DNA from: a virus | Virus record (IMG/VR): IMGVR_UViG_3300025536_000010 | Coordinates: 1-64,000 of that record | Reading direction: 5' to 3' (one strand) | DNA: 64,000 nt | Shown: positions 1 to 64,000 of the stretch, piece after piece | How the letters are laid out: the number at the start of each line of letters is the position of its first letter | Position numbering within the stretch: the first letter of the stretch is position 1 | Position numbers and translations under genes: made by a program | The notes under the pieces: generated by a model | Told to the model about the DNA's origin: nothing | What the model saw: only the letters and a program-made list of their open reading frames with translations | The model's database searches: none

Positions 1-1200
1 TTCCCCCCCGACGCTCTGTTCCACATGAAGGAGCCGACGCTCTCCGGTATCATCTGTCGCGGCTGGGGCTTGCCGCGCATCCTCAGCAACTTCCGCCAGA
101 TCTGGTATGTCCAGGTGCTGCGGCGCTTCAACGAAGCTATCGCCCTCGACTACGTTGTGCCCTTCCGCATTCTTACGCCGGCACCGGCGCAAGGCAGCAC
201 GGGTCGGGGCGGCATGAGCATCGACCCGATGAGCATGTTCGCTGGGCACGACTTCCGCGGCCTGGCTCGCAAGATGATCCGTGACCGCCGCCGCGATCCG
301 GCGTCGATCCAGGTTTTCCCGTTCCCGGTCAACTTCCAGATGTTCGGGGCCGACGCGAACCAGCTAGCCCCGCGTGACCTCATGGATCAGGGTCTGGAAA
401 CGTTGCTCAACGACGCCGGCACGCCCATCGAACTGTACAATGGTAGTCTCCAGTTGCAGACGGCCCCTGTGGCCCTGCGTCTGTTTGAGTCGACCTGGCA
501 TCATCTGGTCCACGACGCTAATTCCTTCCTGGCCTGGCTTGTGCGGCAGGTTTCGCAGATCATGTCCTGGGAGGCCGTGGACGCGGAACTCAAGCGGGTC
601 ACCATCGCGGACAACCTCGAAAAGCAGATGATGGCTGCCCAGCTGATGATGTCGCAGCAGCTGTCTGGCTCGACCGTGCTGGGCGACCTGGGCTTCGTCT
701 GGAAGAAGGAGCAGAAGCAGATTGCCGAAGAGGCACGCTACCAGTCCGAACTCCAGTCGCGTGCGCAGGAGGAGATGGACCAGACGGGGTTCGCCCAGCA
801 GATCGCCAAGGGCCAGGCCGCCTCCGGCGGTGGCGATCCGACTGCCCAGGGAGGCGCTGCTGGAGGTGCCGGCGGCCAGGCTGCCGCAGGCGCACCTCCG
901 GGGCCGATGGGCGCAATGGGCGGTCAGGGGCCGGTGTCGGCTTACCTGGGCTCCATGACGCCCAACGTGCCGCAGACGCCAGAGGACATGATGGCAGTGG
1001 CCGACAGCCTGGCCAACGACCTCCTGGGTCTGCCAGAGTCGGTCAAGGACAGCGAGCTGCGCAAGCTCAAGCAGTACAACGAGGCGCTGCACTCGATGGT
1101 GAAGGCCCGCATGCAGCAAAAACGGAGCGACGCCAAGAGTTCGGCGGGGAACGCTGCTGTCGGCCAGATGCAGCAAGGTGGTGGCGCTCCCCCCATGTAA
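1..1200 (+). CDS. Portal-like protein, C-terminal part (cut by left edge)
   Basis: The frame is open from base 1, so the true start lies outside the window; about 399 residues are visible. Early residues contain an IWY..L.RFNEA...DYVVPFRIL segment, then a stretch ending near ELYNGSLQLQ and APVALRLFE, which resembles the clip/stem part of tailed-phage portal proteins. A helical, Gln-rich region follows, then a low-complexity Gly/Ala/Pro/Met tail (about residues 260-330). Portal proteins form the dodecameric ring through which DNA is packaged. The call rests on recalled motif resemblance and on the neighbouring virion-type genes; without the N-terminus it is moderate. A short segment of it recurs in the gene at 19189-19911. 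The next gene starts 10 bases downstream. Confidence 0.5.
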   Translation, partial: FPPDALFHMKEPTLSGIICRGWGLPRILSNFRQIWYVQVLRRFNEAIALDYVVPFRILTPAPAQGSTGRGGMSIDPMSMFAGHDFRGLARKMIRDRRRDPASIQVFPFPVNFQMFGADANQLAPRDLMDQGLETLLNDAGTPIELYNGSLQLQTAPVALRLFESTWHHLVHDANSFLAWLVRQVSQIMSWEAVDAELKRVTIADNLEKQMMAAQLMMSQQLSGSTVLGDLGFVWKKEQKQIAEEARYQSELQSRAQEEMDQTGFAQQIAKGQAASGGGDPTAQGGAAGGAGGQAAAGAPPGPMGAMGGQGPVSAYLGSMTPNVPQTPEDMMAVADSLANDLLGLPESVKDSELRKLKQYNEALHSMVKARMQQKRSDAKSSAGNAAVGQMQQGGGAPPM

Positions 1201-1209
1201 GGGAGCACC

Positions 1210-2034
1210 ATGAGCATCGCAATCATCATCCCGACTTACGGACACTTCGAGTACGCCGAACGGGCGCTCCGTTCGGCGTACCAGAAAACGCGCGACGAGG
1301 CGTCTATCATCTTCGTGGATGACGCCAGCCCCGATTGGGACTCACCGCCGCCGGCAAACGTCAAGGGCAGCATGGACGGCCTCTGGCAGGCATACGGCGA
1401 GATCCCGGAGGGCCGCAAGAAATTCTTCCACTTCGCCAAGAACGCTGGGCTGACGTCCGCCTGGAACTTCGGCCTGCACGTTGCCCGCGACATGGGTTGC
1501 ACCTATACCTGTGTCACCAACAGCGACGTAATCTTTTCACAGGACTGGGACAAGCCGATCCTGGCCAACTTGGAAGGCTCTAAGCGCAAGCGCTGGGATC
1601 TTCTTGGTCCGGTCACCAACGGCCCTGGCAGCGAGCAGGATCAGCACGTCCGCGGCCATCACCCGCCGCCCGGTTACGTCCAGTCGGACGCGGAACACGA
1701 GATCGACTACACTAGCCGCATGCTCCAGTGGCATAACGAAGACCACGTCAGTCGCCACGCCATCAACGGCTTCTGCATGGTCGCCAAGACCGAAACATGG
1801 TGGCAGTACGCCTACACCAAAGATGCAGTCTTCAAACCAAAGAACGAGTTCAACTCGAAGATGCAGCGCAACCCGACGCCTGGTATGACGTTGCAGGAGT
1901 ATGAACTCCAGGCTCGTTGGCGCGAGGCGGGCTTGCGTATCGGGTACTGCCCCGGTAGCTTCGTGTTCCATTACCGCTCGGTGACACGCGGCGACCGCTA
2001 TAAAGGTGCCAACTGGTACAGGACAAAGGCATGA
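1210..2034 (+). CDS. Family 2 glycosyltransferase (GT-A)
   Basis: The 274-residue product opens with the GT2 pattern IAIIIPTYGHFEYAERALRS, followed by IIFVDDASPDW and NAGLTSAWNFGL, then TNSDVIF in the DxD position of the nucleotide-sugar site. It should transfer a sugar from an activated donor, substrate unknown. The start has the ribosome site AAGGGAG 5 bases upstream. Its stop overlaps the next gene (ATGA), so the two transferases are probably translationally coupled and act on the same glycan or virion substrate. No membrane segment is seen. Confidence 0.85.
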   Translation: MSIAIIIPTYGHFEYAERALRSAYQKTRDEASIIFVDDASPDWDSPPPANVKGSMDGLWQAYGEIPEGRKKFFHFAKNAGLTSAWNFGLHVARDMGCTYTCVTNSDVIFSQDWDKPILANLEGSKRKRWDLLGPVTNGPGSEQDQHVRGHHPPPGYVQSDAEHEIDYTSRMLQWHNEDHVSRHAINGFCMVAKTETWWQYAYTKDAVFKPKNEFNSKMQRNPTPGMTLQEYELQARWREAGLRIGYCPGSFVFHYRSVTRGDRYKGANWYRTKA

Positions 2035-3077
2035 TCTGCATACTCTCTCCTTACGGTCGCGGCGAGGTCACTACCGCCGCGATCCGTCTCGCGGACCTCG
2101 TGCTGTCTATCGGCACCGAGGTCCGTTTTGTGGCGTGCGGACGCATGGAAAAGAACGTCCACCCGTTTTGGGACAGCCGCGTGCTGACCGGGCGCGGCGA
2201 GGGCGTCTACAAGGCAGCGCGTGGTTGTGAGCGGGTCATTCACTTCCTTGTGGACCCCGCGCACGTTGAGCGCGTTAAGCTCGTGGCTGAGAAGGCTGAG
2301 CATATTCTGGTGCCCTCATGGCACGACCTGCGGCCGTGCGACGTGCGCCACTTGGCCTCCTACGGTTTGATCGTTGCTCCTACGCAAATGGCTGCCAGGC
2401 TGCTGCAACAGGAGTGCTTCGGCGGTACGCACCCGTCGTTGACCTGGTGTCGCTGGGACGCTGGACTACCGCCGACACGCCGCGACGGCGTGGTCGCGGA
2501 CAAAGTCATCCGGGCTTGTTTCTACTGCGACGCCTCGGCTATCGACTTCTGCGGCCCGTTGGTGCTGCACGTTGCGCACGAACTGCTGTCCCTGCTCGGG
2601 CGCCTGGAGATCACACTGCTGTCGACTAAATCGTGGTCGAAGCAGGACCGGCAGGAGATGAAACGGTTCATGACCCGCTGGCCTGGCCGCCTAAAACATA
2701 AGCGCGTCGGCAACACCATCGAGCAGGCCAAGGATTTCCACGCCCACGACTGGGTTGTTTTCCCTGGTGTGCGTGGCGATTTTGGCATCAACGTGGTGCG
2801 TGCTTTGGCGTGCGGCGCGCCCTGCGTCGTCTATGACGTGGAGCCGTTCAGCGAGCTTATCTCGGATGACAGGAATGGTGTCCTTGTGCCCTGCGAGGTC
2901 AGGGTTACGGCCATGAAGGCCCCGCTGGCTGTGCCGAGCGCGGATAAGCTGATTGCCGGTTGTGCGCGAGCGTTTGCCGATACGCAACTGCTCATTGCCA
3001 TGCAGCAGCGCGACTGGATGATTAAGGAACACCAAGGGGCGTTCAACGAGGCGTGGCTCAGAGCTATCGGTTATTGA
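2031..3077 (+). CDS. GT-B glycosyltransferase (GT4-like)
   Basis: The 348-residue protein has an N-terminal Rossmann-type half beginning ICILSPYGRGE and a C-terminal half ending in the GT4 signature FPGVRGDFGINVVRALACG.P.VVYDVEPFSELI, with the acidic pair and the glycine-rich loop that bind the nucleotide-sugar. Retaining glycosyl transfer is inferred from the family; donor and acceptor are unknown. The start overlaps the stop of the preceding GT2 gene. The stop codon at 3075-3077 directly abuts a palindromic element that separates this operon from the tubulin operon. Confidence 0.8.
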   Translation: MICILSPYGRGEVTTAAIRLADLVLSIGTEVRFVACGRMEKNVHPFWDSRVLTGRGEGVYKAARGCERVIHFLVDPAHVERVKLVAEKAEHILVPSWHDLRPCDVRHLASYGLIVAPTQMAARLLQQECFGGTHPSLTWCRWDAGLPPTRRDGVVADKVIRACFYCDASAIDFCGPLVLHVAHELLSLLGRLEITLLSTKSWSKQDRQEMKRFMTRWPGRLKHKRVGNTIEQAKDFHAHDWVVFPGVRGDFGINVVRALACGAPCVVYDVEPFSELISDDRNGVLVPCEVRVTAMKAPLAVPSADKLIAGCARAFADTQLLIAMQQRDWMIKEHQGAFNEAWLRAIGY

Positions 3078-3095
3078 CTAAAAGCCAGTTTTGAG
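3078..3095. repeat. Dispersed 18-bp near-palindrome, copy 1
   Basis: CTAAAAGCCAGTTTTGAG follows the stop codon of the GT gene. It matches the consensus CYAAAARCYRGYTTTTGRG built from ten copies in this window. It lies just upstream of, and partly within, a possible promoter for the tubulin operon, so it could be an operator or a binding site for a partition protein. Confidence 0.7.
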
Positions 3096-3117
3096 AACCT
3101 GGCCGACTTGTTATACT
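3089..3117 (+). promoter_or_regulatory. Candidate promoter of the tubulin operon
   Basis: TATACT at 3112-3117 is a good -10; TTTTGA at 3089-3094, inside the palindrome, is 17 bp upstream and is a weak -35. TATACTCTG also occurs at 62363-62371, before the HNH gene. Confidence 0.45.
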
Positions 3118-3147
3118 CTGGGAGTCCGAAAGGCGAAAGGAGTCGCT

Positions 3148-3324
3148 ATGAGGAATCCTGCACTGATCGCGTGGCTGGCCAAACAAGCAGCTGTTACGTC
3201 TCGTTCGCGGGTCGTACCGGCCAAGGACGCCGAGAGCGTCGCCAAGGCCCTCAAAGAGGAGCCACCCACAGCTTCGCAGGCGGCGACGCGCTACGGCCGT
3301 AAACCTTATCTACGGGGACCATGA
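3148..3324 (+). CDS. Small basic protein of unknown function
   Basis: The 58-residue product is rich in Ala, Lys and Arg and ends in RYGRKPYLRGP. No family is recognised. The ATG at 3148 is chosen because AAAGGAG sits 5 bases upstream, in a perfect GCGA/TCGC hairpin with hexaloop AAGGAG. It lies 1 base before the tubulin gene, so the two are presumably cotranscribed and this could be a partner, such as a DNA-binding adaptor of a tubulin segregation system, but nothing in the sequence proves that. Confidence 0.6.
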   Translation: MRNPALIAWLAKQAAVTSRSRVVPAKDAESVAKALKEEPPTASQAATRYGRKPYLRGP

Positions 3325-3325
3325 C

Positions 3326-4603
3326 ATGGCTGATGACAAAGACCTCAACAAGTCGCTCGAAGCTGCCCAGCAGCGCCCTGTTCGCGCTGGTAAGCTGACG
3401 CCGGCCAAGAAGGAGGCCAGTGCCCCAGCGCCAGGTGCCAAGGGGCCTGGCAACATCGCCGCCCGCCTCAACCCTGCGGCCCACCAGCAGGCCACCAAGC
3501 AGGTCGTAGTCAACGACGACTTCGATTACGACACGGCGATGCACATGGCTTTCATCGGCGCCGGCCAGGGTGGCTCGCGCATCGCCAACAGTTTCTGGAA
3601 GCTGGGTTACCGCCGCGTGGGCATCTTCAATACCACCGAAAGCGACTTCGAGGGCCTGGAGGCTGAGATCCCCAAACTCTCGCTCGATATTGGCGGGGCT
3701 GCCAAGGACATGAAGTTTGCTCGGCAGGCCCTCGACGGCCGCACCGAAGAGATCTGGGATCTCATGATTCGGTCCTGGGGTAACAACCCAGACTGTGCTC
3801 TGGTTTGCGTCGGCCTGGGCGGTGGTTCGGGCTCCGGTTGCGCTCTGCCCATCGTGCAGCTGGCCCGCAAGTACATGGAGGCCAAGAATCGGCCGCCGCG
3901 CGTCGGTGCCATCGTCAGCCTGCCCAGCGTGACAGAGGGCCAAATCGTGGCTCGCAACGCCGTCACGGCCTTTGGTGAGTTGCTCCAGGCCAAGGTGAGC
4001 CCGCTGCTCATCATCGACAACAGCCGCGTCCATAGTCTGTATCGGCCGTCCATGAGTCAGCTGTTGCCCAAGAGCAACGAACTGGTCAGCCAGATGCTGC
4101 ACCTGTTCAACCAGCTGGCGGCCATCCATAGTCCGCACATCACCTTCGACCGTAATGAGTTTGCCCAGCTGCTCGATGGTGGTATCTGCGTCATGGGCTG
4201 CGCCGACATCAACAAGCTGGACAGCCCGGCGGACATCTCGGCCGCGATCCGCGACGAACTGGCCCAGAGCATCCTGGCCGAGGTTGATCTGCGCCGTGGG
4301 CGTAAAGCCGCCTGCCTGTTTGTGGGTCATCAGGACATTCTGGACTCGCTCGACCTGGACTATTTTGATGCTGGGTTCACCACGCTCGACCGCATCGTGG
4401 GCTCGGCGTACCAGGACAAGGACAAAGACCCCACGGTCATTCATCGTGGCCTTTACCCGGGTGTGGACGCTGGGTTACAGTGCTATACGATGATTTCGGA
4501 ACTCGACCCGCCTCGGGGTCGCCTCCAGGAGCTTGCCAAGAAAGGCGGGCTCGCCGTGACGCAAGGGGCGTCGGTGGCGAAACACCTGGGCGTCGGGGAC
4601 TGA
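3326..4603 (+). CDS. Tubulin/FtsZ-superfamily GTPase
   Basis: The 425-residue protein has a disordered N-terminus of about 70 residues, a glycine-rich nucleotide loop GAGQGGSRIA at about 78-87, and the superfamily signature VGLGGGSGSG at about 162-171 (FtsZ/tubulin GGGTGTG). The following NSR/LYR region and the C-terminal half fit the activation domain, though no clear T7 catalytic loop could be placed. Phage tubulins (PhuZ, TubZ) form filaments that centre or segregate phage genomes. This one has a long disordered head and does not obviously belong to either group. It follows a 58-residue basic protein by 1 base. Confidence 0.8.
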   Translation: MADDKDLNKSLEAAQQRPVRAGKLTPAKKEASAPAPGAKGPGNIAARLNPAAHQQATKQVVVNDDFDYDTAMHMAFIGAGQGGSRIANSFWKLGYRRVGIFNTTESDFEGLEAEIPKLSLDIGGAAKDMKFARQALDGRTEEIWDLMIRSWGNNPDCALVCVGLGGGSGSGCALPIVQLARKYMEAKNRPPRVGAIVSLPSVTEGQIVARNAVTAFGELLQAKVSPLLIIDNSRVHSLYRPSMSQLLPKSNELVSQMLHLFNQLAAIHSPHITFDRNEFAQLLDGGICVMGCADINKLDSPADISAAIRDELAQSILAEVDLRRGRKAACLFVGHQDILDSLDLDYFDAGFTTLDRIVGSAYQDKDKDPTVIHRGLYPGVDAGLQCYTMISELDPPRGRLQELAKKGGLAVTQGASVAKHLGVGD

Positions 4604-4633
4604 ACTACATACACGGCGGCCCCAGGTGCCATC

Positions 4634-5014
4634 ATGGACCGAGCTTTCAATGTCGATCCCTATGCGTGCGGGTCGTTGCCGCCGCGACCCGGACGCCTGT
4701 GCAACCCGCGCTACGACGCAGGGACAAGGCAGCACACCTTGTCCTTGCCGCCTTGCCCGCCCGGCGTAAAACGCCGGGCCGTGTTTTTCGAGGTGCGCGG
4801 CCAGGGCACCAGCACGGTGCAGGTTCGTCCCGGCCTCGACACCGTGAGCATCGCCTTGCCGCCCAACGCTTCCGTGGTGGCCTTTGTTATGCACTACGGG
4901 CCACACGGCGAGGCTGTCGCCGGTCCCTTGTCAGCCTTCCGGGCGACGACCAAGGCCCCACCAAGGCCCAAGCGCCCCAAGGTCAATCGTACTGAGGAGA
5001 GGACGCCGGCATGA
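4634..5014 (+). CDS. Hypothetical protein, beta-rich core with basic tail
   Basis: This 126-residue product is Pro/Arg-rich at both ends with a central hydrophobic, beta-like segment (RAVFFEVRG through VVAFVMHYGPHGE) that could be an Ig- or FN3-like strand set. The tail is Lys/Arg/Pro-rich. The start at 4634 has only a weak AGGTG. The stop overlaps the next ATG (ATGA). Confidence 0.55.
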   Translation: MDRAFNVDPYACGSLPPRPGRLCNPRYDAGTRQHTLSLPPCPPGVKRRAVFFEVRGQGTSTVQVRPGLDTVSIALPPNASVVAFVMHYGPHGEAVAGPLSAFRATTKAPPRPKRPKVNRTEERTPA

Positions 5015-5319
5015 ACCAACCACCCTGCGACATCTGCCCGCACAGCAACAACGTCCAGCCGTGCGACCAGCCTTGCGTGTTCCTCATGGCGGTACTGCAC
5101 CTACCAGGTGGGACGCCCAAGGTCGTCACCTCGCCGCGCTACACGGTGGAGATGTCTCGCCTGGGCGAACTGGTCGACAAGATCCCCGATTTCGGCAACG
5201 ACATCGCCAACGAACTGCGCAACCAGCTGCAACTTCCGCCTGTCGCCAGTACGCTCTACGGCAAGGTGGAAATGGCCGGAGACACCAATGTCGATCAAAC
5301 CAAGCCTGAGCCAAAATAA
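5011..5319 (+). CDS. Hypothetical protein with N-terminal Cys cluster
   Basis: The first 25 residues hold four cysteines (CDIC, QPCDQPC), possibly a metal site; the rest is mixed helix and strand with no recognised family. It is 102 residues long. It overlaps the upstream gene by ATGA and contains the start of the oxygenase gene in its last 32 bases. Confidence 0.55.
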   Translation: MNQPPCDICPHSNNVQPCDQPCVFLMAVLHLPGGTPKVVTSPRYTVEMSRLGELVDKIPDFGNDIANELRNQLQLPPVASTLYGKVEMAGDTNVDQTKPEPK

Positions 5320-5908
5320 AGCGAACGTCGTCATCGTGGACGACTTTTTCGAGAACCCCAATGACGTGCGCAACTTCGCCACGGGCATGCCCTACGTCCG
5401 TGAGGACACGCGCTACAAGGTCCAGCGCTCGCAGGAGCGTTACCTCTTCTCCGGCGTCAAGGAACGCTTCGAGGCCCTGCTGGGCAAGAAGATCACGGTC
5501 TGGGAGGCCCACGGTTTCAACGGCGTCTTCCAGCTGTCGGTCAGCGGCGACAAAGTCGTCTACCACAGCGATCATCAGAGCTATGCGGGCGTGGTCTACT
5601 TGACGCCGGACGCGCCGCCACAAAGCGGCACGGTGCTGATCCGCTCGAAGGGTAACAAACTGCGCTGCCCCGAGGAGGCCGTGAAAGCGAACCTCTCGAC
5701 CGAGCTAGCTTCGCGGCAAATGTACGGGGACGGTAACCCGGGCAAGCTGCTCGACCCAACTGCTTGGGAGATCGTCGACGTCATCGGTAACCGCTACAAC
5801 CGCCTGGCCATCTGGAATGCCCGTCTGGCCCATGCGGGCATGAACTACTTCGGCAACAACATCAACGATGGAAGGCTAGTACAAATGTACTTCTTTGACT
5901 GTGGGTGA
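5288..5908 (+). CDS. 2OG-Fe(II) oxygenase-like protein (DUF6445-like)
   Basis: The 206-residue product opens with VVIVDDFFENPNDVRNFA, typical of phage 2-oxoglutarate/iron oxygenases. The iron ligands fit H93-x-D95 (in YHSDHQSYAG) and H182 (in LAHAG), followed by R in GRLVQMYFF for 2-oxoglutarate. Such phage enzymes hydroxylate proteins or bases; the substrate here is unknown. The ATG at 5288 has GGAG 6 bases upstream and lies inside the preceding gene. Confidence 0.75.
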   Translation: MSIKPSLSQNKANVVIVDDFFENPNDVRNFATGMPYVREDTRYKVQRSQERYLFSGVKERFEALLGKKITVWEAHGFNGVFQLSVSGDKVVYHSDHQSYAGVVYLTPDAPPQSGTVLIRSKGNKLRCPEEAVKANLSTELASRQMYGDGNPGKLLDPTAWEIVDVIGNRYNRLAIWNARLAHAGMNYFGNNINDGRLVQMYFFDCG

Positions 5909-5913
5909 TTTTC

Positions 5914-6378
5914 ATGCTGACTTTGTGGGATACGAAAACGTGTACGACGTGTAAGAAAGAGAAACTGTCGGACCAGTTTCGTGTGGGGAGGCGAGACTGC
6001 GTCGAGTGCTCCAAAGAAAACTGTCGTGATTGGTACGCCAACAACAAGGAGCACGCTCGTCGCTATCACGCAAGCGCCGACCGAAGGGCGCGCTGTAAAA
6101 CCACGCACCTGCTGCGCACCTATGGGCTCTCGTACGAAGACTACGAGGCCCTCGTCACGAAACAAAAAGGTCGCTGCGCTATCTGCCGCAAGAAGTGCGT
6201 TTCCATGTCAGCGTATCGCGGACTCCGTGGTGCGGACGGGTCTTCTTTCCGCGTCGATCATTGCCACAAAACTGGCAGGGTTCGTGGTCTGTTGTGCGTA
6301 GAGTGCAACATTGGACTTGGCAAGTTCAAGGACGACGCCGGTTTACTGAAAAAGGCGTACGAGTATCTGGAAAAGTAA
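5914..6378 (+). CDS. Recombination endonuclease VII-like nuclease
   Basis: The 154-residue protein carries a zinc-binding N-terminus (CTTCKKEKL, CVECSKENC), the YEALVTKQKGRCAIC motif, and the nuclease core VDHCHKTGRVRGLLCVECNIGLG. This matches the endonuclease VII family (T4 gp49), which resolves branched DNA before packaging; in many phages similar genes are free-standing mobile endonucleases. ATG 5914 is preferred over GTG 5905 because GGGTGA lies 5 bases upstream. Confidence 0.85.
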   Translation: MLTLWDTKTCTTCKKEKLSDQFRVGRRDCVECSKENCRDWYANNKEHARRYHASADRRARCKTTHLLRTYGLSYEDYEALVTKQKGRCAICRKKCVSMSAYRGLRGADGSSFRVDHCHKTGRVRGLLCVECNIGLGKFKDDAGLLKKAYEYLEK

Positions 6379-6384
6379 AACGAC

Positions 6385-6609
6385 ATGCCTGACGTTATCA
6401 AACTGCACGACCTGGCTGGCAACTTCCTCTGCGAGGCCAAATTGTCTCCCAAGAAGAACAGGTCGTTGCTGCCCCTGATTGCCTGGTTCGATGAGGGCAG
6501 CAAGCGTCGGTATTTCTTGCAGCACCCACTGGCAGTCGAGAACTACCACGAGGTCGACTGCGTCGAAGACATGCTGCCCGTGGAGCCGCAACCATGCCAA
6601 ACACCCTGA
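6385..6609 (+). CDS. Small hypothetical protein
   Basis: The 74-residue product is acidic in its second half with no recognised domain. It starts 6 bases after the nuclease gene and its end overlaps the next start by 16 bases. Confidence 0.5.
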   Translation: MPDVIKLHDLAGNFLCEAKLSPKKNRSLLPLIAWFDEGSKRRYFLQHPLAVENYHEVDCVEDMLPVEPQPCQTP

Positions 6610-7166
6610 CCTTTCGGGCGCACTGCTACGAGGAGTCGTGCGACCTGGGCGGTGTCGAGTACACCTGCCCCGCGTGCGGCAAAGACGACACGGACTACGA
6701 CGATCTGTGGTGGAAGCGCGACGAGTATGTACAGCCGGGCGGCTGGATCGACTTCTGTTGTTCCAGTTGCGCGCGGCGTATCGTCGCTTTCTACGAGGAC
6801 GGCGACATGGTCCTTTACGACGCCGTGCAGGTGCGTAAAGACTGGTGGGAGGGCGCAGTGGATAGCGGCGCTGACTTGCGTTACCTGCTCAGAAAGATTC
6901 AAAAGACCACGCCGCCTGGCGCGGAGCTGCGAAAGGACAACATCGTGGAAGTACAACTGATAAGCCGGATTGGTACGCCGCTGGGCACTGCCGAAGTTCT
7001 CAAGGATGCAACCGAAGGCGGTTTGGCCAGGCGCGTCCTTATCGTCGAGAACGTCAAGGGCGAGGTGCATCGCTGTTTCGAGCCCACCGAGGATAAACTG
7101 GTCTACAAGGAAGTCGATTTCGAGGAGATCAAAATCACGCCGCGCGAAGCGCCGAAGAAGGTCTGA
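6594..7166 (+). CDS. Hypothetical protein with zinc-ribbon-like head
   Basis: The 190-residue protein has CPAC near residue 23 and CCSSC near residue 57, a likely zinc ribbon, followed by a lysine- and valine-rich beta region. Function unknown. Its start lies inside the preceding small gene. Confidence 0.6.
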   Translation: MPNTLTFRAHCYEESCDLGGVEYTCPACGKDDTDYDDLWWKRDEYVQPGGWIDFCCSSCARRIVAFYEDGDMVLYDAVQVRKDWWEGAVDSGADLRYLLRKIQKTTPPGAELRKDNIVEVQLISRIGTPLGTAEVLKDATEGGLARRVLIVENVKGEVHRCFEPTEDKLVYKEVDFEEIKITPREAPKKV

Positions 7167-7215
7167 GGTCCGCGCGGTTGCAGGCCGGTCGGCCAGCGCA
7201 AACAAGGAGGTTATC

Positions 7216-7665
7216 ATGTCCGGTCAGAACCTGTACGGGTCGTTCGGCAACACGATCCAGGTCAACCAGGGCGGGTTGTTCGACGAGATCCAGCACACTC
7301 AGGGGGGTCACCCCCACATCATGCAGTACCTGTGGACCAAGTATTGCAAGTACCTCCAGGACCAGGTGCAGGCGCGCCAGGCGAAAGGTTTGCCGTGCCT
7401 GAGCCTGTCCGAAGCGCTCCGCAAGGCCCCGGCGCTTGGCTTCGTTACCTGGGCCGCCGAGTTCTTGAAGGACTGTCGGCCTGTGCAAGCCTTCTTCGTC
7501 GACGAAAATCAGGGGCTGATCCTGGAGAACAATGACTGCGTCTGTATCTCTCCAGGCGTTCCTGTCCAGGGCACCATGCAGGACAGTGGTGCGGTTCAGG
7601 TCACGGAAGGCAGAAGTCGTGAGGGCAGTGAAGGCGTCATTCAGACGCCAGCCCTCAGAATCTAA
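7216..7665 (+). CDS. Hypothetical protein
   Basis: The 149-residue protein starts after AAGGAGG, whose hexaloop AAGGAG is closed by AAC/GTT. No domain is recognised. Residues 30-100 look helical and the tail is Gly/Ser-rich. The stop codon TAA is part of the palindromic element that follows. Confidence 0.6.
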   Translation: MSGQNLYGSFGNTIQVNQGGLFDEIQHTQGGHPHIMQYLWTKYCKYLQDQVQARQAKGLPCLSLSEALRKAPALGFVTWAAEFLKDCRPVQAFFVDENQGLILENNDCVCISPGVPVQGTMQDSGAVQVTEGRSREGSEGVIQTPALRI

Positions 7666-7680
7666 AAGCCACTATTTGAG
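7662..7680. repeat. Dispersed near-palindrome, copy 2
   Basis: CTAAAAGCCACTATTTGAG includes the upstream TAA stop and runs into the GAGGAA ribosome site of the next gene. Confidence 0.65.
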
Positions 7681-7686
7681 GAACAC

Positions 7687-8442
7687 ATGGCAGCCAAGCA
7701 ACCGCAGCAGGAGCTTCACGAAAACCTCGTGGTCCTTCTCCAACACCTGTTCCATCAGAAGTTCTGTCCAGCCGAGGAGATCGACGCGCAGAAACGTGCG
7801 CACATCATGCCAGTCTACTTCTACGGCTGGCTGGATAAGCACATGAACATGATGAACGCCGAAGAGGAGTGCGCCGCTGCCGGCGTCTCGCTCGACACCT
7901 GGCATGTGCTGGAGGAGATCGTCAACTCGGGCGTCGCCGTCGAGCGCACTTTTCAGGTGTGGTACACCGTCGTCCTGGCGCACCGCCCGCAGCCGAAGGT
8001 CGACCTCGAACGCTGCACGGTCACCATGCAGCTGCACTACGCGGACGGTACGATCACGCCGATCCAGGTCATGCTGGACCGGCGCTTGATCGAGGGGCCT
8101 GGGTTCACGGACGGCTTGATTGCGGCCCAGCTGACCAGGCACATGCAAGCCTTCATCAGCGAGATCTTGGAAAGCGGTCTGGACGGTCTGCGCAAGAAGG
8201 GCAAGAACTATCGCGGTGGGACGCCCGAAGACCCCTTCGAGGTCATGATGGGCCTCATGCTCAAGCACATGATCCCCAAACTCCAGCCCGAGTACCGGCA
8301 GCCCGTCGAAGACTATGTGCGCTACGCTCAGGCGATTCTGCGCCCGGTCGTGCCGCCCGAGATGATCGCGCACTTCGAGCGCGAGAAGGCCAAGTCGGAG
8401 CCCCAGCCCGAAGGTCCAGCTCGGGGCGGCTGGGACGTCTAG
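7687..8442 (+). CDS. Hypothetical protein
   Basis: The 251-residue product is mostly helical, opens with a Gln-rich stretch, and has a short beta segment (CTVTMQLHYADGTITPIQVML) in the middle. No family recognised. The ribosome site GAGGAA sits 4 bases upstream, at the end of a palindromic element. Confidence 0.6.
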   Translation: MAAKQPQQELHENLVVLLQHLFHQKFCPAEEIDAQKRAHIMPVYFYGWLDKHMNMMNAEEECAAAGVSLDTWHVLEEIVNSGVAVERTFQVWYTVVLAHRPQPKVDLERCTVTMQLHYADGTITPIQVMLDRRLIEGPGFTDGLIAAQLTRHMQAFISEILESGLDGLRKKGKNYRGGTPEDPFEVMMGLMLKHMIPKLQPEYRQPVEDYVRYAQAILRPVVPPEMIAHFEREKAKSEPQPEGPARGGWDV

Positions 8443-8463
8443 GGGTAGCGTAAGCCCTGGCGA

Positions 8464-8492
8464 TTGACGATAATACGGGCATGGCTTATTCA
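8464..8492 (+). promoter_or_regulatory. Candidate promoter
   Basis: TTGACG at 8464-8469 is a good -35; 17 bp on lies TATTCA, a weak -10. The alternative -10 GATAAT at 8469-8474 has no good -35. A promoter here would drive the gene at 8505 and place the hairpin described next at the transcript start. Confidence 0.35.
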
Positions 8493-8513
8493 CGGAGGAA
8501 CGCCATGCCCGTA
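8474..8513 (+). promoter_or_regulatory. Stem-loop presenting the ribosome site and burying the start codon
   Basis: A perfect 12-bp inverted repeat (TACGGGCATGGC at 8474-8485 with its complement at 8502-8513) encloses a 16-base loop. The loop contains an inner TTC/GAA stem with hexaloop ACGGAG, the Shine-Dalgarno. The ATG at 8505 lies in the 3' arm. The layout predicts translational control, and the loop fits a CsrA site. Confidence 0.75.
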
Positions 8514-9056
8514 CTGCCTGCGAACTTCTTCACCCGGACGGAACTGCAACGGCTGCTCGTCCGCGCCGATGAATTGCTGCACGCGACCCAGGACGGCGAA
8601 CTGGCCTACTGCTTGCGTCAGCTGCTCACCGGCGCCGCGAACCTCGACGGCGTGCTGGCCGAATTGCCTGTCACGCCGCATCCCGTCAACAAGGCTCTGG
8701 AGAACCCGAACAACTGGGCTTCGGCCTGGGTGGGCGGGTCTTGCTCCGTTCACACGCACAAGGGCCGCTTCCGCATCGAGTACGGTCAGCAAGTCCTCAA
8801 GCGGCCCAATGGCGACGTTATCGGTACGAGTCGCTACCGCATTCGCATTGGCGATGGTGAGGATGCGGAAGAGTACACGTCCTGCGACCGCACCAACCTC
8901 CGCAACGTGGCCTTCTCTTACCTGAGCAAGTTCGAGGACACGCCGGCCGACAACGTCCGTGACGTACTGCTCAGGTTGTTCGGAGCGCACCCGCGCGACG
9001 ACGAGGGCATGGTGGACGCGCTCGCCGAACTACCCAAAACCAAGGAGGGTTCGTAG
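8505..9056 (+). CDS. Hypothetical protein under hairpin control
   Basis: The 183-residue protein has a helical N-terminus and a central beta region (WASAWVGGSCSVHTHKG onward). No family recognised. ATG 8505 is chosen over ATG 8481 because GGAGG lies between the two. The ATG lies in the 3' arm of a 12-bp stem. The stop is 2 bases before the next gene. Confidence 0.6.
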   Translation: MPVLPANFFTRTELQRLLVRADELLHATQDGELAYCLRQLLTGAANLDGVLAELPVTPHPVNKALENPNNWASAWVGGSCSVHTHKGRFRIEYGQQVLKRPNGDVIGTSRYRIRIGDGEDAEEYTSCDRTNLRNVAFSYLSKFEDTPADNVRDVLLRLFGAHPRDDEGMVDALAELPKTKEGS

Positions 9057-9058
9057 CC

Positions 9059-10576
9059 ATGCCGTTCAAGTCTAAGGCCCAGAAGGGCTGGATGTTTGCC
9101 AATCACCCCAAGATGGCTGAGCGCTGGGCTCACCACACGAAGGACATTAGCGCGCTGCCCGAACGTGTTGGCAGCAAGGAGAAGCAGTCGATGGACCAGA
9201 TCGCTGTCCTCGCCCGGCAGGCGGCCGAGTCTCGCTACGTCGAGAAGCTCGCCGCCGACACGGAAGTCACTCCGAGCCTGATTCGGCATTTTGCCGGCCA
9301 GGTCAAGTTGAGCCCGCTGGCCTTCTGCAAGCTGGCTTACGCGAACCCCGACCAGTACGTCACGTTTCTCAAGCTGGCGACCGGCGTCAAATTGACGCCG
9401 CAGCAGGTCAAGCACGCTGCCGGCGCGAACAAGCTGGTGGAGTTGCTGCTCAAGGCCAAAGGCGCTGTCGGCCAGGGTGCCAGCGCTGCTGGCGGTATGG
9501 CCAGTAAGGGCCTGGCCGCAGCTTCGCCCATCGCCAAGTCGACGCCCGGCAAGATCGGTGCGGGCGTGCTGGGCGCGGGTGGTATCGGTGCAGGCGCTTA
9601 TTCGCTGCTGGGCAGCGGTGGTGCGCCTGCTGGTCCCACGGAACAAGCGGCCAACCTGGGCTCGCAAATGTCGCAGCCGGCGGCGGCTCCCAAGGCCATG
9701 CCGCAAGCACCTTCGGGTAGCGCGCAAGGACCGAGCGCGGGCAGCGGTGGTGGCGTCGATCCCAAGCTGCTGGCCCTGGGCGGCGGCGCCGCTGCGCTGG
9801 GTCTGGGCGGTTACGCCCTGGCGCGGCGGCGCAAGCAGGAGAAGATGTCCAGGGACGAACTGGTCCGCGATGTCGTGCGGCGCGTGCTGGTGAAAAGAGC
9901 AGCGGCGACGATCAAGACGGGCGCGGCCAAAATCCTCAGTGCGCACCTGAACGAAGTGGCGGCGCTCATGCCGCTGGAGAAGAGTGCCGCGGTGCGCCAA
10001 CTCCAGAAAGCCGTCGCCGAGGGCAAACCGCTCAGCCAGGCTATCAAGCTGGCGTTCCCGCTGCTGAGCGGTGAACAGCGCGGCATCATGGCGGTGAAGC
10101 TGACCAAGGCAGCGACCGAGTGGTTCACGCGCAAGACTGCCAACGTGAACTGTGGCCCGAGCAGCGGGGCCATGCCGACGCAAACGATGCAGACGTTCAA
10201 CGGTCCCGCGGCCCAGGGCATGGACCAGCTGAGCAAGATGGCCGAAGTCGATCCGATGGCCACCGGGATTGGTGCGGGTGGCGGCGGTTTGCTCGGCGGC
10301 ATGGCCGGCAAAGGTGTGGGCAACTTCATGGCCAACAGCGGCCAGAGTATGCTGCGGCAGGGGATGCGCAGCAATGCGGGCAGCATGATGCGGGCTGGCC
10401 GGGCGCGCGTCAACGGAGCGGGTAAATGGGCTCCGATCCTGGCGTTGCTCGGCGCTGGTTTGGGTGGCGGGATCGGCGCTTCGGCGGGCGGGAAACCGTC
10501 GATTCAGCCGACGCCGCCTGGCATGGTCGGTAAAGGTTTCGGTGGTGCTGCTGGCGCCTTGCAGCAGCAGCCCTAG
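9059..10576 (+). CDS. Gly/Ala-rich virion-type protein with glycine-zipper segments
   Basis: The 505-residue protein opens with PFKSKAQKGWMFANHPKMAERW, a start seen in phage virion-associated and hypothetical proteins. Three or four glycine-zipper hydrophobic stretches follow (about residues 165-190, 235-260, 400-425 and 460-480), separated by Ala/Gln linkers and a basic helix. Such proteins may be internal head or DNA-ejection proteins that insert into membranes. It shares this make-up with the genes at 11343 and 63001. The Shine-Dalgarno is in a perfect AACC/GGTT hairpin with hexaloop AAGGAG. Confidence 0.65.
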   Translation: MPFKSKAQKGWMFANHPKMAERWAHHTKDISALPERVGSKEKQSMDQIAVLARQAAESRYVEKLAADTEVTPSLIRHFAGQVKLSPLAFCKLAYANPDQYVTFLKLATGVKLTPQQVKHAAGANKLVELLLKAKGAVGQGASAAGGMASKGLAAASPIAKSTPGKIGAGVLGAGGIGAGAYSLLGSGGAPAGPTEQAANLGSQMSQPAAAPKAMPQAPSGSAQGPSAGSGGGVDPKLLALGGGAAALGLGGYALARRRKQEKMSRDELVRDVVRRVLVKRAAATIKTGAAKILSAHLNEVAALMPLEKSAAVRQLQKAVAEGKPLSQAIKLAFPLLSGEQRGIMAVKLTKAATEWFTRKTANVNCGPSSGAMPTQTMQTFNGPAAQGMDQLSKMAEVDPMATGIGAGGGGLLGGMAGKGVGNFMANSGQSMLRQGMRSNAGSMMRAGRARVNGAGKWAPILALLGAGLGGGIGASAGGKPSIQPTPPGMVGKGFGGAAGALQQQP

Positions 10577-10598
10577 ACGTCTTCCGTTTTGTCCCCCA

Positions 10599-10647
10599 AA
10601 CGGGTAAGGTCGTGACCGCGACCAAATCAGTCACGACCTTACCCGTT
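10599..10647. promoter_or_regulatory. Perfect 18-bp stem-loop between virion genes
   Basis: An inverted repeat (arms 10599-10616 and 10630-10647) with a 13-base loop lies just before the ribosome site of the next gene. There is no U-run after it, so it is not a standard terminator. It is preceded by TTTTGTCCCCCA (10587-10598), also found in two candidate promoter regions near 47.06 and 57.24 kb. Confidence 0.7.
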
Positions 10648-10670
10648 CAGCCCAGCAAAGGAGAATCACC

Positions 10671-11288
10671 ATGATGAACCGTCGTGAAGCCTTGAAAGCC
10701 GGCCTGGCGAGTTTGCTGACGGCGCTGAGTCCGTTCAAGGCCGCTGCCGATCCTGTTGTGGAAGCGTATGTCGCCAATGGTTTCGTGAACGAGGAACGGG
10801 TAGGCGACGATCTGATCGAGACGTACGCTTTCACCCGTGGTGTGCTCTTGGTCGGCGACATGACTCCTGGCTTGCTGGTCGCCGATGGTTCGTTCAGCGT
10901 GACTGTGCGCAAGGTGCAGCCCCGTTGTGATGTCAGCGGCTTGTTCACGCATCTCCTGGGTCCGTATCCCATCATGCAGGCCACGCATGACATCTTTGGC
11001 GACTGGGAGCGCTCGAAGACGAGCTTCTGGCGTCTGGGCCTGCTCAAGACGGACAAGACCTCGGTGTGGTTCAAGATCTCAAAACCACTTTTTACCCAGA
11101 TCGGCGTGAGCGTGGTGGCCCGGGTCAACAAACCGGGACAAACAGACAACCGGGGCGACGAGTTCGTGCCCCAATTCCCTGGCGACGATGGCACGATGAT
11201 GGTGACGGAGTGGGCGAACTTCATGAGTTGCGAAGAACCCAAACTCTGTCCAGCACCCAAGGATTATCAAATCCCGGGAGCACGCTAA
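10671..11288 (+). CDS. Secreted-type protein with Tat-like leader
   Basis: The 205-residue product begins MNRREALKAGLASLLTAL and then an Ala-rich cleavage-like site near residue 26, matching a twin-arginine leader. The mature part is beta-rich with four cysteines and no recognised family. A phage protein with a Tat leader would be exported folded, or the leader may act as a membrane anchor. It sits between two large virion-type genes. AAAGGAG lies 8 bases upstream. Confidence 0.6.
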   Translation: MMNRREALKAGLASLLTALSPFKAAADPVVEAYVANGFVNEERVGDDLIETYAFTRGVLLVGDMTPGLLVADGSFSVTVRKVQPRCDVSGLFTHLLGPYPIMQATHDIFGDWERSKTSFWRLGLLKTDKTSVWFKISKPLFTQIGVSVVARVNKPGQTDNRGDEFVPQFPGDDGTMMVTEWANFMSCEEPKLCPAPKDYQIPGAR

Positions 11289-11342
11289 CGTCGCAGCCGG
11301 TGCAAGAGCGCCCGCTAACTCAAGAAAGTCACGGAGGACGCT

Positions 11343-14300
11343 ATGAACCCAGCAGCCGCTCCAGGCCCCGTTATCAACAACATCAACGGCGGTATGGCCC
11401 AGCAGGGTCGGTTCTCGGGCATGTTCGGCATGCACCCGGGTTTCAACTTCATGGCGGCGACGCAGCACGCCCAGCGGAACCCAAATGCAGCGGCTCACCC
11501 GACGATTCCGCAGCAGGGTATGGCCACAGCGGGTGGAGTGCAGCAGGCCCTGCAAAAGGCGAGTTTCGCGGCGCGGGGAGATTACCTGGACGACGTGCTT
11601 TTCGAGCTTTGGGAGGGGCAGAAGCGGGCGGAAGCACAGACAGCGGGGTCGATGGCGGCCGGAGCGAGCGCAACTGCGCCTGCGGGTGGCCAAAATGGTG
11701 GGCAGCAGCCGAACAGGTCGACGCGGGGCATGATGGGTGGCGGTTATCGCGGTGCGCGCGGTGGTGGCGGGCAAAACCACGGAGTCGTGGGACAAACCAG
11801 CGGGCCGCAACCGCTCGTGGGGAACGTGAACCCACTCGGGCAAATGGGCAATCCGATGGCTACCGCCGCCCGACAAGGCATGGCGAGCCTCGCCCCCCGC
11901 CCCTTTGGGGGGACAATGGCCCCACAGCCGCTAAAAATGGCGATGATGGTGCCCGGTCCTGGCGGCATGGCTCCGAACCCAGGCGCCACGGCCCCCATGC
12001 CGCCGCCTCCGGGGCCTCCGGGCATGGCTGCGCCTGGTGGCGGTGGGCCGCTGCCGCCGCCTCCTCCGAATGGCGGCGCACCGATCCCCGGACAGCCTCC
12101 GGTCGACCCCATGACAGGCCAACCGATGGACCCTGCTGCGATGGGCGGCGGTGCGCCTCCGGGGCCTATCGACCCCATGACGGGACAACCTGTGCAGGCT
12201 CCAATGGCCTCGCCGCCGGCTCCGCCGTTGCCTGCTAACCCGCGGCCTGCGCAAGCCTCGCCCAAGGACAGCCAACAGGCCCAGCGGGAGGCAAACATGC
12301 TGCGCATGCTGGAGCAAAAACAGCAGTCGGAGGCATCTGCGACCCCGCAGGACGCCAACGATGACATCCAGGCGCAGAGCATGGCTTTGGCCAAGACGGC
12401 TGAGTCGCCTGGTATGCGGATGATGCGTGAGAACCACAACCGCATCACGCTGGGCGTGCTGGGCGAAGACCTCCGCCGCAAGTACGGTATGGGGCCGTTC
12501 TCCAAGCGTGCCTCCGAGAGTGATTCGTTCTCCGACATGAACGAGGACGATACGTTGGGCAGCCCCAAGGCCATGAGCAAAGGCTGGCAGTGGCGCTACA
12601 TGAACAAGGACGTCGACGAGGGCCTCAGTCAGTGGTTGCCCAGGCTGTTCAAGAGCCAGCACACGCCTGTCAGTGAACTGCTGGCCTCGCCGGGCAAGCA
12701 GGGGCTGCTCGGCGGCCTGGGCGGGCTCGCGTTGGGTGGCGCCGGCGGTGCGCTGGGCGCCCAACATCTCGGTGCAAACCCGGTGCTCGGTGGTTTAGGT
12801 GGCGCCGGGCTTGGGGCGATCCTGGGCGGCCTCAGCGGCTATGGCTCGCGCCGCAAGAAGAATGACAAGCTGATCGACGCCATGCGTTTCATGCCGCCGG
12901 GAGCCACACTGGGCGAGATGGACCAGCTGGAGGCAGCCAAGAAAGCACCCAAGCCAGACCCCATCGCCGGCTCGGCGGTCCAAAAACTGGCTTTTGAGAA
13001 ATTCGCCCAGGCGCTCAAGCAGAGCATGGAGGTCGAGCAGGCTGTCCCGCTCGGTCTGGCGGGCGTGGGCGCTGGTGTTGGTATGTTCGCTGGCGGTGCC
13101 CAGGGACGCGACCTGGCCCAACGGAACATGCAGGCCCAACTGCCCGGTCAGATCGAGGCCGCACGGCTCCAGCACCGCAACTCGATGAACCAGGGCCTCG
13201 ACAAGATGTACGGCCGTGGCCTCGACAACTGGGCGAAGCGGCGGGCGGGTATCCTCCAGGAACGCATGGCCATCGGCCCGGACGGCAATTTCAAGGTGCC
13301 GCGTCCGGCGGGGAATGAGGGCTGGGAGCGGATGCGCGATCAGCATGGGCAACTCGCGGCTTCGGGGCCACAGCTGCGCCAGGGTTTCAATCCGCAGCAG
13401 GCCGCAGCCGCCAAGCAGAAGTTCCTGGCTTCGGGGCAGGCTCAGCAGTTCATCCAGCAGCAACGTGGGGCCTGGCAGAACCAGCTGGGACGCATGCAGA
13501 GTCAGGCACCTGGACAGGTTGCCGCGGCCGGGCGTCGGGGCATGCTGCGCGGTGGTTTGGCGGGCGGTTTGGGCGGCCTGGCTGTGGCGAGCGCCCCCAT
13601 GCTCATGGGCATGTTCGGTGGTAAGCAGGCCGAGGATGGCAGCATCTATCTGGAGAAGCAGGCCAAGGAGGTCACCTACACGGACCCCAAAACGGGCAAG
13701 CAGGTGACGACGGACCATGAGGCCCTTGGTAAGAAATGCGCGGAGATGCTCTACAAGACCGTCGACGACGGGGACACGCAGCTTATCCACGCCGCCATGC
13801 TCGATCACCTGCTGCGTCTCAATAAGCGCTCGGCTGATGCCGAGCGTGACACAAACTGCCCGCTCTGCGGCATGCTGCACGAGTTCGGGCTGGCGTGCAG
13901 CACCAAAAAGGCCGAGCAAGAGGATACCAGTCTCAAGTCGCCCAACCGCAGCGCCTCGGGCGAGAGCAAGGGCCTGACCTTCGCGCACCGTGCGGACGAT
14001 CACGCCACGGGTCCAGCGGCCTGGCAGAGCATCGACCGTTTCCTCTCGAAAGACGTCACCGTGAAGACGGACCCCTACAAGGGCAAGCACGGCGGCACCA
14101 AGAAGGACACGGTCAACTACAAGCTCGCCGCCCTCAGTGGTGTCGAGTCGGGCTTGCTGGGCCTCAAGGGGCGCCTGATGCAGCCAGGCGGTTGGCTGGA
14201 TGAACTCATGGATGCCCAACGCAGCCCCGTTCAAGCGGGCGGTTCGACCTTTGGTACGCTGCCCAAACTCAAGCCACCCGATCTCAAGGGTTTGCTGGGC

Positions 14301-16139
14301 AAGCTCACGGGTGCTGCTCCCGCTGCGCCCACGGACGCGCCTGCGGATGCGCACCTGGCGCCGTTGCCGGTCGCGCTAGCCGGTGCGGGTATTGGTTTGG
14401 GCGGTGCCGGTCTGGGCTATGGCCTGGGCAAGCTGATGGGTAAGAAAAAGGAGGAACCCGAGAAGAGTGGGGCGGACGCTTTGCGGGAACTATCGCTGAG
14501 CCCGGCAGCCGTGGGCTTCTTCGACTACTGCGACCGTTTGGGCCTCGACGCGACCCAGGTCAAACAGGCTGTCGACGTGGCGTGTGCCAAGTTCCCCGAA
14601 GCGGAAGGAGAACTGCGTCATGGCCTCGCCAAGCGAGCCCAGGCGCAGGTGCCCTTTTGCCTGGAGAAACAGGCGAACAAGTTGCGTGGGATGCTGAACG
14701 CCGGCAAGAGCGCCTGGGGCTGGATGCGCGGGGCCAAGCCCGTCATGGCGCAGGGCCTCCAGACCGCTCCGGTGACCAGGGCGACAGCTTCACCATTGGT
14801 GCAGCAGGCGGCGCAACTGCGGCAGGCGACGCCTGGCCTGGGCGTACAGCAGGCGATGGCGCAGGCGCGCTCGCAGCAGCCTGGCATGCAGGGCGTCTTC
14901 AATAACTACATGCGCGGTGCCACGCCCTACTCGGTGGCTTCGTCGGTCGGCCAAACGGCGATGGGTGGCCTCGGCGGTGCTTTCGCTGGCGAAGAACTGG
15001 GCCTACCTGGCGGTGGTTGGACTGGGGCCGCAGCTGGTGCGTTGGCCATGAACCCGATGGCCCGGCGCTTCATGGCCAGGAACCCCAGGAGCCTGGCTCA
15101 GCCCTTCATGCGGGGCGGGCAAGGAGCCATCGGCGGCGGTTTCGCCGGCAGCGCGATCGACCAGACAGCGGGTGCTCTGGGTTACGACACCAACGGGCGT
15201 TTCGCTCAGGCCGGTGCCGGGTTCGGTTTGCTTGCTGGCGGCGGACGCGGCCTCGCAGCCATGCGTGTCGCTCGCCACGGTGCGTTCTTGCCGGGCGTGA
15301 TGGCGCAGGCGTCCAAGATGTCGGGACCAGCGCGTGCGGACTTCTTGGCCAAGAACATGAGCATGGCGGGCCAGGTCAACTCGCTGGGCGCCAAGGCTAC
15401 GCAGGGCCTGGAGCAGTTCGCGCGTGGTTCAATGGCTCCCCTCACGGGCGTCGGCAAGACGGGCTGGAACCTGATGACGGGGGCCAAGAACCCGTTCAGC
15501 AGTGCCTGGAAGGGTGCGGTTCCGGGCACTCGTCTGGGACGCATTGGCGCTACCGTGGGCGGCGTTGGCATGGGCGCCACGGCGCTGGGCATGGGCTCGG
15601 AGTACCTCCATAACCGATTCAGCAACGCGGTCGATGAAAAGCTGGGCGACGTCTACAACCAGGCCATGCCGCAATTCCAGGATGATGCGGCGGGCTTCCT
15701 CGACCAGTACATGCAGAGTCGGGGTCTGATGAACGAGCAGGGCCAGTTCGATCCCATGCAGACGGTCAACCGCAACGGCGGCATCATGGGCAGCATGATG
15801 CAGGGCAGCGACAAGATCTTCCAGGGCCTGGGCATGGACCCGAGTCGCATGAGCCCCATGCAGAAGATGATGATTATGGGCGGCGCACTCGGCCTGGGCG
15901 GCGGGGCAATGGGCGGTTCGCCGGGCGTGGCAGGCGCAGGCGGCCTTGCCATGATGGGCGGGCTTCTGCCTACACTGATGCAGGGTCAGGGGCAGGGCGG
16001 ACAACGCTATTCGGGCTACAACCCGATGCAGCAGCAGTCGGCCCCTGGTTACGAAGGCCAGGCGCCTGGACAGAACCCGAACTCCCCACAGGCCCGCAAC
16101 GAATGGCTGCACCAGCAACAACTCCAGCAGGGAGGTTAA
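11343..16139 (+). CDS. Giant Gly/Ala/Met-rich virion-type protein (1598 aa)
   Basis: The N-terminal 300 residues are low-complexity, with a Pro/Gly region holding a two-fold DPMTGQP repeat. Then come several glycine-zipper membrane-like segments (about 455-500, 560-580, 735-760, 1020-1050, 1200-1235, 1410-1430), repeated EKQAK-type motifs, and a Met/Gly/Gln-rich tail. This fits a large internal virion or ejection protein more than a classic tape measure, since long coiled coils are absent. The ribosome site is in a GTC/GAC stem with hexaloop ACGGAG. An internal palindromic element lies at 12980-12998. Confidence 0.65.
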   Translation: MNPAAAPGPVINNINGGMAQQGRFSGMFGMHPGFNFMAATQHAQRNPNAAAHPTIPQQGMATAGGVQQALQKASFAARGDYLDDVLFELWEGQKRAEAQTAGSMAAGASATAPAGGQNGGQQPNRSTRGMMGGGYRGARGGGGQNHGVVGQTSGPQPLVGNVNPLGQMGNPMATAARQGMASLAPRPFGGTMAPQPLKMAMMVPGPGGMAPNPGATAPMPPPPGPPGMAAPGGGGPLPPPPPNGGAPIPGQPPVDPMTGQPMDPAAMGGGAPPGPIDPMTGQPVQAPMASPPAPPLPANPRPAQASPKDSQQAQREANMLRMLEQKQQSEASATPQDANDDIQAQSMALAKTAESPGMRMMRENHNRITLGVLGEDLRRKYGMGPFSKRASESDSFSDMNEDDTLGSPKAMSKGWQWRYMNKDVDEGLSQWLPRLFKSQHTPVSELLASPGKQGLLGGLGGLALGGAGGALGAQHLGANPVLGGLGGAGLGAILGGLSGYGSRRKKNDKLIDAMRFMPPGATLGEMDQLEAAKKAPKPDPIAGSAVQKLAFEKFAQALKQSMEVEQAVPLGLAGVGAGVGMFAGGAQGRDLAQRNMQAQLPGQIEAARLQHRNSMNQGLDKMYGRGLDNWAKRRAGILQERMAIGPDGNFKVPRPAGNEGWERMRDQHGQLAASGPQLRQGFNPQQAAAAKQKFLASGQAQQFIQQQRGAWQNQLGRMQSQAPGQVAAAGRRGMLRGGLAGGLGGLAVASAPMLMGMFGGKQAEDGSIYLEKQAKEVTYTDPKTGKQVTTDHEALGKKCAEMLYKTVDDGDTQLIHAAMLDHLLRLNKRSADAERDTNCPLCGMLHEFGLACSTKKAEQEDTSLKSPNRSASGESKGLTFAHRADDHATGPAAWQSIDRFLSKDVTVKTDPYKGKHGGTKKDTVNYKLAALSGVESGLLGLKGRLMQPGGWLDELMDAQRSPVQAGGSTFGTLPKLKPPDLKGLLGKLTGAAPAAPTDAPADAHLAPLPVALAGAGIGLGGAGLGYGLGKLMGKKKEEPEKSGADALRELSLSPAAVGFFDYCDRLGLDATQVKQAVDVACAKFPEAEGELRHGLAKRAQAQVPFCLEKQANKLRGMLNAGKSAWGWMRGAKPVMAQGLQTAPVTRATASPLVQQAAQLRQATPGLGVQQAMAQARSQQPGMQGVFNNYMRGATPYSVASSVGQTAMGGLGGAFAGEELGLPGGGWTGAAAGALAMNPMARRFMARNPRSLAQPFMRGGQGAIGGGFAGSAIDQTAGALGYDTNGRFAQAGAGFGLLAGGGRGLAAMRVARHGAFLPGVMAQASKMSGPARADFLAKNMSMAGQVNSLGAKATQGLEQFARGSMAPLTGVGKTGWNLMTGAKNPFSSAWKGAVPGTRLGRIGATVGGVGMGATALGMGSEYLHNRFSNAVDEKLGDVYNQAMPQFQDDAAGFLDQYMQSRGLMNEQGQFDPMQTVNRNGGIMGSMMQGSDKIFQGLGMDPSRMSPMQKMMIMGGALGLGGGAMGGSPGVAGAGGLAMMGGLLPTLMQGQGQGGQRYSGYNPMQQQSAPGYEGQAPGQNPNSPQARNEWLHQQQLQQGG
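12980..12998. repeat. Dispersed near-palindrome, intragenic copy
   Basis: CCAAAAACTGGCTTTTGAG lies inside the giant virion gene and matches the 19-base consensus at every position. Confidence 0.6.
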
Positions 16140-16140
16140 G

Positions 16141-16299
16141 ATGGCAAGCACTGGCGATCTGGCGCGTCGACTCTTCCGCCTGCGCACCAAGCGGGCCAGG
16201 CTCGAATGCCAGATCAGCCAGTTGGCTGCCCGCATAGCCAAGAAGCGTCAGCCGGGCGAACCGCGTCCGCGCTGGGGGAACTGTGCCAAGGCGAAATAG
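16141..16299 (+). CDS. Small basic helical protein (52 aa)
   Basis: The reading frame MASTGDLARRLFRLRTKRA onward is 52 codons long and ends at TAG 16297-16299. It begins 1 base after the giant gene with a strong GGGAGG ribosome site. It is Arg/Lys-rich and likely a single amphipathic helix. Function unknown. Confidence 0.6.
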   Translation: MASTGDLARRLFRLRTKRARLECQISQLAARIAKKRQPGEPRPRWGNCAKAK

Positions 16300-16300
16300 C

Positions 16301-16498
16301 ATGGCCGCTTTCTACCTGGCTTGTGTCCTGGCCTGTGCCGACGAACGCGAAGGGGTTCGGCACCAGGCCAGCTATTGCCTCCAGCGAGGCGGATGGCATA
16401 GTCTGGGCCTTGTATTGTGGGGCACGCAGCACCCGGACCCGGAGGTTCGGCAACGCTGCCACGCGATCCTCGATCCGTATCTCTCACCGAAGAAGTAA
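16301..16498 (+). CDS. Small protein with HEAT-like helices
   Basis: The 65-residue product has two amphipathic helices, the second ending HPDPEVRQRCHAILDPYL, like a single HEAT repeat. The ATG is 1 base after the previous stop; a GTG at 16283 is an alternative. Confidence 0.5.
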   Translation: MAAFYLACVLACADEREGVRHQASYCLQRGGWHSLGLVLWGTQHPDPEVRQRCHAILDPYLSPKK

Positions 16499-16508
16499 GG
16501 AGACACCG

Positions 16509-17015
16509 ATGCGCAACCCGACCTGGATCGTCACTCTCACCTTCGCCCTGGTCATCGCGGGTTATCTGGGCCTGGTCATCCTCGCGGAGGACGCGGCCAA
16601 AGGGGTCTATGCGGCCGGCATCGACAAGACAGCGGTGCAGGAGCCCGAGAAGATCGGCCCGCCCAAGGCGTATCAGCCCGAGCCAGGCTACTACATCTGC
16701 ACGGGCGGTCAGGAGCACAAGCTCTACGAGATGGTGCTGACGATCAAAGAGAGCCCGGCCAAGCGTGGTGTCTACATCGTGCAGTGGTCGAACACCTACA
16801 CGGGCGTCGGCCGCATGGAGGGAGACACGTTCATCGTGGGCTGGAGCGGCAACGGTTGTACCGGCTTTACCACCTACAAGGGCGTCTGGGATACCGAAAC
16901 CAAGAGGCACCGCTGGGAGGGCAAGCAGCTGTTCATCCCCTCGGATGGTGAACTCTACCCGGAGAAGTTGGAGTACCTACGGCCCTTCAAGGTCTTGAAG
17001 AAGGAGCGGGAATAG
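16509..17015 (+). CDS. Membrane-anchored or secreted hypothetical protein
   Basis: The 168-residue protein has an N-terminal hydrophobic segment (about residues 6-26) and then a beta-rich domain with Trp, Gly and Tyr (GYYICTGGQ to FIVGWSGNGCTGF). It ends in a TAG whose frame stays open to 17279, so a readthrough product is possible. AAGGAGA lies 6 bases upstream. Confidence 0.6.
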   Translation: MRNPTWIVTLTFALVIAGYLGLVILAEDAAKGVYAAGIDKTAVQEPEKIGPPKAYQPEPGYYICTGGQEHKLYEMVLTIKESPAKRGVYIVQWSNTYTGVGRMEGDTFIVGWSGNGCTGFTTYKGVWDTETKRHRWEGKQLFIPSDGELYPEKLEYLRPFKVLKKERE

Positions 17016-17060
17016 GCCACCGCCTGGGTAGACTGCTGCTGTGGCGATCCCTACGAGTTC

Positions 17061-17279
17061 GTGGACCGCGACCCCTATACGCAGTGCCTGGTCGTCAAGC
17101 ATAACCTGAGCCGCGTGGCCTGGCTGCCGGCTAAGCTGAGCACGGTCGGCCAGGCCCTGCGGTTCAAGCGGGACGACGGCAGCTGGGATGATGGCTGGAA
17201 GGTACTGGCCGCTTACCAGACGCTGCCTGAGTATCAGATCCCAGAGGGCCGGTTGACCAAGGCATGCAAGCGGAGATGA
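17061..17279 (+). CDS. Small hypothetical protein, GTG start or readthrough extension
   Basis: The 72 residues include RVAWLPAKLSTVGQALRF and WDDGWKVLAAYQ, similar in style to small phage proteins of unknown function. There is no ATG. GTG 17061 is the likely start but its ribosome site is weak. The frame is the same as that of the gene at 16509 and is open from its TAG (17013-17015), encoding a Cys-rich linker, so it may be made as an amber-readthrough tail. Confidence 0.5.
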   Translation: MDRDPYTQCLVVKHNLSRVAWLPAKLSTVGQALRFKRDDGSWDDGWKVLAAYQTLPEYQIPEGRLTKACKRR

Positions 17280-17281
17280 CC

Positions 17282-18361
17282 ATGCAGAACGACAACCGCA
17301 ACCCGTACATCACAGGGCCACGCTACCGCTGCATGCACGACACGCCCGCCCCCAGGCGCTCTCGCTTTTTCCACCCCGAGGCGGATGGTACGCCGCGCTG
17401 TTTCCCCTGGCGCTGGCTACTCTGGGCGCTGCTGGCCCTGCTCGTCGTCGTGCTGCTGAGCCTGGGCAAGGCGCACGGTCAGGAGCCGCCGGCCGATCCC
17501 GACGTACCGAAGATCAAGATCGCCCAAGAACACCGCGTCGCCAACCGCACGGACCACGGCATCTGCTGGTTCTGCTCGGCGGAGATGCTGGGCAAGCACC
17601 TGGGCATCATGCCGCTGCATACGCTCACCGAGCGGGTCGTGCAGACAGGCGTGGGCCTGCGTGGTGGGGCTACCGTGGAAGCGGTCGATCACTGGGTCAA
17701 GACCCTGGGCGTCAAGCCGCGCGTCAACCCGCACGGACGTAGCCAGGAAGGCGTGCGCTGGTTGCAAGCACAGCTGGATGCGGGCTTGCCCGTGGTTGTG
17801 AGCTACTACGATGGTCGCTACAAGGACGGCAGTCGAGCGACTCATGCCGTGCTGCTGACGCACATCACGCGCCAAAAAGTGGCTTTTGGAACTGGCCAGG
17901 ACTACTCGGTCCATTACGTCGATCCCAACGGCATGAAAGACCAGCGCTACAACTGGGCCTGGTTCTGGGACGCCTGGACGGGCAGGGCCTACACCTTCGA
18001 CCCCCGCGAGCAGCCGCCGCAGTTCGTGCAGGCTCCGCCTATGGGCGATCCGCGGCGACCTCTGGTGGCCACGCATTGCGTCAAGAAGATCGTCCACCCC
18101 GACGTGCAAGCGCGTATTCAGCGCTACGTCAATCCGCCTCTGGAGATCCGCCAGCAGCAGGTGCCAGGCACGCCGACGCACCAGCTGCCCTACAAGACGG
18201 ACCAGTACGTCAACGCGGTATTCAACGTCAAGCTGGCGAGCAACCAGGACATCAAGGACGGCGTTATGCGGCCTGACGATCAGTTCCGCTTTGGCTGCTA
18301 CACCTACCACGGGCACGACTACTTCTCCGAGTACAGGCAGGCGACTGGAGCGAAGAAGTAA
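17282..18361 (+). CDS. Membrane-anchored papain-like cysteine protease (C39-like)
   Basis: The 359-residue protein has a basic N-terminus, one membrane segment (about residues 39-62), and a periplasmic-type domain. That domain opens with the catalytic-type GICWFCSAEMLGKHLG and later has the RATHAVLLTH segment holding the His and a YVDPNG segment holding the Asp/Asn, the order Cys-His-Asp of papain/C39 folds. Substrate unknown; a role in lysis, host envelope breakdown or virion processing is possible. The ATG at 17282 has CGGAG upstream. The stop shares a base with the next start. Confidence 0.6.
   Translation: MQNDNRNPYITGPRYRCMHDTPAPRRSRFFHPEADGTPRCFPWRWLLWALLALLVVVLLSLGKAHGQEPPADPDVPKIKIAQEHRVANRTDHGICWFCSAEMLGKHLGIMPLHTLTERVVQTGVGLRGGATVEAVDHWVKTLGVKPRVNPHGRSQEGVRWLQAQLDAGLPVVVSYYDGRYKDGSRATHAVLLTHITRQKVAFGTGQDYSVHYVDPNGMKDQRYNWAWFWDAWTGRAYTFDPREQPPQFVQAPPMGDPRRPLVATHCVKKIVHPDVQARIQRYVNPPLEIRQQQVPGTPTHQLPYKTDQYVNAVFNVKLASNQDIKDGVMRPDDQFRFGCYTYHGHDYFSEYRQATGAKK
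17872..17889. repeat. Dispersed near-palindrome, intragenic copy
   Basis: CCAAAAAGTGGCTTTTGG lies inside the protease gene, with perfect CCAAAA/TTTTGG arms. Confidence 0.5.
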
Positions 18362-18492
18362 TGGACCAGCTGCTAATGACCCTCGGTATCGTTCTCTACG
18401 GGGCGCCGGCTGCGACCTTGTGGGCTGCTGTGCTGGCCTTCGTGCTGCTACCACCCGGCCTGGGTTGGCTGCTTGCAAAGGTGTTGCCATGA
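18361..18492 (+). CDS. Small membrane protein (43 aa)
   Basis: The frame starts with a TAATG overlap to the protease gene and encodes two hydrophobic stretches split by PPG. It ends with an ATGA overlap to the next micro-gene. The tandem coupling suggests a membrane complex, perhaps holin-like, but no family is recognised. Confidence 0.5.
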   Translation: MDQLLMTLGIVLYGAPAATLWAAVLAFVLLPPGLGWLLAKVLP

Positions 18493-18578
18493 AGCGTTGG
18501 TTACTCGGCCTGGCGATCCGGGCGACGTTGCTGTACCGTTTTGTTCTGGAGGCGATCAAGGGTTGGTTCGGGAGGTGA
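18489..18578 (+). CDS. Micro membrane peptide (29 aa)
   Basis: MKRWLLGLAIRATLLYRF onward is a single amphipathic or membrane helix with basic ends. It is coupled to the upstream 43-aa gene by ATGA. It is too short for family assignment. Confidence 0.4.
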   Translation: MKRWLLGLAIRATLLYRFVLEAIKGWFGR

Positions 18579-18581
18579 GCC

Positions 18582-19169
18582 GTGGCAGAGACAAACGGGC
18601 ATCTGAATGGGCACCAGAACAACGGTTTCCCCGCTCGGCCAGTGCCGACCGAGGAACTGAACTTCACGGCTTTCCCGAAAGATCATCGTCGGCTTATCCC
18701 TGGCGAGCACCTGGAGGCTGGTGACCTGGTGCGCGACTGCACCAAGCGGAAGACGCCCTGGCGCCCTGTCGGGGCGCATCGGCTCGGCCGCGAGGTCACC
18801 TACACCCGTTTCACCTACGCCCGCCCACTGACCGGCTCGAAGCCGCCCATGTGGCTGATCCACAACTACATGTTCGGCCTGGTGGCCTTCGTGATTGAGG
18901 AGTCGTGGTTGGTCGAGTCGCTGGCCACGGACCAGTTCACCCGCAAGCGTTGCCAGGCGTGCGGCGGCAGGGGCACGATCAACGAGCAAGTCCTCGCCGA
19001 CATGGAAGAGGACGGTGTCGAGATCGTTAAGCCGCCACGCGACTATGTCCACTGCGAGGACTGCCCGGTCCAGGCGTTCTCGTGTTCGCTGATGATGTTC
19101 GAGGATGCGTTCGACACTTACCTGCGGACCTACGGGGTCAAGTTCCACGAGGAGCCGCAGAGCACCTGA
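18582..19169 (+). CDS. Hypothetical protein with zinc-finger-like cysteines
   Basis: The 195-residue product starts at GTG 18582 with GGGAGG upstream. It contains CQACGGRG (DnaJ-like) and CEDC later, so a metal site is likely. Otherwise unknown. Confidence 0.6.
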   Translation: MAETNGHLNGHQNNGFPARPVPTEELNFTAFPKDHRRLIPGEHLEAGDLVRDCTKRKTPWRPVGAHRLGREVTYTRFTYARPLTGSKPPMWLIHNYMFGLVAFVIEESWLVESLATDQFTRKRCQACGGRGTINEQVLADMEEDGVEIVKPPRDYVHCEDCPVQAFSCSLMMFEDAFDTYLRTYGVKFHEEPQST

Positions 19170-19188
19170 TCCGCGAAGGGAGTTACCC

Positions 19189-19911
19189 ATGCTTATCAAT
19201 CGTCGTGAGAGCCTGGTCGGCATGCTAGCCGGCATCGTGGGCCTGCTCTTTGGTAAGGTGGCACAGGCCACCGTGGGGCGCTGGCGGGAGCGGGAGTCCG
19301 GCGGCTTCGTTAGCGCCAGCGGCTGGGGTATCAACTACAATCAGCGCTTCTTCGACCGTCAGGTTGGTACCCAGAAGGAGTACAAGAGCGACTGGCCGGT
19401 CCTCAGCGTCTGCCACGACGGCTTCCTCTGGGGTCAGTGGTCTACGGATCATTTCCCGGTGAAGACGTGGTACGACTTCAACCAGGGCAAGTACGACAGC
19501 CCGCTCGTGCGCAAGCTGGCCGACCAGGTGGGCTACTGCCTGGCCCTGGACAAGGAGTTCATTTTCAACAGGCCGCGCCGGAAGTACCTGCGGCACATGT
19601 ACAACACCGACCCGTTCGCCCGCATGGTCCTGGAGGCCGCTGCTGCGCATGACGAGGCATTCGCCGTGTGGCACGATATGACCCCGCAGGAGATGATGGA
19701 GCGCGCCGAGGCCGTTGCTTGGGAGATCATTCGCCTGCCGGCCGAAGCCCGCGAGCAGGCTATGCTGGCGCTCAAGCACCAGGTTTCCCCCGAGATGGTC
19801 TGCCTGGTGAAGTACAAGATGCGGAAGCTGTGGTACGACTCCGCGCTGTTCCGCTACCAGGAAGCCCTGACTCACGACTACCTCGTCCCGTTCAAAGTTA
19901 TCTCGGCCTGA
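19189..19911 (+). CDS. Tat-like-leader protein with a portal-like C-terminal segment
   Basis: The 240-residue product begins LINRRESLVGMLAGIVGLLFG, a twin-arginine-type leader. The middle is helical and aromatic-rich. The last 27 residues (LWYDSALFRYQEAL..DYLVPFKVIS) align closely with residues 34-59 of the portal-like gene at the left edge (IWYVQVLRRFNEA...DYVVPFRILT). It may be a displaced, shortened paralogue or chimera. Function unknown. Confidence 0.55.
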   Translation: MLINRRESLVGMLAGIVGLLFGKVAQATVGRWRERESGGFVSASGWGINYNQRFFDRQVGTQKEYKSDWPVLSVCHDGFLWGQWSTDHFPVKTWYDFNQGKYDSPLVRKLADQVGYCLALDKEFIFNRPRRKYLRHMYNTDPFARMVLEAAAAHDEAFAVWHDMTPQEMMERAEAVAWEIIRLPAEAREQAMLALKHQVSPEMVCLVKYKMRKLWYDSALFRYQEALTHDYLVPFKVISA

Positions 19912-19942
19912 CGGAGCGCTCGCTTCTGTGAGGATGGGCATC

Positions 19943-20305
19943 ATGAAAGTGCTGTGCGTGTGCGAGCGGGGCAACAGTCGCTCCGTGTGCATGACCTGGC
20001 TGCTCAAGGATCACTACGGCGTGGAGGCGCTCGCCTGCGGTATCACGGCCATCACCGCGGACACCTGGCGATTGCTGTACAGTTGGGCGGACAAGGTCAT
20101 CCTCATGCACGCTCCGCTCCGCAGGCACATTCCAGGCGGCGACCCGGAGTTGAAAATGGTCGTCTGCGATGTCGGGGCCGACGTGTACTGGGAGCCGCCG
20201 CACGCCGATCTAACCGATCAGTGTCGAAGTTTCATTGAGAGCCGCCTGGGCCTGGCCCGCGGCCGGTTTCTGGGGGGTAAAGCGCCGTGTGGCAGAACTT
20301 CCTGA
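19943..20305 (+). CDS. Low-molecular-weight protein phosphatase-like protein
   Basis: The N-terminus KVLCVCERGNSRS has the CX5R-S loop (C7, R13) of the LMW phosphatase/arsenate reductase fold right after the first strand. VCDVGADVYW near residue 77 could supply the general-acid Asp. At about 120 residues it is a little short for the family (about 150). Activity on phosphotyrosine or arsenate is not decidable. Its end overlaps the next gene by 19 bases. Confidence 0.65.
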   Translation: MKVLCVCERGNSRSVCMTWLLKDHYGVEALACGITAITADTWRLLYSWADKVILMHAPLRRHIPGGDPELKMVVCDVGADVYWEPPHADLTDQCRSFIESRLGLARGRFLGGKAPCGRTS

Positions 20306-20859
20306 ACAACCTGTGGGCCTGGTTGGGCGCTGGCAAACCTGCACCGCCGCCGCCCAGGCCGCCAACCACGCCGGAACCGCCACCGCTCAATCCTGGCCAG
20401 GGCTTCGACGTGGAATTGCTGGACGCGCACAACCAGGCACGCAAGACCGCTGGGTTGCAGGCCCTGACTCTGCATGTGCAGCTGGACGCCGCCGCCCAGG
20501 CCCACGCGGACTGGATGGCCCGCAACCGCGACATGGATCACAATGAGACGCCGGGCACGCCGAGCTACTACGGCGTCGAGTTCGACGACCGCATTCGCAA
20601 AGCGGGCTACAACCCGCGCTCGGGCGGCGAGAACATTGCAGCCGGGCAACGCTCCGCGCAGCAGGTGTTCACCGCCTGGATGAACTCCTCGGGGCACCGC
20701 CGGAACATCCTCAACACGGTGTACTGGCACTGCGGCTTCGGGGCAGCCCGGGACCAGTACGGGAATCTCTACTGGTGCGCTGTTTTTGCCTCGCCTGTGC
20801 ATCGTGCCAGGGTGCAAGCAACCTACCACCTGCCGCGGGCGTTGGTCCGGCGGGGGTAA
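20287..20859 (+). CDS. CAP-domain (SCP/PR1) protein
   Basis: The 190-residue protein starts at GTG 20287. After a Pro-rich linker it shows the CAP pattern LLDAHNQARKTAGLQAL, then the His of DMDHNE, the GGENIA motif and VFTAWMNSSGHRRNIL with the second conserved His. CAP domains occur in secreted proteins and bind lipids or act on peptides. No clear signal peptide is present, so it may leave the cell with the virion or at lysis. Confidence 0.8.
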   Translation: MWQNFLNNLWAWLGAGKPAPPPPRPPTTPEPPPLNPGQGFDVELLDAHNQARKTAGLQALTLHVQLDAAAQAHADWMARNRDMDHNETPGTPSYYGVEFDDRIRKAGYNPRSGGENIAAGQRSAQQVFTAWMNSSGHRRNILNTVYWHCGFGAARDQYGNLYWCAVFASPVHRARVQATYHLPRALVRRG

Positions 20860-20875
20860 GCGGGAGGACGCGCCG

Positions 20876-21070
20876 ATGCGTCTACCAAGCCACGGAGGGC
20901 AGAGCCCGGTACGAGGCCGGTGCTCATGTGGTACGGAGATCGTCAACCTGGGCAGCAGGCGGGGCTGGTGTCCCACCTGCTGCCGGGTCCATACAGGGGA
21001 TGGAACCCATGACTCGCGTGATGACACCGATAGTGAAGGAGAAGTTGTGGGGGGTGACGAGGCCGGTTGA
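20876..21070 (+). CDS. Small zinc-ribbon-like protein
   Basis: The 64-residue product carries CSCG and CPTCC and an acidic tail. The ATG at 20876 has GGGAGG 8 bases upstream and is the only good coding candidate between the CAP and cupin genes. It overlaps the cupin start by about 60 bases. Confidence 0.5.
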   Translation: MRLPSHGGQSPVRGRCSCGTEIVNLGSRRGWCPTCCRVHTGDGTHDSRDDTDSEGEVVGGDEAG

Positions 21071-21461
21071 CATCAGCCCCACGCACGAACTGCACCATGC
21101 CACGATCAAGGCGGGCGGGTTCAGCAGCCAGCACTGTCACCACCGGAAGTTTAACGGCTTCTATGTCGTTTCCGGCACGTTGCTGGTACACTTCTATCGA
21201 CGTAAGGGCGACGCAACCCCTTACGACACTGGACGGGCAGAAGCTGGCAGCAGCGTCATTGCCGTCTGGGACGAATGGCACCGCTTCGAGGCGGTGACCG
21301 ACGTAGAGTTGATTGAGTGGTATTTCAACGACCACGTCGACCCCACCGACATCGAGCGTTACGACGAGGGGGGTCTGACGCCGCCCTCAGAGGACGCAAC
21401 ACAGCCATGTCCAACCTCTTCGACGTCACCGAGCAAACCAAGCAAATCGCCGAGTTCGTGA
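21009..21461 (+). CDS. Cupin-domain protein (sugar isomerase-like)
   Basis: The 150-residue product has cupin motif 1 (HHATIKAGGFSSQHCHHRKFNGFYVVSG) and motif 2 (WDEWHRFEA), resembling mannose-6-phosphate isomerase type II or dTDP-sugar epimerase cupins. A metal site from the His cluster is likely. A Ser/Pro tail follows. Given the glycan genes elsewhere, a sugar substrate is plausible but unproven. ATG 21000 is an alternative start. Confidence 0.7.
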   Translation: MTRVMTPIVKEKLWGVTRPVDISPTHELHHATIKAGGFSSQHCHHRKFNGFYVVSGTLLVHFYRRKGDATPYDTGRAEAGSSVIAVWDEWHRFEAVTDVELIEWYFNDHVDPTDIERYDEGGLTPPSEDATQPCPTSSTSPSKPSKSPSS

Positions 21462-22027
21462 AGGCGTTGCCGCCCAGGCTGCTCACGCACGATCCCAAGA
21501 GCAGGCCCGTGCATGTGCCGCAGGCCGTGGCCTACTACGTCAAACCCACGGACGAGGTCCGGGCCATCCCTTGCCCGCCGTGGTTGGAGGAGATGGCCGC
21601 GGCCATCCGACGTAACGACGTGGAGGTCGCCGCTGCCCTGGTGCCGCTGACCAAGCCGGTGTTCAGCCGGCTCGCCGCGCACGTCATGGGTGATAACCCA
21701 CCCGGCGAGTTCCATGAGTCTACCGACTTGCTCGCTCACATCCGGTCGGTCAACCCGAAGTTGCGTATCAGTCCCGTCAGCGGCGTGAAGCTCGACATCG
21801 ACAAGGACGAAATGGACGGGCACGCTCTGGGCATGTTTTTCCTGCCGATCTTACGGCTGGCCCAGACCCTCGACAGGACAGCCCGCGACGTGGCCGACAA
21901 GGCAGCTAAAGCCGGCGGCAAGGGCCGCTACAAGATGTACTACTCGGGCATCGAATACTTCGTGACCCGCGAGGCGTTCCTGGTGACCGCCTATCCCTGG
22001 ACGCATATTGTCGGTTGGGGGGAATAA
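21407..22027 (+). CDS. Hypothetical protein
   Basis: The 206-residue protein is helical with a KLDIDKDEMDGHA segment that resembles an EF-hand-like acidic loop. No family assigned. It overlaps the cupin gene by 55 bases and its stop shares a base with the next ATG. Confidence 0.6.
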   Translation: MSNLFDVTEQTKQIAEFVKALPPRLLTHDPKSRPVHVPQAVAYYVKPTDEVRAIPCPPWLEEMAAAIRRNDVEVAAALVPLTKPVFSRLAAHVMGDNPPGEFHESTDLLAHIRSVNPKLRISPVSGVKLDIDKDEMDGHALGMFFLPILRLAQTLDRTARDVADKAAKAGGKGRYKMYYSGIEYFVTREAFLVTAYPWTHIVGWGE

Positions 22028-22449
22028 TGGCCGAGCACCTGCCAGCCACGTTGCAGGAAGCCTTTCAAAGCACGAAGGATCGTATCGCCGACCGCATCAA
22101 GTCCTCGTTTGTGGAGTTGATGCCAGACGAACTCTGGAAGTCGATGGTGCAGAAAGAACTCCAGTGGTTCACCACGGAGCCACCGCGCAACTACTACGAC
22201 AAGGAAACGGTGGCACCGCTGCGGGGCATGATCCGCGAGGCCATCCGCGCCAAGATCAAAGAGGACATCGTCGCGGAGATCGGCAAGCCTGAGTACGAGG
22301 CCATTTTCGGGGGGACTGCGCTGCGCCCCGGCGAGGCCGTGCGGGACATCATCAAGGAGTTGTTGCCGGAGATGGTGGTGGCCATGTTCCAGGGCGTCGT
22401 CCACGCATCCGTCGACAAGCTGCGGCAGGAACTGACCAGGCACGACTAA
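22027..22449 (+). CDS. Hypothetical helical protein
   Basis: The 140-residue product is amphipathic-helical and Glu/Lys-rich, with no recognised family. It starts with a TAATG overlap. Confidence 0.6.
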   Translation: MAEHLPATLQEAFQSTKDRIADRIKSSFVELMPDELWKSMVQKELQWFTTEPPRNYYDKETVAPLRGMIREAIRAKIKEDIVAEIGKPEYEAIFGGTALRPGEAVRDIIKELLPEMVVAMFQGVVHASVDKLRQELTRHD

Positions 22450-22476
22450 GTATCGCCTCAACGCGGAGGGACCACC

Positions 22477-22821
22477 ATGACGGTCACGCAACCCAGAAAG
22501 AAGTACATCGGCTACGCGGTACTGTACCGCAACGCGCCCAGGCACAAGGGCATCGACATCTTCCTGCGGGTGATGAACGAACGCGAGGGCCTGGCCGAGC
22601 AGCGCACGGCCAACTTGTGGGAGGCTACTACGTTCTCCGAGGAGGAGGCCGCACGCTGGTTGGAGAGGTATCCGCGTGCCAGCGACGCGCACCTGCCTGG
22701 CGAGATCGTGCCGGTCTTCGAGGAGACGACCAGGACGCTTACGCCGCCGGATGGTCCGAAGCGCCCAATTGCCATGCAAGTGGATACTGTGTTCGCGGCG
22801 TCGGGAAAGAAAGCGAGTTGA
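22477..22821 (+). CDS. Hypothetical protein
   Basis: The 114-residue product has a beta-alpha head (KYIGYAVLYRNAPRHKG) and an EEEAARWLERYP helix. No family recognised. GCGGAGGG lies 7 bases upstream. Confidence 0.55.
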   Translation: MTVTQPRKKYIGYAVLYRNAPRHKGIDIFLRVMNEREGLAEQRTANLWEATTFSEEEAARWLERYPRASDAHLPGEIVPVFEETTRTLTPPDGPKRPIAMQVDTVFAASGKKAS

Positions 22822-22854
22822 CCGAACGGCCGGGCAGAGCCCACGGAGGGGCCA

Positions 22855-23505
22855 ATGATCCGGGACGTTGTGGAGAAAGTGAGCGAGCTTCGAGACAAGC
22901 CGTGGTTGATCCTGGGCAAAGGTCCAAGCCTGGATCTCCGCGGCTGTTTCGACCTCGACGATTACCATGTCTTCACGCTCAATCACGCCTGCAAGGTCCA
23001 CCGGGCTACAGCAGCCCATTTCACGGACCTGGAGGCCCTCCACGATTGCTGGGACGACTTGATCGTGGTGCAGGGAGTGTCGCTTCCCTATGTACCGAGC
23101 CTGGTGATGCCGTGGGTGCCACACCGGGACATGGGACCAGGACACTTCAACCTTTCGGAACTTATCCAGGAAGGGGTGGAACCACGCCTGCGGTTGCTCT
23201 CGGATATTGATCGGCTGTGGTCGTATAACTCGACCCGGGTGCCCACTAGCCGGTGGCATAAGAGCCTGACGCCGGTGCGGGTCCGCTACTTTTCGGCGGT
23301 GGCAGCTTTCAATATCCTGGGCCTGGCTGGCTGTAAGCGCGTGTACAGCTTGGGCGTCGACGGCGGCGTCAAGTACGCCAAGGGTTTCGACCCGCGCCAC
23401 TGTCTGGCGAACGGACGGACGAGCTTCGACATACAGTTCAAAGAGATCACGGCGACGCTGGAGCGCCATCGCATGACTTGGACCAACCTGGCTGACAAAG
23501 TGTGA
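22855..23505 (+). CDS. DUF115/GT29-like Rossmann protein
   Basis: The 216-residue protein has WLILGKGPSLD near residue 20, then HVFTLNHAC, and later NILGLAGCKRVYSLGVDGG. This GxGPS...N order is shared by DUF115-type and sialyltransferase-like proteins that act on nucleotide-activated sugars. Activity is inferred from fold only. The ribosome site is in a perfect GCCC/GGGC hairpin with hexaloop ACGGAG. Confidence 0.6.
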   Translation: MIRDVVEKVSELRDKPWLILGKGPSLDLRGCFDLDDYHVFTLNHACKVHRATAAHFTDLEALHDCWDDLIVVQGVSLPYVPSLVMPWVPHRDMGPGHFNLSELIQEGVEPRLRLLSDIDRLWSYNSTRVPTSRWHKSLTPVRVRYFSAVAAFNILGLAGCKRVYSLGVDGGVKYAKGFDPRHCLANGRTSFDIQFKEITATLERHRMTWTNLADKV

Positions 23506-23513
23506 GGTGCTGT

Positions 23514-23738
23514 ATGAAGCTGCGTGCGAATGTCACCGTGGCTAACGGTAACACGATTACGACCGACTCTGTGGAGTCGGTGAGCGACCTGGCGGAGAAA
23601 CTGCGAGGCCAACCTGCCGAGGACGTGACGCTGGTGCTCACGTTCGATAAACTGAGCGAGGCCCTGGTCCTAGCCCGCGAACTGGCGAGCGGTTTGCCGG
23701 TGATCGCGGAGTGTTTTGCGCATAAACCGCCCGAATAA
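23514..23738 (+). CDS. Small protein, tandem paralogue A
   Basis: The 74-residue product (KLRANVTVANGNTI...LAEKLRG) is clearly related to the next gene in length, strand pattern and the LAE+LRG helix. Function unknown. GAGGTG lies 5 bases upstream. Confidence 0.6.
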   Translation: MKLRANVTVANGNTITTDSVESVSDLAEKLRGQPAEDVTLVLTFDKLSEALVLARELASGLPVIAECFAHKPPE

Positions 23739-23755
23739 CGAGGAGGCGTTCAAGG

Positions 23756-23968
23756 ATGAACATTCGCGCTGCTATAACCTTGCCCAACGGCAATGTCGTG
23801 CAGACTGGCAACTGCCAGTCCTGTGCGACCCTGGCGGAGCGCCTGCGCGGCTACGCAGCCGTCAAGGTCACGCTCCAGGTCGAGTTCGAGAGCCAGGAAG
23901 ACACTAAACAACTCCAGCACGCTATGCCCGTGCTGGCTGACTGTTTCGGCCCGCCCAAGGATCGCTAA
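23756..23968 (+). CDS. Small protein, tandem paralogue B
   Basis: The 70-residue product (NIRAAITLPNGNVV...LAERLRG...LADCFGPP) parallels the gene just upstream, which indicates tandem duplication and divergence. Function unknown. Confidence 0.6.
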   Translation: MNIRAAITLPNGNVVQTGNCQSCATLAERLRGYAAVKVTLQVEFESQEDTKQLQHAMPVLADCFGPPKDR

Positions 23969-23969
23969 C

Positions 23970-24263
23970 ATGCCACTGGAGATGATCCCGCGCACCGTGG
24001 AATACTACTACCTGCTACGGCACTTGGTCGCAGGCAGCGTGGTCAAAGCCAGGGATCGGCTCTGGACTGTCGAGCGCTTCGACTGGTCCAAGGGCCGGTT
24101 CTCTGCGCCTGTCTGGGTGGCCGGCTACACGCCACAGGGTAAGCTGGAACGCTTGGTCGTCCGCCTGCCGGAGATCACCGATGTCATGGTGCCGGTCGAC
24201 CACCAGATCCCCGGCGGCCAGATTGACCCCTGCTTTATTGACCAGGTGCCTCCGCATGGCTAA
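23970..24263 (+). CDS. Hypothetical beta-rich protein
   Basis: The 97-residue product has alternating strands (VVKARDRLWTVERF) and a short SH3-like look. It begins just after the paralogue pair. Confidence 0.5.
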   Translation: MPLEMIPRTVEYYYLLRHLVAGSVVKARDRLWTVERFDWSKGRFSAPVWVAGYTPQGKLERLVVRLPEITDVMVPVDHQIPGGQIDPCFIDQVPPHG

Positions 24264-24306
24264 GATCGCCCGGCGATGTTACCATAGCGATATGGAGGCA
24301 AGGACC

Positions 24307-24744
24307 ATGACTGAGCAAGAACAAGAGATCGCGCGACTGCGGCAGTGGGTGGCCGATTTGCAGAGCGGCATGTACGTCAACTGCGTCTATTGTGGGCACA
24401 ACTACGGCCCCAAGGACAAGGTGCCCTGCACGATGGCGGATGCGCTCAAGCAGCACGTCGAGCAGTGCCCCGAACACCCCCTGAGCAAGCTGCGGGCGGC
24501 GACCATGCAGGTGCTGCGCGACGTGGGCGGCTTCATTGCAGCAGCTGATAAGCTCTACCTGTGGGACAAGAAGTTCCCGCGCGGCTTGATGTTGCAGATG
24601 GGGGAGTCCGGGCGCAAGTGCCGTGAGTTCTTGGGTCCGCACCACCTGGCGGACCTGACCAACGACCCGACCGTAGCCGCGGTTATCCGCAAGGCCCTGG
24701 CCCCGGTCGACAACGCTGCCGAGATCGAGGAACTGCTGCGGTAG
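24307..24744 (+). CDS. Hypothetical protein with Cys/His zinc motif
   Basis: The 145-residue product has CVYCGHNYG then C, H and C/H residues (VPCTMADALKQHVEQCPEHP), a plausible C2H2-like zinc site, and a helical tail. The ATG at 24307 is chosen because GGAGGCAAGG precedes it; an ATG at 24259 is possible. Confidence 0.55.
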   Translation: MTEQEQEIARLRQWVADLQSGMYVNCVYCGHNYGPKDKVPCTMADALKQHVEQCPEHPLSKLRAATMQVLRDVGGFIAAADKLYLWDKKFPRGLMLQMGESGRKCREFLGPHHLADLTNDPTVAAVIRKALAPVDNAAEIEELLR

Positions 24745-24745
24745 C

Positions 24746-24763
24746 CTAAAAGCCACTTTTGAG
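24746..24763. repeat. Dispersed near-palindrome, copy 3
   Basis: CTAAAAGCCACTTTTGAG lies between a stop codon and the ribosome site that opens the glycan gene cluster. There is no room for a full promoter after it. Confidence 0.7.
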
Positions 24764-24782
24764 AAGCTCCAGGGAGGGAACG

Positions 24783-25652
24783 ATGGCTGTACGGAACACC
24801 GCCGAGAAGATCAGGGTTTTCATCGGCACGGAGCCCAAGACCGAGATCGCTCGCCGGGTGCTGGAGTGCAGCATCATCCGCCGCACGGAGATGAAGGTGG
24901 ACTTCGTCCCCATGATCGGCAAGGACTGGGAGTACAGCACTCAGGGCATCCAGGTAGGGACCGGGTTTAGTCTGCGGCGCTGGATGATTCCGGCCTACTG
25001 CAACTGGACTGGCCGGGCGATCTACCTGGATGCCGACCAACTGGTGTTCGGGGACATCTGGGACTTGTGGACCAAACCAGAACAACTGGGCAAGCCGCAC
25101 CAGTCGACGTACTGCACCTACCAACCCGACAAGTTCAGCAAGGAGCCGTGGCCCCAGACGTCGGTCATGGTTATCAACTGTGACGCGGCCAAGCAGGAGT
25201 GGGGCTGGCAGCTTACCCAGGTGCTGGACTACCTGCGGAAGTCGCCCAGCCGGGAGGTCTACACCAACTTCATGCACTTGATCGCCGACAAGAAGTGGTG
25301 GACGACGCAACCGCCTGGGCAGATCGAGACGCCGTGGAATCATCTGTGCGCCTTCCAGCCCGGTAAGACGAAGCTCCTGCACTACACCAAGGAACCCGAA
25401 CAGCCCTGGTACAAACCCGACCATCCGCTGGCCGCTCAATGGAAACTCGAACTCTCTGTCGCCATCAGTGCTGGGTACGTCACGGAAGACATGCTCAATG
25501 CCGCCCTGGCCAGGTGGGACGTCAAGGAAGACTGGCGACCGACCAACGGCTTGCACCCCGACTACGACCGCTTCCGCCCCAGCGTCAGCGCAAGCAAGAA
25601 CGGTAACATCCTGGCCAAACGTAAGAAGCCAGCAACTCAGGAGAAAGCATGA
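24783..25652 (+). CDS. GT8-like glycosyltransferase
   Basis: The 289-residue protein opens with IRVFIGTEPKTEIARRVLE and has the GT8 core RAIYLDADQLVFGDIWDLW, where DAD is the metal/nucleotide DxD motif, followed by TSVMVINCDA. GT8 enzymes are retaining transferases using UDP-sugars; the acceptor is unknown. It is the first gene of the 24.8-33.1 kb glycan run. Its stop overlaps the next gene. Confidence 0.8.
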   Translation: MAVRNTAEKIRVFIGTEPKTEIARRVLECSIIRRTEMKVDFVPMIGKDWEYSTQGIQVGTGFSLRRWMIPAYCNWTGRAIYLDADQLVFGDIWDLWTKPEQLGKPHQSTYCTYQPDKFSKEPWPQTSVMVINCDAAKQEWGWQLTQVLDYLRKSPSREVYTNFMHLIADKKWWTTQPPGQIETPWNHLCAFQPGKTKLLHYTKEPEQPWYKPDHPLAAQWKLELSVAISAGYVTEDMLNAALARWDVKEDWRPTNGLHPDYDRFRPSVSASKNGNILAKRKKPATQEKA

Positions 25653-26101
25653 GCAACAAGGACGACATCATCAGTCCGGTAACGGTTGGCGCGCCGGGCA
25701 TGACACCAGCCGAGATCCAGGAGGCCATGCGGCAGGCGATGGCTGGACCCGCAGACCAGGTTTGCTGTGTCATCGAACCCGGGCGCCTCGGGGCTGAGGG
25801 CAGCGACGGCAAGCCGCTCGAACGCCCTGGCCTGATGCTGGACGACCGGGCGTACGTCACGCCCATCGACCAGTCCAAGGGTGCGTACCTTGACGGCCGC
25901 TATCACCCGGAGCCGCAGTTCCTGCACACGGCACCGGCCACGTCGGCCATGACCAGGCTGGTCCGCCAGGCTCAGGTCGGCCTGTTCTTGGCACACCTGA
26001 AACTCGCGCGCTCGCACAGCAAGGCAGCCGTCGTCGAGTTGTGGCGGGCGGCGTGCAATACTGTGACCTTGTGGAAACTCTGGTTCAAAGGCCGACCATG
26101 A
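25649..26101 (+). CDS. Hypothetical protein in the glycan run
   Basis: The 150-residue product has a low-complexity start and a C-terminal amphipathic helix region. No family recognised. ATGA overlaps link it to the genes on both sides. Confidence 0.55.
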   Translation: MSNKDDIISPVTVGAPGMTPAEIQEAMRQAMAGPADQVCCVIEPGRLGAEGSDGKPLERPGLMLDDRAYVTPIDQSKGAYLDGRYHPEPQFLHTAPATSAMTRLVRQAQVGLFLAHLKLARSHSKAAVVELWRAACNTVTLWKLWFKGRP

Positions 26102-26619
26102 TTATCTGCCCCCAAGAACATCACCTGCATGGCCCCGACACCCACTGCGGGGAGATCGGCTGCACCTGCACCTGCCTGCTGTGTGTCCGCCGCCGGGCCT
26201 TCTGGGACGAGGCGGCCAAAGACCACTACAAGGTCGTCGGTGGACCGTGCGACGGCGTCCACACCTGGAAGTCCACGTTCCCTGGCCTCCAGGAGGGTGG
26301 TGTGGTCTGCTGTACCGTGCCTGGGTCCAGCACCAAGCGCCCGGGGCGCTATCGCCGCGAGGGGAACAAGCTGATCTACGTCGGCTCCGAGAACGTGGTG
26401 CTGTTCGAGGGTGGGCCGCTGCATGGCAGCAACTACCCGGTCAAGCACCTGACGATCCCGGAGAACGGCTTGCTGCTGGTGCCGGCTGACCGGGGTACGG
26501 TGATGCGTTACCGTCTGGAGGCTGGCAAGCTGCACTACGTCGACACCGTGCCGGAGGCCGTGACGACTGAGCCGGAGATGCCTTTCCTGGGCGAGGGGCC
26601 TGGCCTGGAGATCCGCTAA
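26098..26619 (+). CDS. Cys-rich hypothetical protein
   Basis: The 173-residue product has an N-terminal Cys cluster (CGEIGCTCTCLLCVRRR), likely metal-binding. Two GGPCDG/GGPLHG motifs then begin beta units (VVGGPCDGVHTWK and LFEGGPLHGSNYPV), a tandem-like pair of a small domain seen in phage and actinobacterial hypothetical proteins. Function unknown. Confidence 0.6.
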   Translation: MIICPQEHHLHGPDTHCGEIGCTCTCLLCVRRRAFWDEAAKDHYKVVGGPCDGVHTWKSTFPGLQEGGVVCCTVPGSSTKRPGRYRREGNKLIYVGSENVVLFEGGPLHGSNYPVKHLTIPENGLLLVPADRGTVMRYRLEAGKLHYVDTVPEAVTTEPEMPFLGEGPGLEIR

Positions 26620-26630
26620 GGAGGCGCACG

Positions 26631-27665
26631 GTGAAGGTCGGCATATTCAACACGAAAGAGACGCCGCGTGCCCGCTATATCATGGACTGCCTAGCCGAGG
26701 GTATGCGGGCCAACGGGGACGAGTGCGTCTGGATCGAGAACCGCAAACACCTGGGGACGCTCCAGCACGTCGACGTCACCGCCCAGATGTGCATGGTCAA
26801 CCAGCACCGCAGCGGCGACCCTATCAACCTCTTCCGCGTGGAGGCATGGCAGGAGGCTCGGCGTTTGGGTCTGCGGACCCTAGTGCTGGATACCGGCTTC
26901 GTCAGCAACCAGTACGACTACATCGCCAAGCAGAAACGCAACCCGGTCGTGCCGCGCTTTGACCTGGGCGACGTCAAGACATTCTCGGTGGCCGAGCGCA
27001 CCGTCTACTACGAGATAGCGTACGACGGTATCAAGGGTTTCGGCGATCACTGCACGGCTGGGGCTTTGCCGCTCGACCGCTGGAAGCTGCTCAACCGTAG
27101 CGTCAAACCCTGGCGGTTACGCGGTAGTAAGATCCTGTTTATGACGCAGCCTCTGCATGGCCAATCGAGCCAGGGTACGGACGTCTTCGCCTGGTACGGC
27201 AAGAAGTTCCGCGAGATCCGCGCGTTCACCCAGATGCCGGTCGTGGTACGCATCCACCCGCGCGTCGACAAGTTCCAGACCTCGAAGCGGCACACCGACA
27301 AGTACCGTGCGCGTATCAAAGAAGTCATCAACCATAAGGACGTGCGCTGGTCTGAAAAAATCTGTCTGGAGGAAGACCTGCTCGTCGCCCGTTTCGCTGT
27401 GGCCTACTCGACCAGCGCCGCCGTGGCTGCCGTGCTGGAGGGTGTGCCCGTTTGCGTCGGCAGCCCGGGCTGCATGGCCTGGCCGATGGCTCAGCCAGAC
27501 CTGAAAACGGCGTCCACCAGGCTCTGCACGATCCAGCGCAGCCCGTGGTTGGCTGCCCTGGCGTACAGCCAGTGGAACTGTGCGGAACTGCGGAACGGAT
27601 CGGCGTGGTCCCACTACCGCAGTCACGCGACATCCCCAAGGAAGGAGAGCGTTCATGTCGTCTGA
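26631..27665 (+). CDS. GT-B capsule-type glycosyltransferase-like protein
   Basis: The 344-residue protein starts at GTG with AAGGAGG upstream. It has the late-half pattern VVVRIHPR..........SEKICLEEDLLVARFAVAYSTSAAVAAVLEGVPVCVG, typical of KpsS/KpsC-like capsule transferases. Its N-terminus is KVGIFNTKETPRARYI. Acceptor unknown. It overlaps the next gene by 11 bases. Confidence 0.65.
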   Translation: MKVGIFNTKETPRARYIMDCLAEGMRANGDECVWIENRKHLGTLQHVDVTAQMCMVNQHRSGDPINLFRVEAWQEARRLGLRTLVLDTGFVSNQYDYIAKQKRNPVVPRFDLGDVKTFSVAERTVYYEIAYDGIKGFGDHCTAGALPLDRWKLLNRSVKPWRLRGSKILFMTQPLHGQSSQGTDVFAWYGKKFREIRAFTQMPVVVRIHPRVDKFQTSKRHTDKYRARIKEVINHKDVRWSEKICLEEDLLVARFAVAYSTSAAVAAVLEGVPVCVGSPGCMAWPMAQPDLKTASTRLCTIQRSPWLAALAYSQWNCAELRNGSAWSHYRSHATSPRKESVHVV

Positions 27666-28473
27666 GATCCTGTTCGTGACGTCCTACACCAAGGAACTGT
27701 ACGCGGCCTCGGGTCGCCGGCTCCTGGAGTCGTTCCGCGTGGTCAAGCAGCCCGGCGCCATGCTGGCTTGCACCGAGGGCTTTAAGCGCCCTGAGAAAGC
27801 GTTCGAGGGCAAGCCCTACATCTACCACAACCTGGACGACGATCCCTTTTTGGGTCGCTGGCTGATGGAAAACAAGGACGTCATCCCCGATCACCTGGGC
27901 GGCGACACGAAAATGTGCGACTGCCCGGGGGCCAACGAGCGGCACGGCCGCGAGCACAAGACGGGCTGCCACTGGCACTGGATGAACCGTAACGCCAGCC
28001 GCTGGTTTCGCAAAGTGGCCTCGCTGCGCCAGGGTGTGAGGGTGGCCGACGCCCTGGGCACGCCTTGGATGGTCTGGCTGGACGCCGACGACCACTTCAT
28101 CCGGCCGCTGCCTCTGGACTATCTCAAGGAGAAGCTCAGGGACGTGGCCCTGTTCCACTTCCGCGGCCACCGCGAGGCCACCGAGTCTGGCATCCTGGGC
28201 ATCCAGCTGGCTCAGGGCGGTCGGGAGTTCGTCGCGGCTCTGTGCGAGCGCTACACCAGCAAGGACTACCGCAAATACGAGCGCTGGGACGACGGCTACC
28301 AGATCAGCCGCCTGGTGCTGGAAGGCAAGGTCAAGGCCCGCGACCTAGTCCACCCCACGAAGTACAAGAGCGGCGACCTCCGCACGGAGGACGTCATCCC
28401 GACCACGGACATCAAGAAGTTCCTGGTTCACGACAAAGGTCGCCACGGTCAGTACCTGGGTCTGATGAAGTAA
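27655..28473 (+). CDS. GT-A-like glycosyltransferase
   Basis: The 272-residue protein has the GT-A pattern WMVWLDADDHFIRPL with DADD as the metal site, and RKVASLRQGVRVADAL before it. A Cys/His loop (CDCPGANERHGREHKTGCHWH) interrupts the N-terminal half and may bind zinc. Donor unknown. Confidence 0.65.
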   Translation: MSSEILFVTSYTKELYAASGRRLLESFRVVKQPGAMLACTEGFKRPEKAFEGKPYIYHNLDDDPFLGRWLMENKDVIPDHLGGDTKMCDCPGANERHGREHKTGCHWHWMNRNASRWFRKVASLRQGVRVADALGTPWMVWLDADDHFIRPLPLDYLKEKLRDVALFHFRGHREATESGILGIQLAQGGREFVAALCERYTSKDYRKYERWDDGYQISRLVLEGKVKARDLVHPTKYKSGDLRTEDVIPTTDIKKFLVHDKGRHGQYLGLMK

Positions 28474-28486
28474 CAAGGAGGTTTCA

Positions 28487-29707
28487 ATGCAGCAGCTGCA
28501 AACGCTCAAGGACGGCGACCGTAAGGCCCTCGTCCCGCTCAACGACAAACACTTTGGCGGCAAGGACAAGAAGGGTCGACCGCTCTGGAAGGACTATCAG
28601 TACGACCGGCTGGTGGCCGCTTACCACCACATCACCGACTACTCGGTGGCCGTAGACGTGGGCGCCCACGTCGGCCTGATCTCGCAGCGCCTGGCCGAGC
28701 GCTTCGGCACCGTCTACGCTTTTGAGCCCGACCCGCAGAACTTCTTGTGTCTGTGGCACAACACCCGGTTTCTAACGCCGGTGCTGCGCGTGCCGATGGC
28801 CCTGGGCGACAAGACGGCAACCGGCGGCATCGACCGCGGCAAGGGCGAGAACAGCGGCGACGTGTGTATCGACCCCAAAGGCACCGGCGTCGACATCATG
28901 GCCCTGGACGATTACGACCTGCCAGACCTGGGCCTGCTCAAGATCGACGTGCAGGGCTACGAACACCTGGTCCTGGAAGGTGCCCGTAAGCTCATCCAGG
29001 CGTTCGCCCCGGTGGTCATCGTGGAGTGCGAGGAGCCTGGCAAGCTGCGCCGGGACTACTCCAAAGGCAAAGACCTGGTCGGGGCTTTCTTCGCCCAGGA
29101 GCACTGGGATTACCGCCTGGTTGCCAAGGTCGGCCACGACCGCATCTACGCCCCCGGCCCTAACGGTGCGCGGCCCTACACCAAGTACGCCATCCGGGGC
29201 GACTACCACTGGCAGCAGAACATCCCTGGCAAGGTGATGGGGAAGTGCATCAAAGAAGTCACCGACTACATCAACGCCCAAAAGCACGAGGCCGTGCTGG
29301 ACGTCGGCTGCGGTGACGGGCACTGCACCAGCATGCTCAAAAACGCTTTCGGCACCGACGACAACGGCACGGCCCTGGCCCTGGCCCGTCGTCATGGTAT
29401 CCCTTGTGCGCAGCTGTCGGCGTACCGCTTGCAGTATCTGGGTCGCCAGTTCGGCGGCGTCTGCATGCTCGACGTCCTCGAACACCTGCCGCGGCAGGAG
29501 CAAGCCCTGCGGATCGCCGCCCAGGTCGGCGACAACCTCTACATTCTGAACCCGGACCCGGTCGGCACGCACTGGCACGCCAGCGAGTTTACCGACGAGG
29601 CCCTGCTCAAGTTCGTCACCGCCAACGGCTGGCAGGTGAAGTACCACAAGCGCTACGAGATGTCCGACGACAACAAAAAGACCTTCGTTCATCTGGTCAA
29701 GCCATGA
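28487..29707 (+). CDS. Two-domain methyltransferase (FkbM-type plus class I)
   Basis: The 406-residue protein has an FkbM-like first half (VAVDVGAHVGLISQRLAERFGTVYAFEPDP, then LLKIDVQGYEHLVLEGA) and a second SAM domain (VLDVGCGDGHCTSML, then GVCMLDVLEHLPR), each with its own glycine motif. FkbM enzymes methylate sugar or hydroxyl groups; the second looks like a Methyltransf_11/23 domain. Fusion of the two within a glycan run suggests double O-methylation of a sugar. The ribosome site is in an AAC/GTT stem with hexaloop AAGGAG. Confidence 0.8.
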   Translation: MQQLQTLKDGDRKALVPLNDKHFGGKDKKGRPLWKDYQYDRLVAAYHHITDYSVAVDVGAHVGLISQRLAERFGTVYAFEPDPQNFLCLWHNTRFLTPVLRVPMALGDKTATGGIDRGKGENSGDVCIDPKGTGVDIMALDDYDLPDLGLLKIDVQGYEHLVLEGARKLIQAFAPVVIVECEEPGKLRRDYSKGKDLVGAFFAQEHWDYRLVAKVGHDRIYAPGPNGARPYTKYAIRGDYHWQQNIPGKVMGKCIKEVTDYINAQKHEAVLDVGCGDGHCTSMLKNAFGTDDNGTALALARRHGIPCAQLSAYRLQYLGRQFGGVCMLDVLEHLPRQEQALRIAAQVGDNLYILNPDPVGTHWHASEFTDEALLKFVTANGWQVKYHKRYEMSDDNKKTFVHLVKP

Positions 29708-30615
29708 AACTGCGTGTTGCTTTCTACGCCCTCACGGGGCACAGGTTCGACAAGGGCATCTCCGGGGCGTTTGCCTCGGGGGTGCTGGCTTGCGGGGACG
29801 ACTACATCCAGCCTCGGCTGGAGGAGTACACAGGCACGCCCGACCCGAACGTGGACGTCGCGGTGTTCCTGGGCGTCAAGAACAACACCAGGGACGTGTT
29901 TCGCAGTTACCTGGCGGCGGGTAAGGCGGCAGTGATCTGGGACAAGGGTTACACCCGCATCCGTGGCGGGCCGCTCAAGACGCTCTACTGGCGGGTGTCG
30001 GTCAACGCCTTCCAGCCGCACCACTACCTGTTCAACACGCCGCACGACTCGGAGCGCTGGGAGCGCCTGGGCTTGAAAATCAAGCCGATGAAGCCCGAGC
30101 GGAAGACGGGCCAGGGGCGCATCCTCTACTGCGGCGGCTCGCAGAAGTATTGCGACTGGCACGATCTGGGAGACGCCACCAAGTACGCCGAGTGGGTGCT
30201 GCGTAAGGCTCGCAAGTACACAACGCGGCCTTTGGCCTACCGCCCCAAGCCAGGCTGGGAGGAGGCCACGCCGATCCCCGGTGTCACCTACGCCACTGGC
30301 TTGTTCGGCACTTTCGGCAAGGAGCTACCTGGCACCTACCAGGTGGTCGTCTTCGGCTCGAACGCCGCGTTCGAGGCGCTCATCAACGGCGTACCCGCTA
30401 CGGTGCTTGGTGACGGTATCGCCCGCTCGTTGGCCAACACCAGTCTGCGCGACCTGGAACGGCCGCGGCTGCCAAGCCAAGACGAGGTTTACAAGCTGGC
30501 CAGCGCGGCGGCATACTGTCAGTGGACGATGGAGGAGATGGCCTCGGGGGTTGCCTGGGAGCACGTCAGGACGACGGTGCTACAGCACAAGGAGGGAGCG
30601 TATGGGCCAGGTTAA
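29704..30615 (+). CDS. Capsule-type GT-B-like protein
   Basis: The 303-residue product has a C-terminal half with PGTYQVVVFGSNAAFEALINGVPATVLGDGIA, like the KpsS-type nucleotide-sugar site, and YRPKPGWEEA before it. It resembles the gene at 26631 in layout. Acceptor unknown. It overlaps both neighbours. Confidence 0.6.
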   Translation: MKLRVAFYALTGHRFDKGISGAFASGVLACGDDYIQPRLEEYTGTPDPNVDVAVFLGVKNNTRDVFRSYLAAGKAAVIWDKGYTRIRGGPLKTLYWRVSVNAFQPHHYLFNTPHDSERWERLGLKIKPMKPERKTGQGRILYCGGSQKYCDWHDLGDATKYAEWVLRKARKYTTRPLAYRPKPGWEEATPIPGVTYATGLFGTFGKELPGTYQVVVFGSNAAFEALINGVPATVLGDGIARSLANTSLRDLERPRLPSQDEVYKLASAAAYCQWTMEEMASGVAWEHVRTTVLQHKEGAYGPG

Positions 30616-31156
30616 ACGGTTTTTGTTCGTGGCCGCTGGTCCGACGGCGCAGGAGGCCAAACGCTTCCTGCGCTATGGCCCGCTGGTCACCATGAACTGG
30701 GCGCTGGAGTTGTTCGACAAGGTCGACATCGCCTGTTTCGGCTCGCCGAATAAGGCACGCACGACCCGCGAGCACTGGCACCGAGCCAAGCTGCTCGTAC
30801 CGCTGTTCCCCCAAGGCAAAGCCGACAAACTCGGCATGCCGGCCGAGAAAACAACCTGCTTCCATATTCCCGAGCCGCCGCGGGAACCGGAGAAGAACTT
30901 CCGTTTTCTCCGCGAGTACATTCGGGCCGGTAACGTCCTGGGCCGCGCGACCAAGGTGCTGCACTTCATGAGGAAGGCTGGCTACGGCGAGGTCTGGTTG
31001 TTCGGCCACGACGGCGGCACGTTCTACCACCCGGCGTTAGGCCAGGAGCGCCTGACGCGCCGGCACGACAAAGACCGTTTTGTCGTCGAAGAGACGCTCA
31101 AGCATCTGGGGTTCGCTTACAAGTTCTGGCCCTCGATACCTGACGGCTGGCTCTAG
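30602..31156 (+). CDS. Small Rossmann-type protein of the glycan run
   Basis: The 184-residue product opens FLFVAAGPTAQEAKRFLRYGP, has WALELFDKVDIACFGSPNKA, and later VWLFGHDGG, an order like DUF115-type proteins (compare the gene at 22855). A catalytic role is not established. Confidence 0.55.
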   Translation: MGQVKRFLFVAAGPTAQEAKRFLRYGPLVTMNWALELFDKVDIACFGSPNKARTTREHWHRAKLLVPLFPQGKADKLGMPAEKTTCFHIPEPPREPEKNFRFLREYIRAGNVLGRATKVLHFMRKAGYGEVWLFGHDGGTFYHPALGQERLTRRHDKDRFVVEETLKHLGFAYKFWPSIPDGWL

Positions 31157-31168
31157 CACGGAGGACAA

Positions 31169-31864
31169 ATGAGCAACCGCATCTTTATCGGGTGGGACAG
31201 CCGGTTCCCCGAGCCGGCTTTGGTGCTGGAGTACAGCCTGCGGCGGCGCTCCAGCATACCGCTCGACATCCGCTTCTTGGATGCCCGGCACTTGGCGGAC
31301 TGCCACGGCTTCCGCCTGCCGGCGGACAAGTTAGCCAGCACCGAGTTCACCTACAGCCGCTTCCTGGTGCCCTGGCTGTGCGGTTATGAGGGCAAGGCCC
31401 TGTTCCTGGACAACGACATGGTCTGCCTGGGCGACGTCGCCGAGTTGTTCGCCCTGCCCATGACCGTGCCGGATGGTGTCAGTTCGCGGCTGCTGGCCCT
31501 CCGCGTGGTCAAGCACGACCACCAGCCGGTCGACGGTTCGGTGAAGATGTACGGGGCCGTGCAGACGGCCTACCCGCGCAAAAACTGGTCCAGTCTGATG
31601 CTCATGGACTGCGACCAGCTGCGCTGCTGGACCAAGGAGGTTGTCGAGGCTGGCAACGGCGCCCGGCTGCACCGCTTTGCCGACCTGGCTGACTCCCAGA
31701 TCGGCGACGTCCACCCGTCCTGGAACTCCCTGGACACGCTGGACGCCGGCACCAAACTCATCCACTGGACCAGCGGCGGCCCCTGGTACGAGCAGTATCG
31801 GGACTGCCCGCACGCTGACCTCTGGTTCAAGACCCGCGAGCTTATGCAACGAGAGCGTCGATGA
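31169..31864 (+). CDS. GT8-like glycosyltransferase
   Basis: The 231-residue protein opens NRIFIGWDSRFPEPALVLEYSL and carries ALFLDNDMVCLGDVAELF, where DND takes the DxD place, and SSLMLMDCDQL. This is the shorter GT8-like form common in phages and marine bacteria. GGAGGACA lies upstream. It overlaps the next gene (ATGA). Confidence 0.75.
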   Translation: MSNRIFIGWDSRFPEPALVLEYSLRRRSSIPLDIRFLDARHLADCHGFRLPADKLASTEFTYSRFLVPWLCGYEGKALFLDNDMVCLGDVAELFALPMTVPDGVSSRLLALRVVKHDHQPVDGSVKMYGAVQTAYPRKNWSSLMLMDCDQLRCWTKEVVEAGNGARLHRFADLADSQIGDVHPSWNSLDTLDAGTKLIHWTSGGPWYEQYRDCPHADLWFKTRELMQRERR

Positions 31865-32502
31865 AGCGCTTCATCAACCTGTTCCACGCCCTGGACAAGC
31901 TCGGCGGTCAGGGCGGCACGCACCTGGGCCTCCTGGAAGTCGGCACTGGCGAGGGCGTCCGGGCAGCCCAGCTGCTGAACTACTGGCTGGCTGCTGGTCA
32001 GCGTTCGGCCAGCTACCGTGGTTTCGATCTCTGGGAACAGCTGACGCCGGACGTAGCCAGGGAAGACGGTGTCAAGATGCCGGAGCGGTTGCCGCAGCGC
32101 CAGGAAGTCCTGCGGCGACTGTCGCGCACTGGAGCAGGCGTGACCCTCTACCAAGGCAACACCCGCGAAACCCTGCCGGCTTTCGCGGCCGAGTGCCAGA
32201 AGTCTGGCATGCTGTTCAACCTGATCTTCATCGACGGCGGCGCCAGCTTTGACACTATCACCTCGGACTGGAAAGCAGTCAGCAAACTGGTGCGCCCCGA
32301 CACCATCGTTCTCTTCGACGGCTACTACGACAACCGGGACGACCTTGGCTGCTGGTCGGTGATCCAGTACCTTGCCCTGGGTAAGGCGTTCCGCGTATTC
32401 AAGCTGGACCCGGTCGACTACATCCACGACTCGGGTTTGGAGGTCCGCATGGTCTGGGTGGAGAGGGCGGCCCATGCGCTTCTGGAAACCAAAAACCGTT
32501 GA
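31861..32502 (+). CDS. Class I SAM methyltransferase
   Basis: The 213-residue product has LLEVGTGEGVRAAQLL (SAM motif I) and LIFIDGGASFDTITSDWKAVSKLV, the Methyltransf_24 pattern seen with sugar and polyketide methylation. It lies between glycosyltransferases, so a glycan substrate is likely. Confidence 0.75.
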   Translation: MKRFINLFHALDKLGGQGGTHLGLLEVGTGEGVRAAQLLNYWLAAGQRSASYRGFDLWEQLTPDVAREDGVKMPERLPQRQEVLRRLSRTGAGVTLYQGNTRETLPAFAAECQKSGMLFNLIFIDGGASFDTITSDWKAVSKLVRPDTIVLFDGYYDNRDDLGCWSVIQYLALGKAFRVFKLDPVDYIHDSGLEVRMVWVERAAHALLETKNR

Positions 32503-33103
32503 AGGTGCCCCGCGCGTCGGTATCGGCGTGGCTTCGTTCCTGAACGGGGACACCCGCCGCCAGGCGGCTTTGCGCTCGCTGGTGGCGTCCTTCCAGGCCC
32601 AGACCTGGGACAACTGGAAGATGCTCATTTACCACGATGGACCGCTCGACCGGAACATCCGCCTGGAGTGGGACCAGCAGGTCAAAGACAACCGCGTCGA
32701 CCTGATCGAGACGGCCGAGCGCAAACAGAAGTTTGGCCACCCCCACCGGCAGAAAGCCGTCGATACCCTCTGCGCGACCTGCCAGTGGGTCATGCTCACC
32801 AACGACGACAACTGGTACGCCCCGGTCTTCCTGGAGTGGTTACTGGCCGCCGGCACCAAGAAGGGCGCCAAGTTCGTCTACTGCGACATGGTTCACTCGC
32901 ACAAGCTGTGGAAATACCTGCCGACGCAGCCGCGCTACCGGCATCTGGACCTGGGTGGTTTCCTGGTCCATTCCTCTCTTGCGAAAAAGCACCCCTTCGA
33001 CAAAACTGCTTTCAACGCGGACGGCGACTGGATCAACCGTTTAGCGGTTGCTGCCGGCAGCCGTATCGAGAAGGTGCCACATGTGCTTTTCGTTCACAAC
33101 TAG
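32474..33103 (+). CDS. Family 2 glycosyltransferase
   Basis: The 209-residue protein reads RVGIGVASFLNGDTRRQAALRSLVASFQAQT, a GT2 start, and WVMLTNDDNWYAP with NDD as the metal motif. It is shorter than average GT2 enzymes. It overlaps the upstream methyltransferase by 29 bases. Confidence 0.75.
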   Translation: MRFWKPKTVEGAPRVGIGVASFLNGDTRRQAALRSLVASFQAQTWDNWKMLIYHDGPLDRNIRLEWDQQVKDNRVDLIETAERKQKFGHPHRQKAVDTLCATCQWVMLTNDDNWYAPVFLEWLLAAGTKKGAKFVYCDMVHSHKLWKYLPTQPRYRHLDLGGFLVHSSLAKKHPFDKTAFNADGDWINRLAVAAGSRIEKVPHVLFVHN

Positions 33104-33111
33104 GAGCTACC

Positions 33112-33834
33112 ATGCGTGAAGTGACCCTGCACCGCTGCGGCGCTGGCATTGACGAACTGTTGAGCGTCGGGGCCAGTGAAGAGAACACCAATCACTACGT
33201 CATCGGCGTCAACCTCCGACCTTTGGGCACCATTCAGGAGATGCCGCAGACCTGGCTCTTGCGGTTCCAACAAGGCCCGCTGGGCGACGATAAGACCAAC
33301 GTCAACGGCCTCACCCTGGAGGCGGTCATCGCGGTCTGCATCGACCGGCTCACTCGTTTGAACGGCGAAGTACCTTGCCCGGAGAACATCGTTGCCCTGT
33401 GTCGTCTGGAAGACGCCATGCGGGCACTGCACGCACGCACCCGCGCCCGTAACAACCAAGGAGTTGAAGGCACCATGAGCAAGCACGCGAGCGGAGCCCC
33501 CAGTGAAGTCGGCGCGAAGGCGACACCGGGCGACACCGGCCCCCAGGGCCACCAAGGGGAACAGGGCGAGCCTGGCCTGCGGGTCAGCGTTCGGCGCAGT
33601 ACCACGGCAACCCAGCTGGTCCTGCGGCATAAGGACAGCGAGCGCGTCCTGGGCGTCGACTACGTCAAAGACAACTGGAAAGCCTGGGGCGAGATCGAGA
33701 GCGTCGTGCGGCACTATCACCCACGGCTCACCAGCGACGAGTGGGCGGTGCTGGAGGGTCTGGCGACAAAGGTGCCGTCGAAGAACGGCCTGGCCGAACT
33801 CAAGTCGGCCCTGTTGCAGGCCGGCAAGCTCTAA
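33112..33834 (+). CDS. Phage small-domain protein with collagen-like linker
   Basis: The 240-residue product has a first half ending NVNGLTLEAVIAVCIDRL...ENIVALCRLEDAMRALHARTRAR..QGVEGT, a pattern I recall from widespread small phage proteins (possibly the Acb2/Tad1 hairpin group, unconfirmed). A short Gly-X-Y run (about residues 140-155, GDTGPQGHQGEQGEPG) follows, then a helical tail. An in-frame ATG at 33475, right after the GVEGT motif, has AAGGAG upstream, so a shorter second product is possible. Confidence 0.55.
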   Translation: MREVTLHRCGAGIDELLSVGASEENTNHYVIGVNLRPLGTIQEMPQTWLLRFQQGPLGDDKTNVNGLTLEAVIAVCIDRLTRLNGEVPCPENIVALCRLEDAMRALHARTRARNNQGVEGTMSKHASGAPSEVGAKATPGDTGPQGHQGEQGEPGLRVSVRRSTTATQLVLRHKDSERVLGVDYVKDNWKAWGEIESVVRHYHPRLTSDEWAVLEGLATKVPSKNGLAELKSALLQAGKL

Positions 33835-33835
33835 C

Positions 33836-33855
33836 CCAAAAACCAGTTTTTGCAG
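33836..33855. repeat. Dispersed near-palindrome, copy 4
   Basis: CCAAAAACCAGTTTTTGCAG sits between a stop codon and the ribosome site of the next gene. Confidence 0.65.
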
Positions 33856-33868
33856 CCCGGAGGCAGTC

Positions 33869-34807
33869 ATGTGGGAAACCGTCAAGAAGAAGTGGTGGAT
33901 CGCCCTCGCGGCCGTCTTCGTGATCCCGTACTTCGCGTACCAGAACATGAACGAGCGGCTGGGCGAGCAGACCGTGATCCTGGACGACAAAATCCCGGAT
34001 CTCCAGCTGACGGTGAACGTCAACGGCGCCTGGGTGATCTACCAGGACGGCAAGAAGCTGCCGGCTGAGGGCCTCGGCCTGGTGACCGTGACGCTCGAAG
34101 ACCACAAGACGAATCCCGACAAGCTCAAGCGCCAGGGCCTGGATCTCAAGGAGGCAGACTTCCCGGTCGTGGTCTTCTTCAACCAGTCTGGTTTCGATGC
34201 CACGGGCGACCCCGTGCTTGTGCGGCGCGCCAGGGACGGCGAACTCTTGTTTTCCGTCAAGACGACGGTGCCACGCCTGACGCTCCTCCAGGCCGTGCGT
34301 TCAGGCGGGTTCCGGGCATGGACGCCCGGCGACAAGGGTAAAGCCAGAACGATCACCGACGACGAGTTCTACAAGGATTACATGGGAGTCGAGCCGCCGC
34401 AGCAGCTGCCGCCGGCTGACCAACTCGACAAGATGTCGGACGAGGAACTCAAGAAGCTGGGCGTCACCCGCCGACCTAACGCCGAGCAGTCTAAGACCGG
34501 CATCCGCGGTAGCGTCTTCAAGGTCGGCGGTAACCCGGCGGTCGCGCCGCTCAAGGTGCCCGTCCATGCCTACAAGGGGAAGATTAAACCCTTCGAGAAG
34601 TTCGACGACAAGGACGACCGCCGCGCTCTTTCGGGCATGAGCGAGCCAGACGGCTACTTCTCTTTGGCGCTGCCGCCAGGCGTCTATACCATCGTTGTCG
34701 AGGTCGACGGTAAATGTCGTGGCAACGCCCTCAGCAGTACGGACTGGCCCACCGTCGAGGTCAAAGATCAATGGCTCGATTACGAGTTTCGCGTGCCGGC
34801 GAGGTGA
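33869..34807 (+). CDS. Membrane-anchored protein with carboxypeptidase-regulatory-like domain
   Basis: The 312-residue product has an N-terminal membrane segment (about residues 8-24), a beta-rich domain, a linker with KMSDEELKKLGV, and a C-terminal segment GYFSLALPPGVYTIVVEVDGK, the pattern of CarboxypepD_reg/SdrD-B type beta domains. It would face the periplasm. Role unknown. The stop overlaps the next start. Confidence 0.6.
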   Translation: MWETVKKKWWIALAAVFVIPYFAYQNMNERLGEQTVILDDKIPDLQLTVNVNGAWVIYQDGKKLPAEGLGLVTVTLEDHKTNPDKLKRQGLDLKEADFPVVVFFNQSGFDATGDPVLVRRARDGELLFSVKTTVPRLTLLQAVRSGGFRAWTPGDKGKARTITDDEFYKDYMGVEPPQQLPPADQLDKMSDEELKKLGVTRRPNAEQSKTGIRGSVFKVGGNPAVAPLKVPVHAYKGKIKPFEKFDDKDDRRALSGMSEPDGYFSLALPPGVYTIVVEVDGKCRGNALSSTDWPTVEVKDQWLDYEFRVPAR

Positions 34808-35064
34808 TGATGCGTCGTAGCGCTGCTTCGGGTTTGATGTTGGAAGCGAACTGTTTCCCCTATAAAGGGCGCCTGCTGCTGCCTGTCGTTCACCCGGAAT
34901 CGGCCGAGACGTTGCGTGCGCGGTTCGAGCGCATGATCGAAGATCTGCCCGACGCAATCAAAGCAGAAGCCAGGGTCGAACTAGAGCGGCGGTTGCCGTG
35001 CTACCTTGCCGAGGGTGAGGCTGCCCTGGATAGGCAGATCGCGGACGTTTACTGGGACGAATAG
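34807..35064 (+). CDS. Small hypothetical protein
   Basis: The 85-residue product is helical and acidic towards its end (CYLAEGEAALDRQIADVYWDE). No family known. The start is a TGATG overlap; ATG 34810 is also possible. Confidence 0.5.
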   Translation: MMRRSAASGLMLEANCFPYKGRLLLPVVHPESAETLRARFERMIEDLPDAIKAEARVELERRLPCYLAEGEAALDRQIADVYWDE

Positions 35065-35074
35065 GGGACACGAG

Positions 35075-35416
35075 ATGGACAAATGGCTCGACGCTTACGG
35101 CACCTGGCCGGCGAACTATCAGATGACCTTCTCGATCATCTTCATGATTCTCGGGCTGATCTGGTTCTTCCTGCTGGGGCTTTGGCTCCTCCAGATGTCG
35201 GGCCACGCCAGCGTCTGGTTCCGCGGTTGGCCGACGCAGCGGGTAGAGAGCGCTGCTAAGCCGCCGCTCAACTGCCCGATCCCTGGCATACTCGACTGGC
35301 GTGCCGAGCGGATGAAGGTTCAGGAAGAGATGGAGTACCAGGCCAAGCTCCAGCGTGAAACAGAAACCGGCCAGCTGGCGATGACGCCAGAAAAACCACC
35401 TGAAAAAGTTGCCTAA
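35075..35416 (+). CDS. Single-pass membrane protein
   Basis: The 113-residue product has one strong membrane segment (about residues 17-40) and a Lys/Glu-rich cytoplasmic-type tail. Function unknown. Confidence 0.55.
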   Translation: MDKWLDAYGTWPANYQMTFSIIFMILGLIWFFLLGLWLLQMSGHASVWFRGWPTQRVESAAKPPLNCPIPGILDWRAERMKVQEEMEYQAKLQRETETGQLAMTPEKPPEKVA

Positions 35417-35453
35417 ACGCGGCACAATAAGTGACGTCTACGGACATACCTAT

Positions 35454-35496
35454 GAGGGGCCTGGTGCTCGCACCAAGGCTCCTCGTGGCGTATAAT
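35454..35496 (+). promoter_or_regulatory. Inverted repeat next to a TATAAT box
   Basis: An imperfect 14-15 bp inverted repeat (35454-35484, core TGGTGC/GCACCA) is followed by TATAAT at 35491-35496. The -10 is perfect but no clear -35 exists, so the repeat may bind an activator. It lies upstream of the Spo11-like gene. Confidence 0.5.
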
Positions 35497-35535
35497 AGGC
35501 ACTATGTAACCGTCGCACCCCAAAGGAGCCGCACC

Positions 35536-36576
35536 ATGCCAAAGATTCGCTACCGGACCTTCAAGTTCAAGCCGGAGACGCTGGAACGCATCGACAAGGT
35601 CAACCAGATCGTCCAGCAGTACGCTGCCCAGGGCATCTATCTAACCCTGCGTGGTATCTACTACCAGTTCGTCAGCCGTGACTGGTTCCCCGAGTCCTGG
35701 AAAGACCCCAAGACTGGCAGCACTAACAACGAAAAGTCGTACGACAAGCTGGGCAACATCATTGCCGATGGACGCCTGGCGGGCCTGATCGACTGGGACG
35801 GCGTCGTCGACCGCACCAGGCAGGTCCGGGAGTTGAACAGCTGGCGTAACCCGCAGACCATCGTCAAGGCTTGCTCCGAGCAGTTTCGCCTGGACAAGTG
35901 GGCCAACCAGGACCACTACATCGAAGTCTGGGTCGAGAAGGATGCTGCTTTGGGCAGCATCGAGACGGTCTGTAACGAGAACTTCGTGCCCTACATGTCG
36001 TGCCGCGGGTATGCGTCGGCTTCCGAGATTTGGACGGCCGGGCATAACCGTTTCAAGCCGCGCGTCCACAAGAAGAAGTGCCACGTTCTCTACCTGGGCG
36101 ACCACGACCCCTCCGGGTTGGACATGCCACGCGACCTCCAGGAGCGCCTGGACATGTTCACCCGCGCCCCGGGCGGCGTCAGCCTGGAACGCCTGGCCCT
36201 TAACATGGACCAGGTCGACCAGTACAACCCGCCGCCCAATCCCACGAAGATGACGGACAGCCGCGCGGCCAAGTACGTCGAGGAGTACGGGGAGACGTGC
36301 TGGGAACTGGACGCGCTGGACCCGGTTGTCATCCGCGATTTGATTCAGAATGCCATCGACCAGTATAAGGACGTGGACCGCTGGCAGGAGGCGCTAGACG
36401 AAGAGAAGGAGGCCCGAGGCCACCTTGCAAGCATTGCCAGGAACTGGGAAGATGTCGTCGACAACTTGCCCGTCGAGACACCGGACGACGATGACGTCGA
36501 GGAGCCCCAAGAAGAGGCGGAAACGGATGCCGCCGAGAAACCCAAGGACGACGAGGAAGAAGACTATTTTGCTTAG
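35536..36576 (+). CDS. Spo11/TopoVI-A-like TOPRIM protein (Mini-A type)
   Basis: The 346-residue protein has the winged-helix motif LRGIYYQFVSRDWF with a Tyr pair (Y42, Y43) at the place of the TopoVI-A/Spo11 catalytic Tyr. A TOPRIM core follows, with E134 (VEKDA) and D189-x-D191 (GDHDPSG). The last 70 residues are acidic and disordered. TopoVI-A cuts DNA through a phosphotyrosine link but normally needs a B ATPase subunit, which is absent here. Stand-alone A-type homologues (Mini-A) are known in phages and plasmids. AAAGGAG lies 8 bases upstream. Confidence 0.75.
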   Translation: MPKIRYRTFKFKPETLERIDKVNQIVQQYAAQGIYLTLRGIYYQFVSRDWFPESWKDPKTGSTNNEKSYDKLGNIIADGRLAGLIDWDGVVDRTRQVRELNSWRNPQTIVKACSEQFRLDKWANQDHYIEVWVEKDAALGSIETVCNENFVPYMSCRGYASASEIWTAGHNRFKPRVHKKKCHVLYLGDHDPSGLDMPRDLQERLDMFTRAPGGVSLERLALNMDQVDQYNPPPNPTKMTDSRAAKYVEEYGETCWELDALDPVVIRDLIQNAIDQYKDVDRWQEALDEEKEARGHLASIARNWEDVVDNLPVETPDDDDVEEPQEEAETDAAEKPKDDEEEDYFA

Positions 36577-36584
36577 GAGTATCC

Positions 36585-37124
36585 ATGCACCCAATGAGCG
36601 AAGACCGCGAGCCCGATCTGTTCGACAGCGCCGTGAGCCGTATCGTCAGGGCCGCTCAGAAGTTCAAAGAAGTGGCTGGCGACGACGTCGACAAATTCAT
36701 GGCCGAGGAGAATAACACCTTCATCCGTATTCCCCTCAGCGGTTTCTGCCTCCAGCTGGCGCACCAAGTTTGGCTGGAGGCCCTCGCACAGCAGCGCTAC
36801 GCCGAAGAGTTGCGGCGGCAGCCGGCAGGGCCGGCGATGGGCTATGTCCCGTTCGGCATGCTGGGCGCCAGCATGCTGCATCCCGGCATGATGGCAGCGC
36901 AGCAGCAATACGTCCCGCCGGACGGCGGCGGCCCGCCCGGTTACATGCCGCACCCCAAAGCACAACCGAGTAGCGAGCCGCCGCTGAGCCGGCGCCGCCG
37001 GGCACCACAGAACGAGAATTCTTCGGTCGACCAGCTGGTCAACCTGGCCGCCCAGCACATGACGCCCGAACAACGCTTGGAGGTCATCCGCGGCCTTCAA
37101 GCAGTCGATGCGGAGAAGCAGTAA
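36585..37124 (+). CDS. Hypothetical protein, low-complexity C-terminus
   Basis: The 179-residue product has a helical first half and a Gly/Pro/Met/Gln-rich second half. It may be a virion or DNA-metabolism accessory. TAATG overlaps the next gene. Confidence 0.5.
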   Translation: MHPMSEDREPDLFDSAVSRIVRAAQKFKEVAGDDVDKFMAEENNTFIRIPLSGFCLQLAHQVWLEALAQQRYAEELRRQPAGPAMGYVPFGMLGASMLHPGMMAAQQQYVPPDGGGPPGYMPHPKAQPSSEPPLSRRRRAPQNENSSVDQLVNLAAQHMTPEQRLEVIRGLQAVDAEKQ

Positions 37125-37360
37125 TGCCGGACGACACCACCTGGATTGTGAGCAAGGAACAAAAGGAAGAAGCCGACCGGAGGACTGCGGAGTTCAACGA
37201 CCTGACCAACGCGATCTTCGCGGACCTGGCGGACCAGGAGCGCAGTAAGAAAGCCGTAGAAGCCGTAAACGAGTACACGCGCTCCCTCGTACAGCAAGAA
37301 GATCCTGAGCGGGTAAGTGGTGTCGGCCGTGAGGTAGGCCAGCCAGGGCCTGACAAGTAG
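37124..37360 (+). CDS. Small helical hypothetical protein
   Basis: The 78-residue acidic product looks coiled-coil-like (KEQKEEADRRTAEFND). No family recognised. It precedes a roughly 300-base stretch without a good gene. Confidence 0.5.
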   Translation: MPDDTTWIVSKEQKEEADRRTAEFNDLTNAIFADLADQERSKKAVEAVNEYTRSLVQQEDPERVSGVGREVGQPGPDK

Positions 37361-37373
37361 CTGACACGTTCCA

Positions 37374-37660
37374 CGGTCGCCGGAGAGCATACGGAGACCG
37401 CGGGTGCCGCCAGACGAAAGTGCCTCACACTCGGCACCCGGGCAACGGGAGGGGCGGATAAACGCGGTTCCTGCGGTCTGGGCTCCTTCTGCCGTGCCGC
37501 ATCCAGAACCAACCCCGCTCCCGGACAGAGGACAGGAAGTCCGGTGAAGGGTCACGGAGGACGAGAGTCACCTACACCAAACCGGGTGAACCATGCACCC
37601 GGGGGCGGCTCAGAGCCTTGGTGCTGTTGCCTAGCCCGCTTCAATACAGTATCGTTCGCC
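37374..37660 (+). ncRNA. Candidate structured GGA-rich non-coding RNA
   Basis: No convincing gene fits here, but many stems do: CGGGTGCCG/CGGCACCCG (37401-37409 with 37432-37440), AGACCGC/GCGGTCT (37395-37401 with 37473-37479, sharing one base with the first stem), GGAC/GTCC with loop AGGAA around 37529-37541, GTC/GAC with hexaloop ACGGAG at 37551-37562, and CCGGGTG/CACCCGG (37582-37588 with 37596-37602). About nine GGA triplets occur between 37380 and 37562, several in loops. The alternative GGTC/GACC closure at 37374-37399 also carries two. It may be a CsrB-like sponge RNA, an mRNA leader of groES, or another structured RNA. It does not match RNase P, tmRNA or intron consensus by eye. Confidence 0.5.
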
Positions 37661-37678
37661 CATGACGATCTACTTACC

Positions 37679-37710
37679 TTCGGTGAACCCGTACAACCGG
37701 GTTCACCGAA
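37679..37710. promoter_or_regulatory. 13-bp perfect stem-loop before groES
   Basis: Arms 37679-37691 and 37698-37710 (TTCGGTGAACCCG and complement) enclose the loop TACAAC. No U-run follows, so an operator or mRNA control element is more likely than a terminator. Confidence 0.65.
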
Positions 37711-37739
37711 TTCATCCACACACCCTGGAGGCGATGCAC

Positions 37740-38141
37740 ATGGCGAAGACGGCTACGACCACGAAAAAGACCGAGGCCCCAACCAAGGCTCCCAAGAATG
37801 CCAAGGCCCTGGCCGAGGCCCTCAACAGCGAACACCCGCTGGCCCGCTGCCACCCGCGCGGCGACCGCGTGGTCATCCGCCGCGACCTGCCCAAGAAGCA
37901 GACCGAAGGCGGCATCCTGCTGCCGGACACAGTCGCCAACGCCAAACAGCAGACCGGCCTGGTCGTCCGCGTCGGCCCCGGCCCGCTAGTCAACGGCGCG
38001 CGTGTGCCGTTGGACTTGGAACCCGGCGACCGCGTCATCATCACCGGCTACGCCGGCCTGGAACTGCGTGACCAGAACACCCGCGAAGGCGACGAGTTCT
38101 GCATGCTCCGCGAAGAGGACGTGCTGGCCAAGCTGTCCTGA
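37740..38141 (+). CDS. groES: GroES-type co-chaperonin with N-terminal extension
   Basis: The 133-residue product has about 37 Lys/Ala/Thr-rich residues and then a full GroES domain: HPRGDRVVIRRDLPKKQTEGGILLPD with the mobile loop GGILLPD, GLVVRVGPGP, EPGDRVIITGYAG and a C-terminal EEDVLAKL. It would cap the host GroEL to fold phage proteins, as T4 gp31 does. No GroEL is in the window. ATG 37740 is chosen (GGAGG 8 bases upstream); ATG 37734 is too close to the ribosome site. Confidence 0.92.
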   Translation: MAKTATTTKKTEAPTKAPKNAKALAEALNSEHPLARCHPRGDRVVIRRDLPKKQTEGGILLPDTVANAKQQTGLVVRVGPGPLVNGARVPLDLEPGDRVIITGYAGLELRDQNTREGDEFCMLREEDVLAKLS

Positions 38142-38176
38142 TTTTCGGTTCGCCCATTTCACCACGGACTCGCAAC

Positions 38177-38521
38177 ATGGACGAAGTCATTCCTATCCGC
38201 GTGCGCGCCACCAAGCAGATCGACTACTGGTGCGGTGGCCAGTGGCACAGCAGCGGGGTCATGATCCCCGAACATACCATCGGCACGCTCCTCGGTAACT
38301 CCGGGAGTCACCCGTCTACCGGCACGCCGCTCATGGCCGTCCGCTGGGACTACGCCCTGGTGAACGGCGAGCCGAAAAACGGGCACGTCGAGCGCTGTGC
38401 GACTAACGAGATCGCTATCGCTAACGACGCCTCCCCTTTTCTCATCATCGAACAGCGGAAGACGAACGCGCTATTGGAGCGCCTCGTCAATGCTATCGAA
38501 GGATACACGAGCCAACGATGA
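38177..38521 (+). CDS. Hypothetical protein
   Basis: The 114-residue product is beta-rich at first (VIPIRVRATKQIDYWCGG) with a helical end. No family recognised. ATGA overlaps the next gene. Confidence 0.55.
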   Translation: MDEVIPIRVRATKQIDYWCGGQWHSSGVMIPEHTIGTLLGNSGSHPSTGTPLMAVRWDYALVNGEPKNGHVERCATNEIAIANDASPFLIIEQRKTNALLERLVNAIEGYTSQR

Positions 38522-39396
38522 CCATACCAATCGACACGAAACCACGCCCGCCGGACCTGGAGAAGGATCGGTTCCTGCTCGTCCAGGGCGGCGCGCTACC
38601 AGGCCCGGTCAGCCCCTGTCGGCTTGTCTGGCCGTTTATGAACAACGCGATCATCGTTCACACGCTCAGTGTGAGCGGGCTAGCGAAACTCCAGGAAGCC
38701 AAAACGGAAGGGCAGCCGCTCTACCCCAGGGGCAGCATGTTCCGGGTCATGGGCGACATCAACGTCGGCACCATCGACGAGTTGTGCGCCAAGTACCGAA
38801 CGGGTTTAACGAACGCGCTGCGCCAAAGTCTGCTGATCGACGCCGACCCGCAGTACGAGGAGCTTCGCCAGCAGGCTTGGGCAGGCCACCAGCGCTGGCA
38901 GCAGATGTTCGCGGACGCTGGCATCCTGGCCGAGGACGGCAAAAAACCGCGGAACACGGTTCTGGGCAGCGACCTGGTCATGTGCTACGGCACGCCGGAG
39001 TACAACGAGAAATTCGGCGATCTGCGCCGCGAGATGGAGAAAGACAACCCTTGCCCGCTATCCGACGCCCACCGCGATCTGGTCGAGGGTCTGGTGCTGC
39101 TTGGCCTGGGCCGTGAGGGCACCAACGGCATGGACGCCCGCCAAGTCGGGGAGATGTTCATCAAGTACGCCGACTGGAAAGAGGGCTTTAGCCGCGACTA
39201 TTTGTGCGAGCGCGTCAAAGCGTTTTACCGGCAGCACAACCGCGAGCCGACGCGCGTGTACCTTACCGAGAAACAGACGGATCTGGTGCTCAGCTGGTGC
39301 CCCAGACAGGAGGGCGACGAGAAACCGGCGCGAAACGGCTTGACGGTTTTAGGCATCCCGATCACGCCCGACGCGCCCGCTTTCAAACTGGAGTAA
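38518..39396 (+). CDS. Hypothetical protein
   Basis: The 292-residue product is mixed alpha/beta with no recognised domain. A Cys pair (SCW-like spacing) is absent, so no metal site is inferred. It ends 4 bases before pyrE. Confidence 0.6.
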   Translation: MTIPIDTKPRPPDLEKDRFLLVQGGALPGPVSPCRLVWPFMNNAIIVHTLSVSGLAKLQEAKTEGQPLYPRGSMFRVMGDINVGTIDELCAKYRTGLTNALRQSLLIDADPQYEELRQQAWAGHQRWQQMFADAGILAEDGKKPRNTVLGSDLVMCYGTPEYNEKFGDLRREMEKDNPCPLSDAHRDLVEGLVLLGLGREGTNGMDARQVGEMFIKYADWKEGFSRDYLCERVKAFYRQHNREPTRVYLTEKQTDLVLSWCPRQEGDEKPARNGLTVLGIPITPDAPAFKLE

Positions 39397-39400
39397 TACC

Positions 39401-39970
39401 TTGATCGAAGACCTGCTCAAGACCTACGCCTACAAGACGGGCGAGTTCACCCTCGCTTCGGGACAGACGTCCGACGAGTACCTGGACGTCAAGGAAGCCA
39501 TGCACCACCCCTACGCCGCGCGCCGGCTGGTACAGTGCGTGCTGGATGAGTTCGTCGGCACCGAGATCGCCCTGGCCGGCGTGGCGGACGGCAGCATCGC
39601 CATCGCCGCCGTTGCCGTCTACGTTCGCAACTTGTACTCGCCGCAATCGTGTCACCTGCTGACAATCCTCAAGGAGCGCAAGCAACACGGCACCAAACAG
39701 CAGATCGTGGGCCTGGACAACCTCAAGGATTTCAAGAACGACTACAGGTTCGTTGGGATCATTGAGGATGTCTGGACCACGGGCGAGTCGACGGCCAAGG
39801 CGATCCGCGCAGCTCAGGCGGAAGGATTGAACGTACGCCAGTGCGTGGCCGTCGTCGACCGCGAGGCGGGCGCTGTGGCGCGGCTGACGAAAGAGTTCCC
39901 CAAGATTGTCTTCTCCGGCGTTACGACGCTCAAGGCCGTCCGCGACGGCAAGCGCTGGCATGAGGGCTAA
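39401..39970 (+). CDS. pyrE: Orotate phosphoribosyltransferase
   Basis: The 189-residue protein has FTLASGQTSDEYLDVKEA (OPRTase start), the flexible loop KERKQHG with Lys and Arg contacting PRPP, and the PRPP motif IIEDVWTTGEST. It joins orotate to PRPP to make OMP, step 5 of UMP synthesis. It starts with TTG at 39401 with GGAG 9 bases upstream. Its last bases overlap a palindromic element. Confidence 0.9.
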   Translation: MIEDLLKTYAYKTGEFTLASGQTSDEYLDVKEAMHHPYAARRLVQCVLDEFVGTEIALAGVADGSIAIAAVAVYVRNLYSPQSCHLLTILKERKQHGTKQQIVGLDNLKDFKNDYRFVGIIEDVWTTGESTAKAIRAAQAEGLNVRQCVAVVDREAGAVARLTKEFPKIVFSGVTTLKAVRDGKRWHEG

Positions 39971-39984
39971 AAGCCGTTTTTGAG
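39967..39984. repeat. Dispersed near-palindrome, copy 5
   Basis: CTAAAAGCCGTTTTTGAG includes the pyrE stop codon and precedes a terminator. Confidence 0.65.
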
Positions 39985-39999
39985 AACACCGCTTCACAG

Positions 40000-40037
40000 A
40001 AAACCACCCTCCCTACGGAGAGGCGTGGTTTTTTTCT
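40000..40037 (+). terminator. Rho-independent terminator after pyrE
   Basis: An AACCAC...GTGGTT stem-loop (about 40002-40030) is followed by a run of seven T (40029-40035). It ends the pyrE transcript before the metacaspase gene. Confidence 0.75.
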
Positions 40038-40097
40038 TAGCTATTAGGTAGACTCGCATTTGATTCAGAGATGTCTCAAAGGCCAGGGAGGGCTACC

Positions 40098-40895
40098 ATG
40101 CCACGGCAGGCACTGTGCGTCGGCGTCAACTACGCCAACACCGAGTTCGAGCTGCGCGGCTGCGTCAACGACGCGAACGACTGGGCGCAGTTTTTCGACA
40201 AGCGCGGCTTCTCCACGTCCGTCCTGACCGAGAACCAGGCGACCCGCCAGAACATGCTCGCGGCGATGGAGAGCCTGGTGCGGCAACTGCAACCGGGTGA
40301 GATCGGGGCGATCCAGTTCAGCGGCCACGGCACCTGGCTGCCCGACCGAGACGGGGACGAACCGGATGGCCGAGACGAGGCCCTGGTGCCGCACGACGTC
40401 ACCGACGACGGCCGCGGCCTCATCATCGACGACGAGTTGCGTGTTATCTTCGGCCGGCTCCGCGAGGGCGCACGGCTCCTGTGGATCTCGGACTGCTGCC
40501 ACTCGGGTACGGCTTTCCGCTTCTTCGGCAACGGTGCCTCCAAACGCCGCGTACGCTTCTTGCCGCCGTCTCACTTCCTGGTCGATACCGGCCTGGTGCG
40601 TCGCATGGAGCGGGCCTACGGTCAACCGCCCAAGCGGACCAACGCAGCTCTACCTGGCGTTCTCCACCTTTCGGGCTGCCGCGATCACGAGTACAGCGCC
40701 GACGCCGAGATCGACGGCCGGTTCAGCGGGGCGTTATCCTACTACGCTTTGCTGGCGTTCAAGCAGGTAGTCCAGCAGAAGGGCACCTACCAGGACGTCC
40801 ACAAACTCGTCCGCCAGTACCTGCCCAGTTGGGACTTCCAGCAGACCCCGCAGCTGAATGGCGCGACGGCCTTGAAACGGACGCCGCTGTTCTAG
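40098..40895 (+). CDS. Metacaspase-like caspase-family protease
   Basis: The 265-residue protein starts RQALCVGVNYANTEFELRGCVNDANDWA and has the His motif QFSGHGTWLPDRDGDEPDG (H77) and the Cys motif LLWISDCCHSGTA (C133/C134, with C134 the nucleophile by the DxCHSG pattern). This is a complete catalytic dyad of the metacaspase/caspase p20 fold. It would cut after Arg or Lys if it follows metacaspases. The ribosome site is in a GGCC/GGCT hairpin with hexaloop AGGGAG. It has a terminator on both sides, so it is a separate transcription unit. Confidence 0.85.
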   Translation: MPRQALCVGVNYANTEFELRGCVNDANDWAQFFDKRGFSTSVLTENQATRQNMLAAMESLVRQLQPGEIGAIQFSGHGTWLPDRDGDEPDGRDEALVPHDVTDDGRGLIIDDELRVIFGRLREGARLLWISDCCHSGTAFRFFGNGASKRRVRFLPPSHFLVDTGLVRRMERAYGQPPKRTNAALPGVLHLSGCRDHEYSADAEIDGRFSGALSYYALLAFKQVVQQKGTYQDVHKLVRQYLPSWDFQQTPQLNGATALKRTPLF

Positions 40896-40928
40896 TACAC
40901 TCAGACCGTCTTGCCTCCTCTGTTCCAG

Positions 40929-40968
40929 CCTCGTCAGTGGGTCCGCCCCGCTGGCGAGGTTTTTCTTT
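40929..40968 (+). terminator. Rho-independent terminator after the metacaspase-like gene
   Basis: Stem CCTCGTCAG/CTGGCGAGG (40929-40937 and 40951-40959) with TTTTTCTTT after it. Confidence 0.85.
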
Positions 40969-40986
40969 GCGCCGGGCTAAATAAGC

Positions 40987-41026
40987 GGTAGGGTTGTGTC
41001 ACAATAAATGATGGGAATCCCTACCC
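40987..41026. promoter_or_regulatory. Inverted repeat in the intergenic space
   Basis: GGTAGGG at 40987-40993 and its complement at 41019-41025 enclose TTGTG-T-CACAA. The inner CACAATAAATGA resembles CACAATAAGTGA at about 35423, before the Spo11-like gene. It may be a promoter/operator pair, but no clear -10/-35 was placed. Confidence 0.4.
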
Positions 41027-41047
41027 TTTTATCCTGGAGAGCGCTAC

Positions 41048-41296
41048 ATGCCCGGCATCCTACTCTTCGTGGCCAGCAACGATGCCCCCAAGCCTAACAG
41101 GCGCTGCAAGCGCTGCTGCTGTCAGATCGACAAGGGGCTGTTCCTGTGCCTGTCTTGTGAGGAGGTCGTGGCCTACTGGAGTCAGCTGGGCGAGTGTCCT
41201 AACTGCACAGGTCACATCAACCAGGCACGCAAAAGTAAGTTTTGCCCGCACTGCGGCGTGCCTCTGCGTAACCCCAAACCGCGGAAGAAGCAGTAA
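41048..41296 (+). CDS. Zinc-ribbon protein
   Basis: The 82-residue product has repeated Cys pairs (CKRCCC, CLSC, CPNC, CPHCG), so one or two zinc ribbons are likely. Such phage proteins often act on transcription, but the role is not known. Confidence 0.65.
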   Translation: MPGILLFVASNDAPKPNRRCKRCCCQIDKGLFLCLSCEEVVAYWSQLGECPNCTGHINQARKSKFCPHCGVPLRNPKPRKKQ

Positions 41297-41332
41297 CTTT
41301 TCCCTGTTCCGTGTTCCCGAAAGGAGCGGTCG

Positions 41333-42340
41333 ATGTTTGACAACATGAGGCGCGTTCTGTGCGCGACCCACGACGGCATCTTCCACGCAGATGACGTTGT
41401 GTCTTTTGCCTTGTTGACGCTGCTGCACAGGTTTCTGCCGGGCTTCCCCACGCCGCAGCTAACCCGCACCCGCGACCCGAAAGTGCTGGGCGAGCAGCAC
41501 ATCGTTTTCGACGTCGGCGGGGAATATGAAGTCGTCCGCGCGCACAACGTCTACCGTCTCGATCATCATCAGCGCGGCGGCGCCGGGTTGCGGCCTAACG
41601 GCGTACCCTACGCCGCAGCGGGGCTGATGTGGAAGACGTTCGGCCTCGAACTCTGTGGGGCAATGGCTGCGGAGCACGCCCTGTCCGTGCTGCACGACAA
41701 CGCCGTGTTCGAGAAGTTCGATCAGCAGTTCATTCAGCCGATTGACGCGAACGACTGCGGCTTCGAGATGGCCAGGGACTGGGAAGTACCGACGCTGCGC
41801 CCGCTTACGCTCAGCAGCATCATCTCTGGGTTCAACCCACGTTGGGATGAGGACATGTCGGCCGCCGAATCGCTGCGCAGGTTTGGCGCGGCAGCACAGG
41901 TGGCGCGTACGAGCATCGAACACGCGCTGGGCGGCATGCTGGCGGCGAAGAAGGCTGCGGACATCGTCCGCGACAGCGACCGCGTTTTCGCTGACAAGGT
42001 ACTGGCGCTTGGGCGTTTTTGTCCGTGGACCGAAGCCGTCCTGGAGAACGTAACCATGACCGACATCTTGTACGTCGTCTACAAACAGCCGGGCGAGGGG
42101 CAGCCGACCTGGATGGTTCAGTGCGTGCCGTGCTCGCTGGGCTCGTTCAGCAAGCGGAAGGCCCTGCCCGAGCCGTGGGCTGGGCTCCGCAGCAAGGAGG
42201 AGACGAAGGGCGACGGCCCGACCATCGAGGCCGTCAGCGGTGTCGCGGACGCCGTTTTCTGTCATCCAGGCCGCTTTATCTGCGGTGCGAAGTCCAAGGC
42301 CGGCGCTCTCAAGCTCGCTGAGATCGCGGTTATGACGTAA
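41333..42340 (+). CDS. MYG1/GAMM1-family (DHH-like) hydrolase
   Basis: The 335-residue protein matches the UPF0160/MYG1 pattern: CATHDGIFHADDVVSFALL with the metal-binding H and DD, FDVGGEYE, YRLDHHQ with DHH, and a late FCHPGRFICGAKS. Family members are metal-dependent exonucleases or RNases acting on small RNA or DNA ends. The ATG at 41333 has AAAGGAG upstream. It is followed by a strong terminator. Confidence 0.85.
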   Translation: MFDNMRRVLCATHDGIFHADDVVSFALLTLLHRFLPGFPTPQLTRTRDPKVLGEQHIVFDVGGEYEVVRAHNVYRLDHHQRGGAGLRPNGVPYAAAGLMWKTFGLELCGAMAAEHALSVLHDNAVFEKFDQQFIQPIDANDCGFEMARDWEVPTLRPLTLSSIISGFNPRWDEDMSAAESLRRFGAAAQVARTSIEHALGGMLAAKKAADIVRDSDRVFADKVLALGRFCPWTEAVLENVTMTDILYVVYKQPGEGQPTWMVQCVPCSLGSFSKRKALPEPWAGLRSKEETKGDGPTIEAVSGVADAVFCHPGRFICGAKSKAGALKLAEIAVMT

Positions 42341-42379
42341 CCTGCACGAGCCACCCCACCTGCTACGGGGACCGGCTCG

Positions 42380-42434
42380 GCAGGCAGACAACGAGGCGCT
42401 TCATGCGCCCTTAGTTGTCTGCCTGCTTTTCTTT
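42380..42434 (+). terminator. Strong terminator with nested hairpin
   Basis: Perfect 13-bp stem (42380-42392 with 42414-42426) followed by TTTTCTTT; the loop itself contains GGCGC/GCGCC. It separates the MYG1-like gene from the next operon. Confidence 0.9.
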
Positions 42435-42497
42435 ACCCATCACCCGGATTTGAGTACCATCGAAGTAGTGACCACCCCACTTCCTATGGAGATCCCG

Positions 42498-43124
42498 ATG
42501 GTCATGGAACGACCGCTACGGGAGTTTTTGGCGGCAGTCGACAGTCGGAAGCCATTCGCACTGAGCCGCTGGGGGGAGCACGAATGGCACTGCATCTTCG
42601 GCGAGCGAAACGGCTTCATTCCGCCAGACGGGCACGGGTATTTCCCGGCCCTCTGCCGCGACCTGACGGCCGTGCTGCATAGTCGACCAGATTACCGCCT
42701 GGGTATCCCTGCCGAAGCCTACAGCGACCGGGTGCGCAGCTATATCGACGGCTGCGCTCTGGACGATCTGGATTGGCAAGTCGACGTCCTCAAACTCACA
42801 CACGTCGATCAACTGTTAGGGCTGGTCGGGGCCGTATCGCGCGTGCCCCTGTTGGTGGTCGGCCCGCCGCGCCTGCGTAAGTCAAAAGCGCTCCTGCGCT
42901 GGCGGGCCTTCGTAGACGTGCCGCCGCGGAACTCGTACTTGTGCCGCGACGACATAGTTCGTAACGTGTTGGCTGCTTTGGAGGACTTCAAGGTGCCCGC
43001 TCTGGTATCGGTATCGGCCGGTGTCACGGCACCGCTAATCATCAACGACCTCGCCCGTCGTCCCGGAGGCTGCCGGCATCAGCTGGTCGACTTCGGCTCG
43101 CTCTGGGAGTCCTTCGGCGGCTAA
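42498..43124 (+). CDS. GT-D-fold glycosyltransferase-like protein
   Basis: The 208-residue product has ALSRWGEHEWHCIFGERNG at the place of the GT-D motif (R-x-G-x-x-E), then LGIPAEAYSDRVRSY and a Cys/Asp-containing C-terminus. GT-D enzymes build capsule or O-antigen sugars. The ATG at 42498 has GGAG upstream; 42486 or TTG 42450 are alternatives. Confidence 0.5.
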   Translation: MVMERPLREFLAAVDSRKPFALSRWGEHEWHCIFGERNGFIPPDGHGYFPALCRDLTAVLHSRPDYRLGIPAEAYSDRVRSYIDGCALDDLDWQVDVLKLTHVDQLLGLVGAVSRVPLLVVGPPRLRKSKALLRWRAFVDVPPRNSYLCRDDIVRNVLAALEDFKVPALVSVSAGVTAPLIINDLARRPGGCRHQLVDFGSLWESFGG

Positions 43125-43141
43125 GCAAGGAGGTGTGCGTA

Positions 43142-43324
43142 ATGACCGATCAAGTCCCGCTGGCGGACGTGATTAACCTACTCTGGCGACAGGGACAGAA
43201 ACGGGTCGAGAACAACCAAGCGAAGACCAAGGACGGGGCGGCCGAGCCGACGTGGCCCACGCCCGCCGACCCACCAACCGTTATCACCCGGCCGGAGCAT
43301 CGCCCAAAGGTGCAAGGCACATGA
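43142..43324 (+). CDS. Small Pro/Lys-rich protein
   Basis: The 60-residue product is helical then Pro/Thr-rich. No family known. It has AAGGAGG upstream and an ATGA overlap with the next gene. Confidence 0.5.
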   Translation: MTDQVPLADVINLLWRQGQKRVENNQAKTKDGAAEPTWPTPADPPTVITRPEHRPKVQGT

Positions 43325-43632
43325 ACGACAGGAAGTTCAAAAAGTCGCTGGCCAACCCGAACTCTTACGGGAACCGGAAGGCCGCGAAGAAGGCCGCCAA
43401 GCAGGACGCGAAACGGGAGAAGAAGGAGCTTCGCAAAACCTACCCCGGGTGGTTCAAGGTAACCGGCCAGGCCATCTGCGGGTGTTGCGAGGCCGTCCTC
43501 TACTACGAAACCCGCGCTCGGGCCGAGGCCGCGTGCAAGAAAGTCACCAACAAGCACGCGCTCATGGTAGACGACGCCGGGAACGAAGAGATGGTGGACG
43601 GCTTTTACGGTTTCACAGTGGAGCAAGTATGA
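43321..43632 (+). CDS. Basic hypothetical protein with Cys pair
   Basis: The 103-residue product is Lys/Ala-rich at first (KAAKKAAKQDAKREKKELRK) and has CGCC in the middle. It may bind nucleic acid. Its stop overlaps pyrF (ATGA). Confidence 0.55.
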   Translation: MNDRKFKKSLANPNSYGNRKAAKKAAKQDAKREKKELRKTYPGWFKVTGQAICGCCEAVLYYETRARAEAACKKVTNKHALMVDDAGNEEMVDGFYGFTVEQV

Positions 43633-44279
43633 GCAAGATTATCGTCGCCCTGGACGGCATGACCTGGAGCAAGAGCCTGCACATGGCCATGCAACTCAAG
43701 GAGTGCGTCTGGGGGTTCAAGCTGAACGACCTCCTGCTGGAGTATGGCGTCAGCGCCGTCCGGGAGTTCAAAAAAGTCGGGCCGGTCATGGCCGACCCCA
43801 AACTCCACGATATTCCCAACACGGTCGGTAACGGCGTCCGCCGGCTGCACGCGGCCGGTGCCGACCTCATCACGGTCCATGCCTCCGGCGGCCTGGACAT
43901 GCTCACCAACGCGGTTGCCCTGGCCGGCGAGGCGAAGATCCTGGCGGTCACCGTACTGACCAGCCTGAACGACCACGGCTGCGAGTACAGCTACGGCGGC
44001 AACGTCCGCAACACGGTTCGCCGGTTTATGGACCTGGCCAACCGCGCCGGCGTCGCAGGCGTAGTCTGCTCGCCGCAGGAGGAAGACCTGGCCGCCGAGG
44101 TGCCGAATCTCATCAAGGTAGTCCCCGGCATCCGCCTACCCGATCAGCGCGTCGACGACCAGGCACGCACCGGGCTGCCGAAGTGGGCCAACTACGTCGT
44201 GGTTGGTCGACCCATCACGCAGGCCGCGGACCCCATCGCCGCGGCGCACGAGATCAACAAGGCCCTGGAGGCAGCATGA
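43629..44279 (+). CDS. pyrF: Orotidine-5'-phosphate decarboxylase
   Basis: The 216-residue protein has all of the OMPDC catalytic set: D9 in VALDG, K31 in GFKLND, and the D56-x-K58-x-x-D61 tetrad in MADPKLHDIP, with the same spacing as known enzymes. The phosphate-binding end VVGRPITQAADP is present. It decarboxylates OMP to UMP, the last step. Its stop overlaps pyrC (ATGA), giving a pyrF-pyrC pair. Confidence 0.95.
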   Translation: MSKIIVALDGMTWSKSLHMAMQLKECVWGFKLNDLLLEYGVSAVREFKKVGPVMADPKLHDIPNTVGNGVRRLHAAGADLITVHASGGLDMLTNAVALAGEAKILAVTVLTSLNDHGCEYSYGGNVRNTVRRFMDLANRAGVAGVVCSPQEEDLAAEVPNLIKVVPGIRLPDQRVDDQARTGLPKWANYVVVGRPITQAADPIAAAHEINKALEAA

Positions 44280-45460
44280 AGAAGCTCGACCCAGACACCC
44301 TGCCGGAGACGTTCGAGATCCCGGCCATGTTCGATGCCCACGTTCACTTCCGCGAACGCGAGGCGCTTTACGTCCTGGTCCCGCAAACCGCCCGGGTGTG
44401 CGACCGCGCGCTGGTGATGCCCAACACCAGCACGCCCATTACCGATGGCAGGCTCGCCAAGACCTACCGCGAGTGCATCGTGCAGGTTGCCGAGGAGGCC
44501 GGCTTCCCGGACTTCAACCCGCTGATGACGCTCTACCTGGAACCGGACACGCCTTACCGAACGATCCAGGAGGCCGTCCGGCTGTGCGGTAAGCACCTGG
44601 CCGGCGTGAAAATCTACCCCAAGGGCGGCACGACCAACAGCGACAAGGGCATCCCTATCGACTGGCTGTACAAGCCTGGCGTGCAGGACCACGTCAACTC
44701 GATGCCGCCCTGGCTCCGCGATACCTTGAAAGCCATCGCGGGCGAGGGCCTGGTACTCAACGTCCACGGCGAAGACCCCGAACAGGAACTGCTCGAACGC
44801 GAAGGTAAGTTCATGTGGTCGGGGTTCGCCGAGTGGTATCTGGAGACGCACAAGGGAGCCCGCCTGGTCCTGGAGCATGTATCAACCGACTCGGGCTTGG
44901 ACCTGGTTGACCGTCTGGCCAAGAAAGGGCACCAGATCGCGGCGTCTCTAACGCTGCACCACTGCTACGACACTGTCGACAACGCTTATCGACAGTGCCA
45001 CAACTGCTGCTGGCCGCCGCCGAACTACCGCCGACATCGGGACGCGGTGCGGGCCAAGGCCCAGTGCGCCTTTACGGTCAACCCCACAGACGCGCTCGTG
45101 TTCCTGGGGAGCGATACGGCCGCGCACACGGTCGCGTCCAAAGAGCGAGCCGTTTGTGCCTGCGGCGACTATACGGCGCCGCTGCTGGCCGAGAAGTTGG
45201 CTGAGATGTTCGCCGAGCCGTCGTGGATCGACATGGGCCGGACGCTGCCGTCGCATGAGCGGCGGATGACCGTGTTCACCAGCACCAATGCCGCGGCGTT
45301 CTACAACGTCGAGGGCTCAGGACGGAAAATCCACCTGGTCAAGCGCCCGTGGACCGTACCACAACGGATGCACGGCGTCGTGCCGTGGCAAGCAGGCAAG
45401 GAAGTGCTGTATCGCGTGGAAGGAGAACCGCGATGGCTCAAGACGGGGGACTGGTTATGA
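44276..45460 (+). CDS. pyrC: Dihydroorotase (class II, PyrC type)
   Basis: The 394-residue protein has HVH (H22, H24) in DAHVHFRE, the carbamylated Lys site KIYPKGGTTNSDKG (K112), NVHGE, LEHVST, and LGSDTAAHTVASKERA with CGCA-like ACGDYTAP, all typical of E. coli-type dihydroorotase. It closes carbamoyl-aspartate to dihydroorotate, step 3. It has a C-terminal extension beyond the usual 350 residues. It overlaps the next gene by 28 bases. Confidence 0.95.
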   Translation: MKKLDPDTLPETFEIPAMFDAHVHFREREALYVLVPQTARVCDRALVMPNTSTPITDGRLAKTYRECIVQVAEEAGFPDFNPLMTLYLEPDTPYRTIQEAVRLCGKHLAGVKIYPKGGTTNSDKGIPIDWLYKPGVQDHVNSMPPWLRDTLKAIAGEGLVLNVHGEDPEQELLEREGKFMWSGFAEWYLETHKGARLVLEHVSTDSGLDLVDRLAKKGHQIAASLTLHHCYDTVDNAYRQCHNCCWPPPNYRRHRDAVRAKAQCAFTVNPTDALVFLGSDTAAHTVASKERAVCACGDYTAPLLAEKLAEMFAEPSWIDMGRTLPSHERRMTVFTSTNAAAFYNVEGSGRKIHLVKRPWTVPQRMHGVVPWQAGKEVLYRVEGEPRWLKTGDWL

Positions 45461-45804
45461 AAGCCGTCCAGGACGAACTCGACAAGGGCATGGCGCGTCT
45501 GTTGAGTGATGCCGGCATCGACCCGGAAGACCGCGACATGGTCAGTGAGGCCGCTGCGGCTTTGCGGGAGTACGAGCGGCGGGAGGCGTACTGGGGGCAG
45601 TTCGCTGGGCGGGCGCAGCCAATGCCGGACATCACCAAGCTAACGACGGACATAAAACAGCTGTGCCAGCGCCTGTCTGCGGTGCTCGGTGTCACCCTAC
45701 CGCGGAACCCGTTTTTCGACACGCAACTGGGCGAGTCCCACGTTCCAAAAAACGGCTTTGAGGAGTGCGATACCCCCGTTGTTGTGACCGTGGAAAAATC
45801 TTGA
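45433..45804 (+). CDS. Helical hypothetical protein after pyrC
   Basis: The 123-residue product is helical and acidic. The ATG at 45433 has AAGGAGAACCG upstream; ATG 45457 overlaps the pyrC stop and is the alternative. It contains an intragenic palindrome at 45745-45762. Confidence 0.55.
   Translation: MAQDGGLVMKAVQDELDKGMARLLSDAGIDPEDRDMVSEAAAALREYERREAYWGQFAGRAQPMPDITKLTTDIKQLCQRLSAVLGVTLPRNPFFDTQLGESHVPKNGFEECDTPVVVTVEKS
45745..45762. repeat. Dispersed near-palindrome, intragenic copy
   Basis: CCAAAAAACGGCTTTGAG lies within the coding region of the gene at 45433. Confidence 0.45.
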
Positions 45805-45823
45805 AAATCTTTGAACCCGGTGC

Positions 45824-45852
45824 TTGACAGGGGTCAAACCCTGGCATAACCT
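45824..45852 (+). promoter_or_regulatory. Sigma70-like promoter with operator-like repeat
   Basis: TTGACA (45824-45829), 17-bp spacer, TAACCT (45847-45852). The -35 lies in TTGAC-AGGG-GTCAA, a perfect 5-bp inverted repeat, which suggests repression at the -35. Confidence 0.7.
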
Positions 45853-46065
45853 ATCATCTGGTGCGACTGACTGGGCGACGGTTGCGCCGGACAGGCCGGC
45901 AGCGACTGGCACCGGGAAAGATAGCTCAACCTGACGGTAGCGGCCACCGTGCCGTGGGGCGACCTCAAAAATCGAACCACGAACGCGGAGGACGCCGCCG
46001 GTAGGCTGGGCCTTCTGGAACGGTGTCCGTCGCTGCCGGCCTGCTCTTTTGCGCCCGGAGCAAAC
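45853..46065 (+). other. Long mRNA leader
   Basis: About 210 bases separate the promoter from the next ATG. The stretch is GC-rich with several GC stems, but I see no gene, tRNA or known riboswitch in it. A tRNA-like D-loop string near 45936 has no matching acceptor or T-arm. Confidence 0.4.
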
Positions 46066-46992
46066 ATGGAAGACTTCCTCAAGCATCTCGCCTGGGTTGG
46101 ACCCCTGGCGGTCATGGCCCTTGTGGGCCTCCTGGCGGCTCTACGCCGCGTCATTGAGCGGAAGAAGGCCCAGAAGCCTACCTTGCCGCCCGAGAGGCTT
46201 AGGCAGCCTCCCAGAGCCATTTCCAAGCAGCCTGTCGATTACGACGCCCCGCCTTTCCCGCCGGCCGAACTGAGGACCGAGGAACGGCCCGGGGAGCGCC
46301 GCCGCCTGACCAAGGAAGAGGCTGCGATCCACGACGCCATGACAGTAGCAACCAAGGCCGCTGACGCTGGCGAGCCGGCTGAGCGCTTTATGGTTCCGAT
46401 CACCGGCCCCCAGGCCGGCAGCGTCGTCCAGCTGGGCAAGACCGAGTACATCGAGAAGCCTGTGGAGGGTGAGCGAGACGCCAGGGCAGACGTGCAGATG
46501 CCTGGCGATCTCGAACAGAAGCCCATCGACGACGGCAGCAGTTCGGCGATGCGGTACGCTCGCCGTCAGGGGCGCATCGGTGAGGACGGCAGTGTCGACC
46601 ACGGTGGCGGCGTCACGTCACACCCGCTGCGGCCTGGCGAGGTGACGGAGCGCATCGACGGCTACCAGCAGTACCTGGCCAAGCTGAACACCAAGGCCGA
46701 TGCAGCCTTCGCGGAAGAGTTGGTCATGATTAAACGGGACGCCGAGTGCCTGGCCCGCCACAAGTTCCTGACGCCCGAACGCAAAGCGCAGCTGCTTGCC
46801 CAGGAGCGGATCGAAGCGCCAGAGGAACACCGCGACCCCAGGCCCGACGACGAGGTTATCGAAGCGTTCGTGGCTCACTGTGTCCAGGCAGCCGTCGACC
46901 AGGCCAAAGGCATCTATGCTTCGCCCAACCCCGACCTCTTGAAGAAAGTCACGCCTGAGCGGATCAGGTCTGGGCAGTTTTTCTCGCACTGA
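46066..46992 (+). CDS. Membrane-anchored hypothetical protein
   Basis: The 308-residue product has one N-terminal membrane segment (about residues 9-26) and a long charged, partly disordered cytoplasmic-type domain. No family recognised. GGAG lies 6 bases upstream. Confidence 0.6.
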   Translation: MEDFLKHLAWVGPLAVMALVGLLAALRRVIERKKAQKPTLPPERLRQPPRAISKQPVDYDAPPFPPAELRTEERPGERRRLTKEEAAIHDAMTVATKAADAGEPAERFMVPITGPQAGSVVQLGKTEYIEKPVEGERDARADVQMPGDLEQKPIDDGSSSAMRYARRQGRIGEDGSVDHGGGVTSHPLRPGEVTERIDGYQQYLAKLNTKADAAFAEELVMIKRDAECLARHKFLTPERKAQLLAQERIEAPEEHRDPRPDDEVIEAFVAHCVQAAVDQAKGIYASPNPDLLKKVTPERIRSGQFFSH

Positions 46993-46998
46993 TCTCCC

Positions 46999-47041
46999 AA
47001 GCCGTCGACCCGGTATGCTGGGCGGCGGCTTACTCATTTCT
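46999..47041 (+). terminator. Probable terminator
   Basis: AAGCCG/CGGCTT stem (46999-47004 and 47026-47031) with inner CCC/GGG pairs, then the T-rich tail ACTCATTTCTTC. Confidence 0.5.
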
Positions 47042-47052
47042 TCGCAATCGGG

Positions 47053-47082
47053 TTTGCGTTTTGTCCCCCATTCGAGTATATT
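47053..47082 (+). promoter_or_regulatory. Candidate promoter with TTTTGTCCCCCA
   Basis: TTTGCG (47053-47058), an 18-bp spacer containing TTTTGTCCCCCA, and TATATT (47077-47082). The same word lies before the Tat-leader gene at 10587 and, reversed, before csrA at 57231. Confidence 0.5.
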
Positions 47083-47285
47083 TGGCCGCAGTCCAATATC
47101 TCGACACACGCGGTACGGAAGCCTCGGTCGAGCCGCATGGCAATGAGGCTGTGCGTCGGTTGGAGCCGCTAACGAAGTCCTTTTCGGACTCAGGCCCGTT
47201 CCCGACGCTCTCTACTTCCAATGCTGCGCCTACACGGTCGCCGTGCAGGCTTTGCTCGGCTTCCGCCGCATGGGAGGACAAAGCA
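47083..47285 (+). other. 200-base leader before the GT2 gene
   Basis: The frame of the next gene is open here but no ribosome site supports an earlier start. It contains AGTCC/GGACT and CACGG/CCGTG hairpins. No separate gene is seen. Confidence 0.4.
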
Positions 47286-48353
47286 ATGGCTGACGGGCAG
47301 CGTATCGCTGGTACAGCGCGCATCCCCGTTGCAGAGATGGCCAAAGACAATCTGCAACACATTTTCCCCCACCTTACGCCCGAACAGATCGAGGCGATGA
47401 AAGCCGGCAAGCCGGTCCCGCCGTCGCCGGATTGGCAAGGCAGTACGACAGCGCCAGTCTCCAGCGGTGCAGCGTGCGAGATCCCGCGTCGGCAAGAGCC
47501 AGAAGCCGCTCAGGTCGACCTGACGGGCTTGCCGGCTCCGGTTATCGCGGAGAACGAGCACCTGCCGCTGGTGACCTGCATTCTCGTTTTTGGCATCCGC
47601 GAGCGGTTGCGGATGGCGCGCAAGGCGGTCAACCAGTTCGTCCGTCAGCATTACCCGCGCAAGCAGTTGGTGATCGTCAACACCACCGACCTCGACGTCA
47701 CCAACCGGCCGCACCCGGCGATCAAGGAGCGCAAGGTCTTCACCGGGCAAAAGCTGCCGACCGGACAGATGCGCAACCAGGGCATGGACCTGGCGGACGG
47801 CGACTGGATCGTGCCTTGCTGGGACGATGACGACTACTACGATCCCTGGCGGCTCGTCTACCAGATGTGTCTCCGGCGTCCCGGGCACGCGGTCCTGCTG
47901 ACGAACCAGATCCGCGTCCACATCGACAGCACTACGGCGTTCATGCACCACCAGGCCGAGGGCATCCCGAACACGATGCTCGTCCCGAACCTGCCCGAGA
48001 CGCGCTTCGACGAGGAGGCGCAGATCGGCGAAGACCTGGCGTTCTGGATGAAGCACTACGGCGTCAAAACGGTCATCGCCAACAACGTCGAGTTCCCGCT
48101 CAATCATCTCTCGATGGCCGCCTACCACGGCCACAACATTACGCCGGTCGGCGAGTTCATGCGCGGCTATCACGGACCCGAGCACCAGGGGCACATTTAT
48201 CTGCCCCCGGAAGAGATCGACAACCTGCGCACTATCCTCAGCGACTTTGGCGTGCAACTGTCTACGACGCCTCCGGGGGAGGCGTCTGGCGACCAAGGTC
48301 CGGCAGGCTCGCCAGAGCCCGCTGAGACGAGCGAGGTCGCCATTCTCTCCTAG
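47286..48353 (+). CDS. Family 2 glycosyltransferase
   Basis: The 355-residue protein has an N-terminal helical region of about 90 residues, then PLVTCILVFGIRERLRMARKAVNQFVRQHYP and GDWIVPCWDDDDYYDPWRL with DDDD as the metal site. The C-terminal tail is disordered. ATG 47286 is chosen for GGGAGG 9 bases upstream. Confidence 0.85.
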   Translation: MADGQRIAGTARIPVAEMAKDNLQHIFPHLTPEQIEAMKAGKPVPPSPDWQGSTTAPVSSGAACEIPRRQEPEAAQVDLTGLPAPVIAENEHLPLVTCILVFGIRERLRMARKAVNQFVRQHYPRKQLVIVNTTDLDVTNRPHPAIKERKVFTGQKLPTGQMRNQGMDLADGDWIVPCWDDDDYYDPWRLVYQMCLRRPGHAVLLTNQIRVHIDSTTAFMHHQAEGIPNTMLVPNLPETRFDEEAQIGEDLAFWMKHYGVKTVIANNVEFPLNHLSMAAYHGHNITPVGEFMRGYHGPEHQGHIYLPPEEIDNLRTILSDFGVQLSTTPPGEASGDQGPAGSPEPAETSEVAILS

Positions 48354-48380
48354 TCCGTCCCAGTGGCAGAAAGGGCAGGT

Positions 48381-49178
48381 ATGAGCATCGTGGCGCAAAG
48401 CCAGGGCGTCCTGAACTTCGTCGTTACGGGTGAGATCAGGAGCGGCGCCTCCGTCGTGCAATCGAGTATCGACGGACGAGCCGACTGTGTCTGCCATGCA
48501 GACCTGTTCCACCCGGACGACGCCGTGCGGCGAGAAGCCCATGAGGGCTACTTCGGCCCCAGCAAAGACCCGGAACGGATGCCCGAGTGGTTCAAGGATG
48601 GCGAGACGGTGCCTTTCCAGTACATCAACCACGCGGTACTGGACAACCCCATGCAAGGAGAATGCGCAGTCGGTTTCAAAGTTTTGTACCCGGCTGTGCG
48701 CAGGTGGGAACTGTTTGAGTTGTTTGAAGAACGGTGCCGAGAAGGTGATTTCTGTTTGGTGCATGTCGCTCGAAACCCGGTGGCCTGTTTCGTAAGTCTC
48801 AAGCAGGCCGAGCAGTCTGGTGTGTGGGCGCGGGGCTGGAACAGCTTGCGGCAAACAAGCTGCCCCAGCGCCGTCACCGTGGATGCAGGCGAGTTGATAG
48901 CGTTCTGTCGCAACCACGCCTCTCTCTACGGCAAAATCCGTGCCGCATGTAAGGACTCCTTGGAAATCTCCTACCGGGACGTACTGCTCGACTACCAGGA
49001 CACCATGCGGAAGGTGTTTAAGTTCCTGGAACTCCCCGAGTCCGACGAGCCAGCCGTGCCCGGCTGCCGCCGGCTCAAGAACCGGGACATATTGGCAAGG
49101 ATCGCTAACCTGAACCGGCTGCGCAGCGAGGTGCCTTCGGACATCCGCGCGCTGCTGGACGACGAGGAGTTACTCTGA
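48381..49178 (+). CDS. Sulfotransferase-like protein
   Basis: The 265-residue protein has FVVTGEIRSGASVVQSSID where the 5'-phosphosulfate loop is expected, VHVARNPVACFVSLKQAEQSGVW for the 3'-phosphate part, and SYRDVLLDYQDTMRKVFKFLEL, the usual end of PAPS-dependent sulfotransferases (Stf0-like). It may sulfate a glycan. The loop has a Glu-Ile-Arg variant, so activity is not certain. Confidence 0.75.
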   Translation: MSIVAQSQGVLNFVVTGEIRSGASVVQSSIDGRADCVCHADLFHPDDAVRREAHEGYFGPSKDPERMPEWFKDGETVPFQYINHAVLDNPMQGECAVGFKVLYPAVRRWELFELFEERCREGDFCLVHVARNPVACFVSLKQAEQSGVWARGWNSLRQTSCPSAVTVDAGELIAFCRNHASLYGKIRAACKDSLEISYRDVLLDYQDTMRKVFKFLELPESDEPAVPGCRRLKNRDILARIANLNRLRSEVPSDIRALLDDEELL

Positions 49179-49705
49179 TGCGCCGCAACCGCGCGCTGTG
49201 GTGGTCTATCGTTTCCCTGGTCGCCGGCATCGCCACCAGCATTGCGCTAGTGGCGGTGGTGACGCACCCGGAACCCAGACCACCGGCCGCGGCGCAGCGC
49301 AGCGAACTGCCGCACGTCGAACAGGGCACAGAACCGGCCGCAGCCGGTCCCCGGCGTATGCCGGTGGCCGGGGCGCCGGGATACTGGGTCGTGGTCAACA
49401 CGGACGGTTCGAGCTATCTGGAAGGACCGGACGGTCAGCGCACAGCGCTGGCCGCTGCCGGCCCTTCGGTCCCGGAGCAGCGCGTCGCCGACGCCATCGC
49501 TAAACGACTTGCCAAGACCCCCGAGAAACGTAAGGGCCTGGGCCAGTTGGTGGTGTGCGATAGTGGCGTGGTGGATGTGCCGAAAGACGCCATCATCACG
49601 TTCGTCGGTGTCGACAAAGTCGTCACCCTCGATCCGAACGATGGTTCTTCGACGGCCCACTACGTCGATGGTCGCGTGCAGCGCCGGGAGCGTGTGGAGC
49701 GTTAG
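49178..49705 (+). CDS. Membrane-anchored hypothetical protein
   Basis: The 175-residue product has an N-terminal membrane segment (residues 8-28), a Pro/Ala-rich linker and a beta-rich end. Function unknown. Its start shares a base with the previous stop. Confidence 0.55.
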   Translation: MRRNRALWWSIVSLVAGIATSIALVAVVTHPEPRPPAAAQRSELPHVEQGTEPAAAGPRRMPVAGAPGYWVVVNTDGSSYLEGPDGQRTALAAAGPSVPEQRVADAIAKRLAKTPEKRKGLGQLVVCDSGVVDVPKDAIITFVGVDKVVTLDPNDGSSTAHYVDGRVQRRERVER

Positions 49706-49762
49706 GTCACGGTGGCCTAATGCTGCGCGATGCAAGGAATATCCCTGGAAGGAGTGCTCTCC

Positions 49763-50317
49763 ATGTCCCTTAGCACGGTTGCTGCGATCATCGTCCAGAC
49801 CCCGAAGGTGTTCAGCTGGCTGGGTCACATGCCCGTCATGACCTGGTCCCTCAACCAACTGCTCGAAGTCCGCGGCGTCGACCGGATCGTCTGCGTCGCG
49901 GTCCCCGATCTTGCTGCCCGCGCCGGGCGGATACTGGTCAAGGACGAGATCGAGGTGACCACCATCCCCGACAACGTGAAAGACCAGACCACGCTGCACA
50001 AATGGTTGTGCGCTGCCAACGGTCCCGCGGCCACGGCTGACGTCCTGGTTGCCATCAAGCCGACCGCGCCGTTTTTGCCCTCCGCCAAGATCGAGGCGTG
50101 CCTGCACAAGGTCAAGCGCTGCAAGAACTGCGATCATTGCACGCTGCACCGCTACGCCACTGTTGACAGCCTCCAAGTCTTTAAGGTACAGGCAGTGATC
50201 GAATCCGTGGCGCTCCAGCGGGCCGCGGTGCCGGTGAGTCTGATCGAGTCGCTCGACGTCACCGACCCCGAAGGGCTCCGCGTGGCCACCGCCCTGGTCG
50301 TTAGCGGCACGGCTTGA
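49763..50317 (+). CDS. Nucleotidyltransferase-like protein (CMP-sugar synthetase type)
   Basis: The 184-residue product has VAAIIVQTPKVFSWLGHMPVMTWSLNQLLE, VLVAIKPTAPFLPSAKIEACL and IESLDVTDPEGLRVA, the order of CMP-KDO/CMP-NeuNAc synthetases, but the N-terminal Arg-x-x-SKR-type loop is degraded (QTPKVF). It may be a non-canonical activating enzyme or a regulator. ATG 49763 has GGAAGGAG upstream. A TTAGGTC/GGCCTAA hairpin lies at 49704-49722. Confidence 0.55.
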   Translation: MSLSTVAAIIVQTPKVFSWLGHMPVMTWSLNQLLEVRGVDRIVCVAVPDLAARAGRILVKDEIEVTTIPDNVKDQTTLHKWLCAANGPAATADVLVAIKPTAPFLPSAKIEACLHKVKRCKNCDHCTLHRYATVDSLQVFKVQAVIESVALQRAAVPVSLIESLDVTDPEGLRVATALVVSGTA

Positions 50318-50356
50318 CCGTTTCCCCGGAAGCCAGCATTCAGGAAGGATAGCTCA

Positions 50357-51277
50357 ATGGCCGAACTACCGCTCGTCTCTTGCCTGTGCGCCAGCAGCCC
50401 CAAACGGTGGGCGCAGTTGCAGCGGGCCATCCTGGACTTCACCAGGCAGACCTACCCGAACAAGGAACTCATCATCGGCGTTGACCTGCGCACAGACTTC
50501 GCCGGCATGATCGAATTGTTCGTGGAAGACGCGCTGGCCAGCGTGCCGCCGACGCGCGTGCATGATGGCGAGCGGATCATCCGCGACCTGCCCTACCGGA
50601 TCAAAGTGTTCGGCCGCCCCAACAGTAACTCGCCGATGGACTGCCTGATCCAGGCGCTCTGTCACGCCCGCGGCGACATCGTTGCCCTTTGGGACGACGA
50701 TAACCTCAACCTGCCGAGCCGCTTGACGGATCAGGTGGTTCGGCAGCAACGGCACCAGGATACACTCACGGCGCTCTCGGAATGCCTGTACTACTTCCAC
50801 GAGAGCAAAGAGTTGTTCGTGGTGAACCACGAAAACCCGGAGGCCGAGGTCAGCGAGCGCATCGCTATCTCGTCGCTCATGAGCCCGCGCGACGCGCTGC
50901 CAGCGTTGGAGCCGCACTATCGAACCAACCCAGCGTTGCACTTGGTCAACGGCCTCCAGGCGCGCAACCGCAAACTGCTGGGCATCACCGGCAAGCCGTT
51001 TCACCACCTAGTCGGCGTGTCGGGCGACAACCTGCGCGGCTACAGCGACCATCGTAAAATCGCGCAGGGTCACTCGCGTTCGGCGGACTGGATCAATGAG
51101 CGCGCGGATGCGCTTGTTGAAGCGCTGAACCAGTATTACTGGGACGCGGACAAAGTGAACGTCGTGGGCGCGGATGCCCTGGCGTTTGAGTACACCCCCA
51201 AGCTACGACATTCCAAAGACCTCTACGAAATCGCTATCAAGGACGCCGAAGCCGAAGAGGTCGTCAGAGAGGATTGA
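50357..51277 (+). CDS. Family 2 glycosyltransferase
   Basis: The 306-residue protein opens LPLVSCLCASSPKRWAQLQRAILDFTRQTYPNKELIIG and has GDIVALWDDDNLNLPSRL with WDDDN as metal site. The tail is helical. GGAAGGA lies upstream. Confidence 0.85.
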   Translation: MAELPLVSCLCASSPKRWAQLQRAILDFTRQTYPNKELIIGVDLRTDFAGMIELFVEDALASVPPTRVHDGERIIRDLPYRIKVFGRPNSNSPMDCLIQALCHARGDIVALWDDDNLNLPSRLTDQVVRQQRHQDTLTALSECLYYFHESKELFVVNHENPEAEVSERIAISSLMSPRDALPALEPHYRTNPALHLVNGLQARNRKLLGITGKPFHHLVGVSGDNLRGYSDHRKIAQGHSRSADWINERADALVEALNQYYWDADKVNVVGADALAFEYTPKLRHSKDLYEIAIKDAEAEEVVRED

Positions 51278-51293
51278 CCATGCCAATGATCGC

Positions 51294-51309
51294 TGTCCAA
51301 GGAGGGACA
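51294..51309 (+). promoter_or_regulatory. Shine-Dalgarno hexaloop hairpin of the LuxR-type gene
   Basis: TGTCC/GGACA (51294-51298 and 51305-51309) close the hexaloop AAGGAG, 4 bases before ATG 51313. The C-G closed A-A-GGA-G loop is the geometry of CsrA sites. Confidence 0.65.
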
Positions 51310-51312
51310 CGA

Positions 51313-51525
51313 ATGAGCGCTCCCACCAATCTGAGCGAGCGCGAGCGGGACGTCCTGCACGGTATCGTGGAGGACAAAACCTACCGAGAGATCGCGGCCG
51401 GCATGGGCGTCTCTACCGAGACGGTGAAAACCTATGCCAACCGCCTCCGGCGCAAGCTCGGCATCAACAGCAAGACGGGGCTGGCTTTGTGGGCCGCCTC
51501 ACACCTAGACGCCTATGGGTTTTGA
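51313..51525 (+). CDS. LuxR-type HTH DNA-binding protein
   Basis: The 70-residue product is almost only a GerE/LuxR HTH: LSERERDVLHGIVEDKTYREIAAGMGVSTETVKTYANRLRRKLGINSKTGLALWA. With no receiver domain it should act as a constitutive DNA-binding regulator. It is likely under CsrA-type translational control. It is a candidate binder of the palindromic element. Confidence 0.9.
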   Translation: MSAPTNLSERERDVLHGIVEDKTYREIAAGMGVSTETVKTYANRLRRKLGINSKTGLALWAASHLDAYGF

Positions 51526-51528
51526 ACC

Positions 51529-52026
51529 ATGTGGACCATTTTGAAAAATATCACGGACTGGACGCAGTACCAGGGGACCGCTGCTCGGCAGCTGCATCTG
51601 GTCGGCGTGCAGATCGAGTGGGGCAAAGGTCCGAAAGAGTTCCCCTGCCTGGTCACCACTTATTGCCCCGACCCGGCCCCTGGTAAGCAGCCGACTCTCA
51701 TCTCCGCGTACGTCTATCAGTCGGACGCAGAGGCCCTGCTCAAGGCCGCTGGCGTGACCACGGCACCGCCCAGCACAGAGCGTGCAGCACTCCCGCCCGG
51801 CGTCGTCGACGCCAAGCAGGCTCAGTTCAACCGCTGGGTGTCGGCCCACCTGCTGGCGCTGGTGCAGCAGCTGGTCGACCGTAAAGAAGTGTTCAGCCGC
51901 AAGGACTATGAAGAGAGCCTGGATGAGGGGCTCGACGCCGTGCGGCACTGGGGTAACGCGGCGGCGCGCAAGATCCTCTCCGAAGACCAACGTACTCTGC
52001 TGGATCGGCTCGAACCGCCTGGGTAA
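51529..52026 (+). CDS. Hypothetical protein
   Basis: The 165-residue product has a beta-rich first half and a helical second half. No family recognised. It starts 3 bases after the LuxR-type gene. Confidence 0.55.
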   Translation: MWTILKNITDWTQYQGTAARQLHLVGVQIEWGKGPKEFPCLVTTYCPDPAPGKQPTLISAYVYQSDAEALLKAAGVTTAPPSTERAALPPGVVDAKQAQFNRWVSAHLLALVQQLVDRKEVFSRKDYEESLDEGLDAVRHWGNAAARKILSEDQRTLLDRLEPPG

Positions 52027-52050
52027 AATACCTTCAACACAGAGCCCGTC

Positions 52051-52068
52051 CTAAAAGCCGGTTTTTGG
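52051..52068. repeat. Dispersed near-palindrome, copy 6
   Basis: CTAAAAGCCGGTTTTTGG, the most symmetrical copy, overlaps the GGAGG region before the next gene. Confidence 0.7.
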
Positions 52069-52110
52069 AGGCTGAGCGCAATGCGGGACGGTTTCTGGAG
52101 GAGGTTACTC

Positions 52111-53985
52111 ATGCCCTGGCAATCGGAAGCGGACTTCGTCAAAACTGCTGGGCAGTCTGGCCACGCCGGGCTGCCCAACAAACACATCCACGTCGACACG
52201 GCCAAACAGCCCTCCGTCTCCGAACAGACGGAGGGTCAGCTGTACTCCGACATCGTCGCCAAGTTAATCGACGTCGAGCCGCGCATGTGCTGCCCTAACT
52301 GCGGCGCACGCGCACACGACATCAAAGACGGTGGCCAGGTTTACACCCGCGACATCTTGGAGTCGGGCGGGAAAACACACAAGGGCGACATCCCCAAGTG
52401 TCCGATCCCCGGCCTGGACATCCCGACGATGGCATACACGGTTAGTCCGTGCGGCTGCCGCGTAAGCGTGGAATGGGCCGGGGCGTTCGCGGCCGAACTC
52501 CAGAGCCGCCTGGGTGGCAGTAAACCGGCCCCCATCATCGGCGTCACGCCCAAACAGCGTGAGTTCAAACTGAACAAGCTGGAGGCGGACCTGGCGAGGC
52601 TCTACGCTCTCCAAGACAAAGCAACCGGCGCGCAGAAAGAGGCCGTCGACTACTGGATCGTGGTCGTCGCTGACCAGATCCAGCGGCTCTGTCCCGGCAA
52701 ACACAACCAGCAACCGTTGCCGAAGAAACTGGAGCCCGAAGTGATCCAGTGGGCCGTCAAAAACGCGCACAGTCAGCCGACCGCGCAGGTCACGACGACG
52801 CCCTACTACCCGTTGTTGGCAAGCCAGGGCGGTGCGCTACCGGCGGGTACGCCGCTTTACCAGAGCGCGAGCGGAGCCATGAGCACCGTACCTGTTTACA
52901 GCGGACAAAAACCAGCCGGACACTACGCAGTGCCCGGCCACCCGAACCCTACGGAGCAAACCGACGAGCATCCGAACTGGTCGGCTTGGGGTTACCCGCC
53001 AGGCTACAAGATGCCCAAGAACCTTGGGGTCGCCGCGCGCGTGGCGCAGGACAAGCTGGCAAACACCACGGCGAATCAGGCGGACGCACTGGCCCTGGCG
53101 ATACAGATGACGCAAGCTGGCATAATGAGTGCCACCAGCGTCGGCAAACTGGTCGGCGTCGACCTCGGCAAGGAGAAAACACAGTTCGTGAAGGGTAACG
53201 TCGGCAAAGTCCACAGCGTCAACGTCTACGTTATCCACGGTGAGTACGTCGTGCGGATCGAGACGGAGGCGTTCGAGCCCGTCGAGCGCAAGTTTGGCTC
53301 CCTGGCTGCGTGCATTGCCTACGCCAAACAGCTGAACGACAACCGACACACCAATCCTATCCTGGGTGCGGTGGCTGAGTTGCTATCGCGGCGTTTGAGC
53401 GAGATCCAAAACGCCCAGAAGGCGGCCAACCTGACGAACACGTCGGGTGTACCGCCGTTCAAGACGACCAAATTCACGCCGTCGCCGAACAAGGTCGTCC
53501 TGCACGGAGCCAACGCCGAAGAAACGTCGGTCTATGCGAAAGCAGCGTCGTCGCTGGACGAGATGCTCGGTGCGCTGGGCGTCCCGACCATCGTGCCGGG
53601 ACAGCCGGCGGCGACTCAATACACACCGGCCGACGTCAAGAAGATCCTGAGCTACTTCACCACGCACCAGGGCACCATCTACGGCGTCGTTAGTCAGTAC
53701 CTGCTACCGGCCGGCAGCGCTACGCCGACACTCACGTTGCTGGAGACGGTCGACGAGATCGCTAACAACTTGCGGCAGCACACCGAGAAAGGTATGTCCC
53801 TATCGGCGCTGTCCAAGCAGTTCCTTACGGCCTGGCGGCAGGCAATCGAGATCGGGAAGAAACTCCTCCCCGACGTCCAGGAGGTTGATGCGCCCGCGCC
53901 TACCACAACGCCGGCCCCGCAGCGGGTCGACGTCCGCGGGAAGCGGAAGCGGCGGACTATCCGCCAGATCGAGGATAACGAATGA
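52111..53985 (+). CDS. Large hypothetical protein with Cys clusters
   Basis: The 624-residue protein opens PWQSEADFVKTAGQ, has CCPNCGA and CPIPG/CGCR Cys groups in the first 150 residues (zinc-ribbon-like), a Pro/Tyr/Gln-rich middle, and a helical C-terminus ending in basic residues. ATG 52111 has GGAGGAGG 7 bases upstream; ATG 52081 is an alternative. The stop overlaps the pyrD-like gene (ATGA). Confidence 0.6.
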   Translation: MPWQSEADFVKTAGQSGHAGLPNKHIHVDTAKQPSVSEQTEGQLYSDIVAKLIDVEPRMCCPNCGARAHDIKDGGQVYTRDILESGGKTHKGDIPKCPIPGLDIPTMAYTVSPCGCRVSVEWAGAFAAELQSRLGGSKPAPIIGVTPKQREFKLNKLEADLARLYALQDKATGAQKEAVDYWIVVVADQIQRLCPGKHNQQPLPKKLEPEVIQWAVKNAHSQPTAQVTTTPYYPLLASQGGALPAGTPLYQSASGAMSTVPVYSGQKPAGHYAVPGHPNPTEQTDEHPNWSAWGYPPGYKMPKNLGVAARVAQDKLANTTANQADALALAIQMTQAGIMSATSVGKLVGVDLGKEKTQFVKGNVGKVHSVNVYVIHGEYVVRIETEAFEPVERKFGSLAACIAYAKQLNDNRHTNPILGAVAELLSRRLSEIQNAQKAANLTNTSGVPPFKTTKFTPSPNKVVLHGANAEETSVYAKAASSLDEMLGALGVPTIVPGQPAATQYTPADVKKILSYFTTHQGTIYGVVSQYLLPAGSATPTLTLLETVDEIANNLRQHTEKGMSLSALSKQFLTAWRQAIEIGKKLLPDVQEVDAPAPTTTPAPQRVDVRGKRKRRTIRQIEDNE

Positions 53986-54854
53986 TCGAGAAACTCATTA
54001 TCGGAGCCCCGTTCGGGAACTATCTGCACTTCGCCTACACCACGCCGACCCTGGGCACTTACACCAGTTACTACCGGGGCGGCTTCTGGAAGCGCGTGTG
54101 GCGCGTGCTGACGACGGTGCGCTACTATCCAGGCATCCAAGCCTGGAAAAACAAACTGGGCCTGCCTAACCCCAGCATCCGGCGGCTGACCGAACTGTGT
54201 GGGCCGCCGGCGCACAGCCATATCAGGGCGACCACGCCGCCCAAGCTGATCGTCAAGGACAAGATCGTTTCGGTCACCGGACACAACGACGTACAGTGGG
54301 AGACAGTGATCGTCACGGCGGCTGACGCCAAACCAGCCATGATTGAGATGAACGTGGGCTGCCCCAACTGCCCAGGCGACGACGCTACGCAGGATTATCC
54401 CAAGGTGTTCGCCTGGGCGTCGGAATACTGTTTTCGCAAACAGGTGCCGCTCTGTCTCAAACTGCCGCCGGTCAGCTTCATGCGGATCGTCCGGCAGGCC
54501 GTCGACGGCGGCATTTGCCGCTTCCACTGCTGCAACACGTTACCCACGCCTGGCGGTGGGATGTCGGGCAAGCCGCTCAAGCCCCTGGCCCTCCAGGCGA
54601 GCGAGTATGTACGGAACTACTGCTACGCCCGCAGCTACGCCCTGGACATGCTGATTGGCGGCGGCGGGGTCACACACGCCCAGGACGCGCAGGACTTCCT
54701 CGGCGTGGGCTGTACCAACGTGGCCGTGGCCTCCGTTTTGTTCAACCCGCTCAACTGGCCGCGGGTCCGCCGGATCGCTCACGACCTCTACCTGCGAGAC
54801 GCCCCGCCGCCGCAACCGGCACCGGCGGTCAAGGACGTCGAGCAGCTGCTTTGA
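53982..54854 (+). CDS. pyrD: Dihydroorotate dehydrogenase-like protein
   Basis: The 290-residue product has KLGLPNPS (FMN-site pattern of DHODH, GLxNPG), MNVGCPNCPG, LKLPP with the FMN Lys, NTLPTPGGGMSGKPLKPLAL (the GGxSGxxLKP loop) and LIGGGGV followed by VGCTNVAVAS. This fits class 1 DHODH. It should oxidise dihydroorotate to orotate, step 4; the catalytic base and electron acceptor are not clear from sequence. It completes the PyrC-D-E-F set in this window. Confidence 0.8.
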   Translation: MIEKLIIGAPFGNYLHFAYTTPTLGTYTSYYRGGFWKRVWRVLTTVRYYPGIQAWKNKLGLPNPSIRRLTELCGPPAHSHIRATTPPKLIVKDKIVSVTGHNDVQWETVIVTAADAKPAMIEMNVGCPNCPGDDATQDYPKVFAWASEYCFRKQVPLCLKLPPVSFMRIVRQAVDGGICRFHCCNTLPTPGGGMSGKPLKPLALQASEYVRNYCYARSYALDMLIGGGGVTHAQDAQDFLGVGCTNVAVASVLFNPLNWPRVRRIAHDLYLRDAPPPQPAPAVKDVEQLL

Positions 54855-54884
54855 CTTTGTGAATCTTTCAGGAAACACTCGACG

Positions 54885-55005
54885 GCGGCTAGGCAAAGCC
54901 GCGTTGCGGTGCTACAGTGTTAGTAGACCACCGCGCATCCTCCGGGGATGGAGGAGCACCGTCGAGGCCGGGCTGCACCAGGACGCAGCCCGGCTTCGTT
55001 CTTTT
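54885..55005 (+). ncRNA. Candidate small structured RNA ending in a terminator
   Basis: Four stems in a row: GCGGCT/AGCCGC (54885-54902), GCGGTG/CACCGC with inner CTAC/GTAG (54906-54934), TCCTCC/GGAGGA (54938-54955) and the perfect 10-bp terminator stem GCCGGGCTGC (54967-54976 with 54985-54994) followed by TTCGTTCTTTT. The last stem is at least a terminator for the pyrD transcript; the row of stems suggests a stable small RNA. Confidence 0.55.
54967..55005 (+). terminator. Terminator after pyrD-like gene
   Basis: Perfect 10-bp stem with 8-base loop and a T-rich tail; the strongest element of the structured stretch above. Confidence 0.8.
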
Positions 55006-55014
55006 GAGGGGGCC

Positions 55015-55284
55015 ATGCCGCCACTACGAAAACGGAAGTCGAAGATCACAGCCCCGGCAGTGGTCTACTTCACCCAGGCCAAGAACGAGGCGGGCAAGAA
55101 ACAGCTATGCTGCTTCGCTGAGTGCGTCTACGGCGGCACCCGCGTCGGCCCCATCTGGTCCCACACCTCTGCTTCTGTGCGCCGTGCCCTGGCCACGCTC
55201 ACACAGCGCTGCGACTGCGGGCGCAAGTTTCACAAGCACCGTTTCACAGAAGGTCGGCGCGTATTGCGCGACGACGGTTCGTGA
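55015..55284 (+). CDS. Small Cys/Arg-rich hypothetical protein
   Basis: The 89-residue product is basic with CCFAEC and CDCG, a likely zinc-binding nucleic-acid protein. Family unknown. GAGGGGGCC lies upstream. Confidence 0.55.
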   Translation: MPPLRKRKSKITAPAVVYFTQAKNEAGKKQLCCFAECVYGGTRVGPIWSHTSASVRRALATLTQRCDCGRKFHKHRFTEGRRVLRDDGS

Positions 55285-55574
55285 TCCGTATAGACCCCCA
55301 GTTCGTAGCCCAGGTACAATGCCGCTGTTGACTAACCGGGGCCTGCCGCTGGCGTCGGCCGGTAACGGACAGCAGCTGTTGGTCGCAAGATGTGACTGGC
55401 AGCTGGGAACGGCCCCGTGGCGAAAAGCCGGGGGCCAGGAGGAAATACCAGGCGGCACGCCACCTAGCCGCCCGGTGCCCAAACCCGCAACGGGAGAGGA
55501 TCGGTGCCCCGGCACAATGGGGAAGCTGGGGAGGCCGCGGTTAGTCGACCCTTTCAACCACCACGGAGGGTGTC
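55285..55574 (+). other. Gene-poor GC-rich stretch with hairpins
   Basis: No good gene is seen in this 290-base stretch. It contains GGCCCC/GGGGCC with an inner GGC/GCC around a GAAAA loop (about 55411-55436), GGCGGC/GCCGCC, CCCG/CGGG and GTGCC/GGCAC hairpins, and a lone TACAAT at 55315. A non-coding RNA or a leader for the gene at 55575 is possible. Confidence 0.4.
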
Positions 55575-55898
55575 ATGCCTGCAATCCTCATCGACCGCTT
55601 CATTCGGCACCTGGGCTACGTCCCGAAATCTGAGATGGACGACGCCCTGGTCGGCCGAGACAAGATCGAGCGAGAACTGCGCCACAGCAAGCGCGACCTC
55701 CAAAACCAACTGTACCTGCGGGACCGACTGGAAAAAGAGGTCGGGTTCTTGCGCGAACTCGAACTGGCCAGGGTGCGCAACAACACGGCGACCCAGCAGG
55801 CCGTGGCGCGCTTGGACGCGGCGACGGACAAACTCGAAGAACTGATGGAGAATACCTGGCCGGCGGCGAACCTCGCCGCGCTTCCCGAACTCGGGTGA
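55575..55898 (+). CDS. Coiled-coil hypothetical protein
   Basis: The 107-residue product is almost wholly coiled-coil. The ribosome site lies in a CACC/GGTG hairpin with hexaloop ACGGAG (55559-55572). Confidence 0.55.
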   Translation: MPAILIDRFIRHLGYVPKSEMDDALVGRDKIERELRHSKRDLQNQLYLRDRLEKEVGFLRELELARVRNNTATQQAVARLDAATDKLEELMENTWPAANLAALPELG

Positions 55899-55944
55899 TC
55901 GCCCGCGTCGAACGAACAACCATCGACGGCTCACGGAGGAGCGC

Positions 55945-56397
55945 ATGACGACCAAGAAAGGGGAGTCCCCTGAAAATCTGCTCATGATTGTCGGGCAACT
56001 GCTGGAGGCCACCAAAGCAGCATCGGACGGCTTGAAAAGTCTTAGCCTTGAAGTGCGCAACAACGCCAGCGCTATCATCAGCGCCGCAAAGACTTTGGAG
56101 TTTGTCGAAAAGACGATCAGCGAACTGAACGCCGTGGTGCGGGCTAACGCGGATTCGTTGGTGTCCCAAACGGCCGAGAACGCTGCGGCTATCGAGGACT
56201 TGCAGACGGGTAAAGCGGAACTCGACAAGGCGGTTGACGAGCTACAACAGATGGTCGACACCTTGGGCGTCGACCGCGTAAAAGCGGACCACTCCCGCGA
56301 CCTCGTCTGGAAGATCATCTACGGCGCCGCCTGGGCCATCACCACCGGCATTGCCGTCTACGCCGCCCTGGGACAGTGGGCGGCCATCAAGCCGTGA
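55945..56397 (+). CDS. Coiled-coil protein with C-terminal membrane segment
   Basis: The 150-residue product has about 110 residues of coiled-coil, then a membrane helix (VWKIIYGAAWAITTGIAVYAA). It resembles phage inner-membrane or lysis accessory proteins in layout. The ribosome site lies in GCTC/GAGC with hexaloop ACGGAG. Confidence 0.6.
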   Translation: MTTKKGESPENLLMIVGQLLEATKAASDGLKSLSLEVRNNASAIISAAKTLEFVEKTISELNAVVRANADSLVSQTAENAAAIEDLQTGKAELDKAVDELQQMVDTLGVDRVKADHSRDLVWKIIYGAAWAITTGIAVYAALGQWAAIKP

Positions 56398-56404
56398 GGT
56401 AATC

Positions 56405-56959
56405 ATGTCGATCCTGGCCACACACGATGGCCCTCCCCCGTGGGCGAGGGCCATGTTCACCTTGGGGCAAGAGAAAGCCGCGGCAGTCGCGGACCCGCCC
56501 CAGGTGTCTTACGACCTTGCCGGCCAGTTGTTCCTGGCGGCCAACGGTTGGCTGCTCCTGTCCGTGCCGAACGCTTTCGTTCACGGCCTCTATGCTACCA
56601 TCGACGAGCGCGGCGTAGAGTTACCGCCAGGCAAAGACGGCGGGCCGATGAACGCGCACATCAGTGTGATGAAACCGAAAGAGATTGAGCTACTCGGCGG
56701 GGCCGACAAGATCAGCGAGCGCGGCAAGCAGTTCCACTATACGATCAGCCGCCTGTACACAGTCGAGCCGTCAGGCTGGCCGGAGATGAGCAAAGTCTGG
56801 TTTGTGCGCGTTCACTCGCCAGAGTTGCAGGAGTTGCGGAGGAGTTACGGGTTGTCGTCCCTACCCAACGACGGGAAGCATGACTTCCATATTAGCGTCG
56901 CCGTCAGAAGGAGGGGCGTCTTGGGTAGGAACGACAACCGTAAAGGCGAGGCAGCTTAG
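56405..56959 (+). CDS. 2H phosphoesterase-like protein
   Basis: The 184-residue protein has NAHISVMKPKE and DFHISVAVRRRG, two HxS motifs in the spacing of LigT/2H phosphodiesterases, which cut 2',3'-cyclic phosphates or 2'-5' oligonucleotides. In some phages and viruses such proteins destroy host defence signals. Substrate unknown. The stop is convergent with csrA. Confidence 0.65.
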   Translation: MSILATHDGPPPWARAMFTLGQEKAAAVADPPQVSYDLAGQLFLAANGWLLLSVPNAFVHGLYATIDERGVELPPGKDGGPMNAHISVMKPKEIELLGGADKISERGKQFHYTISRLYTVEPSGWPEMSKVWFVRVHSPELQELRRSYGLSSLPNDGKHDFHISVAVRRRGVLGRNDNRKGEAA

Positions 56960-57159
56960 GTTAGTTGTGCAGCAGGGGTGGTTGGCGCGGTTGGTTGGTT
57001 CGCCTGGAGCTTCGCCAGGACTTCCTCCCGGTGAACGGGCACCTTCCGGGGGGCTTCGATGCCGAGGCGGACTTTGCCGCCGTCGATGTCGACAACCGTG
57101 AGGGTGATGTCGTCTCCGATGACGATCTTTTCACCTAACTTGCGAGAGAGTACCAACAT
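56956..57159 (-). CDS. csrA: Carbon storage regulator CsrA
   Basis: The 67-residue product is a full CsrA: MLVLSRKLGEKIVIGDDITL, the GGKVRLGIEAP strand, and the RNA-binding PRKVPVHREEV. A Thr/Ala/Pro tail of about 14 residues follows. CsrA dimers bind GGA in hairpin loops and block or help ribosome binding. It is the only minus-strand gene here and has its own AAAGGAG and promoter. It ends convergent with the 2H gene. Confidence 0.95.
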   Translation of the reverse strand: MLVLSRKLGEKIVIGDDITLTVVDIDGGKVRLGIEAPRKVPVHREEVLAKLQANQPTAPTTPAAQLT

Positions 57160-57216
57160 GTTAGACTCCTTTCACGTCGAAGTGAGCCCTCCAATGACCA
57201 GCAACGCATAAGGGTA

Positions 57217-57245
57217 AGGATACCCTCTTTTGGGGGACAAAGCAA
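57217..57245 (-). promoter_or_regulatory. Candidate csrA promoter
   Basis: On the minus strand TTGCTT (57240-57245), 17-bp spacer with TTTGTCCCCCA, and TATCCT (57217-57222). On the + strand the same place has GGGTA-AGGA-TACCC then TTTT, a small terminator-like hairpin. Confidence 0.5.
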
Positions 57246-57259
57246 GGAGATTTAGAAAC

Positions 57260-58453
57260 ATGCTAGACTTCGCTGTCCCCACCCTGACCCGCTACGACAC
57301 CATCGTCGCAGCGCTAGCCGGGCTTGAGAAGCTGGCGCTCACCGCCTCACAGCTTACCCGCGAAGCCGCCAAAGTCGACCCCAATCCGACTGACGCCCAG
57401 AAGGAGAGCGGCAACTACCGCAAAGGCCACGTCGCCTGGAAGGGTCTGAACATCACTATCGAGACGGCGGCTGGTCAGGTCCGCCGCGGGGTGGGCAAGG
57501 ATGGCAAGCCGTGGCAGACCAAGATGAGGGACCACTATGGCTATGTTAAAGGTACTGTCTCCGACGCAGACGGAGATCATGTCGACGTGTTCATTAGTTG
57601 CGACCAGCAGCCCGATACCAGGGGGCCGCAGCGAGCCCAACCGGGGTGGGGATGGCTTCGCTCGGAACTCGTCCACGTTATCAACCAGGTCGACCCCGAT
57701 ACCGGCAAGTTCGACGAGCACAAGGTTGTGCTGGGCTGCCTGGATGAAGAGTCTGCGCGCCAATCTTACCTGCGCAACTATGAACCGGGGTGGCAAGGAC
57801 TTGGGTCGGTCACTGCCCTCACCCTGCCGCAGTTCAAATGGTGGCTCGACCGCGCCGACACGTCTAAGGAAATCAAAGAAGGGTTTTTTGCAGCACCGGC
57901 GAATCGTAAGAAATCAGCGACCGACCTGATCCAAAAAACGGCTTTTGACGCCACTGCCACACACATCCTGGTCGTCAAGCGCGCCGAGGACCGCGAAACG
58001 CCTTTCACCGTCGCTGTTGATCTGGACGGCACCCTGGCCGAAAAAGAGGAACCGTTCGACCCAACCTCTATCGGTACGCCGCGCCAGAAAGCCATTGACT
58101 ACGTTCGTCTCTTCCGCGAAGCGGGGGCACGGATTATCATCTTCACGGTTCGCGGCGACAAAGAGTTGGTGGAGGCGTGGCTGGAGGAACACGACGTTCC
58201 CTACGATTACGTCAACGAGAACCCGGACCAGCCCGAAGACGCTTCGGGTAAGGTCATCGCCGACGCTTACTGGGACGACAAGGCGTTCAACGCCGAAGAC
58301 CCGGATGAGTTCGGACCCACGATCCTGCGGAAGGTCATGGGAGGCAAGGACGAGGCGCACGCTGCGCCTGCGCTCCACATCACAGTGGTCAAGAACACGA
58401 CGTTCGTGTTCTCGGCCCCGGAGTTACTGGATGCCATGAAGGAGGCCGCATGA
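57260..58453 (+). CDS. Phage pyrophosphatase-like domain fused to a HAD hydrolase
   Basis: The 397-residue protein has an N-terminal domain with GYVKGTVSDADGDHVDVFI, HVINQVDPDTGKFDEHKVVLGC and SYLRNYEPGWQGLG, the pattern of the phage InPase-type domain, and a C-terminal HAD core with D254-x-D256-GT (VAVDLDGT), IIFTVRG and a late ADAYWDDKA. A nucleotide or small phosphate substrate is likely. ATG 57260 has AAGGAGA upstream. An intragenic palindrome lies at 57931-57948. Confidence 0.75.
   Translation: MLDFAVPTLTRYDTIVAALAGLEKLALTASQLTREAAKVDPNPTDAQKESGNYRKGHVAWKGLNITIETAAGQVRRGVGKDGKPWQTKMRDHYGYVKGTVSDADGDHVDVFISCDQQPDTRGPQRAQPGWGWLRSELVHVINQVDPDTGKFDEHKVVLGCLDEESARQSYLRNYEPGWQGLGSVTALTLPQFKWWLDRADTSKEIKEGFFAAPANRKKSATDLIQKTAFDATATHILVVKRAEDRETPFTVAVDLDGTLAEKEEPFDPTSIGTPRQKAIDYVRLFREAGARIIIFTVRGDKELVEAWLEEHDVPYDYVNENPDQPEDASGKVIADAYWDDKAFNAEDPDEFGPTILRKVMGGKDEAHAAPALHITVVKNTTFVFSAPELLDAMKEAA
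57931..57948. repeat. Dispersed near-palindrome, intragenic copy
   Basis: CCAAAAAACGGCTTTTGA lies at the linker between the two domains of the fusion gene. Confidence 0.5.
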
Positions 58454-58878
58454 GCGACAAAAACGAACTGGTGCCGGCCGTGGTCGAGGAGGGCGGTGGT
58501 CGGCTGGTCAAGTTCCTCGACAAGCTCAACGAGAAAGATCTTACGGCGCTGCGGGAGACGATCCAGGCGACGGAGAACAAACTCAAGGGCATGCGGATGT
58601 TGGAGAAGGTCGTGGCGGCCACGCTCGGCAAGGGCGAGATCAAGGAGAAAAAGTACAAGCCCAAAGCCAAGGAGCCGGTCGACCTCGAAATCACGCTCAA
58701 GGAGAAACGGAAAATCGTCGTGCAGTTTCTAGCGTCGGGCGCCAAGAACGGCCGCGACATCATTACCGAGTGCCGCGTCCAACCAGCCCAGCTGGCGACG
58801 ATTATGAACTGCGACTATTTCCGGCATGACGGCAACATGTACCACATTACAACGGCGGCTCGGAGAGAGTTTCTCTAA
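58450..58878 (+). CDS. Hypothetical protein with winged-helix-like C-terminus
   Basis: The 142-residue product has a helical, Lys-rich first half and an end (KNGRDIITECRVQPAQLATIM...YFRHDGNMYHITTAARREF) that looks like a winged helix. It may bind DNA. It overlaps the HAD gene. Confidence 0.55.
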   Translation: MSDKNELVPAVVEEGGGRLVKFLDKLNEKDLTALRETIQATENKLKGMRMLEKVVAATLGKGEIKEKKYKPKAKEPVDLEITLKEKRKIVVQFLASGAKNGRDIITECRVQPAQLATIMNCDYFRHDGNMYHITTAARREFL

Positions 58879-58898
58879 CGGGCAAGGACGTGGCAAGG

Positions 58899-59363
58899 AT
58901 GGCACTGGAAGTTCATACGATCCAGGAGCCTCTGTGGATCAGAGCCCTGGTTGAGGAGGTCGTCAAGGAGGCGATGTGGCCGTTGGGCTTCATTGGGCCG
59001 CTCGGTTTTCGTTACTGGGAGCCCGAGGCCCCAACCAATACGTTCGCGGGTTGGCAGGTGGTGGTCTACCCCACCCTGAACGAGGCGGCTGGTCCTCACA
59101 AGCACGACGGCAACAAGTTCGTGAGTGGGTTTCGCCTGAACGTGGGCCACATCGTCACGGCGATGGGTGGCTCGGTGGAGAGTATAGTTTGGAACTCTCC
59201 AGTAGGTTATAATGGAGACTTGGATGGCCCGGAGATCAGCGTGCAGGGACACTTTTGCGGAAAGCACGTCTGGCTTCGTGTCTTCCACTTACCGCCGCCA
59301 GATGAGCCGGTGGCGTGCTACGTTGACCTGCAAACAGGTCGCGCGTGGGCGCACTCGGCTTAA
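58899..59363 (+). CDS. Hypothetical protein
   Basis: The 154-residue product is beta-rich with several Trp (WQVVVYPTLNEAAGPHKHDG). No family recognised. GTG 58890 is an alternative start. Confidence 0.55.
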   Translation: MALEVHTIQEPLWIRALVEEVVKEAMWPLGFIGPLGFRYWEPEAPTNTFAGWQVVVYPTLNEAAGPHKHDGNKFVSGFRLNVGHIVTAMGGSVESIVWNSPVGYNGDLDGPEISVQGHFCGKHVWLRVFHLPPPDEPVACYVDLQTGRAWAHSA

Positions 59364-59383
59364 TGATGCTGGTGGTCCTGTAA

Positions 59384-59408
59384 CCGCGGGGCATGGTCGC
59401 ATCCGCGG
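59384..59408. promoter_or_regulatory. Palindromic hairpin before nrdJ
   Basis: CCGCGG at 59384-59389 and again at 59403-59408 form a stem with a 13-base loop, in the 80-base space before the reductase gene. There is no cobalamin riboswitch signature. Confidence 0.35.
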
Positions 59409-59444
59409 CGTTAGACGGTGTTCTACATCCCAATGGAGGTTGCC

Positions 59445-61811
59445 ATGCAAGATGGCGCTTCGACGGTAACTGCTGCGCGCGCAGCGAATCAGACGTTCTC
59501 TCGTAACGGCTCCAAGCCGTACACACCCGAGGAGTTGTCGGGCGAGTGGACGTGCAAGAAGAGGGACGGCAAGGTCGTCCCGTTCGACCCCAGGAAGATC
59601 CGCCAAGCACTGCGGAAGTGCTTTGCGTCCCTGGGTGAGGCGGTCGAACAGCACACTGACAAGCACGACGAAGTCATCGAGAAGATTACGACGTCGGTCT
59701 GTAACATCCTCGCGGCCCAGAAGAAAAACTGCCCCGATGTCGAGGCAGTGCAGCAGCTGGTGATTCAGCAGCTGTGGGTCGAGGGCATGTTCCAGTACGC
59801 CGAGCATTATCAGAACTACCGCGAGGAGCGGCGCAAGGCTCGGCTGCACAAGCCCATCCCGGAAGAAGTCGTCCAGCGCGTGCTGGCCGACCAGAAGCAT
59901 TTCCCCACCGACCTCCAGTATTACCAGTTCATGGGGAAGTTCTCGCGTTGGCGCGAGGCCGAAAAGCGCCGCGAGACGTGGCACGAGACGGTTCACGAGC
60001 GCGTCATGCCCTGGTTCCAGCGGCTGCCGCTGGTGCAGGGTAAGCTGACCGCAGCCGAGTGGGCCGAACTCACAGACGCCATGTATAAGCTGGAGGCGTC
60101 GCCCGCGATGCGGGTGGTGCAGATGGCCGGGCCGGCGCTGGACCGCTGTCATGTCGGGGTCTACAACTGCGCCTACCAGCCGATTGAAGACCTTTTCTCT
60201 TTCCCGGAACTGCTCTACATCCTCATGCAGGGCACCGGGGCTGGCTTCTCGGTCGAGTCCGACTATGTCGGCGAACTACCGCGCATCAAAAAGCAGCGCG
60301 GCAAACCGGCGGAAACCATCGTCGTACCCGACAGCACCGAGGGCTGGTGCAACTCCTACTTCAAAGGCATCGAACGCTGGTGGGACGGCTACGACGTCCA
60401 CTACGATGTCAGCGGTGTGCGCAGGCAGGGTAGCCGGCTCAAAACCAAAGGCGGGCGTGCCAGCGGACCAGGGCCGTTTCTGGAACTGATGGCGTTCACA
60501 CGCAACATCGTCATGGCACGCCAGGGACGCTACCTGGAAGACACGGACGCGCACCGTCTGGCCTGTTTCACCGGCCGCATTGTTCAGGTTGGCGGCGTGC
60601 GGCGGGCCGCTACCATCTCCATCTCCGACCTGCTGTCGCTGGGCATGCGCCACATCAAAGGCGGCAACTGGTACAACGACACGACCTACTGGACGGACGG
60701 CAAGTACCTCACGATGGCCAACAACTCGGCCTGCTACGAGGCACGCCCGCCCATCGACGTGTTCATGCGCGAGTTCCTGGCCCTGGTCGAATCCAAATCG
60801 GGCGAGCGCGGCATCTTCAACCGACAGGCCATCATCGAGACGCGACCGGCGCGGCGGAAGAAAGCCAAGTTCGGCATGAACCCGTGCGCCGAGATCGTGT
60901 TGCGGCCGTACGAGTTCTGCAACTTGACCATCGTCATCGCCCGCGCGGACGACACGGTCGAGAGCTTGAAGCGGAAGGTGCGCATCGCCACGATCTTCGG
61001 CCTCATGCAGTCGACCTGCACCGACTTCAAATACATCCGCCCGAAATGGAAGGAGAACTGCGAGGACGAGCGGCTGCTCGGCGTCGACATTACCGGCCAC
61101 GCCGACTGCCCGCTGCTGCGCTACGGCGCGGCAGGGCGAGCCGACCTGTTGCGCTTGCTCAAGAAAGTCGTCCACGACACGAAAGCCGAGTACGCCCCAC
61201 GGTTCGGGATCAACCTGTCGGCGGCTGACACCTGCGTCAAGCCTGGCGGCGACTCGGGCGTGTTTTTCGACTGCGCCTCGGGTATCAGCGCACGGTTCTC
61301 GGACTTCCAGCTGCGCTGGGTGCGCGAGTCTAAGGACAGCCCGATCGCGCATTTCCTAATGGACTCGGGCGTGCCTTGGGCACCGGCGCCGGAAGCCCCG
61401 AACGAACTGCTCGTTTTCGGTTTCCCCAAGAAGTCGCCGTTCGGGTCGACAACGCGGAACCAGCTGAACGCCATCGAGCAGCTGGAGAACTGGTTTGAGT
61501 GGAAGCGCGAGTGGGCTGAGCACTCGGTCAGCTGCACCATTTACGTCGAGGACCATGAGTGGCTCCAGGTCGGGGCCTGGTTGTACGACATCGAGCACTG
61601 GAAGTACCTCAGCGGCCTCAGTTTCCTGCCCAAGGACAATGGCGTGTACACTTACGCGCCCAACGAGGAGTTGACCAGCGAGCGGTACGAGGAGGCCAAG
61701 GCGGCCTTTCCCGAATTGAACTGGTCAAAACTCCAGCACTACGAAGAGGAGGACAACACAGGGGCGGCGCAGACATTTGCCTGCACCGGCGATCTGTGTG
61801 AGCGTGTCTGA
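59445..61811 (+). CDS. nrdJ: Class II (adenosylcobalamin-dependent) ribonucleotide reductase
   Basis: The 788-residue protein has an ATP-cone (about residues 35-125) and the monomeric RTPR-type barrel. C242 (VYNCAY) and C492 (EFCNL) make the likely redox pair, C481 (NPCAEI) the thiyl radical, and C780/C785 (CTGDLC) the C-terminal shuttle; their spacing matches RTPR. It makes deoxynucleotides from ribonucleotides using coenzyme B12, without oxygen or a second subunit. ATG 59445 has GGAGG 6 bases upstream. Confidence 0.92.
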   Translation: MQDGASTVTAARAANQTFSRNGSKPYTPEELSGEWTCKKRDGKVVPFDPRKIRQALRKCFASLGEAVEQHTDKHDEVIEKITTSVCNILAAQKKNCPDVEAVQQLVIQQLWVEGMFQYAEHYQNYREERRKARLHKPIPEEVVQRVLADQKHFPTDLQYYQFMGKFSRWREAEKRRETWHETVHERVMPWFQRLPLVQGKLTAAEWAELTDAMYKLEASPAMRVVQMAGPALDRCHVGVYNCAYQPIEDLFSFPELLYILMQGTGAGFSVESDYVGELPRIKKQRGKPAETIVVPDSTEGWCNSYFKGIERWWDGYDVHYDVSGVRRQGSRLKTKGGRASGPGPFLELMAFTRNIVMARQGRYLEDTDAHRLACFTGRIVQVGGVRRAATISISDLLSLGMRHIKGGNWYNDTTYWTDGKYLTMANNSACYEARPPIDVFMREFLALVESKSGERGIFNRQAIIETRPARRKKAKFGMNPCAEIVLRPYEFCNLTIVIARADDTVESLKRKVRIATIFGLMQSTCTDFKYIRPKWKENCEDERLLGVDITGHADCPLLRYGAAGRADLLRLLKKVVHDTKAEYAPRFGINLSAADTCVKPGGDSGVFFDCASGISARFSDFQLRWVRESKDSPIAHFLMDSGVPWAPAPEAPNELLVFGFPKKSPFGSTTRNQLNAIEQLENWFEWKREWAEHSVSCTIYVEDHEWLQVGAWLYDIEHWKYLSGLSFLPKDNGVYTYAPNEELTSERYEEAKAAFPELNWSKLQHYEEEDNTGAAQTFACTGDLCERV

Positions 61812-61818
61812 CGGCATC

Positions 61819-61859
61819 AAGGAGGGGCCGGGCGAACAGCCTGGCCCCGCCTCGTTATG
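61819..61859 (+). promoter_or_regulatory. Hairpin between a distant Shine-Dalgarno and its start codon
   Basis: AAGGAGG (61819-61825) is about 31 bases before ATG 61857. The GGGGCC/GGCCCC stem (61824-61829 with 61843-61848, inner GGC/GCC) would fold the gap so the two come close, as in T4 gene 38. It could also be a weak terminator. Confidence 0.45.
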
Positions 61860-62342
61860 AGCGATTTCCTTGAGGACGACATGAACGAGATCACGGACGA
61901 GTTGCGTGCGGCGTACGGACGCCGACCGCGGGTGCAACGGTGGCAACTCCAGGGTGCCTCGGAGGAACTGCTGGAGTTTCTGGCCCACGTTTTCGACGAG
62001 GCGACGTTGCGCCTGATGGTGTTTTGTGAATCTCCCGCCACGGGGACGCAATATCTGATCCCCGCCGACCGTTGGGGCGGCAAGACGCCGAAGTTCAACC
62101 TCAACGTCGACAGTACCTGGTGGGACTGCAAACCGCAGCCAGGCACAACCTGGCAGCACTACAAAGGCGGGCGTTACCGCGTCGTGCAGAACGCCCACCA
62201 CGTCCTGACAGGCCGGCACTTCGTCATCTACCGTTCCGAGACGGATGGGACGCGCTGGGCCAGGGACGCGGAGTCGTGGTTCAGCCTGGTCAATAACGGC
62301 CAGGACAGGAAAACCTACCGCTTCAACCCGGCCAACAAGTAG
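61857..62342 (+). CDS. DUF1653-containing protein
   Basis: The 161-residue product has a helical N-terminus and a C-terminal DUF1653 domain: TWQHYKGGRYRVVQNAHHVLTGRHFVIYRS...WARDAESWFSLV...KTYRF. The domain is common in bacterial and phage proteins of unknown role. ATG 61881 is an alternative start. Confidence 0.75.
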   Translation: MSDFLEDDMNEITDELRAAYGRRPRVQRWQLQGASEELLEFLAHVFDEATLRLMVFCESPATGTQYLIPADRWGGKTPKFNLNVDSTWWDCKPQPGTTWQHYKGGRYRVVQNAHHVLTGRHFVIYRSETDGTRWARDAESWFSLVNNGQDRKTYRFNPANK

Positions 62343-62362
62343 CTCGGGGAGCGGCGGCAAGG

Positions 62363-62368
62363 TATACT
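62363..62368 (+). promoter_or_regulatory. Candidate -10 before the HNH gene
   Basis: TATACT, with the same TATACTCTG word as at 3112. No good -35 is seen. Confidence 0.3.
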
Positions 62369-62383
62369 CTGTACGGAGGCACT

Positions 62384-62983
62384 ATGGTTGCCGCGAAAAG
62401 GCGAACGGCAAAGAGCGACGATCTGCGTAAGAAGAAATACGGCAAGCTGAGAGTTCTCTCGCTGCTCCGCACCGAGTCGAACGTAGGTCGAATCTGGCAG
62501 TGTCGCTGCAAGTGTGGCAAATTGACAGAGGCGTCCACCGGCAAGCTCGTTTGCGGGCACAAAACCAGTTGCGGCTGTGGACGCAAAGCGAGGGCGGCGG
62601 CGCTCGTTCGGAAGGGTACGCGGCACCCGAAGTGGAAAGGTTACGAGGGGATTACCGGATCGCTGTGGCACCGAATCCGAGCCAGTGCCGCAGCGAGAGG
62701 TATCTCGTTCGAGATCACGATTGAGGAAGCCTGGGAACTGTACCAGGCGCAGGAAGGCCGCTGTAAGTTGTCCGGCGTGCCGCTTTATATGGTCAAGAAC
62801 TCGTTCGCGCTGGCCAACGGCGCAAACACGGCATCGCTCGACCGTATCGACAACGAGAAAGGTTACGTTGTCGGGAACGTGCAGTGGGTGCATACGGTCA
62901 TCAATTACATGAAAGGCACGTTACCGCAGCTTGAGTTTCTTAGTTGGTGCCGTATGGTCGCGGAACGCGACCTACCACAGTAG
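62384..62983 (+). CDS. HNH homing-type endonuclease
   Basis: The 199-residue protein has a zinc-ribbon N-terminus (CRCKCGK, CGHKTSCGCG) and an HNH-like core CKLSGVPL...TASLDRIDNEKGYVVGNVQWVHTVINYMK, a frequent phage free-standing homing nuclease type. Its place near nrdJ fits the habit of such genes to sit by nucleotide-metabolism genes. It has an ACGGAG ribosome loop with weak TGT/GCA arms. Confidence 0.85.
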   Translation: MVAAKRRTAKSDDLRKKKYGKLRVLSLLRTESNVGRIWQCRCKCGKLTEASTGKLVCGHKTSCGCGRKARAAALVRKGTRHPKWKGYEGITGSLWHRIRASAAARGISFEITIEEAWELYQAQEGRCKLSGVPLYMVKNSFALANGANTASLDRIDNEKGYVVGNVQWVHTVINYMKGTLPQLEFLSWCRMVAERDLPQ

Positions 62984-63000
62984 CTCGTTAGGAGGCAAGG

Positions 63001-64000
63001 ATGCGCTGGGAAGAGATCCCGCTGGTCACGGATGACTGGGCCGTCAAAGTCGCTGCCCCGGCGTACGACATCCGTTGTGCCGTGGCCGGTGTCTACACGG
63101 CAGTTCCTATCGGTGTCTACTACCACCCGGGCCTGGAAAAAGCCGCGCTGTTCCCGCAAGGGACCGACGCTGCCGACCAGGCCCGGGTGCTCGCTGCGAC
63201 TGAGCGCGCGGTTGGACCCTCCGGGGTCCGACCGCTTTTTCTTACCTATCAGGAGGTGGGGGCTCCCGAAACCCAGTGGGTCAAGGTCGCCTACTCGCCC
63301 ACGCTGCGACGTCTCGGCGAGGCCACAAACTTCTTCCCCGGGCAGTACCCAGGCGGGCTGCCCAACCACCCGTCGCCGGTCGCGGCCATGCTGACGTCCG
63401 GCCTGGTCGGGGCGGGCCTCGGCTGGGGCGGCGGCAAGCTCCTCAACAAGTTGCTGCCCGAGCGCTTCGGGGACAACCTGGGGCGGACGGGCCTGATCCT
63501 CGGCGGCTTGCTGGGGGCTGCCCCCGGCGCCGCGTGGGGCGGTGTCAACACGCTGACCGGCAACCGCTTTAACGACTCCTCCCTCACGCAGGGCGACCCA
63601 CTCCAGGCAGACCTGCTGTTTCCGCGAGCGATGGACGGCTCCAACGCCGTACCGCCGGCGCAGGGGGCCGCGCCGCTTGAAGGGATCAAGGACTTCGTCA
63701 CCACGCAGCGCAGCGTGAACCCCAAGAAGCTGCTCAAATTCTCCGAGGATCTGGAGGCCGTACCGTTGGGCAAACGCTACCAGGCGGCCGTCGACCTGGT
63801 CAAAGAAGCCTTCGGGGACTCTTTCGGCGCGGAACCGGACGACCTGGGACCGACGCCGCTGGACGTCAACGTGAACAGCCTGGGGCAGACGCTTTGGCAG
63901 GCTGGAGCTACGCCGCGTCTGGCAGCCTCCACGATGGGCGCCATGTTCGCCGCTCAGCAGTTCCCCGACGCGCGGGCGCAGCCTGGTCTAGTGACGGCTC
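63001..64000 (+). CDS. Virion-type protein with glycine-zipper segment (cut by right edge)
   Basis: The frame starts at ATG 63001 with AGGAGGCAAGG upstream and stays open to the end, at least 333 residues. It has a beta-rich first 110 residues, a glycine-zipper membrane-like region (about residues 128-182, SGLVGAGLGWGGGKLLNK and LILGGLLGAAPGAAWG), then a charged region. It resembles the proteins at 9059 and 11343. Internal virion or ejection protein is the best guess. Confidence 0.6.
   Translation, partial: MRWEEIPLVTDDWAVKVAAPAYDIRCAVAGVYTAVPIGVYYHPGLEKAALFPQGTDAADQARVLAATERAVGPSGVRPLFLTYQEVGAPETQWVKVAYSPTLRRLGEATNFFPGQYPGGLPNHPSPVAAMLTSGLVGAGLGWGGGKLLNKLLPERFGDNLGRTGLILGGLLGAAPGAAWGGVNTLTGNRFNDSSLTQGDPLQADLLFPRAMDGSNAVPPAQGAAPLEGIKDFVTTQRSVNPKKLLKFSEDLEAVPLGKRYQAAVDLVKEAFGDSFGAEPDDLGPTPLDVNVNSLGQTLWQAGATPRLAASTMGAMFAAQQFPDARAQPGLVTA

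Follow-up and report, generated by a model that had tools for sequence, protein, structure and literature searches.

Candidate genes for the last four steps of de novo UMP synthesis in a jumbo phage, including a member of a viral dihydroorotate dehydrogenase-like family

The pyr genes of the window

The window analysed here spans positions 1-64000 of the IMG/VR virus record IMGVR_UViG_3300025536_000010, which measures 234,886 bp and whose pieces were joined for analysis. It carries on the plus strand, in this order, a pyrE-like gene, pyrF, pyrC, a pyrD-like gene and the gene for a class II ribonucleotide reductase (RNR). The four pyr reading frames had been named by an original prediction made from the letters of the sequence, and all of them were recovered where it had placed them; they are intact, with neither stops nor frameshifts, and they match the rest of the record in GC, GC3 and Shine-Dalgarno signals, i.e., they are phage-like in composition. 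They do not form one operon.

The PyrE-like orotate phosphoribosyltransferase (39401..39970, plus strand, 189 aa) has a TTG start with GGAG upstream and matches TIGR00336 with an E value of 5e-27. It contains the motifs SGQTSDEYLD and DREAG, the catalytic loop KERKQHG (K91, K94 and H96; KxxKxHG), and the PRPP loop IIEDVWTTGES (E122 and D123; EDxxTTG), by which orotate phosphoribosyltransferases are recognized. An uncharacterized protein for which no Pfam match was found is encoded 4 bp upstream (38518..39396, plus strand), and its gene is probably co-transcribed with pyrE.

PyrF (43629..44279, plus strand, 216 aa) belongs to the OMP decarboxylases according to both Pfam PF00215 (OMPdecase, E 1e-38) and TIGR01740, against which it scores 121.7 bits (cut-off 92.3). 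The catalytic lysine (K31), the DxKxxD set (D56-x-K58-x-x-D61) and the phosphate-binding arginines (R169 and R194) are all present, and the start of the gene is overlapped by 4 bp by the 3' end of a gene for a small uncharacterized protein (43321..43632, plus strand). Relatives found via short exact patterns match at 39-42% in CPR bacteria and at 41-43% on viral contigs, the closest cellular match (42%) being a Parcubacteria (CPR) PyrF. The phage protein thus shares all of its catalytic residues with the cellular enzyme, nearest in CPR bacteria, but differs from cellular OMP decarboxylases in standing on a separate branch, which lies in the tree between a CPR/phage group and the other cellular PyrFs; the viral PyrFs are scattered over several places.

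The start of pyrC (44276..45460, plus strand) overlaps the pyrF stop by 4 bp (ATGA), in agreement with the predicted coupling of the two genes. Its product (394 aa; TIGR00856, E 3e-51) is a type II (E. coli-like) dihydroorotase in which the metal ligands H22, H24, K112, H164, H201 and D280 (HxH, Lys, two His and Asp) are kept, together with the substrate residues R26, N50 and H284 and the TT loop (T119-T120). The AlphaFold model, based on a viral alignment, agrees with the E. coli dihydroorotase at a TM score of 0.85 by target. Fold, binuclear metal site with Lys and substrate residues are therefore common to the phage and E. coli proteins, whereas identity is about 25-30% and the phage PyrC has an extra C-terminal part. 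In the tree it groups with viral PyrCs, apart from the bacterial ones, on a branch so long that its placement is not resolvable, and its best plasmid match is at about 30%.

Against their curated cut-offs, PyrE reaches 94.7 bits of 106.8 and PyrC 174 bits of 293, and for this reason both are to be regarded, as judged by their sequences, as clear but divergent family members, with matches far beyond chance. Viral PyrCs from three other contigs (G009, G018 and L203) pass the TIGR00856 cut-off.

The PyrD-like protein and its viral family

The fourth protein (53982..54854, plus strand, 290 aa) is matched by Pfam PF01180 (DHO_dh) with an E value of 9e-14, above the cut-off, and gene layout and sequence place its start in a 4-bp overlap with the end of a gene for a 624-aa uncharacterized protein (52111..53985, plus strand). 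The best fold match of its AlphaFold model, built on a viral alignment and of moderate confidence (pLDDT 73), is a class 1 dihydroorotate dehydrogenase (DHODH), L. lactis DHODB (1ep1, E 2e-11). Six residues (N57, N124, C127, N129, K160 and N185) are conserved in 80 out of 80 aligned viral relatives, and we take these to be the class 1 sites of orotate binding, of the base (Cys) and of FMN contact. The four orotate Asn residues and the catalytic Cys of the NxSCPN motif, which the window protein writes as NVGCPN with Gly in place of its relatives' Ser, are thus present, as are K160 at the position of the FMN Lys164 and the glycine-rich phosphate loop (GGxSG, GGGG).

The catalytic residues, whose loss on full alignment had been named as a danger to the original prediction, are kept in PyrC, PyrE and PyrF, and one real exception was encountered in the PyrD-like protein, where the position of the class 1 DHODH Lys43 is taken by Gly (G25), as in all 80 relatives, in a stretch where the alignment is less certain because of its nearness to a missing segment. 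The N-terminus of the viral proteins is short, part of that of class 1 enzymes being missing, and contains PFGN in 80/80. Compared with L. lactis PyrDA/PyrDB, the viral family therefore has the orotate Asn residues, the Cys base, the FMN Lys and GGxSG in common, but is set apart by the Gly at the Lys43 position, the shortened N-terminus, the motifs APFGN and GT[YFW]T, and a length of 234-290 aa. Class 1 enzymes use either fumarate (1A) or PyrK/NAD (1B) as electron acceptor, and no gene resembling pyrK was noticed in the sequences that were read.

A profile-guided scan of IMG/VR returned at least 123 contigs with such proteins, 80 of which were kept, representing 42 clusters at 90% identity. 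Among 50,697 GenBank phage records there was a sole convincing match, on the 595-kb phage LR756511, besides four weak partial matches on faecal phage contigs, and among 72,556 plasmids there was none. Across these searches the family is large, compact and almost only viral. Its best PHROG is 14943, annotated as 'unknown function'. Another pyr gene within 4 kb is absent at most of the 80 loci, and for most marine members function is consequently read from sequence alone. One candidate relative (L011) was discarded as spurious because its match was short, C-terminal and located within a structural gene.

The phage record

The large terminase of the record lies at 169999-172389 (phrog_675, E 7e-39), and head and tail are represented by a major head protein and a baseplate wedge protein, with matches of the head and tail genes to phrog_2522 and phrog_6. 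A DnaB-type helicase, a DNA polymerase and the split pieces of an RNA polymerase beta subunit are encoded as well, and the record is on these grounds a tailed jumbo phage. That the contig might be a bacterial chromosome, the other danger named for the original prediction, is answered by these genes. The 131 bases at either end of the record agree in all but one position, and because of this end repeat it is probably a near-complete to complete genome; IMG/VR does not classify it as circular. Simple gene calling placed 259 of 262 genes on the plus strand, the genes together covering 93% of the record, and megablast with 24 kb found no near relative among GenBank phages.

Missing and downstream steps

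Profile searches of the whole record, with all 14 control genomes positive, found no pyrB (ATCase/OTCase), carA or carB, and equally no pyrG (CTP synthase) or pyrH (amino-acid kinase family/UMP kinase). The statement that carbamoyl-phosphate synthase and aspartate transcarbamylase are not in the window, for which a wider search for pyrB and carAB had been proposed, can accordingly be extended to the entire record.

Downstream of UMP in metabolism, the class II RNR already named in the original prediction (59445..61811, plus strand) proved to be a B12-dependent ribonucleoside-triphosphate reductase of the RTPR type according to TIGR02505 (E 3e-57) and phrog_367 (E 9e-128), and an ATP cone is recognized by PF03477 (E 3e-16) in the same protein. 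It has the NPCAEI active site (NxCxE) and the C-terminal cysteine pair CTGDLC, and its total score lies below the curated RTPR cut-off. Elsewhere the record holds a dCTP deaminase (176941), ThyX (218402) and, by a weak match, a possible dNMP kinase (204796).

Partial pyr sets in other viruses

Unrelated viral contigs hold changing subsets of the pathway, namely pyrD-pyrC, pyrF-pyrD, pyrD-pyrF, pyrF-pyrE, pyrC+F, pyrC+D+E and pyrB+D+E; the combination of PyrC, D, E and F was found in no examined record except the window phage. In a complete phage of 97,311 bp (G001, IMG/VR 3300039451_000027), with a 147-bp end repeat, a terminase (TerL) and a major head protein, the viral DHODH gene overlaps pyrC, ThyX follows after about 3 kb, and the phage has an RNR as well. 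The viral DHODH gene comes after pyrF on one contig (G002) and overlaps pyrF on two others (G004 and G006), while a further one (G007) combines it with an RNR and a small protein that has a phosphoribosyltransferase-like motif and is matched by no profile. LR756511, which we take to be one of the huge phage genomes of Al-Shayeb et al., carries the viral-family DHODH, a PyrE relative (34%) and a true ATCase (pyrB) above cut-off.

Other enzyme classes occur at the same step. A 430-kb contig with a terminase (G008) has PyrC and PyrE together with a class 1 DHODH that retains the usual Lys; on a contig of 126 kb (L203), PyrC overlaps a class 2 DHODH. PyrC and PyrF lie about 5 kb apart on a 197-kb contig with a terminase (G018), PyrF-PyrE pairs occur on two contigs (G010 and G013), and both PyrF and PyrE are present on one of 436 kb (G019).

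Not counted were several records with pyrC or pyrF that look bacterial or contaminated (Pseudomonas phage Y5, whose PyrC clusters with bacterial PyrCs in the tree, 'Acinetobacter phage MD-2021a', and several Listeria, Enterococcus and Staphylococcus records), as well as five PyrF contigs from isolate genomes that resemble prophage edges and have bacterial-looking pyr genes (L037, L040, L044, L046 and L050), L046 having the bacterial layout PyrK-PyrD-PyrF. Another contig (G014) has a dihydroorotase, a class 2 DHODH and PyrF; a phage hallmark was not confirmed for it, and it is taken as weak support only.

Discussion

All pyrimidine building blocks derive from UMP. Of the six enzymes of its de novo synthesis, the window phage has its own versions of the final four. 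Phages boost the end of nucleotide synthesis through RNR, thymidylate synthase and kinases; a phage in possession of the four reactions that lead from carbamoyl-aspartate to UMP would govern its pyrimidine supply well upstream of this. We consider it probable, from family membership and active-site residues, that the four genes constitute a functional, phage-run lower branch of the de novo UMP pathway. With the genes for steps 1 and 2 absent, the phage would enter at carbamoyl-aspartate, supplied by host CarAB and PyrB, and would hand over UMP: PyrC would close carbamoyl-aspartate to dihydroorotate, the viral PyrD-like flavoenzyme would oxidize this to orotate with a presumed electron acceptor, PyrE would join orotate and PRPP to give OMP, and PyrF would decarboxylate OMP to UMP. 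UTP and CTP could then be made with the host's UMP kinase, NDK and CTP synthase, and the phage's class II RNR, dCTP deaminase and ThyX might carry on to dCTP and dTTP; it is plausible that the pyr genes feed RNR and DNA precursors in this way. The phage would presumably benefit by controlling its own UMP supply while it replicates on a large scale, shielded from feedback on the host pyr genes or from their shut-down upon infection.

In favor of a working pathway stand the family and residue evidence at all four steps, the PyrC and PyrD models, the intact genes with their own ribosome-binding sites, the pairing of the PyrD-like gene with other pyr genes in unrelated viruses, and the dCTP deaminase and ThyX of the window phage. 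Weighing against it are the scores of PyrE and PyrC below the curated cut-offs, the loss of Lys43 and of part of the N-terminus in a PyrD-like protein modelled at pLDDT 73, the separation of the four genes, and the lack of a nearby pyr gene at most of the 80 viral PyrD-like loci.

The viral PyrD is the least secure of the four steps. PyrC, PyrE and PyrF might work while the PyrD-like protein carries out another flavin reaction (e.g., the reduction of a pyrimidine base) and step 4 is left to host PyrD, as the replacement of Lys43 by an invariant Gly, the short N-terminal segment, the distance of most marine relatives from pyr genes, and a weak match to the profile of PreA (a dihydropyrimidine dehydrogenase) would allow. 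However, DHODH profiles outscore PreA on this protein, the fourth Asn of the NxSCPN motif is kept in 80/80, and the gene overlaps or adjoins others of the pathway in the pyrD-pyrC, pyrF-pyrD and pyrD-pyrF pairs; to our knowledge, dihydropyrimidine dehydrogenases are without that fourth Asn. We hold this alternative to be unlikely.

It also seems rather improbable that nucleotide sugars, needed for an extensive glycosylation and surface program, would take up most of the extra UMP in place of DNA. Glycosyltransferase-, sulfotransferase- and cytidylyltransferase-like genes do surround the pyr genes (a weak IspD-type match lies at 49763), and HldE-like halves are found at 187666 and 188721, but RNR, dCTP deaminase and ThyX reside in the same phage, and the sister case G001 combines PyrD-PyrC with ThyX and RNR. 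A recent capture of host genes, now decaying and without a role, could account for the very long PyrC branch and the two proteins below their cut-offs; it is very improbable given the open frames, the intact catalytic residues and the failure to find a near cellular relative (PyrF 42% at best, in CPR; PyrC about 30% and PyrD none among plasmids). An origin of the record from a bacterial chromosome or from chimeric assembly, as its metagenomic source, its lack of annotation and the absence of a circular call might suggest, is scarcely credible beside its terminase, major head protein, baseplate and polymerase genes, the location of 259 out of 262 genes on the same strand, the uniform composition and the 131-bp end repeat.

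Returning to the phage-run lower branch, the original prediction had seen its genes as gathered over time and not taken as one bacterial operon, and this is borne out by the different subsets, gene orders and enzyme classes on other viral contigs. The relatives and tree of PyrF, together with the grouping of PyrC with viral PyrCs, make it unlikely that the four genes derive from one bacterial operon moved whole, and the differing enzyme classes at one step and differing pairings indicate, as far as sequences can tell, that phages have put the pathway together repeatedly and independently. Large phages thus seem to have built the UMP pathway piece by piece, the genes being acquired probably one at a time or in pairs. 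Tentatively, we can imagine a virus-lineage pyrimidine module that is kept and exchanged by large phages and is not freshly copied from hosts, with a minimal DHODH as its hallmark, the active site of which would have been remodelled as Lys43 was lost and which might use a new electron acceptor; the module would have spread via marine and huge phages, each adding those pyr steps for which the host cannot be relied on, the window phage being the fullest case found. The viral DHODH-like family is widespread, and its active-site departure is directly testable.

De novo pyrimidine genes of phages are already known in general. Al-Shayeb et al. (2020, PMC7162821) state in general terms that genes for the de novo synthesis of purines and pyrimidines occur in many huge phages. 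Like the window phage, these are large and encode enzymes of de novo nucleotide synthesis, but the main text of that paper names no enzymes and describes neither a four-step run nor a viral PyrD family. The pyrE of cyanophages (including P-SSM7), enriched in marine viromes, is likewise a phage orotate phosphoribosyltransferase of step 5, but a single step, with no pyrC, pyrD or pyrF reported alongside (PMC4022391, PMC9146016), and a comparison of 224 jumbo phages leaves orotate and dihydroorotate unmentioned (PMC7824862). Our literature search found no description of phage PyrC, PyrD and PyrF as a set or of a four-step run, and the viral PyrD family was not found described or named in the literature covered. 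Upstream control of pyrimidines by phages would bear on the question whether withholding UMP is a defense of hosts against phages; Lactococcus is reported to cut back its UMP pathway minutes after infection (PMC10986495), which would provide a motive for phage-owned pyr genes.

Pyrimidine gene neighbourhoods

Directly 3' of the phage pyrE we found a caspase-like Peptidase_C14 protein (window 40098-40895, E 5e-23), possibly a metacaspase, and the pyrF region is preceded, approximately 1.3 kb earlier, by a gene of the MYG1-type exonuclease family (41333-42340; PF03690, E 7e-67), which is uncommon in phages. The gene for a CAP-domain protein (20287-20859) lies 19 kb away from pyrE in the window phage, whereas its homologue in the 595-kb phage LR756511 directly adjoins pyrE (L012, the DNA of that phage, 7584-8111).

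In other viral DNA carrying PyrD-like genes, the pyrD-pyrF loci of L027 and L029 were each found to have, immediately upstream, an NMNAT-like nucleotidyltransferase (7719-8120 and 9012-9413, respectively), recognized from sequence. Near the viral PyrD of L188 and L030, moreover, small proteins with an orotate-phosphoribosyltransferase-like motif were encountered (at 5934-6470 and 8579-9004, respectively), which may be divergent viral PyrE; the L188 type occurred in four clusters, and the profile search of the L030 protein returned no profile match.

Other genes of the phage

In the vicinity of the class II ribonucleotide reductase, an inorganic-pyrophosphatase-like domain (PF18823, E 2e-48) is fused to a HAD-type domain in one protein (57260-58453). 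A run of predicted glycosyltransferase-like and methyltransferase-like genes (24783-33834), with further such genes at 47-51 kb, might constitute a drain on UDP and CMP sugars. Elsewhere in the record, the predicted HldE-like kinase and nucleotidyltransferase halves are two distinct genes (record 187666-189257; L008 piece, 7666-9257), suggesting that ADP-heptose may be made by the phage.

The protein at 3326-4603, bearing the tubulin/FtsZ-like glycine motif GAGQGGSRIANSF, could be a PhuZ-like filament; its PHROG comparison gave no match. A putative GroES-like co-chaperonin is located at 37740-38141. Finally, RNA polymerase beta-like subunits are divided among several genes (record 66967-73787; L002 piece, 6967-13787), within which an intein-like C-terminal edge occurs at 72027.
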